This document shows positions 1-64,000 of a stretch of 64,000 nt of DNA, in pieces. The stretch is from Asterochloris sp. CNOR1 (lineage: Eukaryota > Chlorophyta > Trebouxiophyceae > Trebouxiales > Trebouxiaceae). Location: positions 1,178,001 through 1,242,000 of the forward strand of contig OZ017763.1 of the NCBI GenBank assembly GCA_963969365.1. Direction: 5' to 3'. Within the stretch, counting starts at the first letter, position 1. Every line of letters begins with the position of its first letter. A program made the translations under genes and the position numbers. The notes beneath the pieces are model-generated. The model saw only the letters and a list, made by a program, of their open reading frames with translations. It ran no database searches and was not told the DNA's origin.

Positions 1-162
1 GCAAGTTTGCATTGGAATCAATACCACAGGCGCCATGCAGGCAGATCTCTACAATCCATATGGATTCACACTGGTGCTTATGGTTGTACAAGTTAAGATC
101 AGTAGCTTTCGGTCAGAATTGCCCTCAAGATTGGGCTGGTCTCATCTCAGGGCCAGGAATGA

Positions 163-3100
163 TCAAGCGAGGGGGTCAGTGTCAACGTCTGGGCTGCACA
201 GACGCTTGCAGCCCTTGAAAGGTAGAGGCATGCCACTGGAGGGCTGCTTGCGCTTGATGCCCCCTGGCACCCCCTGCTTGGCTGCAGCAGAGTATTTGCT
301 GTGCCCAGCCCTGCCTCTTGGCTTGCATCCCGCCGCACTGCAGCAGCCTGCGGGCTGTCGACAGGGCCTTTGCCGCTCTGGGAAGATGCACCATCCGTCA
401 AAGCTCTTAAGTTGTTGGAAGCTGCCTAGCGGCCACATGATGCCTTTGCCCAGCGCCTTTTGCTCCAGCAACCATCCCATGAAAGGCGTGCCATCCTTCA
501 GCGCCCACTTGCCACCTGCATGGGTTTCATGATGCTTGTGAAGCTATCAGCGTGTTAATAGGTGATGAAAGCATTGCTTGGCCCAGTTCGTCACAGCAAC
601 ATCAGCACTGACAGGTCTGCTCAGCAGCTCAGCAAGCCGCATAATTCAGCAGCTCAAGCCTGGATGCAGGACAGTCAAGCACAAGAAACAAGCACAAGAA
701 ACTCACTCCCATCTGGGTGCTCGAAGGACGCCAGCGCCTCCGCCGCCGCAACCTGCCTCCCCATGATGGAGGCCATCAGGGCTGCAGCAGGGGCCGGCCT
801 GTCTGTGCTGGGCATGAGGAGACAACAGACAAACAATAATGCAACCACCACTTTGCAGCCTGTTGGTCAGTTGGCCATCTGCTAGGCATTATTGAAGGGG
901 ATCTCTGGGATCTGGGAAGCATGATGGCGTATTCGCCGGCGGTGGAAGAGGGGCGCCACGCGCTTGGAGGGGACCCGTGGCGCTCTGGTGGGGTGACAAG
1001 GGCTTCTGCCTGGCAGCACTTCAGCCTCAAAGGCTGGTGCCCAGCAGGGCGCAGTCTCAAGAACCGGTGCATGACTGCATCTCAGTCTCAGACGTTGGCA
1101 CCTGGCACAGCCTCAGGTCTTACCAGCCACCAGGCGCCACACAGTGGCGTCCCTCTTCTGGCACCTCAGCACCAGGTCAAAGTGTTCCCTGAATGCCAGC
1201 CTGCCAAATGCAAGGAGCCCAGGGCGTGTGTTGCTGTTCTCCATGGAGATCTTTTCTGCCTTGCGGCTGCCCTTTTTGCCGGTAGCTGCAACATTCACGA
1301 CCAGCATTCAGAGCAGGAACTGGTAGCAACTCCTGCGCAATCTTGCACGGCAGGCCAGCAGAACAGCTCGGCCTCTGACTGTACATCCTGCTGATGTTCC
1401 ACCAGGTAAGAGCAGCCTCTGTGGGCTTCAGACTCCATAGATGCTGTAGAGCCTGCTTTGCAGAAGCATGGGCGCATCAGCCGGTCCATCTGACCATTCT
1501 GCTCAACCATAGCAGGTGTGCTGAGCAGCCTTGCACAGCGGTCATCAGACAAGTCAACAGCAGATACAACGAAGTGCCGGCATCCGACACGAGGACGGTA
1601 CTTGAGGTCAGGTCTTGCGTCAAGCTTGGCCCATCAAGCCGTGCTGGGCACAAGCTCACTTGGCATGAGGGACTGAGGCGGCAGCGCCACTGCCAACTTG
1701 ATGAGCTCCCGCAACACCTTCTGGGGAACAGCGCTGTGCAGCGGTGCCAGAGTCCAGTCCCAGCTGTCAAAGGACTCAGGTGCCTGAGAAAGGGCAGATT
1801 GCCATCCTCTCAAGTGACCTGATGTGTGACGCGCAGACAACTGGCAATGCCTGGCGCTGCGCAGCGCCAAGTGCAGCTGAATGCAGCCACTTGCGCCTGA
1901 TGCTGTGGGGCACAGGGGCAACAAAGGAAGTGCAGCAGGAAGCCACAGCAAGTGTGCCTGCAGGCGCTGATGTATGAAATGCAGTTGAGTGGTGATGTGG
2001 ATGTGAGACAGTAGCGGGCCGCAAGAGCGTCATGGCCCACAACCTACATTGTAGCCCTATGCAGCTCAGGGTGCTGACTCCTTTTTGGAGGCAGATAACA
2101 TCATTTGGCTACGGCTGAGTCAAGCTTCCACAGTAGCCTGCCTTGCAAGTCTCACCGTGCTGGCGCGCTCCTGTGAGCTGCTGGCATCTGCTTCCACTGC
2201 CGCACCACTGCTGGCAGAGCTGCCCTGGGCTCCACCTGAGAAGCTGCGAGTTGCACTGGCAGGTGCCCCGCCTTCCCAGGGCTGGAGGCAGGGGCACATG
2301 CTCTGCTAAGGCCCCGCTCAGTGACCAGTGCCAAACAGACTGCTCTGCCCAATGGGTCAGACACACTTTCAGTACTGCGAGCACAGGCCTCCCAACATGA
2401 CAGAAGCATCAACAAAGGGCCGTCTACTCTGCCAGGGCCCGCCTCAGTGGCCGATGCCACACATAGTGCACTACCCAGCGGGTTAAGCGCGATGACGGGT
2501 TTGGTCATGTCAGGAGGCACAGCTCACGGCATCCACAGAAGTCCCCCAGCTCAGTAGGTGTGCTTGTACTGTTCAGCCCATGGAGTAGGTGACCAGTGCA
2601 ACAGGCGGTGCCTGATCTGCACGCACAATGCATAGGCTAGCAACTACCTCGTCAGTTGGCATGACTGCGCATTTAGCGTCTAGCAGGCTGGCAGCTGCCA
2701 TGTCCTTGCCGAGACCACCTGCTGCAAGCTCCAGCAGAGCAGGTGGTGGCACCGGGCTGTGGCCCAGGCCATCCTTTGCAGGTTCCAGCTGAGCAGGCGG
2801 CTCCTGTGGCACAAAGAGCATTGGGAGGAGCGCCTACACCTCGACAGCAGCTCTTCTCTCCAGAAGAGGCCATGCACCATTGTCAGTTGACTCACAGACT
2901 AGCACTCTGAAAGCCGTCATGCCTGGGAGCAGCGTGCGCATGCAGGTCTGCAGCCAAGACTCAGGATGGCACTTCAGAAGAGGCTGCACCTGGACAGCCA
3001 GCATGTCCGGCAGCATGGCGCCCATGCCAGGCTCTGCCAGAGGCTCTACCAGGGCTGCAGACACCATGACAGGCTGATGCGCCAGCGCAGGCTGCATCAT

Positions 3101-3430
3101 GTCTCCCGTGCTTGAGGGGGACCTCTGCAGCATGAAGTCCCGCCTGATGTGTGTCAAGTTGTCGACTGCAAGTGCTCACTTCGGTGCATGCCCCTTGTTA
3201 GACAGCAGCACATTGCTGCATTTGGCCCTTGGGATGCACACAAGCGTGGGCTGCACAATAAGCAGAGGAGCCAAGCAAAAATTGTAAAAGAGGCTGGTAA
3301 GACAAGCTTGGTTCTGCAGTCCAAGCCGCCTGGAACGCCTTGCCTCAATGGGCAGGTCTGTGATGGGCGGCAGGTAGTCCCAGAAGTCCTCATGACTCTG
3401 GGAGGGTGGGGTCCGGTCATGGTGGAGCAT
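163..3430 (-). CDS. Unidentified multi-exon protein with Lys/Arg-rich tail
   Basis: Family not recognised. Reading right to left, the phase-compatible exons are 3344-3430, possibly one ending at 2156, then 1660-1783, 1124-1285, 707-781 and 163-515, with a stop at 163. The first exon opens with ATG and contains HEDFWDYLPP. Exon 1660-1783 carries a helical KVLRELIKLAVALPP. Exon 1124-1285 carries FREHFDLVLRCQKRDATVW, and exon 707-781 carries LMASIMGRQVAAAEALASF. The last exon is basic near its end (GIKRKQPSSGMPLPFKGCK), which would suit a nuclear protein, but that is inference. Donors are GTGAGC, GTAAGA and GTGAGT, plus a GC donor at 3343. The last four exons join without a phase clash, which supports a real gene. 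The exons between 1783 and 3344 and the true start are not resolved. Proline/leucine-rich minus-strand frames at 2573-3157 may be further exons or decayed copies. Confidence 0.4.
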
Positions 3431-4260
3431 CTGCAGTCTGGCTTGAGATGTCAGCCAGACTGGCCTGAGAGTTTCAGAGGCCAAAAATCATGCCATTCAC
3501 TAGGCTCTATCACACACAGCAGCCTTGCCCAGGGAGGTGCAGCATCTGTTACAGGCCTGGACTGGCATCTGCTTGCAGTGCAGGTCGCAGCATAAGGTTC
3601 TTGCTGCTCTCCCAGGACTTTCCGAGAAGCAGAGACCGCAAGAGAACTTTGTTGCTCTCGCAAGACCACACCAAAAACAGCAAGAGTCAGTTACAGATGG
3701 TTTGTGCCTTTCTAGCAGTGTTTGTGCCTTTCAAGCAGTCTGATTCAACCCAATGTGCTGTATGCCTGTCTGTGACCACGTCACACCTGGTCAGGGCCTG
3801 CAACGTCCCAGGGCTGGCCAGGAAGTGATGGCCTGGCCTGAGACGAAAGCTGCCAGGCAGGCAGCTGCAAGTACGGCCTTCCAGAACACACAGGGAAGCT
3901 CGAGAGCAGTCAAGGCAGGACAGGACGAGCTGCACACGTTTGTGGCAGCGTGCTCTGTTGTTGCTCTCTAAGAACTCTAAGTACTTAATACAGAAAGGTT
4001 ATTGAATAGGAGGCACGTTCCATCAGGAGACGATGGTTCATGGATTTAACCCGCGGGCAGTGAGGTCCCACGGGGTATGGGTATACTGAGGTGGTCACAA
4101 ACCTGTTGAATGCACTGCAGACAGGTGTGCAAGCAAGGGCCCCAGAGGGTTCTGCCCGGCCTGCACTACCCTGCAGTGGACCCCAAAAGCAGTTGCTGTC
4201 ACACCAGCCTGTGCATGCCCACGGCGGCATGAAGGGCGCAGCACCAATGAGAGCAGAATG
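3431..4260. other. Intergenic stretch, no gene seen
   Basis: No exon with a credible splice context was found here. Short open frames exist on both strands but lack domain signals. A minus-strand GGGTTAAATCC around 4046 resembles a tRNA B-box, but no matching A-box was found, so no RNA gene is called. The stretch separates the unidentified gene on the left from the 3' end of the WSS1-like gene and should hold the latter's 3' untranslated region. Confidence 0.4.
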
Positions 4261-7200
4261 TCAGTCATCAGTTAGATCCAAGATGTCGTCATCAAACAGG
4301 GAATCACATGCAGAAGTCTGGACAGCTTGGAGAGGTTGCCAGTGCATAGTGTGGTGGTCAGCAAGAGACGCAGATGCCAGGCAACTCCTGCTGGATCCTG
4401 GCAGACCAGCGCCTGGCATCAGTGCAGCCATCCCACCAGTGGGGTCGCTGTAAGTGTCTGTGGCATGCCCTTCACAGCGTGCCTGCTGGGCAGTGCTTGT
4501 GTCCCAGGCTGTTGGCGCAGGCGCCTTGCCCCTTGCCTGGTCATAGTGCACTGCGATTTGAACTGGCGCCTGGGCAGCATGCGCAGCTGGCTCATGCTGT
4601 GCCAGCTGAGGATCATCGGCGAGTATCACCACGTCTGAGTCCGAGTCTGCCTGGCCAGCAGCTGGGTCCTGGCCCCCAAGCTCCTCAGCTCTGTCCTCAA
4701 TCACGATGGCATGGTCTTCATCAATACCCATTCTGGTGGCACAACAGACCTCATCACAAGCGCGGCGCTCCGCAGCAGCTGCTGCAGCCTGCACCCACAG
4801 AGGACACTGGCAAGGGCGTTCCGAGGGCACAGCAGGCTGCACTGAGCACCCACTGCGCCAGGCCACTTGCGAACACATCGAAGATGTGGGCACAGCAGTC
4901 CTTTGACGCAGAGCAGCTGCCATCACCAGCAGCGTGGCATTCAGCAGATGCCGCTGCAGCCTGACCACGCTCAACTGTGTGAAGCGCTGCAAGCATTGAC
5001 ATGCAAAGCACAGATGCACTGCTGACAGAAGCCACACAATGCTTTGAAGACAGGGCATGGCAAACAGTGCTGCCCAAGCATGGCATGGCTGCCGCAGCAT
5101 GAGCCGCCTCACCTGAGCAGGAGTCATGTCCTGCCAAGCCCTGGAGGCGCTGCCCAGCTTCTGGCCGCCCTGGGTCATCAGGGAGTGCCTTTGTCTGCGG
5201 GTCTCTGCTGCCTGCAGAAGCCAAGAAGCCTGATCAGCAACATCATCCTTTTCTCCTCATGACCATTAGCATACGCCCTCTTTGCTTCTGCCAAAAATTG
5301 CAAGCCATAGGTTTTAGCCTGGACCAGTCCCCCCAAACAACAGGAAGGCAGTGCACATGCACAGCAAGTTGGTCAAGCAGGCTGCGCATGCCGCTATGCT
5401 TCAGACGCTCCCTGTGGACGCCTGACTGCTCTCAAGCTGGCTTGGCAGCCCACACAGCATTATGCTGAAAGAACGGGCTCAGTGGGCTGCCCACACATGG
5501 TCGGGTGCCAGTAGCAGAGCGCGGCGAAGGGCATGGGGCCACCAAAGGTCACGCTTGGGATGCTGATTAGGAGCATCAGCCGGTGCAGCACACACAGGTA
5601 CACCAGGTATGCTTGCAGCAATTGCCCTCCACACGTTTTGTTATGTTTGCTTTGTGTGTGCACATTGGAGGGGCCCTGCTGCCTATGTGTGTGGCCACGT
5701 TCCTCAAAGAATCAAGTGCGCTGTAGGGCCCGCCTGGAGCATGACATTGCACAGCTGGCGGGCCCTGGGCCAGACCACACAAAACTAAATTTAGCAGAGC
5801 CTACCTTGAGCATGACATCGCGCAGCTGGTGGAGACCAGGATTGTGAACAGCCATAGGCCCACGGCCGCCCAGCTTGCCCACAGACGGGGCATCAAAGCC
5901 AACCCCTGTGCCCGCAATGCCCTTGCTGACAAACTCCTGACACTCCTGTAGGCACAGAGTGTGCTGAGTGAAAGGCTTGACTCAGCTTGCCCACAAGTCT
6001 ACAATGCCCTCGCTGGGGAATTATCCAAGTCTTGCAGGCACACGCTGGGCTTGGACAAATTTGGCAAGCTTTGGGAACAAATGGGCCCTCCTGTGCCCAC
6101 ACGGCCCTTGCTGACGTACTCCTGGCACTCCAAACGGCACAGGCTTCATCTGCACAAGGCACTGGACCAGCTTGCCCACAGATGTGGCAATGAAGCGAAC
6201 TCCTGTGGCCTCCATGCCCTTGCTGGCAACCCCCAGACACTCTAAGCCCGCAGTCCCTTGCTGGCAAACCCCTGGCCCTCCAAGCCCCCGACACTCCTAC
6301 AGGCACAGGCTCTGGTCAAGCGAGGCCTTGTCCATTGTGCACCAGACAGGGCATCGATGGCAGCCAGCAAGGTGCCACAGTGCCCTTGCTGGCCTTCAGC
6401 TGCACAATGTCATTCACTGCGCCCTGCTTCCCACCGGCACAGACAGCTGCTCACCGCCTGTATCTTGTCCAGCCAGGTGTAAAAGACGCTGTCATGGGGC
6501 CCCCGCACATTGTGCACCTGCAGCACAGGAACAGTCAAGGAAGTAAGGCTGACTATTGAGGTCGACCGGCGGCCAGCACGGCCTGCTTGCTCTGGGCCTC
6601 ACACATCACTTGCAGGCACAGCACAGAGCGCAGAAGCTCACCAGCTCATGCAGCATGGTGTTCAGCACGTGCTCATAGTGGTAGAACGTGTCCCTGCTGC
6701 CTGGCGGCCGCAGCCTGATCTTGATCTGAGAGGTGCTCCCTCCTCCACCATTCATGTTCAAGCCCAGCAGCCTGCAATGAAGGCTGCCGGTCAGTGTAGC
6801 TTTGGGGGTGGGCACATGTCTGCACTGAGTCTTACTTCGCCCTGCCAGTATGTGCTAGTCTGTGTGCTGGCCATGCCTGACTGCTGGCACCCAATGTGCT
6901 GGCTGATTGCAGGTGCTGCCAGCCTGCTGTGCTATGTAAAGTGGCCAGCTGTGATGAGGCTGGCCAACTGCAGCAGCTCTGGGGGTATGACCATGAAGAA
7001 AGCTGACCTTCAAGGAAACTGTACCTGTTGCTTTGAGGGATGAACTCAGTGACCAGGTGGCACTCCCAGCTGTGCTTGCGCATGATAGGCTGCACTTGGC
7101 GGCAGACCTGCGTCAGCAGCTCCAGGGCCTGCAGGGCATGCAATGCCACTGTCTGGGACTCGGAGGACACAGGATGTGTGTCGGCTGCAAGGCACAGTGC

Positions 7201-8448
7201 CTGCAGGATAAAGACACATGCCCGTTAGTTGACACAGTTGCCGTTGAGCTCCTCTAGGCTCTGCAGGTGGCCAGAGAGCAGTTCGTGAGCTAAGGGCAGA
7301 TGAAAGACACCAGGTGTGCTGCAGGGCACTGCAATTTGTCTATGAGCGCTTCCCTGCAGGGGGCCAATGAGCACGGTACCAGCTGAGGGCTGGAAAAGGC
7401 AGAAGACGAACTGGCTGCAGGGCACTTCAGGGCCTGCAGGACAACATACAGGAGCTATCAGATGGGACTGGCTGCACGCCTGGGTCAGCGACTTCAGGGC
7501 CTGCAGGGGGCCAGGCATCAGTTGCAGAAGCTAGAGGCCGCTTCACGCAGCCAATGTGTTGGCTGCAGGGTGCCTTAGGGCCTGCAGGACAAGCCACAGC
7601 CCTTCAGACCGCCTTCTTGGCTGAGGGGACGCAGCACACGCGACTGGGTCAGCAGCGCCAGGGGCGACAAGTTCAAGTCTTGTCACCCTCAAAGGCCATG
7701 ACCGAGGAAAGCATTGATATCACTGGAACTCAAGTACAGCACATCCATGGCCTGCAGGTCAGGGGTGCATTGGGGACAATCCAGGATTTTGCAAGGGCCT
7801 GCAGATTGTGTCTGAAAGAAGTGAAACACATACCAAGTTTGCAAGACACAGTAATACAGCGCTGGCAATTCATGGGCCTGTAAAGCATCCCATTACCCTT
7901 TGTGACTGCTGGCTGCAGCATATCCCTGGGCTGCAGAGAGGCAGAGCCTGCTGTGTGCACAGCGTACAACACTACTCGAAAGACATTGAGGCAACTGATC
8001 TGTCAGCAGAGCAACACATAGCAGAAGGGACGTGGAAATGCAGGTGCAGCCTCAGCATTGGTCAGCCAGCTCCAGGATTGCCAGCGACACGCATGCCTGC
8101 TGTTATGTTGACGGTTGACTTAACTGCAAGTGCCTTTGAATGCTTGTGCAGTGTTCTTCCCACAGCACAGTGTGGCTTGACACAGCAACTTGGGGTTGTG
8201 GTTTCAGATGGAGGCCTGCTGCACAGCAACGCCGCCGAAAGAATTTCATCAAAGCAATATCACCTGTGCACATTTTGGCTCCTTCTGCAGCACCTTGATC
8301 TCCCAGCATCTGTAAGGATCTTGAGGTCTGACCCCGTGAGACTGCACCATATGGTGAGCACACTTACAATCTTGGCAGAGACATAGGCGGGCCCAGACCT
8401 TAGGGCATTTGTGCTGGTCAGACGAGAGCTGCTTTCGAATTCAGCCAT
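4261..8448 (-). CDS. WSS1: WSS1-like WLM-domain metalloprotease (DNA-protein crosslink repair)
   Basis: Wss1/SPRTN-type proteases cut proteins crosslinked to DNA in the nucleus and are steered by SUMO. Exons: 8399-8448, 8264-8309, 7025-7128, 6642-6771, 6455-6517, 5805-5945, 5113-5211 and 4261-4788. All phases join, giving 386 residues. The WLM domain runs from CWEIKVLQ (about residue 17) through PIMRKHSW, LLGLNMN and IKIRLRPP to the zinc site HELVHNVRGPHD. That site is split between two exons; its ligands are H108, H112 and H118, and the catalytic residue is E109. Downstream come the family's GTGVGFDAPSVGKLGG and the AAE-R-R / AAERRACDE blocks. The tail has SUMO-interaction-like motifs: IVIED (about 237), DVVILADD (about 262-269) and DDDILDLTDD at the very C-terminus. 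The weakest part is exon 1, whose donor is GTCTGG. The last exon also lies in a 918-base open frame that should not be read as a separate gene. Confidence 0.87.
5722..6305 (-). repeat. Decayed tandem copies of WSS1 exon 6
   Basis: The intact exon occupies 5805-5945. On the minus strand, degenerate copies lie at about 6305-6237, 6245-6158, 6133-6050 and 6046-5978. A copy of only its 3' end lies at about 5778-5722. Shared blocks are GAGTGTCnGG, GTCAGCAAGGGC, GGCACAGG and CTGTGGGCAAGCTG, often with a CTGCAG- or CTACAG-like acceptor in front. The copies carry indels and frame changes, so they are non-coding or dying exons. They fill the intron between exons 5 and 6. Confidence 0.75.
7405..7675 (-). 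repeat. Decayed tandem copies of WSS1 exon 3
   Basis: Intact exon 3 (7025-7128) begins at CTGCAG|GCCCTGGAGCTGC and continues TGACGCAGGTC. Inside the upstream intron the same start recurs on the minus strand at about 7508 (CTGCAGGCCCTGAAGTCGC then TGACCCAGGCG). It recurs at about 7442 and 7588 as shorter CTGCAGGCCCT pieces, and at about 7650 as GCGCTGCTGACCCAG. The copies are diverged and out of frame. Confidence 0.65.
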
Positions 8449-8479
8449 AGCAGCTTCACATAGAGGAGGTGACTCCTTG

Positions 8480-8625
8480 TTGCTAATGTCTCACATGCTG
8501 CTGGCTGGCAACGAAAATGAGGAGCACCTAACATGGCCATGTGAGTGAAGTCATATACTGCTGGCTCACAAAGGAAACGAAGAGCACCAAAAATGGCCAT
8601 CAGCTCTTGTGTGAGTGCAGCGCAG
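8480..8625. repeat. Two-copy tandem repeat, about 75 bases per unit
   Basis: Two diverged units share the order GCTGGC, AACGAA, GAGCACC, ATGGCCAT and GTGAGTG. Read on the minus strand, each unit encodes a similar short peptide (MAIFGALRF versus MAMLGAPHF). This suggests duplication of a piece of coding or formerly coding sequence just upstream of the WSS1-like start. No function is evident. Confidence 0.5.
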
Positions 8626-9976
8626 CGCCACAATCTGCACAGAGCAGGCGGCGAGTGATGTCGCAGTTTGCACATCACCACAAATGAGCTGCCAGAGATG
8701 AGCTGTCTGGTCCTGTCACAGTATCTGCCTGTCTGTGCGGCCAATGCTGCGGCCAGAGTCCTGTTCAGAGCAAAGCTCCCGGTCTTGTCTGGTTTGCTGT
8801 GGACAGACCATCGCCAAAGCATGGCAACGTGTCAGGCAAGGACCTGTCTGGATGCACCTTGCTGGTTGACTCTGATGCAGTGTTGACTGACACGCGCAAT
8901 ACCCTGCACGTCGTGCCTGAAGGCAGCAGCAGAGGCAGCATGGGACTCAAGCCTTCTTCAGGAATTTTTTAGTTGTGCAGGAATGCTTTCCAGACAGGAG
9001 TGCAATGGCATGCTCAATGCATGGCCAAGCGGGGTCAGGGCGCTCAAATGCAGCTGCCAGAGGTGGACTGCCCGCAGCACAGGTCAGCAGCATCAAGTGC
9101 TGTCAGAGAGCTGCGTCTTGCCAGCACCATCTGCTCCTGCACCTTGAATTGCTGCCGTGGCTACCAGCTCCCAGAGCAGTCAGGTTCTCCATTTGAGCAG
9201 TCAGGCTCCCCGCCTAAAGTTGTTGATTGCCAGCATGCTGGTCCCGGAAAATTGCGGCGGTGGGCGACCATGTGTGTCAGCTTCAATCATACCTGGTGCC
9301 CACACCCTGCAGAGATGCAGACCTAAGAAGGCGCCCACATTGAGTAGGGGCCGTGTAGTCTCCACTCACTGACCTCATTTGAGCTTAGGGCGTAGGACTG
9401 AAGCTTTGTCTCAAGATGCAGAGGGGCAGAAAACCCCAAGGCTCCATTACGTCTGACTCCTTGATTAAGTGCATAAGAAAGAGTCTGGGGAAGACACTTC
9501 ACTTCAAAGCAGGCATACCAGTCAAGTCTTCAGACGCTTATGGCATGCACTTCAGATGGGACTGCAGCAGTGCTGCAAATACATGCTTGATCAGCAGCCT
9601 TCAGAGGCTCCAGGGTACACTTGACAGCAGAAGCAACTACACTCATCGGTGCACAGGCACCTGTCTTGGTCGAATCTGGCTCATGGTACACCTGAGGCTG
9701 ATAATCCAATGCTGTCTCTTGGGCAGCAGCACCAAAGGCCCTGCACAGCAGACAGGGCAGGACTCCTGATACCACACTGACAGGAAGCATACAGAAGCTT
9801 GCAGCACCACAACGAACGCACCTCCTGACAAAGCCCGCTTCTGTGCCTGAGGCCTGCACATCCCCTTCTGCTGAAACAGCTGCGCAGCCCTGGCTGTGCA
9901 GCTGGCAGCAGGTCTGCTCACCTGTGTCTGGAAGAGAGGCGCCTGCAATCAGCAGCCAAGCTGTGAGTGCCCGCAC
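8626..9976. other. Stretch without a resolved gene
   Basis: No exon chain could be secured. A minus-strand frame around 9790-9890 (AQLFQQKGMCRPQAQKRA, flanked by CAG and GTGCGT) could be a downstream exon of the gene at 9977-11828. Otherwise the stretch shows only short open frames and diverged CTGCAG-containing repeats. The 3' end of the neighbouring minus-strand gene should lie here. Confidence 0.35.
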
Positions 9977-11828
9977 CCCTGAAGCCCTGACATGCGCTGC
10001 AAGACACTTGTTCAGGGGACACTTGTGCCTGCCCTGGTGCTTTGCTGTGTAATGTGCAGCAATGCGCCCTAGCCGTGGGGACAGCTGCTCCTTTCCCGAA
10101 ACCAGCTCCAGGGCTTTGGCATGGCCTGCAGGCATGTCACAGCCAAGGTCCGTGGCATCGTGTTGAGGAGTTGCCCAAACCAGCCAAGGGCCGCGACTTT
10201 AGAAGAGGCAGCATCTAGGTGCTGCCTAAAGCAGGGGGTGCTCTTGAATTGCAAGACTTTTGGTGCCTTGTGCAGCCCGTCACGTGACCTGCAGGCTGGC
10301 TGGCTGCGCCTGCTCTGCAGCCTGACTCCCTAAGCAACAAAAGCTGCACGGCGGGCCAGCTATGTGCGTAAAGACAGGGCTGCAGTGGCAGCCTGAGCAT
10401 TCACTAATGACCCTGTCACACCGCCCAGCAGGCTGCCACTGCAGCCCTTTCTTCATGCATGGACGGGCTGGCTGCCTGCCTACGCCTGCTGTGCGGCCTG
10501 CGCCTTCACAACAGGGGGTTTGTACAGCAAGCCAGCAGATGGCCGCAGCAATTCATCTATGCCACTAAGCTGACAGTACAGCCTGCAGCATCTCGTTGCT
10601 GCTCACCTTGATGCAGGCAAGCTGAGCAGGCTGCCTCTGTCTGTAGCCTGCACAATGCTGCAACATGCATGCCGGCCAAGCGCCTGCTAGCAAAGCTTGC
10701 AAACTTTGCTGCCTCCTTCCTTCCTGAATGAAGGTAAAGCGGTCGAATGCCCACACTGTGGCCTGACTCTCATGTGCAAGAACGGGATGCATGGTGACGC
10801 AGCTCTGTGCCTCACATACAGGCCTCCTCATGCAATGTACTACAGGCTGCCACTGCAACCCCACCTTCATGCTGCAAGGGCCAATTGGCTGCCTGCGCCT
10901 GCCAGGCAGCCTGCCCCTGCATGGCATGGGCTGCACAGCACGTCTGCATGGGGCTTGATCGTAACCCACCCTGCGGCAGCAATGTCCTGCTGTTTCCTCA
11001 TTGTTGCGTAGCAATGGGCGCCTGCCTGTGCCGGCCATGCAGCCCTTCCTCTGCCTGGGCTGGGAGAGCTGTGCAGTAAGACAGCCCTGCTGTCCATGTG
11101 CGGCTCGTCATGCAACTGTGTGCAAGGAGCCCCGTTGCTGCCTCACCTTCTTGCAGAAATGGCCGGCGTGTAGCCTGCGCCTGGTTTGCAGCCTGTACAG
11201 CTGCTTGCTGGGCCAGCAGGGATGCCTTATGCGTACCCTCCCCCTCAGAGCTCTCGTCCGATGTTGCATCTGAGACATCGTCTTCCTCCTCGTCAGAGTG
11301 CTCTGGCATCTTTGCTATCGTTTGCGGCATGCAGTCTGCGCATAGCTTGTCGGCCTGCAAGGCAGGCCGCAGGTGTTTTCCTGCAAAACGTGGCTCGCAG
11401 CAAAGTCAGCCAAAGTCAATCCCACATCAAATGGCCCGCCATCAGTGAAGTAGTACTCTCCCACGCCAAAGTCCTGGCAGCAATTGTCACAGGGCCTCCT
11501 GTGTTGCCCCAAGACTGGCTTGCAGGTGAAGTATGTGTCATCTGCAGGTGGGCGGGGACTTAGTGCAGGGCCAATGACTTGAGGAGCTGATGTATCACAG
11601 CTCACACTTGCAGATATATCTTGTCAGCGCTTGGCAGATGTAATCAAGTATGGGATCCTCAAATTCGTCCTCAGAGCCACTCCCGGAGAGATCGCTGTCC
11701 GCTCCAGAGTCACTGCAGCAGCTCACTGTGTCAAGCACATCCGCAGTGAGTGACATTGGATTGACCAGGGTGTCGATTATATGTGAAGTTTGACTGGCAT
11801 GCCACTTGCCCTCTTTTTCAGTCCACAT
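9977..11828 (-). CDS. Unidentified acidic, Cys-rich multi-exon protein
   Basis: Not recognised. Exons on the minus strand: 11606-11828 (opens with ATG, MWTEKEGKWHASQ), about 11400-11541, 11147-11354, 10607-10723 and 9977-10125. Exon 1 has an acidic stretch (SDSGADSDLSGSGSEDEFED). Exon 2 has a cysteine cluster and aromatic patch (RRPCDNCCQDFGVGEYYF, then TDGGPFDVG). Exon 3 has CADC and a second acidic run (HSDEEEDDVSDATSDESSEG). Exons 4 and 5 look helical, with more cysteines (LCRLQTEAACSACLHQG; LSPRLGRIAAHYTAKHQG). Exon 1 joins exon 2, and exons 3 to 5 join each other, with correct phase and GTGAGC/GTGAGG donors. The junction between exons 2 and 3 is unresolved, because the two frames overlap around 11354-11400. 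The 3' end is also unknown. The paired Cys-x-x-Cys motifs could bind zinc; that is inference. Confidence 0.5.
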
Positions 11829-12014
11829 GCCCGGATGAATGGAATCAAGAATTCATACCTCTCACTTGTGGTTCTGATCCACATGTCACCAGACAAAGCA
11901 CCTTGCATGAAAGACAACAGGAGCACTGTTGACATACTTGGGGTTCAAAGGTACAGGTGCATGCAATGGTTCCCAGGTGCTGTGGCCACTCTGCCAAGTG
12001 CCGCACAGACTGTC

Positions 12015-15000
12015 TCACAGCTGCCGCCACTCCGTCAAGTTGCCAGGCTCTGTCATGATGGACAGCCCCAGCCCCTTGTTCACATAAGCATGGTACACAC
12101 AGCGCAGCAGCCCGTCCGGGCCCATGAACGCCGAAGGGTGCCCCACTCCCTGCTGGTCCCATGCACCGTCTGTCCCTGAAGTTCAGAGCGTCCTTGTTGA
12201 TGCATGGGGCAGCACAGCTCCTTGTATTGACTTAGCGCTGCTTTGTAGGTAAGTATGCCAGTGAGATAGGCAGTGTGGACTGCCTGGGAGGTGCTGTGCA
12301 GGCAGACTCACGTCATGACTCATCTCAGTTGCACTGCACTCCTTGGCAGGTGGATTCACCATCAAGGCAAGGTCTGAGAACAGCCAGCCAGGTGCTGAAG
12401 GTAGCCAGCTCAAGTCACATTGCAGCGCAGTGCTTGCCTAGTAGTGTCACCACCAGGGCAAGCAGTGAGAGCAGCCCATTGATGCAGAGGAATCAAGTCA
12501 TACTGGGCTCATCAGCAAGGCAGTCATTCAAGCAGCCTCACCCTCAATGATGGGCTTGTCTCCCAGTCTAGTCCACTGTAGGCCATCGTCTGATGTGGCC
12601 AGCCCAATGGCCCACTTGCCCATGAAATTTATGATCTGCGTGCCAATCATGGTGTAGAAGAGCAGAAATTGGGGGCCATCATAGGGGTTTTGCATTATCA
12701 TGCCCCCGCGTCGGCCCCAGGCCTCCTCTGGGATCTGCACCATGGGGAAAAGGGAATTACATAGAATTTGTTGCTGCAAGCTCCAGACCCTTATGAGGCA
12801 GCTACAGGCAACAAACCCATTGCACAGGGCCCCTGCTGGCTTGTCCCAAGAAGGGGATTCGCTGCTGGCAGGGGCAAGCGGACAGCAGCAAGAATCCAAC
12901 AGGTTGCTCGTGGAGCCAACATTGTGTAGGCAGACAGTTTGCAGCTGGAATGAGCACAGGCCCAGGACAGCTACATGCAAGCAAGAAGCTTTTACCTGGA
13001 CAGGGTTGGTAAACTCCAGAAGCTGCCGGTTGCTGAAGTGCAGCCCATCGCTGGACAGGGCACAGCCAAGCTGCCAGAAGATGCGCGATGCCTCCTCACC
13101 ATTCACGACCCTGCGGCGGACAGGTGGCACTCGCGTGGCTGCTGCAACTTCCTGTGCAGGTGCTGCTCAAGTGCTGCCCTCACGCTCACAGCTTACAGGA
13201 TGGCTGGGGTGCGCAGGTAGGGGCACCTGCTCCTGCAATTGGCAGATGTTCAAAACGGGCTGCACAGGCAGCCAGATTTGCCGGGGCCAGTGCCACCCAG
13301 GCATCATTGCTGTCAGCTGGAGGAGCTCTGCTGTGGCAAAGCGTCTGCGCCTACTCATGCACAACGTCAACAGCTGACAGATGTGCAGCGTTTGCCTGCA
13401 GGGTTGCACAGGCAGTCCAGGCTACTGGTGCAGCCAGGCTGCAACCCAAAGCTCGCTGATGCATGCTGCCCCACCTGGTGCTCATCCTGCCGCCAAAGTA
13501 GTGCAGCTGCCACATGCCATCTGCACCCTGCACCAGGCTGGGGCTCATGACGAAGTCATGGTCCCAATCGCTGTCACTGGCCCCACGCTCCAGTATGCAG
13601 CCGCCCTCCCCAGGCCCTTGGACTTTGGTCCATTTCAAGCCATCTGTGCTGTGCGCAAGGCCAATCGTCACTTTCTGTGGAGCGTTCTGCAGGCACCAGA
13701 AGAGCTGCGGCAGGCCCCTAGGCCACTGAGCCTTGTGATGATGCAGAGCAGCTGAAGGCTGTCACTGCTGTGCGCCACGCTGCCTTCACATTCTGCAGAG
13801 CTCCTGACAAGTATTGAGCAACCCCTCTCAAAGCATCTCCAGTCCTGTCCACTTCAACTGTTCCCTGCTGTGTACAAGGCTATTGTCTTCTGCTAGCACT
13901 TCTGCTATGGGTTGTAAGGGGCCAAAAGTCAGCAGCAACAGAGCAGCCCTGTGAAGCCAGCGGTAGGGCGTGCTGCACAGCATATGTTGTCCTGGCAATG
14001 CTCTAAGTGGCCCTCATAAAGTGGTGTTGCTGCAATAACCCGCCCTGCAGCCCTGCAGAGCCAGCAAAACTAAGGTAGACATGCCAGCAGCTGCCTGGCC
14101 CCCTCACTGTGGCCAAGCTCCTGCATCAGCAGCCAGATGCTGCCACCAAGCTCTGCTGCCCTGTCATTGGCCTGCTGCTGGCTGGCATCCTGACAGCAGG
14201 CAAAGCTGCCCTGGTGGAACGCAGTGGCACTGTGCTGAGGTGCTTGTGTTCAAGGTGCCACATCAGCCACTGCCGGCACTGGGATTGCTCTGTGCAGCCA
14301 CTGCTACCTGAGCAGCTGACCGACCTTTTGGATTTTGGCGACGCCATGCATCGGCAGCCAGAGTTTGCCATCGATGTCTGACACACCCTCTAGGGCTAGG
14401 CCGCCCCTGTCCCAGGCGGCATCATCATTCCGGTTTCGCAGGATGACTGGCCCCTTCTTTTGCCAGGAAAGGCAATCCTTAGACTCTGCAGCAGTAGCAC
14501 AGAACTGGTATGCTGGGAAAGTCGTGCTGTGGCCTCCACAGGTGGACCTGCCGAGTCAGCTCAGCACCGGAAGCAGGAAGCCAGGAGTTCCAGGAGGGAA
14601 TTCCAGAACTTGACAGGCCTCCTGTCCATGGCTAAGTTGGCGAGCACCAGGCGCAGGTCATGGAGTCAGTGAGGCAGCCTGTGCTCCTCAGCTGTGGATC
14701 AGGCATCTAGTAGCAGAGGGTCACACACACAGAGACGGGAGTTGTGACTAGGGGCAGAGGAGGGGGGAAGGTTGAAGATGGCGGGCGCACCCAGCAGATG
14801 TAAAGTGTAGTGCAGAAGACAGAGTCAGCACACCTGCTAGGCAGATGTCTCCAGCGCTCAGGTCTGGTGCGACCTCCCCATTGGCTGCATCTTCTTGGCT
14901 GTTGGCATTATACCAAAGCCTGAAGACCTGTTCTGCTTGGAGCAGCCAATGTTTAGTGGGTGGCTTGAGAAAGGAGTCGATGCAGCCCATGCAACCGCAC

Positions 15001-15305
15001 CTTGCTCAAACCACTTTGCACAGGCCACGCCGACCTGGAGGCAAGGCACAAGGAGTGAGACTGTGTGCACACGGCAGCAAGCTGCATACCACATGCATTC
15101 AACCATGTATATTGTGCATTGGTGCAGCGCCGCAAAATGCACTGTTACAAATGGGCAACCACACCTTGTTGTTGTCGAAAAGCTCTGGGCCTTTGGTGAT
15201 CACGGGGCTGGCCATTCCTCTGATGCCCAGGCGCCTTGATCTGGGATGTGTTGCAGGAGCAAAGGCACCTCCTGGCTCAGGACACCATCGGAATTTGAAG
15301 CAGTT
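12015..15305 (-). CDS. GH43-like five-bladed beta-propeller protein
   Basis: This resembles the arabinanase/levansucrase/invertase superfamily, whose members bind or cut glycans. Exons: 15165-15305, 15001-15034, 14834-14932, 14385-14485, 13475-13686, 12996-13110, 12542-12734 and 12015-12175, all phase-compatible, with TGA at 12015-12017. Propeller repeats are visible as Asp-box-like motifs and their partner strands: HSTDGLKWTKV, LSSDGLHFS, TSDDGLQWTRL, MWQLHYFGG, FLLFYTMIG and FRLWYNAN. WDRGGLALEG, SDWDHDFVMSPS and AWDQQGVGHPS fit the family's W-D...G-V-x-x-P segments. The catalytic acids cannot be assigned by eye, so hydrolase activity is not shown. The model lacks its 5' end: exon 15165-15305 starts in phase 0 after an acceptor, so at least one exon with the start codon lies to the right. 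One donor (14384, GTGTCA) is weak. No signal peptide can be judged. Confidence 0.65.
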
Positions 15306-16498
15306 CTGCATGTGTGAAAGTGGGGACTGGGGCTCCAAATCTTGCTATGACGGGGTTGAGGACCAGGGAACAGCCTGATCTGTCAGATCGCATTCAAACA
15401 AGGTGAGCTTGATGGGAAGAGGTCAAGCTTTGACTCCATTCCAGAGTCCGTAGGCCTTGATGAACGGGCATAGGACTACATGCAGGATCAAACAAATTGG
15501 TGTAAATTTGATGTAAGCCAGACCATTTTGCTTTGCCTGGCAGGTCAAAAGCAGCTGGTGAGCAGGGAAAGTCCCATGGTACGTTAGGAGGTCACAGCAA
15601 ATGCCTACTTCTCATAGGTGCACGGGGGTGCTGCCCACCATAGCTGGAGCAGTGCTGCCCTGACAAAAGGTGGCAATCTGGCTGGGAGGGTGCAGGAAAA
15701 GTCTTAACAATGACTGTTGCGGCTGAACACACAGGTGGCTGTGGGCAGATCAGAGGTCTGCAAAGCCTGGGCAGTGTTGCAGAACACGCTGCTCATCCTC
15801 CAGAGCTCCGAAGCACATGGTGTCACCCTGACACACAGGGCAGACTTGGGCTTGATCTCATTCTGAGACTTGCCAGCGCCTGCATGGCAACCTCCAGACG
15901 GCCTGCACGCTTTGCTTTTGGCTTCCACATGACAGGGCTCTCCTAAACGGCAGGGCCTGCGTGCTTCACAGCAATGGCATTGTAGAATGTCAAATAACAT
16001 GCATGCTTCTGCGCCTGCAGAACTCCACCCATCCAACAGTTCAGACAGCATTTAGCAGAGCTCGCCTAAAGCCAGGCACAGTGGCCTGGAATTTCAGGTC
16101 ATCCTCTATCCAAAAGGCTGCGACTGATGTGCAGCCTGAGGCCTTAGACAAGCACAAGTATAGAAATTATGTGGCACTCCAGGCCACTGTGACCCCTTGC
16201 CTCAGCGGGTGAAGAGCCAGGCAGGTGTGGACAGGTCAAGCTGGGCATCACAGACAGCAGGCATGTGATGTGTGGTGACAACAACACTATGGGCAGTCAT
16301 GACATGTATGCATGCGGCTTGCCCCAGCACCTGGGGGAGTGCCAAGTGCAACAAATCAGTCAGTGTGGCTGGCTGCACGCAACAGCTTTTGATCATCTTC
16401 ACGGGCAAAAGTGCTAGGGTGCTCAGGGTTACATCCTGCCGTGAGTCAACTACTACTGCTGCACACAGCAGGTGTAGATCCTTAATTGGATGACAGAT

Positions 16499-16604
16499 CG
16501 CGGCCGTGTGCCCAGACAGCGAAACATGAGAGTCTGGAGTTGCCTGAATCTGTGGCGTCACCAGACTCTCATACTTGGCCCCACTGTCCGGGCACAGAGC
16601 CGCG
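16499..16604. repeat. Imperfect inverted repeat (hairpin), arms about 40 bases
   Basis: The left arm (about 16499-16536) and right arm (about 16562-16604) are reverse complements with few mismatches. Matching blocks are CGCGGC, GTGTGCCC and ATGAGAGTCTGG, facing CCAGACTCTCAT, GGGCACAGAG and GCCGCG. The loop is about 25 bases. No target-site duplication was recognised, so a small non-autonomous transposon is possible but unproven. Confidence 0.75.
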
Positions 16605-17254
16605 CTCTTTACAATGCGGTCTGAGAGTTCCTGCAGGGAGGGTGAGGTACAAGATCAGACCCAGCAATCTAGACTGGCTCTTTTGTTGCTCCTGCAGGAA
16701 CGGTGGAGCATAAGTGCAAACTGGACCAGAGGGTTCAGACTGCTTCGGTGAAGATGAAACACAGGCTCAAGCTTGAACTTCAGACTGCGCTTTTGGTGCT
16801 CCTGCAGTGTGGGGCACACGGTCAGGTTCAAGAGTTCAGACTGGCACAGCATGCCCGAGCATGCTGGCAGGGCTCAGTGCAAGCCAGACTAGTACAACAC
16901 AGTATGAGCGGTCTACTAACCTGGGCCTGCTCGATGGGTTGTGCTTGCTGTGAGGCTCAATGTGAGGCTGGCAGAGCAGCACCTCCAGGTGGAACCTCAG
17001 ACAAATACGGCAGACATCCCCACCACTGGGCACCTGCAACAGATTGCTGTGGACCTGGAGACCACAAAGTCCAAGGGGTGTGAGGCTTCCTGCAGCAGGC
17101 AGTGGAACCATCATGCTCGGCCAGTCCAGGCAAAAGGGATATACAGCCACCCTGCCTGTGCCAGAAGTGCACATCTGGAAGTGCTTCTTTCAGACAGTGT
17201 CGAGGCTTTGCACAGTTGCATGCAACACCCCCACCTGTTGCCATCTTGCGCCAG

Positions 17255-17870
17255 AGGTGTTGGCGCTGTGTCCAGACCCTACATCACAGGTGTGAAGCAA
17301 GCTGAGTGGTAGACTGTTCAAGGCCAGCTGCTCTAAGCCCAGAAGTGGTGTGTGGCAGGACTCTGCTTGCTTCACGCCTGTGATGCAGGGCCTGGGATGG
17401 CTACGCCAACACCTTGGGCGCAGTTTGCGCAGGAGGGGTTGGCACTGCCATTCCAGGCCCTGCATCACATGTGAAGCAAGGTGAGTGGTAGACTGTCCAA
17501 GGCCAGCTGCTCAAAGCCCAGACCTGGTGTGTTGCAGGACTTAGCTTACTTCATGCCTGTGATGCAGGGCATGGCGTGGCAGCGCCAACACCTCTAGCTC
17601 AGATTGCCAGAGGTGTTGGCGCAGAGTGTCACAGGTGAAGCAAGGTGAGTGGTGGCATGTTCAAGGCCAGCTGCCCAAAGCCCAGACCTGGTGTGTGGCA
17701 GGACTCAGCTTGCTTCACGCCTGTGATGCAGGGACTGGATGTAGCGCAAACACCTCTGGCACAGATTGCCGGAGGTGCCTCTGGCGCAGATTGCCGGGGG
17801 TGTTGGCGCTGAGTCCAGGCCCTGCATCACAGGTGAAGCAAGCTGAGTGGAAGACTGTTCAGAGATTCAC
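17255..17870. repeat. Tandem array of about 190-base units containing inverted repeats
   Basis: At least three diverged units occur, each with the same order: AGGTGTTGGCGC, CATCACAGGTGAAGCAAG, GAGTGGTAGACTGT, AAGGCCAGCTGC, GCTTGCTTCACGCCTGTGATG. Within each unit the block GCATCACAGGTGAAGCAAGC is nearly the reverse complement of GCTTGCTTCACGCCTGTGATG about 100 bases on. GCCAACACCTCTGGC-type blocks pair with GCCAGAGGTGTTGGC. Each unit can therefore fold back. A rudimentary fourth unit ends the array. Confidence 0.8.
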
Positions 17871-18011
17871 AGATTGCCACAGGTGCCTTCACTGCTGGTC
17901 GTTGTGACAAGATCCAATGCTGCCTTCAAGCATCGCCAGGCCATTGGCACTGCCCTGAGGCTCCCCTGTACAAGGGGTGCCCCCTGTGCTCCAGCCTGCT
18001 TTGGGGCAGAA

Positions 18012-18452
18012 CTAAGAGGAGCAGGCTGTTGCTGCTGCTGGTGGCAGCGTGCGCAGGGCACAGACAGCTCCGATGCCTGTCTGTGCCCTCATCACGCTGC
18101 CACCAGCAACATAGGCAGCCTGCTCCTCTGAGTACTCCGCCTCAGAACTAGGTCCTGCCTCTGTGGCACCCACATCCCTGCAGCAAAGCATGGTCAGCAT
18201 CAGCCCTGCGCAAGAGAAGTCACAGTAGGGGCAGGATAACAGCAGCTGCAACAATGGGCGGCCGCCCAAAAGTGCAGGCAGGTCTGCATGAGGCAGCAGG
18301 CCAGAGAAAGCACGGTGATGCTGGGGTTGGCGTGTGCAACTCAAGAGTGTAGGCTGAGCGCAGGGACAAGGCTACTTACATCTTGCTGGGCCAGCGAAAG
18401 CATCGTATATCTGCCCCTGACCGTGCTTCTCAACATGCTCCTGCTCCCGCTT
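18012..18452 (-). CDS. 3' exons of an unidentified gene
   Basis: Two minus-strand exons can be read. The first ends its acceptor at 18453 and begins KREQEHVEKHGQGQIYDAF. The second begins after CTGCAG at about 18177, is acidic (GPSSEAEYSEEQAAYVAGG), and stops at 18012. The strong GTAAGT donor at 18379 gives a phase that leads to an early stop in exon 2. A weaker GTAGCC donor four bases on gives the acidic reading, so the junction is uncertain. Upstream exons to the right were not resolved. No family is recognised. Confidence 0.3.
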
Positions 18453-19755
18453 CTGCAGTGGACAGAAGGCAGAGCTGTCAGAGAGGACTTTGTGTTTGTG
18501 GTCTCGTTGTCTGGCAGGTGCAAGCAGGGGGTGGACACAGAAATTGACTGGGTCAGTCTTGATGCTGATGTCAGCAACCAGTCAGCTGAAGCGCTGACGC
18601 TCAAGTCTAATGCTATGCGTTGGCGTCGAGCAGCTGTTCTGTAACTGTGGCAGCCCCAGCTGCCATGCCCATCCAATTTTGTAGGAGGCTCTGTCTGGGC
18701 ACCTGCCTCCTTGGGTGCCACTCGATGTTGCCAAGGGCTCCTCAGGCAGCCGCAGCCAGGCTTTGCTGTGACATTGACACTTCACTCTTGCCAGTGGCAC
18801 TCAACGCGATCCTTGGAGGAGTGAGGCCTGCACCATGGCCTGCGTGTATGCACCGGTCTTCATCTTCAAGCTGAACTTACTGGAGGTTGCCAGGGCGCTT
18901 GCTCAGCTTTCTGACCTCCCCGTGATGGACGCGCCAGTACGCCCTGCAGGGTCAGTTGCACAGCGTCATGCAACTGCTGTGCCCGTCACCAGTCAGCATG
19001 CCTGCATGTACTTCTAGACTGAGACATGTGTGCTTCATGGCAGACACAACGTCCCGCCACAACAACACATATCTCGGCGCATGGCAATATAGCAGCCCTT
19101 GAGCCACATCCTGTCAGGGTCCCACCTGCTATCAGAGCAGACCTGCATTGCAGTCTGCCTCCGCGGCAAACAATGTCCAGGAGAACTGCTGCTGCTGAGC
19201 ACAGGACAGTCGCGTCCAGCTCCTCTGCCAGGCTGCTGCTCTTCAGTCTCTGCTTTGCAGGCCTCGTGAGCAGTGCTGCATCATGGCTTGTGCAGATGAT
19301 GGTCTCGGCAGCTGCACAACTGGTGGTGGCATAGGGCCAGCCTGAGCTACAGTCCTGGTTCCAACTAGGCCGGCATGAGCAATCTGTAATCTTTCCAGGA
19401 AGGCAACAAGAAAAGCAGATTCCCACACTGGGAGCTCAATCAAGTGGGCTGCATCCTCGAGGACACAATGGCGATGGAGAAGGAGGTAACCGATGCGGGC
19501 CGCATGCAGAGAACCGCCATAGGCTGTACCGCGGACGACATGCAGAGTCCAATAGCATTGCATAGCTTAGCTGCACACAACATCCAGCAGGCCACATCAT
19601 TAGGAACGCCTGAACACAGCTAGTGTCATCACTCACACATCTCAGGCGCACCTGGCAACCTGAGCCAGCTGGGGAGTTTTTATCTGCATAGCCGGCACTG
19701 TACCACCTGAAGACTGCAGCAAACACCTTCAGCACATTTCCCCAGCCAGCTGCTG
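18453..19755. other. Stretch with unresolved coding potential
   Basis: A minus-strand frame near 19160-19290 has a leucine-rich helical segment (KSSSLAEELDATVLCSAAA). It could belong to the gene whose 3' end is at 18012. A plus-strand frame of 102 residues overlaps it at 19026-19334. Neither has a confirmed splice partner, and no domain was recognised. Confidence 0.3.
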
Positions 19756-22700
19756 ATGCTTGCCGCCTGCACAACATTGCTCGCCGCTAGACAGGCCCAG
19801 GCTACACCCACTGTCCAGGTGAACATCTGTGTGCTGCACCTGCAGGATTCTCTGCAGGATGCTCTGCAGCTAGATGGCAAGGCCAAGATGCTCAGGAGTG
19901 GCTGGGAGAACATGGACCTTGCAGGAGGTGGTGGAGGGGCTAAAGCGGCTGAGATATTCAGGCACGTGGGATCTTTGCAGAGACTGGGCTGCAGTGTAGT
20001 GGCAGCAGCTCTTGAGGGCCGACTGCGGCAGGCTGCAACCCTGCAAGCCTGTGGGATAGTCAGACACCTGGGACATGCACAGGGTGTGTGCAATGTGGTG
20101 ACAACAATTGTTGTTGGGTGCACAGTGTGATGGGCTTCAATCATCTGCACCTGATCCAAGTCAACGTGCTATCCAGGCACGTGGGGCACGGGTGCAGGGT
20201 CTGTGCTGCAATATGGTGACATCAACATTGGGTGCACAAGTCTGCAGGCTGCATCAATGCTTGCCTGATGGACAGAAGCGGCATGTCATCATGCTGCTGC
20301 CTCCGGCTGATGCTTGACGAGGCACCCGCGCCACTGATATCAATCCTGCAGGCGCTATGATGGAGACAGCAGCGGCAACATCGACCAGGGGGAGATGATC
20401 AGAGCTCTGAAGGAGCTTGGCGTTCTGGAGGGGGTTGATGTGAGCACTGGCTGCTTGAGCTCTCTAGCGGCTCATGGCTTGCTGGGCTCGCACTCATGGC
20501 AGCCACCTGAAGGCAGCCTGCCGTGCTACCTGTGCTGCCTGCTGGCAAGCTGAGCAGCACCACTGGCCTAGGCAAACGGCAGTGCACAGTCTGCATGCTG
20601 ATGGAGCTGGGAGTGCTGGAGGCGTTGGTGTGAGCATCGATGATGGCTGCACAAGCATGGGCTCAGTCTGGTACATGCGGCTGCATACACTTATGCTGGA
20701 GAAGCTGCACGCTGAGATGCTCAGGGCAGCACCGGCCGATGCCATGCGGCAACCCAGGTCACACTGGCCCTCCTGCCTTTTTTGGCAGGAGCTACATCGG
20801 GCTGAGCCACCCCATCTGTTTTCAGTACCAACACACAATCCCTGATGTTGCATTTGACGATGTACAGGAGACGGAGGTGTTGCATGAGCTGCAGGAGATG
20901 CAGGAGGCCAAGGGCGACATGCAGCCTCACAGGGTCACACTCAAGTGACTGCCCTGCATCCAGGATGCAACGTGGAAGCCACGCAGCACTGCACACTCAC
21001 GCTTCCCAACCAGCAAGACACATGAGGTGATGCTGATGAGCAGTGTGCTGCTCTGTAGAAGAAGAAGGCGATGCAGAGGCTGCATGCTGAGATGCGGGAG
21101 GCTGACACCAACCAGGACGGCATGATCTCCTTCAGCGAATTCCTGCTCTATTTTCAAAGGATGGCGCGCTTCCAGGCTGAGCAGGCACGGCAGCAGAGGC
21201 TGGCAGGGTTTGGACGGGATGCTGCGATACCCAAAAGTGAGGCAGCAGCTTGAGAACCAGCACTGTAGCAGCTGCAGGGCTCACAGGTGCACTAGGCCAC
21301 AGAGTAGCGCCTCCGGGCTGAGTGAGGGTGTGAGCAGTGGGTGGGTGTCCTGGGCAGGGTGCTGTCAGTCAAACAAGAGAATGGGCTGCAACTGATAGCG
21401 CCGGGCCTCGCGAGGGTCTCAGCAGACCGCACTGGTACTGTGCATGTGTGAATGCTGAGCAGTCGCAGCACCAGAAGCTGGCAGGGTTGAGTTGTATTGC
21501 TGTGATCCCTGCACATTGCCGACATGTCGACAATCACTCAGGCCTTTCACCTGCATTCCACTATGTCATGCCCTGCAGGCCACCTGGCCAGTGCTGTGCT
21601 GCAGCAGGCTTTCAAGTTAGATGCTGGCTCAATTTCCCACACTGACTGACCCCGACCTACCTCTCTGCAGGCTACCTGGCCAATGCCACGCTCCAGCAGT
21701 GCTTCCGCAACTTCTGCGAATTCTCCAAGAACCACGGCATTGTGAGGCAACGCAGACAGCTGTCAGAGCTGCAGATGAACAACTTCCAGTTTGCACACCT
21801 GTGCAAGGACGCAGGGTTTGCCGAGCCGGCAGGGCGGCTGCACAGGGAGGCAATTGATGTCATCTTTGTGCGTGCTGCTCCCACAGGCAAGCGCCTGATC
21901 AGCTTCAAGGTGAGGCGTCACTTCCATGGGTCTTAGGCTCGTGCACTGGGCACATAGCAGATTCACAGGGCGCCTTCCATCGGCAGGCTCGCCAAAGGTC
22001 AGTCAGCACTGCATGGGCACCATGCTCTGCCATGAGCACCTGTGCAAGGGCGCAAAGTCTGCTGAGCCCGCAGGCAGGCTGCACACAGGGGCAGTCGAAG
22101 TGATCCACGGGCACCAGCAACAAGGTGAGCTGGGCCTGCACCCGTTTGCTGGCTTTGTGAAGGTGTCACTCATCCCGGCAGGCCTGCATGAGCAGCATCG
22201 CTGGCAGGCAAGGAGGGCAGCCTGACACCATTGATGGCGACACCTGAGCACTCTTGTACCTTCAGCGCTGTTGTTGTCATGTGCTACACAAGATTTTGCA
22301 AGACCCATGGGCCCGCCTGAGCTGTCAATGTGGATGACATGTTCACAACATGTGCTGTATTCAAGTGAACTCATAAAAGGAGGCGATTGGCGCATGAAGT
22401 CGGCTGTGTCGCACTGCAGGAGTGGCTGCAGGCGCTGGCAATGGTGGCAGAGGAGCTCACCTGCACCCTGCAAGAGGTGGCGGAGCGCCTGGGGGCAGAC
22501 CCTGCCCAGCTGCCAGGTGAGGCCTTGTGGCCTGGTTTGGGACATAGGCAGGCATCCTGCAAGCGGTGCCAGAGGGTCAAGCAGCATACCCTTCCGGCCC
22601 TCAGGGCAGACTCTGGACTGCACCCTGCAACTGGAGCAGGATGGCTAAAATAAGCCCAGCCCAGCTGCCAGGTAAATATCAGCGTTGACCTGCAGCCTGC

Positions 22701-25700
22701 AACAGGGAGGACGCAGGGGGAGGTGCATGTGTTAGCTGCCCGCGGCAGATTTTCTACAGGGGAGCCTAGCAAGCATTTGTGGTTTTGCCTGCATGAGGGG
22801 GCATGTTGATGTGCAGGCCCTGCTGTCCGCCAGGCGCTTGCATGCAGCGTGGGCAATTTAAGGAGCATGGCTCAAGAGATGCCCGTTGGTCCAGTCCGGA
22901 ACTCACAACCAGGTCTGCAGGGGTCTTTGAATGGGACCGGCACCGCTGCTGCAGGACAGTCCACGGCCCTTGGGCGCTACCTGTCTTCAGCAAGGATGTG
23001 TGAAGCTGGAACTCGTCCACAAACCCAACGGGTTGCTGTTGCCGAGAGGCCCGCACCAAGCAGCGCACTGCATGCTGCACCCACTAATTCAATCCTGCAC
23101 ACGTGGTCATCTGGGCCAAACTGTGCATGCCATGTGCAGAGGACCCTGCAACCCCCAGCCAGCCGCAGCACAGGGACAGCAGCGAGGAGCCTTGGAGGCA
23201 TCGGCGCAACACCACGCCCTCCAAGGTCAGCGCTGTCCCTGAGAGGCAGACAAAGCCAGCTGCAGCAGGGCAGACATCAGCAGGATTGCAAGCAGGACAC
23301 GCTTCCATCATCGCAGCCTTTGCGGCCTGTGGCACAGAGGCATCTAACTGGTGGTTCTTTCTGCTTCTATGGGCTAATCCACAGCGAACATGCTGCCTGG
23401 ACATGCTTGGGCTGCAGGTTGTGTGAGACTCTTGTCAGGGGGCGCCTTGGAGTTCTGTGTCACGCAATGCCTGCAGCAAGTCAACCTGCACCAGGCACAC
23501 TCTCTCTTTCAACTCACTCGTCCTCCAATGCATTGCAGGTGGCTCAGGCCTGGCGTGGCGCAAACTCACCCTACAAACATGGCCCTCCGCGGCAGGCGGT
23601 GGTGGGCGAGGGTGTCGCCCTGCAGCCCACCCTGCACACCTCTCATGGGCTCTTCACGGACATGGACGCCTCAGGGTCCCAGAGCCCCAGCAGCCCCGGC
23701 GGACAGTACACGCAGAAGCATGTGTCAGACCTGGTGGCTCAGGTGCGTGTGGCTGCCATGGCAGCGCTGGTGCCTGGGGCAGTCTGCCCAAATGTCTGTG
23801 GCCGAAATGGTGGCTCAGGCGTATGTGGCTGCCCCCTAGAACTGGCAGCTTCACACTGAAGTGGGTATCAGGTTTGGTAGCTTGGTCGCGCCTCCACGCC
23901 TGGCACTGCTGGTGCCCAGGGCAGCACCCTTGTTGCCCGTGTCTCATACTGCAGCTGCAATCTTTCACCGGCGGTGCAAGACAGCTGCTGAGCTGTGACA
24001 AGCCTTGCCTTGCTGGCCCATCCTGGTCAAGATTCCGCTACACACAAGCAGACATGTCCTGAGAGGGAGGCGCAATGGCCTTTAAGGCGCTGGCTTGCTC
24101 AGTGCTTGTATAAACCATGTCTGTTTTCACCGCAAGTGCTGCCTGAGGCATGTTGTGAGGCCTGGCACCATCAAGGCAGCTGATGGTCTGCAAAGTACTC
24201 GATGCCCACCATCTATGCCGGCACAGCCTGAGGCATTGCCACTGTCGCCTAAATCCTTGTGCACTGTACTGCAGACACGTTCTGAGGTGGAGGCACGGTG
24301 GGCTCTCAGGACTCAGCGCCTGCAAGACCGCGTGCATCAGCTTGAGCAGCAGCTGCAGCAGACGCACCAGCAGCCGGCATCGTGCCCGAGCTCTGCAGGT
24401 GGGGCCAGCTGGCAGTGGTCAACCTCATGCCCATGACACAGAACACAGGGAAGCTTGACTTCCATGCACTGTTTGTGGCATCCTGCTGAGTTTGGGCCCA
24501 GCAGGGGTCAGGGCCATATGGCTGCCGTGCCCCAGGATGTCTCTGCAGACCTTCAGCCAGCTGGCTTTGCAGGTAGGGCTGACAGGGTCTGACTCCTTGC
24601 CAACTTCGTAATGAGGCAGGGCCGTGAAGCCTCTATGCCACTGTGTGTCTCTGCAGCCAGCCAGTTGCCTAGGTTCTGCAGGCATGGTTGCCTTGCCAGT
24701 GGCCACCCTGCATAGGCTGATGTGGCAGTGACTGCTCCTGACGCGCAGCCTATGCCAGACAACCCCAGAGCACAGCATCAGCCAGCAAATCCAGCAGCCT
24801 TTAGGGGTTGGGCCAAATTGGCCTTCTGATCCCAAGCCTTCCCCTGGAGACTCCCAGACAGAAGACCAGCTAGCAAGCTAGGGCTTGGCTACTTGGCCAC
24901 ACTGCCCACTCCTGACCCTCATTGACAATGCCTGTACCCAGATGTGATACCATAGGAACGCAACAGCTGGCAAGCCTCCATGCTGATTGCTGTTGCTGGT
25001 CTGCCTACAGTTGCGCCAGGCCCCCCAACAGCTGCGCTGAGCATCAGCCATAACCACCTATTTGGGGAGTCTTCGGAGCAGTCCAGGATGGGCATGGCAG
25101 ACACTGTGCGCCAGGAGGTCGCCACAGCTGTGCAGGATGGCGTGCGCAGCTTTGAGCATCGCATGCAGGCAAGCTGGGGCACTGTGGCAGGGTGTCTGCT
25201 GGCCAGTATGCACTGCTGCCCAGATAGCAGGTGCGGCTTACAGCACTGCAGGCAAGCTGGAGCCACAGTGGATAGGTTCCTTTGAGGAGCAGTGCGGCTC
25301 AAGACACATGTGCGGCGGCAAGGCCCACATGCGAGCAAGCTGCCCTGGCCAGATGAAATGCCGCAAAGTATTCCTCAATTCAGCATGGCTGTAAGTGGCT
25401 GACCAAGCCAGCAGCAGGCTTGAGGGCTGCTCAGATTGAGCAGTAAGCATACAGCGCGCCATGTGTGACACCCGGTCGCCAGTATCATCTGCTCTTTCTC
25501 TGAAGGAGACTGAAGACGGCCTGCAGCTGCTTGAACTGCTGTCCAGCCTGCCTGTCTGACCCGCTCACAAGCTTGATCCCCTGCCAGGGCTGCCACCCTG
25601 AAACTGGGTCTCCCACTGTGCAACACGCTGCCCCTGGTATCAAGACGCCATTACCTTCACTGTCTACTCATTGGCCCTGGAGTTCTGCAGCAGCTTGACC

Positions 25701-27011
25701 TACAGACTAGCCTGTCCAAGCATGCAGTAAATTGACACCTCACCTCTGCTGTCTTGCAAAAAGTTGTGCAGTCACATCAACACTGACATGCTAGACTTCC
25801 CAAATGCCACCTGTGGCCCTGCAGGAGCTTGAGCTGCAGTCCAGCCTGTTCAAAGAGGCAGCCCTGCAGCTGCCAGGAGTGGTCTCTCGCCTGGAGTCCC
25901 TGCAGACGGCTGTGCATCAGCAGCAGCAGCAGCATTCAGCTGTGGCCAGCCAGGCAGAGGTCGAGGGTCTGAGGGCCCAGCTGAAAGCCATGCAGCGCAC
26001 CGTCACCAGCCTCACGGAGGAGCTGCACAGCCAGGCAGCCGGCAAGGCTGGTGAGGGGCCAGTTGACTGCGCAAGATGCTGTCTGCAGCCTGGCGTGCTC
26101 TGGTTGCGTCAAGCAACTTGTTGCCTACTCATGGCCTGCTGCACCAGGCAGCATTGCAGCATGATCTTGTTGCCTAGTCTATGCTCAGCAGTGGTTGATT
26201 ACAGCATCCTGAGCATGTGACATTGACAACAGGAGACCTCTGCAGAGGACAGAGCTCCCTTTGCTGCTGCTAGACAATGACAAGCTGATGCAGGTTGGCA
26301 GGCACAGATCTTTGCAAGCATGTCTGTGCCTCAGAAGTCACCTGCAGATGTGAAGGGCTAAATATGCTGGCTGCAGTTTGCAGCTGCTCAATGAGTTATC
26401 AACGCGTTATCTGCCCCATGCATTGCACAGGTGACAGGCAACCATCTGTCAAGACACGTGCAGATCTGCTTGCATTGCAGGTATGATGAACAAGCGAGTG
26501 AAGGGACGTGTGCGAGCTTTCGAGCACCATGGCCAGCTCCACTTCTCATGCACGCCCCATGCGCTGTAGGTGTGACAGGCAAGCAGGTGGAGGATGCTGT
26601 GCAGGCTGCTGAAAAGAAGATGGCAGACAGGCAGCAGCGGCTTGAGGGCGCCATTGTGCAGGTCAGCTTGCACCATCCGCTGGAGCCATTGTATGATACT
26701 GGCTGTTGCAGCACATGCCTGGTACACCGCACAGCAGTGGCGGCGCAGGTCTGCTCCTCAGCAGTATCTCGTGTCTGGGCGGCTCATTGCTGCTGATCTT
26801 CAGAGCAGCTGCCTACAACTGGCACAGGCATGCTGCAGGCCTGTGCTGCATGTTGGGGCGTTTCATGCGCGGCAATGACAATGAAATGATATTGCTGCTG
26901 CAGGTGGCCTCCAGGGTTGACACACTGGATGCCCACCTGAGACAGGAGCAAGAAACCAGCATCAAAGCCCTTGAAGCCATCCTAGCTGACAGGACAGTCC
27001 CTGCCTCCTAG
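19756..27011 (+). CDS. EF-hand / p25-alpha (TPPP-like) / coiled-coil protein
   Basis: p25-alpha (TPPP) proteins bind and bundle microtubules and are typical of organisms with cilia. Exons: 19756-19961 (tentative), 20352-20439, 21059-21236, 21671-21909, 22420-22516, 22817 to an unresolved donor, 23539-23749, 24275-24398, 25011-25168, 25825-26050, 26570-26661 and 26904-27011 (stop). EF-hand 1 is DGDSSGNIDQGE, just after FRRY. EF-hand 2 is DTNQDGMISFSEF. The p25-alpha core is MNNFQFAHLCKDAGF ... AIDVIFVRAAPTGKRLISF, then EWLQALAMVAEEL. The C-terminal third is coiled coil, seen as heptads in RLQDRVHQLEQQLQQ, ESLQTAVHQQQQQ and EKKMADRQQRLEGAIVQ. Phases join throughout except around the unresolved 22817-23539 exon/intron. 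Exon 1 would need a GC donor (GCACGT) and is the weakest part. The intron after 25168 begins GCAAGC. Several introns hold decayed exon copies. Confidence 0.75.
20590..20745 (+). repeat. Decayed copies of two EF-hand exon pieces
   Basis: The block at about 20592-20645 (GAGCTGGGAGTGCTGGAGG, then a GTGAGC donor) repeats the 3' end of the EF-hand 1 exon and its donor at 20403-20446. The block at about 20697-20745 (CTGCACGCTGAGATGC) repeats the 5' part of the EF-hand 2 exon at 21066-21110 (CTGCATGCTGAGATGC). Both lie in the intron between those two exons. Confidence 0.65.
22003..22150 (+). repeat. Decayed copy of the p25-alpha exon
   Basis: Compared with 21760-21875, the same order of blocks recurs: GCACCTGTGCAAGG, GCnGAGCCnGCAGGC, GGCTGCACA, and GnAGTCnAnGTGATC versus GCAATTGATGTCATC. 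It retains a GTGAGC-like donor. Reading frames are broken, so it is not a usable alternative exon as it stands. Confidence 0.8.
22596..22675 (+). repeat. Decayed copy of the EWLQALA exon
   Basis: Blocks CTGnACTGCACCCTGCAA and CCCAGCTGCCAGGTAA repeat CACCTGCACCCTGCAAG and CCCAGCTGCCAGGTGA of the exon at 22420-22516, including its donor. The copy sits in the following intron. Confidence 0.65.
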
Positions 27012-27370
27012 TACCACAATGCTTGCACTTGAGGACAGGCAATTAAATATTCAAATTGCGCCATGTGGCAAGTGCTAATTTTTCACTGTGCCACTCTAGA
27101 CAGCCTGGCAGCAAGGCAAGGTTGGACAATGTGTCAAGGGGGCTCATGGTCTCAGAAGCTGAGCAGTACGCAAGCAACGTGGGCTGAGACTTGGGCAGCT
27201 GAAGTGGGCAGGAGGGAGCACCTTAAGACTCATGAGGGCGACTGATCTGTCCTGCGACCAGGGGGTCAGGCTGCGTATGCCTCAACGCCCCTGCTGAATT
27301 TCATGGCCGTTCCTGTCCCAGCAGCATGCTTCAGTCTGCAGGGGTTCTTCCTCTGCCCCAGCAGCATGCA

Positions 27371-28081
27371 TCAATCTGCTACACCCTCCACATCCATGCG
27401 CTCACGCTCCTGGTCTTGCATCAATTTGATCATGGCTCGCTGGGTGCGCCGCTCCAGCTTTTCAAGCTTGGGAGCCACATCACGTCGCAGGTCCCAGTTC
27501 GCCTTCTTGGGCGCCGCCCTGGCCAGCACTTCCTGCAGCTACGCAGGCACGTTCTGCCATTGTTCTGCTATCAGCCTGCCGTCACAGCATTGATGCATTG
27601 GAATGTGCTAAAGCTGCAGAGGCATGCACTTCATGCTGCAATCACTATGGCTGTGCGAATGATGGAGTGCATGAAAGGAAGTCTGCTTGGCTTCCTGGCC
27701 AGCAGGACTGGATGCAACCCGAGCCCATCACCTGGAACAGCAGCATGCCTCTGGAAGCACTCCCTTCCAGCAGCCTGTGTGGTTGTGAGGCCTGCTCACC
27801 TCTGGATCTTCGTTTTCTTCTGTAGGCTGCTCTGCTGTGGGCGCCTCTGCTTTAGGCGGGTGGGCTGCCTGCACCTGCTCATGGACAACTCTCTCAGCAT
27901 CCTTCACATTGTAGTTGCGGAACCGCAGCACTGGCTCGTCTGGGGCCTGTGCTGTGGCAACATGAGTCCTCTCTGCCTCCTGCAGCGCTGCTGGTGCCTG
28001 GCCATCCTCTGCTGGCTCCCCAGAGACTTGTGACTCGCGGAGTGCCTTCAGGCGAGCTTTTCTCTCCGAGGGAGTCTCCAT
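27371..28081 (-). CDS. CCDC12: CCDC12/Cwf18-like pre-mRNA splicing factor
   Basis: CCDC12 (fission yeast Cwf18) is a small component of activated spliceosomes. There are two exons, 27800-28081 and 27371-27532, joined in phase 0, giving 147 residues with stop TGA. The N-terminus has the family's ERKARLKALRE and, later, DEPVLRFRNYN. The C-terminal exon holds the signature block KKANWDLRRDVAPKLEKL followed by ERRTQRAMIKLMQDQ. An upstream in-frame ATG would add MFIQMNYIYVGYSRKKGPK and more. I chose the ATG at 28081 because family members begin just before the ERKARLK helix. The gene is divergent from the ELIP gene. Confidence 0.9.
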
Positions 28082-28240
28082 GTCTAAGGGGGCTTTGGGC
28101 CCCTTCTTTCTTGAGTACCCCACATATATATAATTCATTTGGATAAACAAGAAGTTGAGTGATTAGGCCCGTCTACGTTGCTACACAAAACTTCCATTCA
28201 CCCCGATCGCATTCAGTTCCCATCCTCCACACAAGTCACT
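28082..28240. promoter_or_regulatory. Shared intergenic promoter of CCDC12 and ELIP
   Basis: Only 159 bases separate the two start codons of divergent genes. An AT-rich TATA-like element (CATATATATAATTCATT) lies at about 28123-28139, roughly 100 bases upstream of the ELIP ATG. It is the only strongly AT-rich patch in an otherwise GC-rich neighbourhood. Which gene it serves cannot be told from sequence. Confidence 0.5.
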
Positions 28241-29953
28241 ATGATGCAGACACTCAACAGGCCCTGCATGCAAACCTCCAGGCTGCCACAGTTGACACCT
28301 GCAGCACGTGTGCGCTGCAGCACAGTCATCAGGGCAAGTGCTGAGAAGAATGTGAAAGACCTGAACTCAGGCAGCAGCACTGTAAGTATCTGACCTGATG
28401 GCAGCATACATAGCTATGTGCATGATCGCATTCTGGCATTTGTGGCGCAGGTCTGAGTTGCGTGGACAGCATCTGTGGCTGCCTGATCGCTGGTTTGGGC
28501 TTGTATGCATGCATGTGAGGTGCTGCCATCAGGAAGCCACAGCTTAATCCAGTAGTTGGTGCCCGATCTACATGATCAGAGGGGCCACCCTTCCCTTCAC
28601 TGGGCTTGTCAGCAGCCATCCTCCTGCCTGATCACTGTCCAAAGCAAGCTCGCCAGGGCCTGTAATCAATGCAGAAGCTGCTGCCCTCTACGGCTAGCCC
28701 TCGCATGGTGCTGCCACAGTGCAGTTGGGCTGCCAGTGGAGAATACCCTGGTCGCCGTGCAGGGAAGCTGGCTGCTTGAGGGCTGGTCGCATGAGCCCAC
28801 CTCTTTTTTGTATTGCTGCAGGTTGACAGGAGTGACCCACGCAACATTGAGGCAGGCAACATCACACCCGAGGGCGCTGAGAAGAAGGTGAGCAAATCTG
28901 GTTGCATTCTATGTGTCAAACCCTTGCTTGATTTACTGGCTCATCTTGTTCTTGTCAATCGTCTTTGCCAGCCTTCTGAACGTACAGCCCTGGCAAATGC
29001 CATTCTGTTTCCTGTGTAGGCTGACATTGGCCCAAGTGGACGCAAGCCCACCCTGGCAGAGGCACAGTCGTTCGATGGACCTGCACCAGTGAGTACCATG
29101 ATATTGCCAGTGGGCTGCATATACTCCCTGTGTCAGAGGTCAGGCAGGATCTGGGGTGCCTTGGGGTGCATTGCGTGGGGCAGTATGCTGTGCAGGTGCA
29201 CATGTGTGGTGCTGCCTCCTTATGTGATGTTGGCTTGGGCGGTGTTGGTGCTGTTGGTGACACCTGTCTGGCTGTTTATGGCCTCGCCACTTCAGGCTGC
29301 AGGGTAGGCGCTGGTACAACACCATGTGCTGCATGCTTACCAGTGATTGTTGCCTGAAGATTGCCACCCTGCACCTGCAGGAGACCATCAACAACCGCCT
29401 GGCCATGCTTGGTGTTGTGACTGGTCTGGCAGCAGAGTTTGGCAGTGGCATGGGGATCAAGCAGCAAATCGCTGCCGAGCCCTTGGGCGTCATTGCAACC
29501 TTTGTCATCTTTGCGTATGCCACTTACATCCCCATCATGCGGGGCTACACCCGGAAGGAGCCCTTTGAGAACGCAATCTTCAGTGCAAAGGTACTTGCTG
29601 CCTGCCTTGGTGTCTGCCGGTGGCTGTTTGGAACTACCCTCTGTGGATGGCATTTGGCAGGCTGCCAGCTGCTGTAGTTGCTTCTCATTGCTCGCAGACC
29701 ACTGCATACTTGCCATGTTATGTCAACCCATTTGTGCTAAGCGCTTATGTGCGGCTGCTGATATGATCCTGTTTGACTTTGCTCACACCTGCATGTTCAC
29801 AAGTCACACAGTTGACGGCATAGCTGCAATCGCTGCCCTATGTTGTAGGCTGAGAACTGGAACGGGCGCCTAGCCCAGCTTGGCTTCCTTGGCATTGTGT
29901 TGACAGAGGCACTCTCTGGCAAGAACACCCTGCAATTTTGGGGCCTGCAGTAG
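28241..29953 (+). CDS. ELIP: Early-light-induced protein (ELIP), three-helix LHC-like
   Basis: ELIPs sit in the thylakoid membrane, bind chlorophyll and carotenoid transiently, and protect against excess light. Exons: 28241-28381, 28822-28887, 29020-29088, 29381-29590 and 29849-29953, giving 196 residues, all phase 0. The first 40-odd residues (Ser/Thr/Arg-rich, few acids, ending near VRCSTVIRASA) look like a chloroplast transit peptide. Helix I is ETINNRLAMLGVVTGLAAEF. Helix II is GVIATFVIFAYATYI. Helix III is ENWNGRLAQLGFLGIVLTEA. Helices I and III carry the E-x-x-N-x-R chlorophyll-binding motif of the LHC superfamily, and the order of three helices fits ELIP better than one- or two-helix SEPs. 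The protein ends NTLQFWGLQ. Light or stress induction is known for the family but not shown here. Confidence 0.93.
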
Positions 29954-30056
29954 TCAGCAGCTCAAGGTCCCCACAGTCAAGATAACATCCCCCAATGCCA
30001 GAATGAACTGAAGTTGGCACATGTGGTGCTGCAATTATCTTCTTCGTTGCATGAAA

Positions 30057-30061
30057 TGTAA
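30057..30061 (+). terminator. TGTAA poly(A) signal candidate for ELIP
   Basis: TGTAA, the usual polyadenylation signal of green algae, occurs about 100 bases after the ELIP stop. It is a five-base motif, so the call rests on position. The rest of 29954-30282 shows no gene and would hold the ELIP 3' region and the promoter of the next gene. Confidence 0.4.
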
Positions 30062-30282
30062 TGTCAGATGTTAGCAATAACCTCAACAGGACACGGCCTG
30101 CACTGATAGTTTGTGGATTTGGTTCTGAGACTCCCACACCATTTGTCCGGCTGCTTCTCTTACCTCATCATATCTACCTGAGGATGATGCAGACGTGCTG
30201 CTCTCACAGAGCAGCCCTGCAAAAAGGAAAGTGTGCAAGAAGGCAAATCAATTTTGAATCTCGCTGAACAGCTTCAGGCAGC

Positions 30283-33200
30283 ATGGCTTGGCAGCTATGG
30301 CTGTGTGCTGTGGCTGCAGCTTCTGCCTCTGCCTTGACAGTCACGCACTCGGGACCCAATCACGTGGAATTACAGGAGCATGCACAGGTGGACAGGCCCT
30401 CGGTTCCAGCAGACACCAGGTTCAACTCAACTTCAAGTAAGTATAATTTCCTGCAGTGTGCAAGAAGGGCTCTATGAACACTGCAAGGCTAGCCCAGTCC
30501 TCTTGGCAGAGCAGCCTGCTCTTGTGGTGTAGATCATCTGGTGGCTCAGAAGTTACACGAGGGCATGCCACAAAGCCTTGAGAGCCAGATGTCAAGCAGA
30601 TCATTGCAAAGTCTGCTTTGCACAAGCGTTTGTGCATTCCAGGGCCAGGGATGGCAGCCTCACTTGCTGGCGTACTGCGCCTGCAGATGTATGTTGCCTC
30701 AGAAAACCGGTGCTGAGGGAACTGCAGGGTGGCTGAGGTGCTGGTCTTCACCATGAGCTTGCTGCACCTCACCTGCAGGTGACATGCTTCCCAGGCAGCT
30801 GGCGCTGTGTGACTGCGAGAAGGCCACAGGAGCACCTGAAGGACTCTCCTGCGAGAAGGAGGGGTGGTTCATCTCCAACTTTGAGCGTGAAGGCTCCTGG
30901 GTGAGCTGTTGGATCGTAGGGCCCTGTGTGGGGAACCTCACAGACTGATCAGCCAGCCGGACTGGTCATCCTGCAGTGCAGAGGCTTGCATGTCATGGCT
31001 GAGTGTCACCAGGCAATCCCTGGGGCAGGAGGATGTGCACATGGTCCACAACAACACAGCAGAATGTTGGTGCTTTGGGTTTCTTTCAAATCTAAGCCCC
31101 AGTGCTCCTGGATCGCTACAACCAAGGGGCAGCTTCTGCCAAGCCATCTGCTGCTACCCCTGCTTGACCTCTGTCCCAGGCTGAAGTCTGCTGTGCCTGC
31201 TTGGCTGCAGCTGCAAGGGGGCGGCTTGGTGCCCCTGTCCCATGCCATCTGCTGCCGCCCTTGCCTGCCAGAGGAGCTGCCCGACTCTGGTGGACGCATA
31301 AGCCCAGATGAGAAGGGAGTCGCCATTGTGTCCATTGGCTGCCATGCCGCCACAGGTGAGCGCAGTGCAGACCAGCACCCTCAGTGAAGGCGGCCAGTCG
31401 AGTGGCACAGGTGCAAGTCTGCATGTGGTCAGGGGATGAACGGGCGCAGATGCAGATGCTAATTCATGCTCGTTGGCAATTGCTTCCTGAACTGCTACTT
31501 GTACAACACAACTACAGATGCTGCGCTTGCCTGCCATACAGTTTCATGGGTGTTCCACCAGAGCTGGTGCTTGCGGCTGCCCAATAACATCCACTCACAA
31601 CTTGTGCTGCAGGCCCTGGCAGCCAGTCCCTGCAATGTGAGCCCACGGGCAGCAGTTTTGTGACTGGCTTCAGCCAGGCGGTGCGTGTCGCCAGCACGCT
31701 GAATGCCTTCTACCCAATCGGCAATGTGGATTGCTGCACCCCCAGCGTCCTGTTGTCTTCAGGTGGGCAAGCACATGTGGTGGCCAGTTCTCAAAGTGCT
31801 GGCTGCCAGTCAGCAGTGCAACTGATGTGACCCCACGTCCCAGGTGAGCAAGCAGCCCCTTGCTCATATTAACAGCTCCCAACTCATTTGTGAGGTCCTC
31901 TGAGATGCCGAGTGGCAGCATGAATGCCGAGCCTGTCACAGTTACAGCACCAGGCGCCCACTGTAGGCCTGAAGTGCCATGTCACAATGCAACACCTCTA
32001 CAAAGACCATGAGATTGGTTACTGAAAGTTGTTTGTAATGCAGGGGATGCTTGGGAGCTGGAGCGCTGTGATTGCCAGTTCAGCAGCGACATCAACTGTG
32101 GAGGATTGGGCAGCCACCGCATGCTGCAGGGCTTTGAGCGCTGGAGGTAAAAATTGTTGCAGGGCAGTGTGTGCTGAAAGTGTGCAGGTCGCAGTTGTAC
32201 AGTTTTGCATTGAGCAGGCCAATGCAAGGCGCTTGCTGCTGTGAGTGTTGGACTCTCAACTTCAAGGAGTCAGCCTGGCACAGTACCAGTCTGATAACAT
32301 TCTGTGGCCAACCTCGTGTTCCCAGGGCCTGCTGCGCATAACTGCTGAGATGTTGCTTGTCCTGGAGGTCATGCCAAAACATGAAGGCAGCCAAATGTCA
32401 CATCTGCATGACTCTGGCAACATCAAAGGCTTTGACGTCAGCGCATAGCCCTCCAGAGCCAGGGTACCAGTTTTCATGTTCACCTGCCATGCAGGATCAC
32501 GCGGATGGCAGATCTGGTGCCCATCGCGCCAGCGCAGTGCTGCAAGACCTGCATCTCAGACAGGATCCACCCCCTGGACGCCTGCGTGGACCTGAACTTC
32601 TGCTCAGGGCATGGGGTGTGCAACCTTGGCAGCTGCGAGTGCCTGCAGGGGTGGGGCGGCTCTGACTGCAGCCAGGCGGTGAGTGGCGGCTGACTGGTGT
32701 TGGCTGGCACGCTATGTGACCCAGGTTCTCTTTTGATGTGGTGAGCATAGTCACAGCCACCACTTGTCAGATGCATTTCCACCAGCTGGTGCACTGCTGG
32801 TGCCCACAAGTGTGCGCCGGCTGTCTGCAGCCTGTGTCTTTCGTCCTCGCGCCCAACTTACCACGCCTTCAGCAATGCGACCATCAGCATGTCTGCCTGC
32901 TGGCCCCCCTCAACAAGCAAAGAGACTGCATCGCCATTGCTGCACCACGTTTGACAGGTCCAGCCCACTGCTGCTCCTGCCCTGCAGATGGGCAGATCTG
33001 ACCGTGGCCTCTATCACTGGCTTTGCTGTGCCTCTGCAGCTGTGCTGCAACACCGTCCACTGCCACACTGCTGTTGCCCTGCAGCCGGCCGCCTGCGGCT
33101 CACAGGTCCCCCAATCAACTCATCTTGCTGTGTGCTGGCTAGCTGCACCTTTTAACCTCTGCTTTGCACTTCGCAACTGGGCACCCTCACATTGCTCATG

Positions 33201-36200
33201 CCCTGTAGATGGGCGGCGCCGGCTCCGGCTTCCCCCAGTGGCTCATCTCGCTGATCGTCTTGGCCAGCTGCAGCGTTCTGTCCATCATCATGATGGTCAT
33301 TAGCCGAATCGTGCGCTACCACGTCCTGAGACTGCAGCGTAAGTGCTGATACTTGCAAGCAGGTGGCTGTTGTCATCTTCACTGGAATTTGTTCAAGGCT
33401 TGCCAACGTTCCAACTGTCTGTCTAAGCCTCCCAGCCTTTCCTCAGGCTGCAGCGTGACTGCCCATGCCTATGGCTGGGAGACATGCGCGGCTGTCATGA
33501 CCTCCCACGACACTGTGCTGCAGTCTCAAGGCAGCCGCCTGTCCAGCTCTGGAAGCTTTGAGTGGTGTAATTGTGATATCCTATCAATGCATGAAGTGCA
33601 CTGCCTAGGGTCGAGTCGCTCTTTGAATGCAATGCCACTGCTTGATGGCAGGGGGAGCGAACTGCTGCAAGCTGGTCAAGCCTTTGATGCTGCACCTCCT
33701 CTTGATTGAGCTGTGTCTGGGTCACCACAGGTGCTGAGAAGTCGGCCCTATCCAGACACTGAATAGTCATATGGGGTTGACCCACCGCTGTGCTTGGACT
33801 GGTCACTCAATGTGAGTGTGTTGTGACCACTGCAGGTCAGGAGGAGGAGCAGGATAGCGAGGAGCTAGGCGAGCACCTCATGCTGCGCATCGATGATGGA
33901 CGTGAGGGTAGTGTGGGTAGCCATGACACTGACGGCGACAGCGATGGGGAGGGCGTCCCCCATCCACTGGGTCAGGAAGCAGGTGATCCAATCCATCTGC
34001 CAATTGGCCTTCTGCTAGCTTCACGCGCTGGGGAGGATGGCCCTATCTGTTTGGGCAGGGCAGCAGGCGAAATCTGTTGCTGTCGGCCGGCCTGCTGCTA
34101 GCTTCTCGATGGGGCAATGAGAAGGGCGCACCCTGTCCACTAATGTGCGGGTCACCTCAAGGGACGGCCAGACAGAATGGCTCTGCAATTCACCTGCCTG
34201 CAGACTCATGTGTCCCTCTTCACTGCTTACAGTTGGTGGTGGCGTGCTGGTCTCCCCAGGAGCTGCCAGGCAGGACAGCGGAGATGCAGCCGAGTCTTTT
34301 GTGCCACCCATCCGCAACGGCATTCAACTGCAGCAGCGCAGGCGCCGCACGCCCGTGGCTGTGCGCTCTGAGGGCGATGTTGCTGAGGTGGGTTGCTGTA
34401 AGCAATCCGCCAACATGGTGCTTGTGGATGGCCTGATGCTGTGCCATCAGAGGCTGCAATGCTGCAAAACTTGTTTGCTTGGTCAGCAGTGATCTGATAA
34501 GAGCAGTGCAGGTGCCAAGTACCTGTGGCTGTGCGTACTGAGGGCAATGCTGCGAGGTGGGTGGTACCATGCTCTGCTGGTGGTCCAAACCTCCTAGAAA
34601 AATGCACGACATTGCAGCGACACTGCAACCCGCCTTCGGCTGTGTGTTCAGACAGCCATTCACGGTGTGACATGATTGGCACTGACTGCCAGCACCTGAC
34701 TATGACCAGCCTTATGGCGAGAGCACAATGGTTCGTCGTCAATGCAATCAGCCACATCGCCTTGGCATATCGTGTCTCATCTTGCTGTCTTAAAATACCT
34801 GGCAGGGAGTCCAGCAGCCTGGTCAGCCTTCCTGATCAGGCCTCCTCACGAAGAATGACGTGGTTTTTAAGATATGTCACCTTGCACATACATGACCTGG
34901 CAAGCATTGACATGGTCGCTAATACATGCCTTGCAGCTACATGATGTCGAAGACAGCGGCAGCGATGGGGAGCCAGACACAGAGGAGGACCTCAACCGCA
35001 TTGAGGCTGCAGCTGCTGCCCTGGAACAGCGCGTGGCAGAGGCAGAGGCCCGCCAAGCAGCTGCGAGGGCAGCCCCAAATCGTCCTGAGGCCACTGGAGG
35101 TGCGTATACAGGGTTCCAGTGTGCCGCACACCTCTGCACCCCTGTGTGTTCTATGTGACCCGAGGTGCGCTGAGGTGTTGAGCTGAGCAGCTGCCAGGGT
35201 AGTCCTCTCAGCGCAAGTGGATATGTGTGCACATTGTGCTCAAGTGCATTTCATGCAGTTCATGGCAGCTTCCTGGCAGCACTTGCCTGAGCAGGTGTGA
35301 GGTGCCCTGTCAAGTCGGTCCAGTCAAGCAGCCATGTCCCTCTAAGACAGGATGTGCTTGAGCTGAATCCAATGTCCTGCAGAGTTGAGCATCAGCTACT
35401 GGCATCCAAAAGTCTTTCTCCTGACAGGCCGATCATACATCTTCCATCCTGCAGGGCAGCGCATCACAGACACTGTTCAGGGCAGCAGTTGCCCGAGCTG
35501 ATCTGCACATGGCCCTGCAGGATGGTGCATTGTCCACTGTCCAGCCACTGTCCCTTGTCAGGCAGCTGTTGCCTGTTCACGATTGTCCTGGAGGGTGGCC
35601 ACACAGCTGTCAAGGCGCTGGGGCCACCTTCAAGAGCAACTTGCTTGAACTGATGTTTGAGGGCACTGCAGGGTGGCGCATCATGTACCGGCGCACTCCC
35701 CGGGCTGCAGTGACCCAGCCAGAGGCAGCTGCTCCTCCAGCAGCAGACGGTCCCCCTCCCACACCGCGGGTGCAGGTTGAGCCTGCCAGCCCACCAGACC
35801 AGCAGCCAGTGGGTGTACAAGCAGCCCCCACATCAGAGGCAGAGCCAGAGGCAGAGCCTGAGAGAAGAGAGGCACCAGGGGGCGAGATTCAGGTGACCAC
35901 AGGATACTTCAGGGACCACAATGCTTTGCATCACCACATTTGTTTGGGGGTGGTGTGATGTCAGACCAACTTCGGGCATAGGAGCTGCGGCTGCGCAGGG
36001 CTTGTGCTGTATCAAGGGGTGGCCTGTGTGTGCTGCCGCCTGTGTGTCTGGCATGTTGCCTACAAGCGACCGCTTCTTCAAGGAAGCCCCTGCCTGCATG
36101 CAGAGCTCATCCAAGGGAGCACTTGGCAATGTCATGTTTATGCGAGGGTGTACTGGGCAGCAGGCCTGCCTGAGCGACCTGCCTGAGCAACATGCCTGAC

Positions 36201-37129
36201 CCTGTGCCCTGGCTGCAGACCCAGCCTGCCGAGGCCCTGAGTGACTTGCCCCACCAGCTTACATGACCCTGTGCCTTAGCTTTGCCCTGTGCTTGCCTGT
36301 AGACTCAGCCTGAGGAGGCACTGGCCAGCAGGCCATCCCTGGATGACCTGCACTCCGAGGACGATGCTGAGGCTCAGGAGGCAGCCTCCATTGCCAAGGC
36401 TGCCCTCATAGAAGAGGTGAGCCATGTCAGTTATGCAATGCCGCTCAGATCCAATGCTGTGCTTGTGAATTTCGCCACTCATCTCTATCTTGTTGCCTCA
36501 TGCCTGTGTTGTCAGGTGTGTTCTTGCCACAATAAGCTGCAGGAGAGGGCTGCTCTGATAAACGGCGTCCAGACGCCAAGTTGCTGTAGGCTACACCTAT
36601 GAGGCCCGCGACCTTTTATGTGAGCCTGCTGCAGGCGCTGTATGCATTTTCAATGTTGTATGTGTCTTGTGTAGGAGGAGGCCGCAGAGAAGAAGGGCTT
36701 GAAGGGGGATATGGCAGACGCTGGCATTCTGGGAGTGGAGTGCAGCGTCTGCATGAACCGCCCAGTTCAGGTAAAGGTTGTCCTCTGTCAACATGTCGCT
36801 GTTGCCTGGCCCACAAGGTGTGGATCTCGTGCTGGTCTGGGCACTGATGTTGGTCTGCGTTGATAGCAGCTGATGCCATGAAGTGTCTTTTGGGGCCAGC
36901 AGAATGCAGAGTACAGGTGTCACACCATTCCATGCGGTGTTTTTGTCACTGTTGCATTGATTGGCATCCCCTGCCACAGGTGTCTCACTGCACCCTCCAT
37001 GTGCAGGTGGTCGTCATCCCCTGTGGCCATGCCTGTATGTGTCGACGCTGCTCCAGGCGGCTGGGTCGCTGCCCCATTTGCCGAGTGGAGATTGCCAGGA
37101 GACAGCGTTTGTACCTGGGAGGCTTGTAG
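30283..37129 (+). CDS. Single-pass membrane protein with EGF-like module and RING finger (putative E3 ubiquitin ligase)
   Basis: Fourteen exons join in phase to 641 residues: 30283-30436, 30779-30900, 31211-31355, 31613-31762, 32044-32146, 32495-32678, 33209-33338, 33836-33901, 34233-34387, 34937-35099, 35672-35892,36303-36416, 36675-36770 and 37007-37129. It begins with a signal peptide ([17 protein letters not shown]). A Cys-containing lumenal or extracellular part follows ([25 protein letters not shown]). An EGF-like module runs from [13 protein letters not shown] to [12 protein letters not shown] (about 256-284). A membrane span, [19 protein letters not shown], lies at about 296-315. The cytoplasmic part is acidic, then coiled-coil, then Pro/Glu-rich. 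A C-terminal RING reads [10 protein letters not shown] ... [11 protein letters not shown] ... CPIC, with all eight zinc ligands present. RING proteins of this layout usually transfer ubiquitin to membrane or lumenal-sensor partners; the substrate is unknown. Exon 9 could instead start at a later acceptor in the same phase. Confidence 0.85.
34505..34570 (+). repeat. Decayed copy of RING-gene exon 9
   Basis: CCTGTGGCTGTGCG, CTGAGGGCnATG and GAGGTGGGT repeat CCCGTGGCTGTGCGC, TCTGAGGGCGATG and GAGGTGGGT of the exon end at 34340-34395, including its donor. The copy lies in the following intron. Confidence 0.7.
36213..36262 (+). repeat. Decayed copy of the start of RING-gene exon 12
   Basis: CTGCAG|ACCCAGCCTGCCGAG, then GCCCTGAGTGACTTGCC, mirrors the real exon start at 36303 (CTGTAG|ACTCAGCCTGAGGAG, then GCACTGGCC). 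It has its own acceptor but no donor at the right place, so it is probably a dead duplicate in the preceding intron. Confidence 0.65.
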
Positions 37130-37278
37130 ACCAGCAACAGCCTTTACTTGTAGCAATGACTTATACTTGCTGCCATAGATGAATGTCCTTCGTGCGTCTC
37201 ATCCATCTGCCAATGTTTTGTACGCTTGTCGTTGCAGCTTGTTGCCAGTAAGCTTCCTGCCCTGAAGTGCTGAGAAGC

Positions 37279-37283
37279 TGTAA
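37279..37283 (+). terminator. TGTAA poly(A) signal candidate for the RING gene
   Basis: The motif lies 150 bases after the stop codon at 37129, in the 207-base gap between convergent genes. The call rests on position and motif only. Confidence 0.4.
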
Positions 37284-37336
37284 ACAATCCTGAATTCAAT
37301 ACAGTCAAAAACGTTCCTGACAAGCAATCTTGCACT

Positions 37337-40300
37337 CTATAGAACAAACTTGGAGAGGTCCTGCTTCTTTAGAAGGTCTTCCACCCTCCGTTTGACATCG
37401 TCCTTGTCCACAACATATTTGTAACCCTGCTGACCAGCAGCCTGCGCCTCTTGCAACTGCAGCATCAAGAAGATGGACTGGCACTTCAGCAGCTTGCTGA
37501 GCACCGGAGCAGCGCTGTGCCCAGGGTGCAAGCAAACGGAGTATCTTACTTTGTCAGGCGCCTCAAAGCTGATATCCTCAAGTATGCGCTCCATGATGGT
37601 ATGCAGCCGCCGGGCACCAATGTTGTCCACTGCGGTATTTACCTCCTCAGCCACCTGCAGGGGTCAAGTAAAGAGGTGACTTGAGCTAAGTGCGCGGCAG
37701 GCCATGGCAGAATTACGCTCTTTTGCGTCCACTTTCGCAGCCACCTTCAACTCAGGTGGTGAAGAGGTCTGTCACAGTAACTGCACACTACATGCCAGGC
37801 CTGGCCTCTGCAATGTCATTTTTTCAGCCACCTGCAGCGGCCAGGCAAAGATCTGTGTCAAGGGGTTCATTCCAGGGGCAACAAAACAAGCTGATGAGAA
37901 AATCCTTTTACAAAAAGCATGCCTGAAGCAATGCACTTGCAAGTTCAAGGATCAAAGCAAGACCATCATAGTTCCTGTGACATGCTTGCTCAACAACAAG
38001 CAGCAGAACAGACGCGTCACGCAAAAGCTGTACAGCAAAAGCTGTCAAGCACGGCACCCGCTGTTGGCAATATTTAAGAGCCCGTTGCTGCTGTGTCCCA
38101 CCAACAGTTGAGATCGCTTCGCACAGAAGCCGTGCTATGCTGTGCTGTTCATGCAGTTGTAGTCGATGACTGCCCCATTCAACCCCAGAGACAGGAACAA
38201 ATTCATCTCAGCAGTGTCTTCCAGCTCAGTGTTGCAAAGCTGCTGCTATGTATTGGGCGCAGGGTCCCAGGTGCTGTGCATGGCGGGCTTAGAGGTGCTT
38301 GAACCCTGTGAAAACACTCTGCTGCTGAGGCACCACAGTAAGGCCACACAGCATGACTGATGGCAGATGAGCATCACGTACAGCCAGTCAACCACCCAAG
38401 ACATGCACTGCTTGCCTTGGAGATCTCCCTGATGGCTGCCTCTGTGAAAGTGAGAGTCACGCCCTCCGTGGCCAGCAACATGGTCTGCTGCTTGACCATG
38501 TTGTGCTCAGGCTCCGTGAGAATGCGGAAGAAGTCCTGCTGCCTGCAGACCAGCAAGCGGGGCGTTCTAGATAAGCTGAGCATGCTGCGCTCAGGCTCTG
38601 CGGTATAACAGGAGACGCCTTGCTGCTGCACAGCCTCCCACAGCCACGCGCCTGATCGCTGGACACAAGCCATGTTTGGCAGGACTGTAAGGACCATACA
38701 TCATCTCGAAGCAGTGAACAGCGCCGCCACTGCCTCTTGAAATGCAGCAGTCTGGAGGAGTGCGCCCTTGAGTGCCCCTGGGCCTGGCAGGCCAGTGAAA
38801 ATGGCAGCTCTAGCGCAGTGCACTATGACTTTGACCGGCAACATAGGCAGCAACCCAAGTGCAATACACGTATCCAGCTCGACAGCCCTGTTGAGCCGTC
38901 TGATTCCAACCAGATCAACATGAGGCTATCACTTGACATCAGAGCAGACAACTGTTGAGGCCTGCATGGGCAGCAGCTCCTGCAGCTCAGCCGGGTGTGG
39001 GGACACATTGGCAGGCGCTAACCCCCGCAAAGCTCTGGGCTGGCCCCTCTGCACCCCTCGTGCTGCCTCTGCGCGGCACTGTAGGGCAAACCCCAGGGCG
39101 ACATACGTTCAGGACACCTTGTGACAAAGCATGACTCACGTGAGGCCCTTGAGCTCCACGCGGATGGGAAGTCTCCCTTGAAGCTCAGCCAGCATGTCTG
39201 CAGGCTTGCAGGAGTGGAAGGCGCCGCTGCAGATGAAGAGGATGTGGTCTGTGTTGACATTCCCATACTTGGTGGTCACCACGCTGCCCTCAATGATGGG
39301 CAACAGGTCGCGCTGCACACCCTCGCTGCTCGCATCAGCGCCTGCAGTCAAAGGGTGAGGCTCCCTGCGACTGCGAGCACAGAACAGGGGGAGAGGGTGC
39401 TGAGGCCAGGCTGCAAGACAGTTGTGAGTAGTGCAGCTCTGATGCATGCTGCAGGAAGGAGGCTTTGTGCAGCCCCGCACACCTTACATTGCATCAGCTT
39501 AGCACGCAGGGCAGTCCTTGCAGCTGCACTTTGCAGCCCAGTGCTCACCATATCGCCCCTCTGGACCCACCACTATCTTGTCTATCTCGTCTATGAATAC
39601 AATGCCATCCTGCTCAGCTGCCTGCACAGCTTCTCGCTGAATCTGCAGGCAGGCAAGGCATCATTTAGGGGGCAACACTGCTATGATGACTGCAGGCAAT
39701 TAAAACCTCTGCCTGAATGCCTTGCGCTGGATCTGCAAGCAGGCATCCAGCTTTGCACCAGGGGGAGAGCAGGCAGGGGATGTTCTGCTGGCTGCACGCC
39801 TTGTGCTTGACCTGCAGGCAGGCAATCAGCTGTGCCTTCGGTGACCTAGGAAGGCTGCAGGTGACACTTCAGCCGCCTGCATTGCCTCATGCAGCATGGT
39901 ATTTGACAGAGCAGACACCCAGCTGGCTGCAGCTGGGGACAGCCAGACTCTGCTGTACCTCCTTGCAAAGCACCTGAGAAGCATGTGCAAAACAGGCCTG
40001 GTCTGACTTGATGCCATTATCTGCAGCACTCCATCTAGGCCAGTAGATTGCCAGTGCAAAGACGCCACAGAGCAGCTAGATGAAGATGCCAGCCCTTCCA
40101 GGGCTCACAACACAAGCAGCATTCCCTGCTCCTGCAGTGTGCTTGGAGCCACGCACGGTACCCGTGGTGCTGCGCTCACCAAGTCTGGGGTGACCAGCCA
40201 CTCAGCTGACTGCCTCTGGTCAGGACAGCTGAGTGCCTGTGCTTATCATAGCTGTGCGCAGGCCATTCTCACATGTTGTGCAAGCACTATAAGCCTGACC

Positions 40301-43300
40301 GTGCAGCAACAAGACCCCTGAAGTCACTGTGGAGCTGCCTACTGACGCTCTCCTCAAATCTGAACTGACCAGCTGCTCCAGTCCCTGCCTCCACTTCTGA
40401 GGGCCCAGGCGCCGAGAGCCTGCCAGCGCAAGGGCATGTGAGCAAGACCAGTCCCTTTGCAAGAGCTCTGGCTGCGGTCGGGCAACTAGCCGCTCTGTCC
40501 CTGCCTGCTGGATGGCCAGACGTGGGTCAAAGCTTTGTGGCAGCTGCATCCAACCCTGAAAGCCAGGTTCTCAATGGCAAATTGAATCAGGCAGCCCTGT
40601 GCAGGCAGACTGGCCCCATCCTCACCGAGTCTGAGCTGACTAGCCGTTCCGTCTCTGCCTCCTCTATTAGCGGGCGGGCCTCAGACACCTTGAGGCTACG
40701 CCTGTCGCTGCCCCGCCGTCCGGGGCCCATTATGTTTTTCACACTGCACCAGGTCAGGAACAGCGCAGCATAAGCCAGGAGTGCTGTGCAGGGCCCCATA
40801 AGCTGCTAAACTCATGATGCAAACTGCGCTGCCGAGGCAAGACACATGAGTCCCCCGTCAGGAGCCCAAGCACTGCAGGGACAATGCATGGCAATGTCAA
40901 GAGGTGATGCTGTGGGCCTCACTGATGTGCATGCAGTCAACAGCAGCAATGCAGCAGGGAGCTGCTGTGGTGCCCAGGACCCACCATCTCGATGCAGGAC
41001 AGCGCATGGAGCTCGCTGTACCAGCCACCAATCAGTATTGACAGGTGTTGTATGGTTAGCCGATGGCAGCAATGCACAATGACCTGGTGGGGTCCCTGGT
41101 GGGCGCAAAGCCATGGACCAAACCTCTGACACAACAGTCGAAAAGCACAAAGGAAACCTGACAATGCTGTCCTGCATTGCTTGAGCAGAGCCCAGGCAGC
41201 TGTAGCACCATGAAAGGAGCGCACGCACATTTACAGGATGCTGAAGTGACCACAAGGGTGCCTGCATGTCCTGGCTGCTGCAGGCCTCGCCCAGCAGGGT
41301 CGCACCACTGATGCAGTATGAAGCCACCAGTCACCCCAGACCATGAGGCATGCAGACAGCACTTGTAAGCCAATGCTGCAGGGCACTTGCCTGAAGACCC
41401 GCTCGGGCTACACATAAGGCCTATTGGAGTTTTGATAGTAGAGCCTGCAGCTCGCATTGTCTGACGGAGCCCACCTCCTACTCTCCCTCTGAGCTTCCCT
41501 GCTGCAAATCACACATGATGCGCACTCCGTAGTTCTGACCAGGGTGGCAGGCAACACACAAAGCAGGTCCCCGCCCAAGCAGCTTGCCTGATGACAAGCT
41601 CCTGCACGTTGGAGCCCTGCAGGTGGTCCAGAGGGTTGACCCCCCGACTGGCAGGAATGTCGGTCTCGATCATGCGGTCCTCCAGCTGCCCATCCTCCAG
41701 GCAGCGCAGCATGTCAGCCTGCAAGATGGGGTCAACAGAGGGGTCAACTTGGGGTCAAAATAGAAGGGAAAGACAGGGTCCAACTCTGGTCACTTGCTTG
41801 CCTGCTTTGACAGGAAGCAAATTGGGACATGCCCACATGGAAGGACAAAGGTCAGAGACAACCTTCAGCAGGCATTTGCAACCCACTAGTTGATGGGAAG
41901 TTGCCAAGCGTCTCCAGATCCAGCACGCTGTTTGCTGCTGAAGGGCACATCGATGGCAAGCAACACAGACGGCCAGGGCAGACGCTCTTGGAGAGCCTTC
42001 TGCAGCCTATCACGACCATGCAGATGCTGCCCCAGCCATGCTGCCTTGGAGGGCCACTGCAAAGCACAGGTGCAGTGCTAAGCAAGCCATTTCTGCACAG
42101 TCCTGTGCTGACCTTGGTCCTTGCCTCAGCGTGAGGCCCGCACAGCGCTGACAGCAACTTTTCATTGACCGCCTTGGTGATCTGCTCCTGCAGCAGGTGG
42201 ACCAGCAGATTCACCACTGCAGCAGAGCAGGCATGGCAGACATAGGTGGCCTCTGCAGAAGGCGGCACTGTGGTCTAGCAGACTTGAGTCTCGCGAGACA
42301 GCCAGCAGGGTGGGTCCAAGTTCTCCTGAATCAGGCATCCAACAAATCCCTGGGAGCTGCCTCAAGGCCGAATGGGCAGATCAGCGTATCTAGCGAGTGC
42401 TTCAGCAATCTTGCTGCCTGTGCAATGGCACGCAGCTTGGCCCTTAATCTACCGCAGGCTTGCCCTTGCAGTGGGCAGCAAGACAAGCAGGACGAAGGAA
42501 AGCTGTGGCCAGACATTCATGCCTGCAGGACCACCCATTGTACCTGCCGCATGGCAAGTCCGCTCAACTGCCCAGCCAACTTGTGCGCGCCTACCAGGTG
42601 CATGCCCATTCGGATCGAATGCGCCTCTGTTGCAGGCAGTCAGAACATCACCAAGCAGCAGAGCCCACACCTGCAGCGCTGCCCTCTGCTTCTGCTTCAT
42701 CAGGGTGACTGCATTGTCCACCAAGTCCCGGATGATCTGATCCACATCGCGCCCATGGAACCCCACCTCAGTGAACTTTGTGGCTTCCACCTGGACAGAG
42801 ATGGGTAGTGGGTGCTAGTGAGGCATAGGTCAGGCATGCATGTGCTCTGGAGCCTGTGCAAAACAAGACTTGCGGGACTGGTGGAGGCGGGGCGGGACGG
42901 GGAGCATTCACCTGCAGATCAACAGGCAGTACCCAAAGAAAGGTGCAGCTGGTTGCAAGAGTGATGGGGAAGATTGTGAATGGTGCTCCCACATTGGGCA
43001 AAGTTGAGGCACAGTGATGTTGCACCTGGCAACGAAGCTGTTGGGCAAACGCTGGCACTGTTGGGATTCTCCCACCAGTTGCTGCTGCTGACAGCACACA
43101 CACACACAGGAACCTCAGGGCTTTGGGGGCGCCCAGAGGCTGCTACCTAGGGGTCAGCCAACAGGCAAAAAGCAATGCACTAGGTCCTTGATGCCTTGCC
43201 ATGCAGTTACACTGATGGATGTGTGTGCTTGTCATCACGCTGTGCAGAGTTCCTGCCATGTGGTGAGGTGAGCTAAGTGCTCAGACAAGGAAACTTTCCA

Positions 43301-45243
43301 GCCCAACACAGCGAAGCTCATCTTCAAGCCTGGCTCTGGCTGCTGCTGTCAGGTGAACACCCTGACCCAGCTCACCTTGACAAAGGGTGCATCTGCCAGC
43401 TTGGCTAGCCGCCGTGCAATCTCAGTCTTTCCGCAGCCTGTGGGCCCGATCATGAGGATGTTTTTGGGAACTATTTCTTCCTGCAGGGTTGCAAACATGA
43501 ATACCAGGAGTTGACATAACGGCTGTGGAGGGGATCTGTTTTACATGGGCCTCACCAAAATTGCAATGATTTGGCAATGTAGGCCCAGGCACAGTCTTGG
43601 AAACCCCAGACTGGCAGTCCACGCAAGAGCCGCGCAGCCACTCATGCTACAACGCTGCAGGGCTGCAATTGCCTTCCCTTGAATGCCGTCCCTGAAGCAG
43701 GTGAGTCCAAAGCAGAGGTCCTGTCTAGCCACCATGTATCAACGACCATGTCTCTCAAATTGTGTGAGGCAGTGCACCGTGCACCTAGGGCTGCACCTTC
43801 ATGGGGCTGGGGATGCGATGCCGCCTCCATCTGTTCCGCAGCGCATTTGCAACAGCCCGCTTGGCGTCAGCCTGCAGACAGCACACAGCGGTTGTTGTCA
43901 GGTGCAGAGCATGCTTTTAGATGCTTGTGAGTGTCAGCCAGCAGACATCAGGAACCGCGGGGCCCACAGCATGCGGCAGCACTCACGCGTGCTCAGCTGC
44001 CGTAAGGCGGGCGCAGAACATGCACCTGGAGCCATGCTGAGTGTCAGCCTGCTGGCAGTGACTTGGGGAACACAACATGCAGCTGCAGTCAATGTTGCTG
44101 AGCGGGTACCACAACTCTCAGGGACCTGTCACGCGCAATGTTGCATGCGTGACTGCACAGCTGGAGCACAGGGCTGGCAGCATTGCGGTCTACGCAAAGG
44201 GTGAAGCAGGCTGCATGCGTCCCCCTGATACTGGCAAAGCAAGCCTATTGAGAAGCATCAGCATGCTCCCTCCTGACAGCAGCAAAACCACAGGCTGCGC
44301 AGGACTGACCTGTCCCACGATGAATTTGTCCAGGCGCTCTACAACCTGACGGGGGGTCAATTCAGAGTCTGTTATTGCCTCCTGCAGGCACAGCACTGCA
44401 GCAATGAGCACATGTGCAGGCACAGGCAGGTGGGTGGGCGGCTCCAAGGTGACTCAATGGCATGCTGGCCCCATACTATGCTGGAAGTGTGTACTGCATG
44501 GTTGAAGAGTGGCTGACTTCAGCGATGTATAGAGAGCACACTGCCGGCGACAACCCTGGCCGCCAGGAAGTGACCCACAGGACAGTGGGGCATGGTGCAG
44601 GCAATGATGATTGCCAGTTGTCAGTGTGGCTCTGAGGTTGTGCATGCCAGGCACATGATGCTAGTCTGCGCAGCCTGCAATCCAACTGGACTCACCAAAG
44701 CTTGTACTGGGATGGTCGCTGTGACATCCGTCCCAAGACTGCTAGATACTGCATCCCCACCACCTGTGGCTGATGGGGGGTCCTCTGGCACAGCAGCTGT
44801 CGCACTGCTGCTCCAGGCAGCACCCCAGGCCTGGGGCTGCTGCAGCACCTGGGCAGCCGGCAGGGCAGCCCACTCGCGGCCAGCACAGCTACTGCTGCCG
44901 GTGCTGCAGCACTTGTGGGCGCCCGAGCCATGCGTCAGGGTCTGCAGAAGAGTGAGTATGTGTGTGTGTTGCTGTCAGGTGTGTGAGAGACCACTCTGAT
45001 GTCGACAGAGCGCTCAGTGATCGTGCAGGGAGGACGTACATTCTAATTGTAATTGAAGTAGAGGTGGAGAATGGTGCAGAGCTGTTGTTGCACAGAAGCT
45101 GCATGAAGTACAGAACATGGCACACGCTGCATGTACGCATTGCGTGCACAGCAGAACAGGCATTCGCGCCACATCTGTGACATGGCATGGAACCTCACCT
45201 GGACCCTGGCCCTCAGCCCCTGCCTGAGCGCCCTGGGCAGCAT
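37337..45243 (-). CDS. HSLU: HslU (ClpY), ATPase of the HslVU protease, mitochondrial type
   Basis: HslU is an AAA+ hexamer that unfolds proteins and feeds them to the HslV peptidase. Exons: 45199-45243, 44696-44941, 44310-44381, 43797-43871, 43376-43480, 42671-42790, 42113-42187, 41588-41718, 40626-40743, 39549-39642, 39140-39341, 38416-38542, 37550-37654 and 37337-37456, all phases joining, for 544 residues. The leader [15 protein letters not shown] is Arg-rich with no acids, like a mitochondrial presequence. The mature part opens [17 protein letters not shown] and [17 protein letters not shown]. Walker A is GPTGCGKT (about 158-165). It continues [15 protein letters not shown]. Walker B is [11 protein letters not shown] (about 342-352). 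It also has [24 protein letters not shown], the sensor/C-domain [19 protein letters not shown], and the HslV-activating tail LSKFVL. Two introns start with GC (38415 and 41587). The I-domain (about 220-330) is short and variable, as usual. Confidence 0.93.
39719..39830 (-). repeat. Decayed copies of an HslU intron/exon junction
   Basis: The plus-strand order GCTTCTCGCTGAATCTGCAGG, ending at the acceptor of exon 39549-39642, recurs as GCCTTGCGCTGGATCTGCAAG at about 39719. It recurs again as GCCTTGTGCTTGACCTGCAGG at about 39798. Each copy is followed by CAGGCA. Three junction-like units thus sit 70-80 bases apart. Confidence 0.65.
40338..40520 (-). repeat. Decayed copies of an HslU exon end
   Basis: The plus-strand segment at 40620-40680 (TCTGAGCTGACTAGCCG, then TCTCTGCCTCC) recurs as TCTGAACTGACCAGCTGC and CCCTGCCTCCAC at about 40359. 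It recurs as GCAACTAGCCGCTCTGTCCC and TGCCTGCTGG at about 40481. These are copies of the 3' part of exon 40626-40743 and its donor, inside the following intron. Confidence 0.6.
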
Positions 45244-45900
45244 CGACAATTGCTAAGTGCCTTGCTGGCCACTTCCTTGCTGGAAGCCAGACACTGCAGA
45301 CTGCTCCACAGGCGATCTGGGTCAATCGTGACTGACTAGCGAGCCCCGACAGGCTCAGGGAACAGCAACGTTGCTTTGGATGATCTTATTGCCTTCTCTC
45401 AACTCTCCTCGGATCAGTAATTGTCAGATCGGCTTGGACAGGCCCTGCTGGGGACAAAGCTTTGTAACGCGAGCCAGGGCCTCAGCTCAGACACCGACTT
45501 CAGCCTGTGCATGAACGAAAGCGCATGAAGGAGCCAGCTCTGCAATGCAAAACAACAAGCTGCAGTCTGACAGGTCCCAAGCAGAGAACAGCACGCTGCA
45601 GCCTGACAGGGCTCAAGCAGGCAGCAGCAGATTGCCAGGTGTGTGCTAATGCAGATCCGCGCCTGCCACTGGACACGCATGCTGTCTATTCTGAGGCAAA
45701 GCCTGCACAAATGCCAGCATGAGGCCTTTGTTGTTGGCGAAGAGTTACAGGGCAGGGCCTGAGCAACAGCAACATCCACACCAACATGTACCTGGACTGT
45801 AGGTGCAGCTGGCAAGCCCCACCCTGCCAAACGGGTCACTGGACGCTCCCCTGCCAGGCCCGCAGGACAGCACGATGATCAGCAGCAGAGGCAGGCTGGC

Positions 45901-48900
45901 ATGCCAGACGAAGAGGCAGCTGGGGCTGAGCGCACCCGCCCGAGGCTCACTGAAATCGAGCAGCAGAGTCACCAGTGCCCTGCTGAGCTGAAGAGAAACT
46001 GCAGCGGGCAGCGCACAGAAGACAGGGCTGCTGCAATGTCCACAGAGCACGGGCCCGAGCAAGCTGGATGGAGCGCAGAGCTGGCCGTACCCTGGCCGAC
46101 TCTGCGCTCACTAGTGTGCCCTGAGACCGGTGAGCCAACAGCATGCAGCATCTGCTTTCAGCTCCTGTCAAGCTGCTGCCGTGAAGCCCTCAACGCCACA
46201 CACCCGGCTGCAGATCTGGGCAGCATGCCTCCATAAGCCTTGGCATCCTGAGGATGCCACAGCTTGGCATCCTGTTCAAAAGCCTGCTCAAGCTTCTGGC
46301 AGGCATGTGATCTGCATGATGTCCTTTGTGAACCGATTCAAGGGCTGCAGCCATGACCGATGCAGACTCTGAAGCATCAATGCATGGGACGCCCTGAGGA
46401 GGCAGCCCTGGGTGATGCCTAGTTGAGGGCTCTGCAACGGGCAGCTCTTCTTGTGTGCAGATTACCATGGGAGTGTAGCCATGGCTAGCACATTCACTGA
46501 TGATGAGATGCGCGATATCATGATGAGGGCAGATGCAACAAGCTCTCAGAGGGCAGCACATGTCATTTCAGCAGAGGAGGGCCATGGTTTGGGTGACGCA
46601 GATGTGGGGAACCTGACTGAAGGTGACACCATCATATGTCCGCCATCCTGACTTGTTGCAGGGGTGGATCAGGAAGGCATGCCAGGCACTGTCTGCTTCA
46701 TAAAGGCATGCCTGACAAGTGTACCATCCTTGTCTTCCTTGTGAGCCCTGCCTTTAAACTGCAGTGTTGAGTTGTGGCGGTTGGGGATATGCCTGGCAGA
46801 TGCCATGTCTTGAGACTGCCTTTGACTTGCCGCTGTGGATCCTGCTGAGGTACGTCAAGCTGGCAGTCAGGCGGCCGGGCAACCCAGAGACATAAGTTGC
46901 CCAGGCAGCGCTCAACAAAGAAGCAAAGCAGAGGTGCCACAACAAGTTTCTGACAAATGGAGCAGCGCCACACATTCAATGTGCCTGGAGAGGCAGCGCT
47001 GTGCAGATCGACACAAGGCAGCAGTCCTTGACTTGGCAGAGCTGCACCACGACTCTGTCCCTCCCAACAATGCTGGAGCACTTTACACCGTTGTCTGCAG
47101 CTGAGTCCTGTTGAGGCAACACCGGACACTGGGTGCCTGGCAGGGTGAGACTCAAGGTTGTGAGGCTACAGTGATGCTGGCAGCCAGAAAACTTATCTGG
47201 CAACGTGCATGAGTTGCTGTTGTCTCAGACCTGGTGAGGTCATGTTGGGGCTTCACCACCGGCACTGAGGCTGCCAAACATGGCACAGAACATGGCAGGC
47301 TGCAGGGCAGATACGATGCTGATGTGGGACTGTGCAGCGGGGGCCAGCATGCCGACAGTGTTGCATGCCATCAGGCTGCCTGCCTGCTCATCACAGCACA
47401 CAGCTTGCCCTCATGACCAGGATGGCACAGCTGTGGTGGGATCATGACCTCTCAAGAAAAAGCGTGGCTGCTCAGGACATGTTCTTCATGCCATCTCCAG
47501 GCTCATGTTGCGAGCAGCAGAGGTGCTAGCACTTTCTGCCTAAACCCCCTGAGTCCACTGTTGTGCTGCCTGCAGATCCACAGACTGAGGCCTTCCGTGC
47601 AATCCTGGAAATACATCGTGCAGCGCGTCGGGCCTTCGAGGAAAGAGCAGAGGTGGCAGCTCAGCCACAGGCAGAAGACTTGTGGACAGGCATCCCTGAC
47701 GCTCTGCTGGGCAGAGTGCTGCCCAGGCTGAGCTTCCACTGCGCTGCCAGCCAGGTCAGTGAACCTGAAACTACTCATCCCTCCTGCATTGGCAGCCTAG
47801 CAGCCTGCTTCCAGCACCTTTGCCTGGACTGCTTGAGGTTTGCAGGAAGCCTGCTGTCAGACAGCCGATGCGGCACCTGATGGTGGCGCGCGGCCCAGGC
47901 GAGCCCCAATGGCTGCAGCGCAAGTCTCCCAGGCCTGCCTGCCTCTGCCTGTTTGCCCAATGTGCACACAGCCAATGTGCTGCTGTGGCTGACATGTACA
48001 AGGGGAGGTGGGCCTGCACAATCATGGGAGCAGGCCACCTGTGTAAAGGTCTGACTGGGTCTGACACCACCTGCAGATCCGCAGAGCCTGGCGGTAGGTT
48101 CAAATTTGTCTGACATGTCTGCAAGTCTGCATAGCCGCAGCATGCCACCTCTGTCTACTACTGACTGCGTCTGGCAATGCCTGCAGGTCTGCAGAGCATG
48201 GCGGACGGCCTGCAGGCGCCTGCCCCTGAGTGTGGACCTGCACCTCGTGGACGACATGCAGATTGTGGGCTTTTCAAGGTGGTAAGTGCTTTTGCCTTCA
48301 GCTGGTCCATCTCATGAATTGCAGTGGTGACAGCAGGGCATATCTTGGGCGTGAGGTACTGAGACCTGCCGCTGTCAAATTTGGCCAGTACCATATAACA
48401 TCTTCCCAGACCCAGGTGGCGTCTCCGTTGCTCTCACATGCTCAGGAGCCAGATATGTGACATTGGCTGACCTGCAGTCCAATACGGCTGTGTGGCATGG
48501 GCCTCAGTCTGCCACAGATGCATGATGCTATCCGCAAGGCCCACGGGAAGCACAGCTTGAGGAGCTTCGGCTGGCTGAAGGCCTTGTTGCATCGTCCTGC
48601 CTCACAGAGATCAGCGGAGGCATTGCCAGGCTGCCTGCAGGCTACAGTGCCATCAGCAGTCACAAGCGCTTTTAAGCATTGTAGTGCAGCCTCTTGTAGT
48701 TAAATGCCATTTCTGGTCACCAGGCCTACAACAATGACAGGCCAAGGAAGCCAGCAAAACCTGAAAGGGTTGCAACACTGAGGGACTGGTTGCCTGCAGG
48801 CTGAGGCACCATGGGATCGTCACCAATGCCACACTCATCTGCCCAGATGTCGTTGAGTCTCGGCCTTCTGACCAGATCCGTGAGTCGTGTAGGTGAGCTG

Positions 48901-51900
48901 GCATATGCAGTCAGCATTGCAAATGTTGCACAGGCCATCCCTGAAGTATAGGCAGCACTTGCATGAGGTAGATTGGTGGCTATGCCTGCACCGGTGCCTC
49001 TATGCTGCTGGATGGCCAAGCGCACACCGTGGGACGGCGCGGGTGGGCAACGTGGAGGCTGTAAAATGCTGTCATGTCAGTGAGGTAGCTCCTCATGCAG
49101 GTTATCAATCTAGAAGAAGGACTGCCAAGGATGTGGCGCTGGTGGCATCGACCAGGCCATACCTTGCAGATGGCACATGCCTTGCAGATGTATTTAGATG
49201 TTACCATGAGCAATCCTCGGGTGTGTGCTTCCATGCAGCAGACACCCCCCCCTCCCCCCCCACCTAGATGATATTCACAGCTCAGCGCTGTCAGCAGGGG
49301 ATGCCTGGGGCACAGTGCTCCTTCTGGTTTTGCAGATACCTTGCAAGGCCTGAAGCCCAGCGTTGCACCTGTGGACCCTGGCTGCTGTTGCAAGCGTTGT
49401 GCTACCCTTCTCGAGCAGTAGGGCCGGTCTCAAATGGTCTGAAGGTCTCAATGCCTGTCTCACTGCATTGCAGGTGGGGAGCGGAAGCAAGCTACGGCGA
49501 CCTCTTCCAGTTTGATTCGATCCTTGAGTTTGCAGCTGCTGTGAGGCAAGCACTGGGCCACACTGCTTGGGGCTAAGTCTGGAGCAGACTCGTGGCCCTC
49601 CCGCTGCACACTGCCTTGCTGCCTCTGCCGTCTAAGGATTGCCTCTGCACACCATGCCTGCCTGCTGCCAGGGCCAGTTGCACCTCGTCAGCCAGAAACC
49701 CATACTTGCAGCCATTGTCAAGGCCATCACTGTGTGCGGTTGAGATCGAACCTGCAGACAATACAATACTCCTTTGACAGCAGCATGCCCTGCCTGTGCT
49801 GCAGTGGTGTGAGCTGGAAGCAGCTCCACATCTCAAACAAGCTGATGCGCCTCTGGACAGCTGACATGGTCTCAGAGCTCACCCACCTGACACTTGAGCT
49901 TGATCCCGTGGACACCTGGGCGCTCCAGCCCGGCGTGAGCGACATGAGGGAAGCCGCAGAGCTGCAAGTGGCCTGTGGTCTCATGACCCAACTACAGAGC
50001 CTGAAGCTGGTCGTCAGAGGAGATCTGGACGTAGTCAGCCGCCCAGTGAGTGCTCTGGCTGCAAGCTTTTGGTGAACACAAATCAGCACTGTCAAAAGGG
50101 CTTTGTGTTTGGCTGCTGGCCTGGGGCCTGCGCGACGTGGACGGCAGCAGGGAAAAGGCTTCAGCGGTGGACTGCCTGCCCAGCGAGGTGTGAGCAACGC
50201 TGCAATGCAGCATCATGTATGACTGCTGACGGGGTGCAACGGTCAGCCTGACCAGTTGCGAGGTGAGCTGCAGCTGTGCTGCTCTGAAGTCCCTGCCACA
50301 GTTGAGGGCTTATGTGATGCAATTGCGGCCTGTCCTGCGGCGCTAAGGTTGACGTGGCTGCAGAGGGCAACCCTATCCCTTGCTGCTGATGGTGCTGCAG
50401 CTGTGCGGAGCAAAGCTGCCATGTGCTCTGCTGAGGCACTGAGTGACCTGCATCGTATTGGGTTCAGGAAGACAGCTTGTCGGTACATGTGCGTCCCTGG
50501 CTCGGCTGCTGCTTTGGGGTGTTGCAGCTGCACAGCAGTCTCATCAGCTGCCGTGCTTCTGCCTGCTTGGGCTCAGCTGGCATGCGCAGGCCTGGCATGC
50601 ATGCTGACTAGCCACTTGATTGCAGCCTCCAGATCGAGTCAAGTCCGTGGCCCCTTTCCTAGGAGGCCTCCCCCAGACTCTGCAACAGCTGATACTTTAC
50701 AGGTTTGACAGGAGGTGAGCACCGGCATGCAACAGGAACTGCACGGATTTGTGGCAGACACTGCACAGTGCATGCTGCACCCTATAGCTGTGCAAGGGCC
50801 TGACAGGCAACTCTGACAGTGTTGACAGCTGGCACAGTAGGGGCCTGCAGCAGGCTTGTCTTCAGTCAGCTGCTCTTGATAGAAGACCCACTGCTGCACC
50901 ACTCCGCTCCAGTGATGCTTGATACATTGCTGCCAGAGGTATAAACCCGAGGCAGTAGTCTCAGCCAATGGATGGTGTCCTGGCACGGTGCAGGTGGGGC
51001 AGCCTGGAGGTTTTGGCAGGCATGACAGCGCTGCAGCACCTCAACTTGTCTGGCTGCAACTTTGAGCTGCCCAGGGACCCAGCAGCATTCCGCCACCTCA
51101 CAGCGCTGGAGATGCCCCTCAGCTCAGCATGGATCTGGTAACCCACTTTGCTGCCCTGAGCAGGCTGCAACAGCAGCATGCTGCTGTGCTGTCCCTTGCT
51201 GTTGTGAAGGGGCCTGCTGCAAGAGCACAAATCTCTGGGCTCGATCCAGCTGCCTGCGAAACTGCTACTGGCATGCCACAACTGCAGCACCACATAGCCT
51301 GGCTCTCAAGATCTACAAACATTCAGCTTGGTTTGATTTTCAGGACCCACAAGCCAGCAGGGAGCAGCAGGGCTCGGCTGGCTTGCACGCAGGCTGTTAT
51401 GACCTGAACTACACTAAGTAGGGATGCCCACACAAGAAACAGGGACTCAGCTTCATGCATCACATCAGGCATGTCTTCTGTCTGCAGGGCCCAGCTGGGC
51501 TGCTGCTCTCCAGCAATTGACAAGGCCGCAGGGCCGCTCTGTGCATAGGCGGGGCCCAGAGCACGGCATGCACGTGCAGGAGACTGGGCTGCCCCACATT
51601 CCTGCATCGACATGCATGCAAGCGGGGGCCTCGGCAGACAGCTGCATGGCTCAGCTTGGCTCGTTTGCCTGCAGGCACCCGGCAAAGCAGCGGATGCTGC
51701 CACAGCAGTCATTTGTGCTTGGACCGCGCCTCAGCTGACTTGAAACCAGCAACCCAACTCTGAGCTTACCCTCCTGCATGCCTAATCAGAGCATGCCCCG
51801 ATCAGAGCATGGCTCACATAGCTCCAGGCTGCCTTGTGGATCCACAGCAGCGCGGCTCAGCTCCCTCCCTGCATGCAGGCATGGCCCCGAGCAGGGCTTG

Positions 51901-54900
51901 CGCCCGCTGGGCTTCCCCTTTGTCGCTCTGGAGCGACTGCAGCTGCTGGACATCCAGGGCGTGCAGTTCTGCTTGAGGGCTCCCAAACACTCTCTGAACA
52001 CTCACGCCTACAGGTGGGCGCAGGAGCTGCGGTCGGCTGCGTTTGTGGCTGAGGCTGGGCCATGGCTGGCCTATATCTGTGCACAGGCAGACAGCTGTGC
52101 TGACTGGTTGAGAACTCCAGAGCTGGTCACTGACTCAACAGTGGTGGCTTCTCATACGCAGAGGGCAATGCAGCCTCAGATGTGCATGCATTCGGCGTGC
52201 TATGGCCTCAGCTGTGCATTGTTGCCCATTTGCTTCCACAGTACACACCATTCCTGCTTGTCAGCCCTTTGACTGCCTGCCCTGGTCTGCTTGCTGCATG
52301 AGCCGCCCCATCTGGCCCCCTGAGCAGATTGTACCCAAGAGAGAGGCAATGCGCTTGGGGGCAGGCCTGAAGTGCGCCAGCTGGCAGCTCACAAGCGCCA
52401 GCCTGGCCATCATAAGTGCACCGGCAGTTCCAGGAGGCTTAGGCCTGCACGTTATTGACATCACAATGAGCTGCCTCCTTGGCTGCAGGTATGACAGGCT
52501 TCAGGTGCCAGCTTCTGTTACTGAGCTTCGAGTGGGGGGCCGCCATGCAGCTGTCAAGTCAGTATCTCTGCAGAATCCTGAGGGCCTGCAGCGGTTGACA
52601 CTGCACCAAGGCTGCACGATGGTGGATGAAAGGAGACTGTGGGCCAGCACGCACCTGCAGGTGAGTAGCTTGAAATATGACATGGCCTCCATTCTTGCAG
52701 TGTCCATTCAGCCCAGCTTCAGCTGGTGCTGTGCAATCTCGCTGCAGCAGTAGGACCTTGTCAAGATTGACCTTGTTATGCAATTGAAAGTTGGGTGTAC
52801 ACTTAGGGAAAGGCATAGGCCCACCACGTCAAGAGGCTACACGTTGAACCACGAGAAGAGGCTGTTGACCAGCTAGCATGGGCAGATGCGCTGCAGAAGC
52901 AGTGTGCTGCAACAACAGGCAGCCAGGATGTTTGTCTGAAGCCTCTGGAAGCACAGCCTGGGAGTACTGTGCTGCAGCTGTGTAAATCTGTCTACAGCTT
53001 CTGGGCAGCTAATGGCAGCAAGAATTGGAGCATTGATTGGCAGGGGTTTAAAGGAGGGTCAGCTGAAGGAGGCACATGCCTTGGGTGCTGCTGACTGCAG
53101 ATGCCCCAATAAGGTACATGCTGCACCTTGGCTTGCTCTCACCCCCGGTCAACATGCAGGTCTGCAGGTCTGCACTCATCCTCGCTATAAACAATGCACA
53201 GGATCCTCCTGGGTGTGCCCTGCAGGTCACCTACAGGTCTGTGCCCAGCACTTTTGGCAGCAAGCACTGGCCACGCCGCCACTGGGGCCAGGTCACAGGG
53301 GTCATCTGCAGGTGAGAGCCTTGCAGACCACGCAGTGCCAGTCACCCCTCCCCGAGCACGGCGTCATGGGGGTTGGATCAGCAGCAGGCTGATGGAAGCC
53401 ATGCAGGCCATGCCATGCACTGCTTCTCCCTGAGTCCAGCTCAAATGGCAAGTATCAGGTCATGCAGTGCATTTTTTGCGAGGGCTGCCTGCGCTACATT
53501 TAGAGGCATTGGCAGGTGAGAGGGCCACATGGAACAGGCCTTGTCACACGCCCTCGCGCGTCATCAACTGCATGGCTGGATCCTGGCCAGGCAGCGCACA
53601 CTCAGCTTCACTCACTCCTGAAGTGCCACGACTTGAGGACGAGCTTGGGGTGCAGGCAGCCTGGCAGGCTGTCTCAAACCACTTGCAGAAAATGTTTGGT
53701 GAAGAGCGCATCGCATGTGATGCAGCTTGTGCCCGTGCAGGATGCCCAACAAGGGGATTCTCGCGCGCCGCGGCGATTCTGAGGTGCCTGTGCCCCCTGA
53801 GGTGCAGCGGCTCAGTTTGCTGCACAGGCTGCAAGGGCTTTGCAACTTTGTGCTGGGTACCTCTGACCACATTACTACCCTTCCCTACCTGACGTGAGTC
53901 TGGAGCTGTCTTGCCCTGCTCACTCTGATACAGTTATTTGCAGGAGGCTGCATACATTTGATTGCAGCAATGGTGGTTGCACTTGTTTGGCATGAAGACC
54001 ACAGTGGTGGGCTCCTGAAGCAGCAGCTGCTGCTGTCATAGCCAAAGTAACGCTCCTTCTGCTGCACACGATGCAATGCTTTGTTGCCTGCGCCTGAGCA
54101 CCTGTCCAGCACTGCTTGCGCAGTGCATCAGCAGGGCCAGACGTTGTCAGAGCAAGGTTCTGCTGCTTGCACTCAGAAGACGTTGTCAGAGAACGCTTGC
54201 CTGTCTGTGCACACACACTCACGTCATCCACAGTCCTCCACACCAGGCAGCTTCTTGACAGTGTCCAAATCTAAACTGGTTCATCTGTGGATGATCCCAG
54301 CAGTCACCAGTCCCCACAGAGCCCAACAGTGTGACTGGTGGGACTGTGCAGGCACCTGGAGCTCCATGTGGCATCTGGCTTCAGGACTCTGACCCTCCAC
54401 GGCGACTATGTCCCGGCCCTTCGGTAAGCTCCCAGCCTTGACTCTGAAGATGGTACAAGCACTTGTTGGTCAGAGGACACCCATCTGCACAGAAGAGGGA
54501 TCACACCTTCCCTGGGGTTCAGCCTGCCTCGTCCATGCATGTTCCCTGGGTTTCAGCCTTCCTCATCCGCGCGCGTTACTGGCATCAGCCTGATGCCGTC
54601 ACAGGCAGCACAGGCACCATATGTGCATGCCACCCTCTGGTTGCTCATGACTCAGCACCTCGTCCAGATTTTGGAGCAAGATGCAGTCAAACTTTCATGC
54701 TGAGCCTTGGGCCTGATCGACAAGCCACACAGTCTTGTTGTGCTGCAGGACGCTTGTGCTAGATCAGGAGGCGGGCATCCCACCAATCAAGCGCGGCGCC
54801 ACCCCTGAGGGCACTGCCTGCAAGTGCTGCTTCCTCCTGCCGCATTGCCTGCACCGCCTCAGCGTGACAGAGACCAGCCCTGGGTTTGGCATCAGCAAGG

Positions 54901-57045
54901 GACTCCTACAGCGGGTGAGCAGTGTGCCTGAGGCACATGTCTGCATCGTTGACACGTACAAGCCAATGTCAGCAGCTGAGATCATGCAAGGGCCTCAGTC
55001 AGCACGGGGAGCTTCTGAGCAGGAACCCACCTCAGCCTCGTCCTGACAGAGACCGGCCCTGGGGTTGGCATCATGATAGAAAAGTGACCATGGTCTGCAC
55101 ATGATGTGGTGTCTGCCACTGCGAAGGCGTGAGCGCCCCCTGGGTGAGCCAGCATTGCCCTTGTCGCTGTCACAGCCACCATGAGTGCCTTTCCTGGGTG
55201 CCAGCTTTGCCTGCGTCGCCATTTGCAGCCACCATAAACAGCGACTGGGCTGTGGTCCCCAGCTGTTAGACCTGCTGGTGGCATATGATGTGGTGTCTGC
55301 ACCTGCTTGAGTCTGCCACAGCAGGCAAGGCCAGAGCCGCCTCGTGCAAACCTTTGCTTTTGGTACTGCTGCTTTGAGCCCTGCTGCCTTGAGCCATCAC
55401 CGCAGTCTGAAGACAACAGCCAAAGAGCCTGGGCGGGGCCTGGCGATTTTGGAGCCAATCACTGGCGCAATAGCCTGTGCCATGTGCAGTCCTCTCCCCT
55501 TTTGGAAGGTGCATGAGTGTCTCAGAACTCCAGATACATCAGGCAACCACATGATAAACATCATCTAGCCGCAGTGTTTGGTGACATGCGCATGCCTTAG
55601 GTCTTCAGATGCTCAAGCTCAAGTACGCTGCACACCGTCAGCCAGCAAGGGGTGAACTTGACTGGCATGTGCCTGCACCAAGCGATGACTGCTGCGTGCA
55701 GGAGCTTCTGCAAATGAAGGAGCTGCGCGAAGTTGGGCTGCACGGGTTGCGGCAGAAGGGCCTGGTCACACTCCCTCCCTCAGTGACAAGGTGAACGGAG
55801 ATGGCTCAGCTGCACCTGATCAGTGTGCTTGCTGCTGCTCATGCTGTACTGTGACATGCTGTCTGGCTGCTCGCTGATGTGCTTGCCAGGGCACCCTCCT
55901 TTGGCAGCAGACAAGGAGGTATGGCGTCGCCACATAAGGAGGAGGCAATCCGCTCTGTCCACCATTGGGATCTGCAAAGACAGTGTGTTACTCAAGCCCA
56001 CCAAGGGCATGTGTGTTGGGGGCCGAGTCTGTAGCTGGTACCGCCCAAGTTTGGCCTAGCTCAATGCTGAATGCGCTGAAAACACGTCTGCTCACCCAAA
56101 TCCCATATCACTCTGCGCTGTTTTCTGCAGGCTGGATCTGTCCAGGAGCATCCTCTCCCCAGATTCACAGAGCCTGCTGGCATCCATGGACCACCTAGAG
56201 GAAGTGGTCTTGCCATACGCAATAGAGGCGCCATACCGTAGCCTTCAGGTAAGGAGACAGCTTGCTGACAGTCTGCTTGTACACAGCAGGTTGAGGATTC
56301 AGCACATAAGTTCAGATGCTTTGAAGGTTGATGCAGGCCAGAGGTAGGCCCCACCTAACAGTGGCTGACTGGTGTGGTTTGGTGGCTGCAGGACAATCAG
56401 CTACTGCAGACGCTGAAGCTCAATCATGTGCACGTCAAGTATGCACACCAGGATGCTGATGTGTTGTATTCACTCTGGTCTGTCTGAGATTGTGCGTGCT
56501 GAGGCAGGTCTGTCTGATTTCATGAAAGTCTCTGTGGCATACCCTGTTGTTGGACCTGCCCTGCCTGCTAGATGTCTGACAATGCATGCCAGTATCCAAC
56601 AACTCTCAGTGCCCTTGAGGGAGACATGTGCAGCACCATTTTGATGTCCTGTCACCCTTGCTTACCATGGGAAGCTCTCTGGAGGAGAGCCCAATTCACA
56701 GTTCTAAGATTCTTTTGACGCCTCTCACAGTCAGACAGGGTGTTGCCACTGCCTTTTAGAAAAGCGCAACAAACATTGGTTTCCTTTGCCACACACAGAT
56801 TGCCTTACACATTCACACGCGGGGTCAAGAGTGCACCAGGAGCGCAGATACGTCAGCATGCAGGTCAGCCGCAGCAAACATTCATAATCAGCACTGGGTC
56901 ACGTCTGCAGACATCCAAAGCTCTGCAGGACCTAGAACCACTGGCCTGCAGCGGGCAGTACGACAACGCAGACTGCCAACACAGACAGCGACACAGCTGG
57001 CCTCAGACGGGCAAGCTCCTTCTCAGGGCTGCCAACTCAGCTTGA
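45901..57045 (+). CDS. F-box / leucine-rich-repeat protein (SCF substrate-receptor candidate)
   Basis: F-box proteins dock on Skp1 in SCF ubiquitin ligases, and their repeats choose the substrate. Exons: 45901-46129, 47576-47754, 48187-48281, 49474-49540, 49758-50045, 50626-50714, 50994-51137, 51879-52013, 52489-52660, [one unresolved], 53741-53893, 54749-54914, 55609-55790, 56131-56248, 56392-56438 and possibly 56799-57045 (stop). The F-box core spans exons 2 and 3: LWTGIPDALLGRVLPRLSF, then VCRAWRTACRRLP. Later exons read as leucine-rich repeats: LTHLTLELDPV, LQSLKLVVRG, LQHLNLSGCNFELP, LERLQLLDIQG, LQRLTLHQGC, LRLDLSRSIL-like segments and LLQTLKLNHVHVK. The first intron is about 1.45 kb. 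The start could instead be the internal ATG at about 46036. Phase requires one further exon between 52660 and 53741. The terminal exon is the least certain. Confidence 0.7.
48060..48160 (+). repeat. Decayed copies of the F-box exon 3 start
   Basis: The true junction at 48181 reads CTGCAG|GTCTGCAGAGCATGGCGG. Upstream, CTGCAGATCCGCAGAGCCTGGCGG occurs in two pieces at about 48072-48095, and a weaker CTGCAAGTCTGCATAGCCG at about 48119-48138. Both keep the acceptor-like CAG, and both lie in the intron before exon 3. Confidence 0.75.
49245..49262 (+). repeat. Poly-C tract with one interruption
   Basis: Nearly uninterrupted cytosines (one T) lie in the third intron of the F-box gene. The tract could form an i-motif, or a G-quadruplex-prone strand on the other side. 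It is also a place where sequencing error is likely. Confidence 0.8.
52661..53740 (+). other. Intron region of the F-box gene hiding one missing exon
   Basis: The exon before ends in phase 0 and the exon after begins in phase 2, so at least one exon is missing from the model here. Decayed junction copies confuse the search: CTGCAGATGCCCCAATAAGG at about 53096 resembles the real junction GTGCAGGATGCCCAACAAGG at about 53735. I could not choose the exon with confidence. Confidence 0.4.
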
Positions 57046-58557
57046 CAGCTGGCTTCAGTCGGGCGAGCCAACAAGGGCCGCCAACACAGCTGACACTGCT
57101 GGCCACAGACGTGCACTGCATTGCGGTGCACTTGACAGCGGGTCCACCGGACCAAAATGAGGGAACCCACACTGTTCAACTTCTTACGGGCTGGCTGACA
57201 ACCAAGCACTTGCACTGGGTCAGCCTCGCCAACCAGGCAGGTGGCCTGCTACGCATCACTGCTTGAGGACAGGCCATGACAGCAAGCTGCCATTAGCATG
57301 AGCTGAGGTCTCCACGCGTTCAGCTGCCTCGGCCTACGCGGCCCATTTGCCCACTGCAGTGGAGCAGGCCTGCCGATCAGCCGCCGCAAAGCGGCCCCAA
57401 GCCGCCCCACGTCGAGGCGGTCTGCCTGCAGAGTGGCAGGGCCGCAGAGCGGCACGTGCCGGCATTGCAAGCCTGCAGGGCAGCAGGCAGCATAGAAGTT
57501 GACTGAGGTGAAGCAGGCTTGACCAGGGTGAGAAGCACAGCAGAGGGTGCACGTGGCAGGGCAGAGCGCACGCCAGCATTGCCTACAGGCCAGCAAGCAA
57601 CGGATCAGCAGATTAGGGCAAGTGAAGCCAGCAGGCGCAGTGAAGCGCAGGGCAAAACCCGGCAGGATCAAGCCTGCCCTAGGGCAGCAAGCAGCACCAA
57701 GCGTTTCAGGGCAGATGAAGCCATTAGGTGCAGTTATAGATGCCGCAGGAGACAATAGCGGCATTGACAGCCTGCAGAGTAGTGAGCAACAGTGAGCATG
57801 TCAAGGGCTTCAAGTTGATGCAGTCAAAGTTGCCCTGGGGAAGACTTCCCCTCCTGTTTCAGCATGCAGTGCATTGGTTTTTATGAGGTGAGCCCAGAAG
57901 CATGCAGATGGGGAGGGAGAGCTTGCCGACAGTGATAGCAACCAGCCGTCAGCAAAGGACTGTGTACTAGGCACTGCAGTCTTGCAGGCGGGCTGGACAT
58001 GGAGCCCAACACCACAGCAGGGTCCTCGACATTTGCTTTTGTGATGCCCCACGACGCCTCAGCTGATAACCCCAGGGCTTGCAAGCTGATCTGAGTAGCA
58101 ATCTTGAGCACATCGAAGTGTACAACAAACTGGCAGTCTGGTGTGCACGGCAGATGAGCACTTGCAATGCTCAGCTCCAGCACTGCACAAGCTGGCATGC
58201 TTTGCAGAGGCTGAGGGTGACAGCTCTGAGCAGGCTGGGATGCGGCAGCGACCCCATTGACTGGTGTCAATGTAAGGCGCACATGAGGAGTCCAGGCAAG
58301 CCTGACCTGGCGATGTTGATTGGGGCTGTACACATGGAACTCTGGCTCCAAAGCCTGGGAGGGTGCTAAGAGCGGCGCCGTTGACATGGTGACCAGAAAC
58401 TAAATGTGAGGTGGCGGCGGCTGCACTGGCGCTGAGATCTCGTTGCCCTGACGCCTGGGTGAGACAAGGCCGCGCGGGTGGTGGGCACTGCTATGATTGT
58501 ATGTGGCAGGGCTGCAGAAACCGCCTGCGCGCAAGACGGCACATCAGTGAGAACGAT

Positions 58558-58682
58558 GAGTGACATGCAAGGTTGATAGTGCAAGCTCAACGGGCGGCAG
58601 GAACTGAGCCCTGAGAAGTGAGAGTGACATGCGTGCTTGACGTTGCAGGCTCGCCAGGCGGCAGGCGCCGAGCCCAGGAAAG
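58558..58682. repeat. Two-copy tandem repeat, about 64 bases per unit
   Basis: Units share AGTGACATGC, GCTTGA or GTTGA, GCAAGCTC or GCAGGCTC, GGCGGCAGG and GAGCCC. The first begins near 58558 and the second near 58621. A partial third begins TGACATGCAGCTG. No coding role was seen. Confidence 0.6.
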
Positions 58683-59091
58683 TCCATGACATGCAGCTGT
58701 AGAGAGCAAAGAGGGCAGCCGCCAGGCAGATGAGCCAGCTCAGTTTAGGTGAGCACAGGTAGCAGGATGGCAAGTAACCCACCCGAAAGCAGCCGTTGAG
58801 ATGCGAACGGGGAGCAGACAAGTCTGCGGGCGGCCCCGCTGCCCCCAAGTGTGTTCAGGGGGCTTTCGATGCTGAGTTGCACGCGTGCAGCTCAGCACCA
58901 CATGTGAATTTGATGGCCCACATGCAGGCCAAGGGATAGGCGGAGAGGTTCTCGTGCTGATGTTGGCCAGGCCTGCAGGTGGGCAGAGGAGGAGCCAGCT
59001 GAAACATGCAGTAGAAGAGCGGGCTGGCTGCGAGCCAAGCACATATTGCAGAGGGGAGGAAGGTCTAGGTCAAGCAGCCACTATCAGCCAT

Positions 59092-59262
59092 TCAGCGCCT
59101 TAGTCCATGTACAACCTGTTGATGGCACCACTATCCAACGACAAAATGCCCAACTGCTTGCAGGGGTCACTATCAGCATTTCAGCGCATCAGGCCACGTG
59201 CAGTCTGCTGGTGGCACCACTGTCCAGCTCCAAATGCTCAACTGCTTGCAGGGGGCGGAACA
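59092..59262. repeat. Two-copy tandem repeat, about 85 bases per unit
   Basis: Both units have the order TTCAGCGC, GATGGCACCACT or GGTGGCACCACT, TGTCCA or TATCCA, and CAACTGCTTGCAGGGG. Each unit ends in a possible splice acceptor (CTTGCAG|GGG), like the exon-copy repeats elsewhere in the window. No parent exon was identified. Confidence 0.75.
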
Positions 59263-59717
59263 CAGGTGATGCAGCAACAGCATGCTGGCCAGCAGGGGCT
59301 CTCACCCATCAGGGGTCAGGCTGGTCAGCAAGCCTCATGATGGGGTCAGTTGTGGTGCTGGTGTTGGTTGCACCTGCAGGTGACAAGATGGGCTGTCAGC
59401 CAGTTGCAGGCTTGCCCTTGCCAGGAGCCTGCTATGTGAGACACTGGGTGCTGCAGGAGGAGCCCTGCAGTGTGCAGGACCCCACAAAGCCCAGCATTTG
59501 TTGTGGTGCAGAGGAAGCAACAGCATCAGTCACACAGCCCACAGCACACAGCCACAGCATGAGTTATGGGCCACAGCGTGCTGCAGGGAGCCACAAAGCC
59601 CTGTTGTCAGAAGTGACAACAAGCTGTGCTCACCAGCCCAGAAGGTAAGTTGGCGAAGTGCATGTCCCTGGCTTTACGGCAGACTCGGGGTCAGCTCTTA
59701 AGGTGTTTCAGGCAGCC

Positions 59718-59790
59718 TGTAGGGAGGTGGTTAGGGCGTCACTGCAAGAGTAAGCCCCGTTGAGTTCGTGGGTTGAACCCCCACTGGCAC
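59718..59790 (+). other. tRNA-like fragment (possible SINE remnant)
   Basis: An A-box-like GTGGTTAGGGCG at about 59728 is followed about 40 bases on by a B-box-like GGGTTGAACCCC. No good acceptor stem or anticodon arm could be drawn, so an intact tRNA is not claimed. A decayed tRNA gene or the head of a tRNA-derived SINE are both possible. Confidence 0.3.
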
Positions 59791-60057
59791 ACATTACTGT
59801 TGCTATGGCGAGCTGCCCACAGGCCCACCCCTTGCAGGGGAGCACTGGAGGGTCCTGGCCTTGCAGCCTGGCACTTTCTGCCTCATCGCCCGGGGACTTT
59901 CGCCCGGCTTGCGCCGAAGTGGCCCTTTGCAGTGCGCCCTACCTGCCAGGGGTTCCTCAATAAAAGTCGAGAAGGCCAGATGAGGAAGGCTTTAAATCAA
60001 GCCTGTGATGGGCAGGCCAGATGGTGGTCGTGAGGGGTCAAGCCCATGATTGGGAAG

Positions 60058-60152
60058 CCTAGTGGTGCAGGGGTTAGACGAAGCCTATGGGGTGGGTGAG
60101 ACTGGGCTGAAGCTTCTTGGGCTGGAAGCCAGAGGTTTTCGAGCTGAGCCCA
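60058..60152 (+). other. Second tRNA-like fragment
   Basis: TAGTGGTGCAGGGGTTAGAC at about 60060 resembles an A-box. GGTTTTCGAGCTGAGCCC about 65 bases downstream resembles a B-box, at a spacing seen in tRNAs with a long variable arm. The stems do not pair convincingly. Confidence 0.25.
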
Positions 60153-61249
60153 TGAAGCCAGAGCTGGCTGGGATGACGGTAGCGGTGTTGTCGCAGGCGA
60201 GTGGTAGGTGGGCATGTCATCGAGGCAGGCTTGGCCTTGCCTGCAAGCAACAACACCTTGTCAGGACAACAGAGCAGCCCCACTGCTAGCTGAGCAGGGG
60301 AATTAGGTGCACCCAATCAGCCAGCACTGCCCGATGTTCAGGCCCATAATCAGGCCCATGTTTGGGCCCAGCTTGCGCACAGTCACATGCTGACATAATG
60401 CCGTACTGCAGCAGGTTCAGCAGATGTGCACTGCTGTGCTCCGCAGATCAGCACACAGGGCAATGTTGCTGAGGGGAGACCCATGCAGAGCATGGCCCTA
60501 TGCACAGACATCAGCTGCTGAGATGCAATTGGGCTGCTGGCGTCCATGCTGCTTCAGGTGCAATGAGGCAGCCCAGAGCACACTCACCACGATCCTGTGC
60601 TGGATCCTTGTTGGCAAGCCTTGGCCATGTAGGGCCCAGGATCGTGCAGCGCTGCCTGCCTGGGGCAAGGCAGCCGCACCATGAGCTGCATGAGACGATG
60701 CTGAGGGCCGGCCCCATCGAGGAGAATGCAGATCTGCGAGCAGCAGGCCGCTGCCAGATGCTCGAGGCAGCCTGAGTTGTACGCTGTGCCCAAGGACAGC
60801 TCAGCAGGCAAATGGATGCGCTCAATGTCCATTTATAAGCAGGGCAGGTCTGAGCCGATAGACCCTGTCAAGGGCAGGGCTGCAATGCATATTGAGCATT
60901 TTGCCAACGTCGCTGTGTGTACTCAGGTTACCTCTCAAGAGCTTGTGAGAGAGAAACGATCTGAGCAGCTTTCGATGGCCCAGATGAGCATGTTCAGCCT
61001 TGCGGCACGCAGTGCACCAAGCCGCTGTCACCCTCAGCGAAAGTCATCCAAGCATGCTCACAGCACAGCCAGGCTGCTTTGGCATAGGGAGCACCCAAGG
61101 CCTGCCTGCATGAGCACAGGTCTGTCAACCTTCTCAGGTGGGGCAGTCTGGTGCTCCACAGGACAGGTGCAGTCTGCGTTGCAGTCTTCATGCTGTTCAA
61201 GCGCCCGGTCCACAGAGCAAGTTCCTGCAGAGCAGTCATCGCAAGACAC

Positions 61250-62515
61250 CTGAAGGTTGGTTCTGCCTATGCTTCAGGGCCATGGTAATCACCCCTACCA
61301 GCGTCAGCAGGATGATGCGCTGCCTGCCCAACTGCCAGCCCAGGACTTCCTGTGCCATTCTGATGTCGAGGAGGCGGATCGTGCGGCACACGCGGCAGCA
61401 GCACCGGTGCGTGGCCCACACTCCCCCAGGCCCTGCTTGTGCGCAGAGCGAATGTCTTCCATGTCAGCCTTGCATGATGTAGCCTGCCCTGCACCTGCAC
61501 TGTCAGCTGCCTGCCTGGTGGCACGACGCATTGCGCCCGCCCTGCTCGGCTGCCCACCTGCCGCGCTGGGCCAGTCCACCAAACAGCCTGCTGGACCCAG
61601 CTGGAAGGACACTGCACAGGTGCCACCTGGCAGCAACACAGATGCACATGCCATGGTGCCCACTCGCTTCTGGCTCCATGCTCTGCCTTGCCTTCAGCAC
61701 CTGACATAAAAACAGGTATCAGCCCCACAGCGCTTTGCCTGATTCCCAAGCCTCGCCCGCTTGACTTGGGCGCTTGTGAACTTGCGCACACACGCAACAT
61801 ACTTACAGGTTAAGGGCAGAACCCCTCTCCTTCAATATCAGCACTGATGCCACACAGCATTGGCAGGGGCTGCCTCATGCTAGCCTCCCTGTGCAGTTGT
61901 CCAGCAGCACTTCTCAGAAAATATCCTTGCCCCTGCTGCAGGGGGTCGTCAGCCATCCCTTCCCTCTGGACGATAAGGCTTCAGAAGCCGGCAGCGACTT
62001 TTAGGTTGACGACCCACTGCTGCCGGACCAGCAGCAGGCCTGAGGAGAGGCACCTGCCCACAGCTGAGCCCGCACCTGACGACAAGGCTGCTGAGCAGGT
62101 GCGGCAGCTACCTCCCCGCCTAGCTGCCGAGGCATGCTGCCAGGCTACATCTGCGCGGAAGCTTCAAGGCAGCGTGTAGGATGGCAACACCTGCATCAAT
62201 GCGCTGGGGCTGCTGCTCCTGCATAGTACAAAGCGCACACCGCCTGCTGTGCTGGGTAACTCTGGACATGCCAGCTGAAGTTCCATGCAGTGCCGTGCTG
62301 CATGCACCTGTCAGCTGGGGACCTGCTGATGCAAGCCAGACCAGCAGCCGCACTGAACTGACTGGGCGTGTGTTGCAGGCACACACTGCTGCTCTGATGC
62401 TGCCCATGTGAGACAGCATCAGAGCAGCAAAGGGTTGTAAGCCCAGGCTCACCTCCCGAGCCCTGCGCCCCATTGTAGGCACAGCCGGCACAACAGCCTG
62501 GGTCAGCCTCAGCAC
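61250..62515 (-). CDS. Unidentified membrane protein, possibly ion-channel-like (partial model)
   Basis: Two exons are credible. Exon 62453-62515 starts with ATG, ends at a GTGAGC donor and encodes MLRLTQAVVPAVPTMGRRARE, a basic leader that could be organelle-targeting. Exon 61250-61432 (phase 1 to phase 1) encodes CRTIRLLDIRMAQEVLGWQ, then RQRIILLTLVGVITMAL, a membrane span. The spaced-Arg helix followed by a linker and a span recalls the S4-S5 region of six-span potassium channels, which are common in algae. That is a weak resemblance only. Exons between them and downstream (towards 60.6 kb, for example a frame ending at a GTGAGTG donor near 60590) were not resolved. The two exons might belong to different genes. 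Confidence 0.3.
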
Positions 62516-62533
62516 AGGCCCTGCTGCCCAGCC

Positions 62534-63413
62534 ATGCTGCCACCTGAATTGCCCCTGTGGCAGGAGGTGGCCAGCAACATCCCCGCAGCTGGCAGCTCGT
62601 CGCTGTCTGACTGCCTGCCTGCCACCCTGCCTGGGCCTGAGGGGACCCTGCGGTCTCAGGTGCTGGGGCCGGCAGGCATGGAAGAATTCCTGTATCTCCT
62701 CACAAGGCGCACATTGCCTGTTTCAGAGGCCGCCCTTTGTGATTTGATGAGGCAGGTCAGTCCTCCCCAAAGAGGTGGCAAGGGCTGATGCTCGCATTCG
62801 GGTTACCTTGACACACCTGTTAGCACTGCTTGCGTGCTTTGCTTCAGCAGCATCACAGAGTACCAGCTTGCGGTACAGGGGCTCTTGCGCCCTGCCAGTT
62901 CTGTCTTTAGGGCTGTAGACTAGGGCTTGCGTTGCTGTAGGTCAAGGAGGAGGGTGCCAGAAGGGGCTCACCCCTGCTGCCAGGTAAGATCTGCTGTACC
63001 TTCCGGCCAGCTGGGACCTCCTGCAGCTGCGTGCAGCAGACCTGTTTGCAGCCCTTGTCCCTGCCTTCCCCTGCTTCCTGTTGGCAGGTCCCGCCCATGC
63101 GTGCTGCGGGCCTGTGTGCAGTGCATGAGTCCGTCGCATGCAGAATCATCCCCTGCAAGACTGTGCCACGGCAGGTGCCCCACAACGTGCAATCTTCTGC
63201 TGTGCAGGCTACACACCAGAGGTGCTTGCTGTGTTGAGGAGGCTGCGCCTGGATGGACGTGAGCCGCTCACAAGGGACGCCTGTGGGGAGCGCTCTCTGT
63301 CGCTGGATGGAGTGACAACAGCCTGTCGCTACATTCGTCTGGACGATGGCATCCCCGCCAGTTTTTATGATGTATTACCAAAGTCTCCTTGCTGGAACTA
63401 CATGCTCCAGTGA
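62534..63413 (+). CDS. Unidentified protein, 5' exons, probably continuing past the window
   Basis: Exons 62534-62755, 62941-62983 and 63208 onward join in phase. The first opens with ATG (MLPPELPLWQEVASNIPAAG) and contains GMEEFLYLLTRRTLPVSEAA. The second is short and basic (VKEEGARRGSPLLP). The third contains YTPEVLAVLRRLRLDG and ACRYIRLDDGIPASFYD. No family is recognised. The last exon may run to an in-frame stop at 63411-63413, or splice earlier and continue towards the right edge. From 63414 to 64000 I see no secure exon. The ATG might also be internal, because it lies only 18 bases from the divergent start at 62515. Confidence 0.4.
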
Positions 63414-64000
63414 GTGCGGTACCACCTGCGAGTGCAGCATTGTGTTGCTGCCACCCAGGCCTGCCAGCAGCTGCGAGGCTTGTTCGTGTGTGCGGTGCCC
63501 CACACTGCGCTGCCGCGCACTCTGCCGAATTGCCTTGCTGTTGCTTGAGCAATCTGGCTGTCTGCGGGCAAGGCTGTGGTATCACTGCTTTGGGCTTCTC
63601 TGCAGCCTGTCTTGAGACAATACTGCTAATACCTGACACGCTCTGGCAGCCGAAAGGCCTTGGCTGTGTATGCATGAAGCGCTGCACTGTTGCCAAATTG
63701 AAGATAGCATCGTCTGGCTCCCCTGGCTGCAGCTGAGTAAACCAGAGTGCCGCTTAGGCAACCGTGGTGGCTGCTGTTGCTAGATCAGTGCCACAGCAGG
63801 GTACCAGCTGAAGAGGTTTGGCTGCCCTTGCCACAGCAATACTGCAGCAGAACCAATTGCGCAGGTGTTGGCCCTGTTGGTGCAGCGAAACGGTGGTCCT
63901 AATTGCTGCAACAGAAGTGCAACAGAACTGCAGCAGAGCGCCCAGCCGGGCAGTCCTGGCCCTGCCAACCTGCAGCAGGGACTCAGCCGCAGCATGCAGC

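Follow-up and report, generated by a model that had tools for sequence, protein, structure and literature searches.

Diverged exon copies in the introns of a green alga as probable remnants of short-range tandem duplication

Do introns grow by copying the exons that flank them, or are exon copies simply the most visible remains of a more general process? The question was raised by the window, a 64-kb stretch of the genome of Asterochloris sp. CNOR1, in which an earlier note described diverged copies of exons inside adjacent introns and proposed a local duplication mechanism hitting exon boundaries. The analysis favors a different reading, to which we assign a probability of about 0.75: the copies are part of many short-range tandem duplications with units of about 100 to 400 bp, which are mostly ancient, fell with no strong regard for exons and are prominent where an exon arm has been frozen by selection.

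A sample of 285,839 bp, drawn from the 56.4 Mb of this single intron-rich genome, was scanned by blastn for repeat pairs (score of at least 130, lags of 100 to 700 bp). Exons were predicted by a purpose-built HMM, trained on the 95 HSP70/CCT matches inside the sampled loci, out of 141 such matches listed, and regaining 13,813 of 16,647 bases when run on the pieces used to train it. Over 255,839 bp, predicted exons of at least 60 bp (n = 219) were compared with 1 kb of their own flanks on both sides. The blastn scan was biased, since planted duplications were regained in 10, 11, 17 and 14 of 20 cases at identities of 1.0, 0.97, 0.93 and 0.88, respectively. Age estimates were therefore based on an ungapped lag scan, run as a second method over the full sample with simple repeats taken out, and blastn ages were treated as secondary. 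At lags below 100 bp, blastn returned zero pairs, probably because it drops matches near the main diagonal; these short lags were covered by other scans, the ungapped one among them. An array at about 17.2 to 17.9 kb was left out of the pair and locus, placement and ungapped-segment counts and kept in the density scan of 255,839 bp and in the count at a laxer threshold. Simulations used Jukes-Cantor change with 0.12 indels per substitution, and selection was absent except on a frozen arm.

At six loci in the window, the adjacent intron contained a diverged copy of a predicted exon (lags in bp):

5853-6396, minus strand: duplication of the 5' part and acceptor side of an exon (predicted 5805-5945) of a gene with a WLM domain (E 7e-29), decayed copies lie in the upstream intron, where the pair partners are 6073-6192, 6147-6299 and 6251-6396
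10286-11407, minus strand: multi-copy array with lags of 176, 282 and 410, overlapping predicted exon 11147-11354
14086-14380, minus strand: duplication with a lag of 225 and one arm falling on predicted exon 14325-14485
21174-21509, plus strand: duplication with a lag of 278; predicted exon 21059-21236 of a gene with EF-hand and p25-alpha matches, copy in the following intron
21738-22105, plus strand: duplication with a lag of 240; predicted exon 21671-21909 of the same EF-hand gene, copy in the following intron
54848-55073, plus strand: duplication with a lag of 179; predicted exon 54749-54914 of a gene without a match in a Pfam search, copy in the following intron

A weak seventh candidate and five loci without an exonic arm were also recorded:

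36303-36416: weak exon-copy candidate, z 2.6
2290-2485: duplication without exonic arm, lag 126
7097-7607: array with lags of 147, 230 and 372, no arm exonic
19951-20275: duplication without exonic arm, lag 215
32934-33277: tandem array of about 2.8 units with overlapping arms, none of them exonic, lag 123
34332-34564: duplication with a lag of 170 and a gap-excluded identity of 0.79, no arm exonic

The six exon-copy loci agree with the earlier note, which had counted at least six independent genes; the gene count appears too high. The loci sit in three HMM gene models, the first of which clearly fuses neighboring genes, and were judged to represent four or five real genes.

The window is typical of the genome sample in locus density, with 11 loci in 64 kb versus 20 loci in 130 kb sampled elsewhere. 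Across the 285,839 bp, blastn detected 70 same-strand pairs at lags of 100 to 700 bp (median 215), which fall into 48 loci or about 1 locus per 6 kb, and no minus-strand pairs at equal score and lag. In the 255,839-bp scan at a score of at least 130, there were 66 same-strand pairs at these lags, a number that includes three from the 17-kb array, and minus-strand pairs were absent; pair density per 1e8 position pairs was 8 to 144 at lags of 100 to 700 bp and about 0.2 to 1.3 beyond 1 kb. A laxer threshold gave 49 same-strand matches versus 4 minus-strand matches at less than 300 bp. The ungapped scan of the full sample found 83 segments at lags of 20 to 1000 bp, none of them between 400 and 1000 bp, versus 0 at control lags of 1500 to 2500 bp. 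Same-strand short-range copies are far above chance. The pairs were local and direct, some were head-to-tail or multi-copy (several lags in 11 of the 48 loci), and they occurred both in non-coding sequence and across exons. Arms abutted or overlapped within 15 bp in 12 of the 70 pairs; the other 58 were not strictly adjacent and matched over part of the unit, as decay would leave them.

Dispersed copies were sought genome-wide for three of the 11 window loci, and the other eight were compared within the sample. Query 5946-6454 recovered only itself and the neighboring exon copy, and queries 21671-22419 and 10362-11407 only themselves, in a search that passes over very common words and has little power near 70% identity; since the diverged copy inside each of the latter two queries was also missed, copies near 70% identity could escape it. 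On this evidence, dispersed repeats and transposons were rejected as the source of the copies at the three loci. Introner elements and other transposons resemble the present loci in placing repeated sequence in introns, but differ in that no dispersed copies accompany the three loci tested; a separate dispersed family is present within 17068-18518. The statement that no shared consensus links the copies thus holds for the three loci searched, but not for the array within 17068-18518, which belongs to that family and whose part at about 17.2 to 17.9 kb is the stretch left out of the counts. Because the copies are local, same-strand and, at the three loci, without dispersed copies, the earlier proposal of a local duplication mechanism is borne out as a tandem-duplication process.

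The predicted excess of own-exon matches was likewise present. However, copies in their own flanks were found for 23 of 219 exons and for 24 of 218 length-matched non-coding segments (reverse-strand controls, 4 and 3), which argues against a process aimed at exon boundaries. Across the 48 loci, 50 exon edges fell inside loci versus 52 expected with shuffled placement. Copies do commonly span a splice junction, as had been stated, with arms spanning an exon edge in 24 of 48 loci, but not above the expected 20.0 (P 0.13), and 17 of the 48 loci had no exonic arm. Microhomology at CTGCAG, suggested earlier as a breakpoint feature, found no support: 22 of 280 arm edges lay within 8 bp of the motif (0.079, versus 0.088 for random nearby positions). 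CTGCAG ends 39 of 66 resolved introns and is the 3' splice-site (acceptor) consensus. Base-exact breakpoints were beyond reach, the long-unit pairs being too diverged.

Other measures did favor a preference for exon junctions by which introns would grow by copying their flanking exons. Exactly one arm was exonic in 29 of 48 loci versus 16.8 expected by shuffling, 36 of 48 overlapped exons versus 25.4 (P 0.002), and the mean exon fraction of arms was 0.277 versus 0.19. In simulations, detection was 1.9 times as frequent with one arm frozen (1676 versus 884, 2500 each). Corrected by hand for this effect, the expected number of one-exonic-arm loci rises from 16.8 to about 24.5 of 48, so selection that freezes one arm would roughly account for the excess. 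Given the 29 loci seen versus 24.5 corrected, and the 36 versus 25.4 that overlap exons, there may be a mild real exon bias in locus placement. Exon-junction targeting is unneeded to explain the copies, and we regard a process that prefers exon junctions as unlikely. Copies lay downstream of the exon in 20 of 29 loci and upstream in 9, a surplus that is unpredicted by the tandem-duplication reading.

Under that preferred reading, tandem duplications with units of mostly about 100 to 400 bp would land without strong regard to exons. Where one covered part of an exon, splicing would keep one intact exon and the spare piece would decay in the intron. Selection would hold the exon arm still, leaving exon-containing pairs recognizable for about double the time of intron-only ones, and exon copies would become prominent without targeting because the frozen arm prolongs recognizability. 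The molecular step could be replication slippage, template switching or unequal repair; the decayed breakpoints single out none of these. Ordinary short-range tandem duplication and close direct repeats, on which Achaz and colleagues have reportedly worked, are similarly local, same-strand, adjacent or nearly so and without dispersed copies where tested. The units here, at 100 to 400 bp, are longer than known short insertions and, with few exceptions, old. A literature search yielded no report of such a pattern in a green alga among the matches listed, which is weak evidence of absence.

The condition of the copies is best read as nearly neutral decay. Mismatch between exon and copy was 0.302, 0.294 and 0.338 at the three codon positions, the third being only slightly more diverged, and 22 of 29 exon copies carried a stop or frameshift. 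Among 36 copied splice-site positions, dinucleotides were kept at 17, lost at 17 and gapped at 2, with a neutral expectation of about half. In 20 of 27 pairs, not all of them independent, the exon part showed higher identity than the sequence beyond it, and the pooled advantage was small (0.653 versus 0.634). Tandem exon duplication giving mutually exclusive exons still in use as alternatives also places exon sequence in an adjacent intron, and two observations suit it: 7 of the 29 copies had neither stop nor frameshift in the aligned part, and in-frame stops numbered 4 versus 13.7 expected under random change (other two frames, 20 versus 23.6 and 18 versus 23.0). This shortage suggests that some copies may be overlooked real exons or may have been in use at an earlier time. 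As a general account, however, it is quite improbable in view of the broken majority, the near-even divergence over codon positions, the loss of roughly every second copied splice dinucleotide and the small difference in synonymous share among single-change codons (0.312 versus 0.259 expected).

Tandem duplication is also a published source of new introns, with ATP2A1 and potato RdRp as cases (PMC4974935). Those cases share with the present loci tandem duplications across exon-intron boundaries, and local duplications crossing exon edges do occur here. The copies described here, by contrast, lie inside introns, and the register of donor and acceptor expected of a new intron was absent: in-register identity was 0.263 versus a background of 0.254 in 66 introns resolved by protein-family matches, and 0.253 versus 0.256 in 338 predicted introns. 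None of the 66 or the 338 reached the 0.45 threshold, although the largest value rounds to 0.45. On this register test, intron gain by tandem duplication was rejected for the 66 and 338 introns, and we hold it to be very unlikely.

The age of the duplications was estimated from pair identity. Unexpectedly, none of the 70 blastn pairs at lags of 100 to 700 bp reached 85% gap-excluded identity, with the array at about 17.2 to 17.9 kb left out, versus about 31% predicted by a constant duplication rate. In the ungapped scan, 4 of 52 segments at lags of 100 to 400 bp reached 0.85, all of them short (31 to 47 bp), versus about 40% in simulation; the simulation's "young" cut (identity of at least 0.88, length of at least 48) was set after the data were seen, and a 47-bp segment at 0.894 falls just short of it. 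Continuing growth, as the earlier note implied, is therefore unsupported for units of at least 100 bp. At lags of 20 to 50 bp, young segments were present (4 of 8 at 0.90 or above). Assembly collapse could mask near-identical pairs, but hardly the equally missing ones at 85 to 95%. RIP-like mutation of duplicated DNA, whose fast divergence would also explain an identity ceiling near 84% and the lack of pairs at or above 0.85, is scarcely credible and was rejected on the substitution spectrum, with a transition/transversion ratio of 0.70 and no C-to-T excess in exon-to-copy change at codon positions 1 and 2 (A 0.33, C 0.27, G 0.27, T 0.34).

Because young pairs are missing, the long-unit duplications would have formed mainly in the past, while units of 20 to 50 bp would still arise; it seems that the longer units date from an episode that has since faded. 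A more far-reaching version, which we offer tentatively as a possibility short of even odds, is that a genome-wide episode of 100- to 400-bp tandem duplication lengthened introns, all but stopped and left a dated layer while 20- to 50-bp duplication continued, with a separate switching-off either of the mechanism behind long units or of selection's tolerance of them.

What appeared to be an exon-copying system thus becomes a testable account of intron lengthening by ordinary tandem duplication combined with unequal visibility of exon-containing remnants. The same visibility bias could mislead anyone who comes upon pieces of exon within introns, whether through visual inspection or through a similarity search. 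Should the lack of young copies also hold across the whole genome and in relatives, it would put a date on a burst of intron lengthening, and one could then test for a change in mutation rate or in selection strength. One younger exception to the old-age pattern would be the dispersed-family array at about 17.2 to 17.9 kb, which contains stretches near 90% identity.

Diverged copies of sequence beside their own source were confirmed as local repetition, a real pattern whose cause appears to be mostly ordinary: short-range tandem duplication that, as far as tested, did not target exon edges. Remnants that contain exon would stay visible longer than others. Comparison of the window with itself yielded 26 matches at E<1e-3, each pair no more than 700 bp apart: 11 were direct repeats outside a repeat array at about 17.2-17.9 kb (the 17-kb array), another 10 fell within it, and the other 5 were inverted or palindromic. 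The array and two genes were placed in the window as follows.

17068-18518: stretch that includes a palindromic tandem array with units of about 164-179 bp and is part of a dispersed repeat family (sequence search)
38374-45243, minus strand: AAA ATPase gene (Pfam AAA_2 and AAA matches), which we take to resemble bacterial-type HslU
59737-59937, minus strand: RNase MRP RNA gene (Rfam RF00030, 97.3 bits)

The genome comprises 21 contigs and 56,383,464 bp, with the window at 1178001-1242000 of contig C18. It is intron-rich; the 66 HSP70 and CCT introns resolved from 67 candidate junctions were 174-885 bp long, with a CAG/GTGGG-like donor and a CTGCAG/G acceptor. In size, GC content and intron load it is similar to the genome of Asterochloris glomerata, for which the published figures are 56 Mb, 56-62% GC over 98% of the sequence and a mean of 9 introns per gene (PMC6652019).

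The sample (285,839 bp) combined the window with search-derived loci and with 13 stretches, each of 10 kb, taken at round coordinates that were chosen arbitrarily. At a score of at least 130 and lags (distances between repeat arms) of 100-700, 255,839 bp contained 66 same-strand pairs, three of them in the 17-kb array, and no minus-strand pairs. Same-strand density reached 144 per 1e8 position pairs and fell to about 1 beyond 1 kb. When the full sample was scanned without gaps, the 83 segments recovered in the lag range 20-1000 all lay at or below 400, and control lags of 1500-2500 yielded no segment. After merging and exclusion of the array, 70 pairs (median lag 215 bp) remained, grouped into 48 loci that together covered 6.6% of the sample. 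The window was typical, with 11 loci in 64 kb versus 20 in the 130 kb of sampled regions (0-4 per region).

The earlier note had proposed that duplication repeatedly strikes exon boundaries. Exon positions were predicted with a small HMM gene finder. Its training set comprised 95 exon pieces, and it recovered 13,813 of their 16,647 bases; statements about exons depend on it except within protein-family pieces. When equal-sized queries were compared with their own 1-kb flanks, the own-flank match exceeded that to every one of 60 random flanks in 23 of 219 exons and in 24 of 218 non-coding segments (reverse-strand controls, 4 and 3). Against 1000 position shuffles, loci contained 50 exon edges versus 52 expected, and 24 of 48 had an edge-spanning arm versus 20 expected (P 0.13). 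Thus, aiming at boundaries was not borne out. In the same shuffles, however, 36 loci overlapped exons (25.4 expected, P 0.002) and 29 had exactly one exonic arm (16.8 expected, P<0.001; 17 of 31 versus 9.7 in the window and sampled regions alone, P 0.004). The simplest cause of both excesses is the visibility of frozen exon arms. In simulation, freezing one arm made detection 1.9 times as frequent (1676 versus 884, 2500 each), and this factor, applied by hand, raised the expectation to about 24.5 of 48 one-exonic-arm loci. Consistent with this account, identity was higher within the exon than beyond its edge in 20 of 27 edge-crossing pairs, not all independent, with a small pooled difference (0.653 versus 0.634). 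A mild true exon preference is also possible.

Mismatch between exons and their copies was nearly even over codon positions 1, 2 and 3 (0.302, 0.294 and 0.338), and the copies therefore decay with little protein-level constraint. A stop or frameshift was present in 22 of 29 copies, and among 36 copied splice-site positions the dinucleotide was kept in 17, lost in 17 and gapped in 2. Pointing the other way, in-frame stops in the 29 copies numbered 4 versus 13.7 expected (38 versus 46.6 in the two offset frames together), a deficit seen despite an amino-acid identity of only 0.50 and 51 frameshifting gaps. Synonymous changes among single-change codons were slightly above expectation (0.312 versus 0.259). 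It may be that some of the copies are overlooked exons or were in use for a time. In the direction of transcription, the copy lay downstream of the exon in 20 of the 29 one-exonic-arm loci and upstream in 9, an imbalance that the duplication account does not predict.

The absence of a dispersed family held for three loci, whose copies were not found elsewhere within the sensitivity of a genome-wide search, but not for the 17068-18518 stretch. Its relatives lie around C15:740.9-741.2 kb and C6:3335.7-3337.1 kb, with identity of up to 92% over 63 bp and of 73-75% over about 300-360 bp. CTGCAG, suggested as breakpoint microhomology, was abundant in the window (242 versus 139-171 expected) and ended 39 of 66 resolved introns at the 3' side; arm edges lay close to it no more often than random positions (22/280, 0.079, versus 0.088), and this role was not upheld. 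Intron gain by tandem duplication predicts donor and acceptor surroundings alike in register, a likeness found in 0 of 66 and 0 of 338 introns.

The age gap deserves further attention. Gap-excluded identity of pairs was 0.55-0.84, with none of the 70 at 0.85 or higher, whereas a constant-rate simulation predicted about 31%. Since blastn missed some near-identical tandem pairs (10, 11, 17 and 14 of 20 planted duplications recovered at identity 1.0, 0.97, 0.93 and 0.88), ages were cross-checked by the ungapped scan. At lags 100-400, only 4 of 52 segments reached at least 0.85, these 4 being 31-47 bp long, versus about 40% in simulation; 5 of 23 did so at lags 50-100, and at lags 20-50 young segments were present (4 of 8 at 0.90 or higher). 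Among 32 exact repeats of at least 16 bp within 1 kb, none with a lag of at least 60 outside the 17-kb array extended over 60 bp at 0.90 identity. Hypermutation of duplicates was unsupported as a cause (Ts/Tv 0.70, no C-to-T bias). At a constant birth rate this spectrum cannot come from the loss of young copies, since all old pairs have passed through a young stage; long-unit duplications are therefore probably born or fixed at a lower rate than before. The age spectrum is that of this one genome. Separately, two HSP70-family matches with identical scores lay 25 kb apart on contig C13 of the same genome (G000; 1549656-1549835 and 1574821-1575000), possibly a recent segmental duplication.
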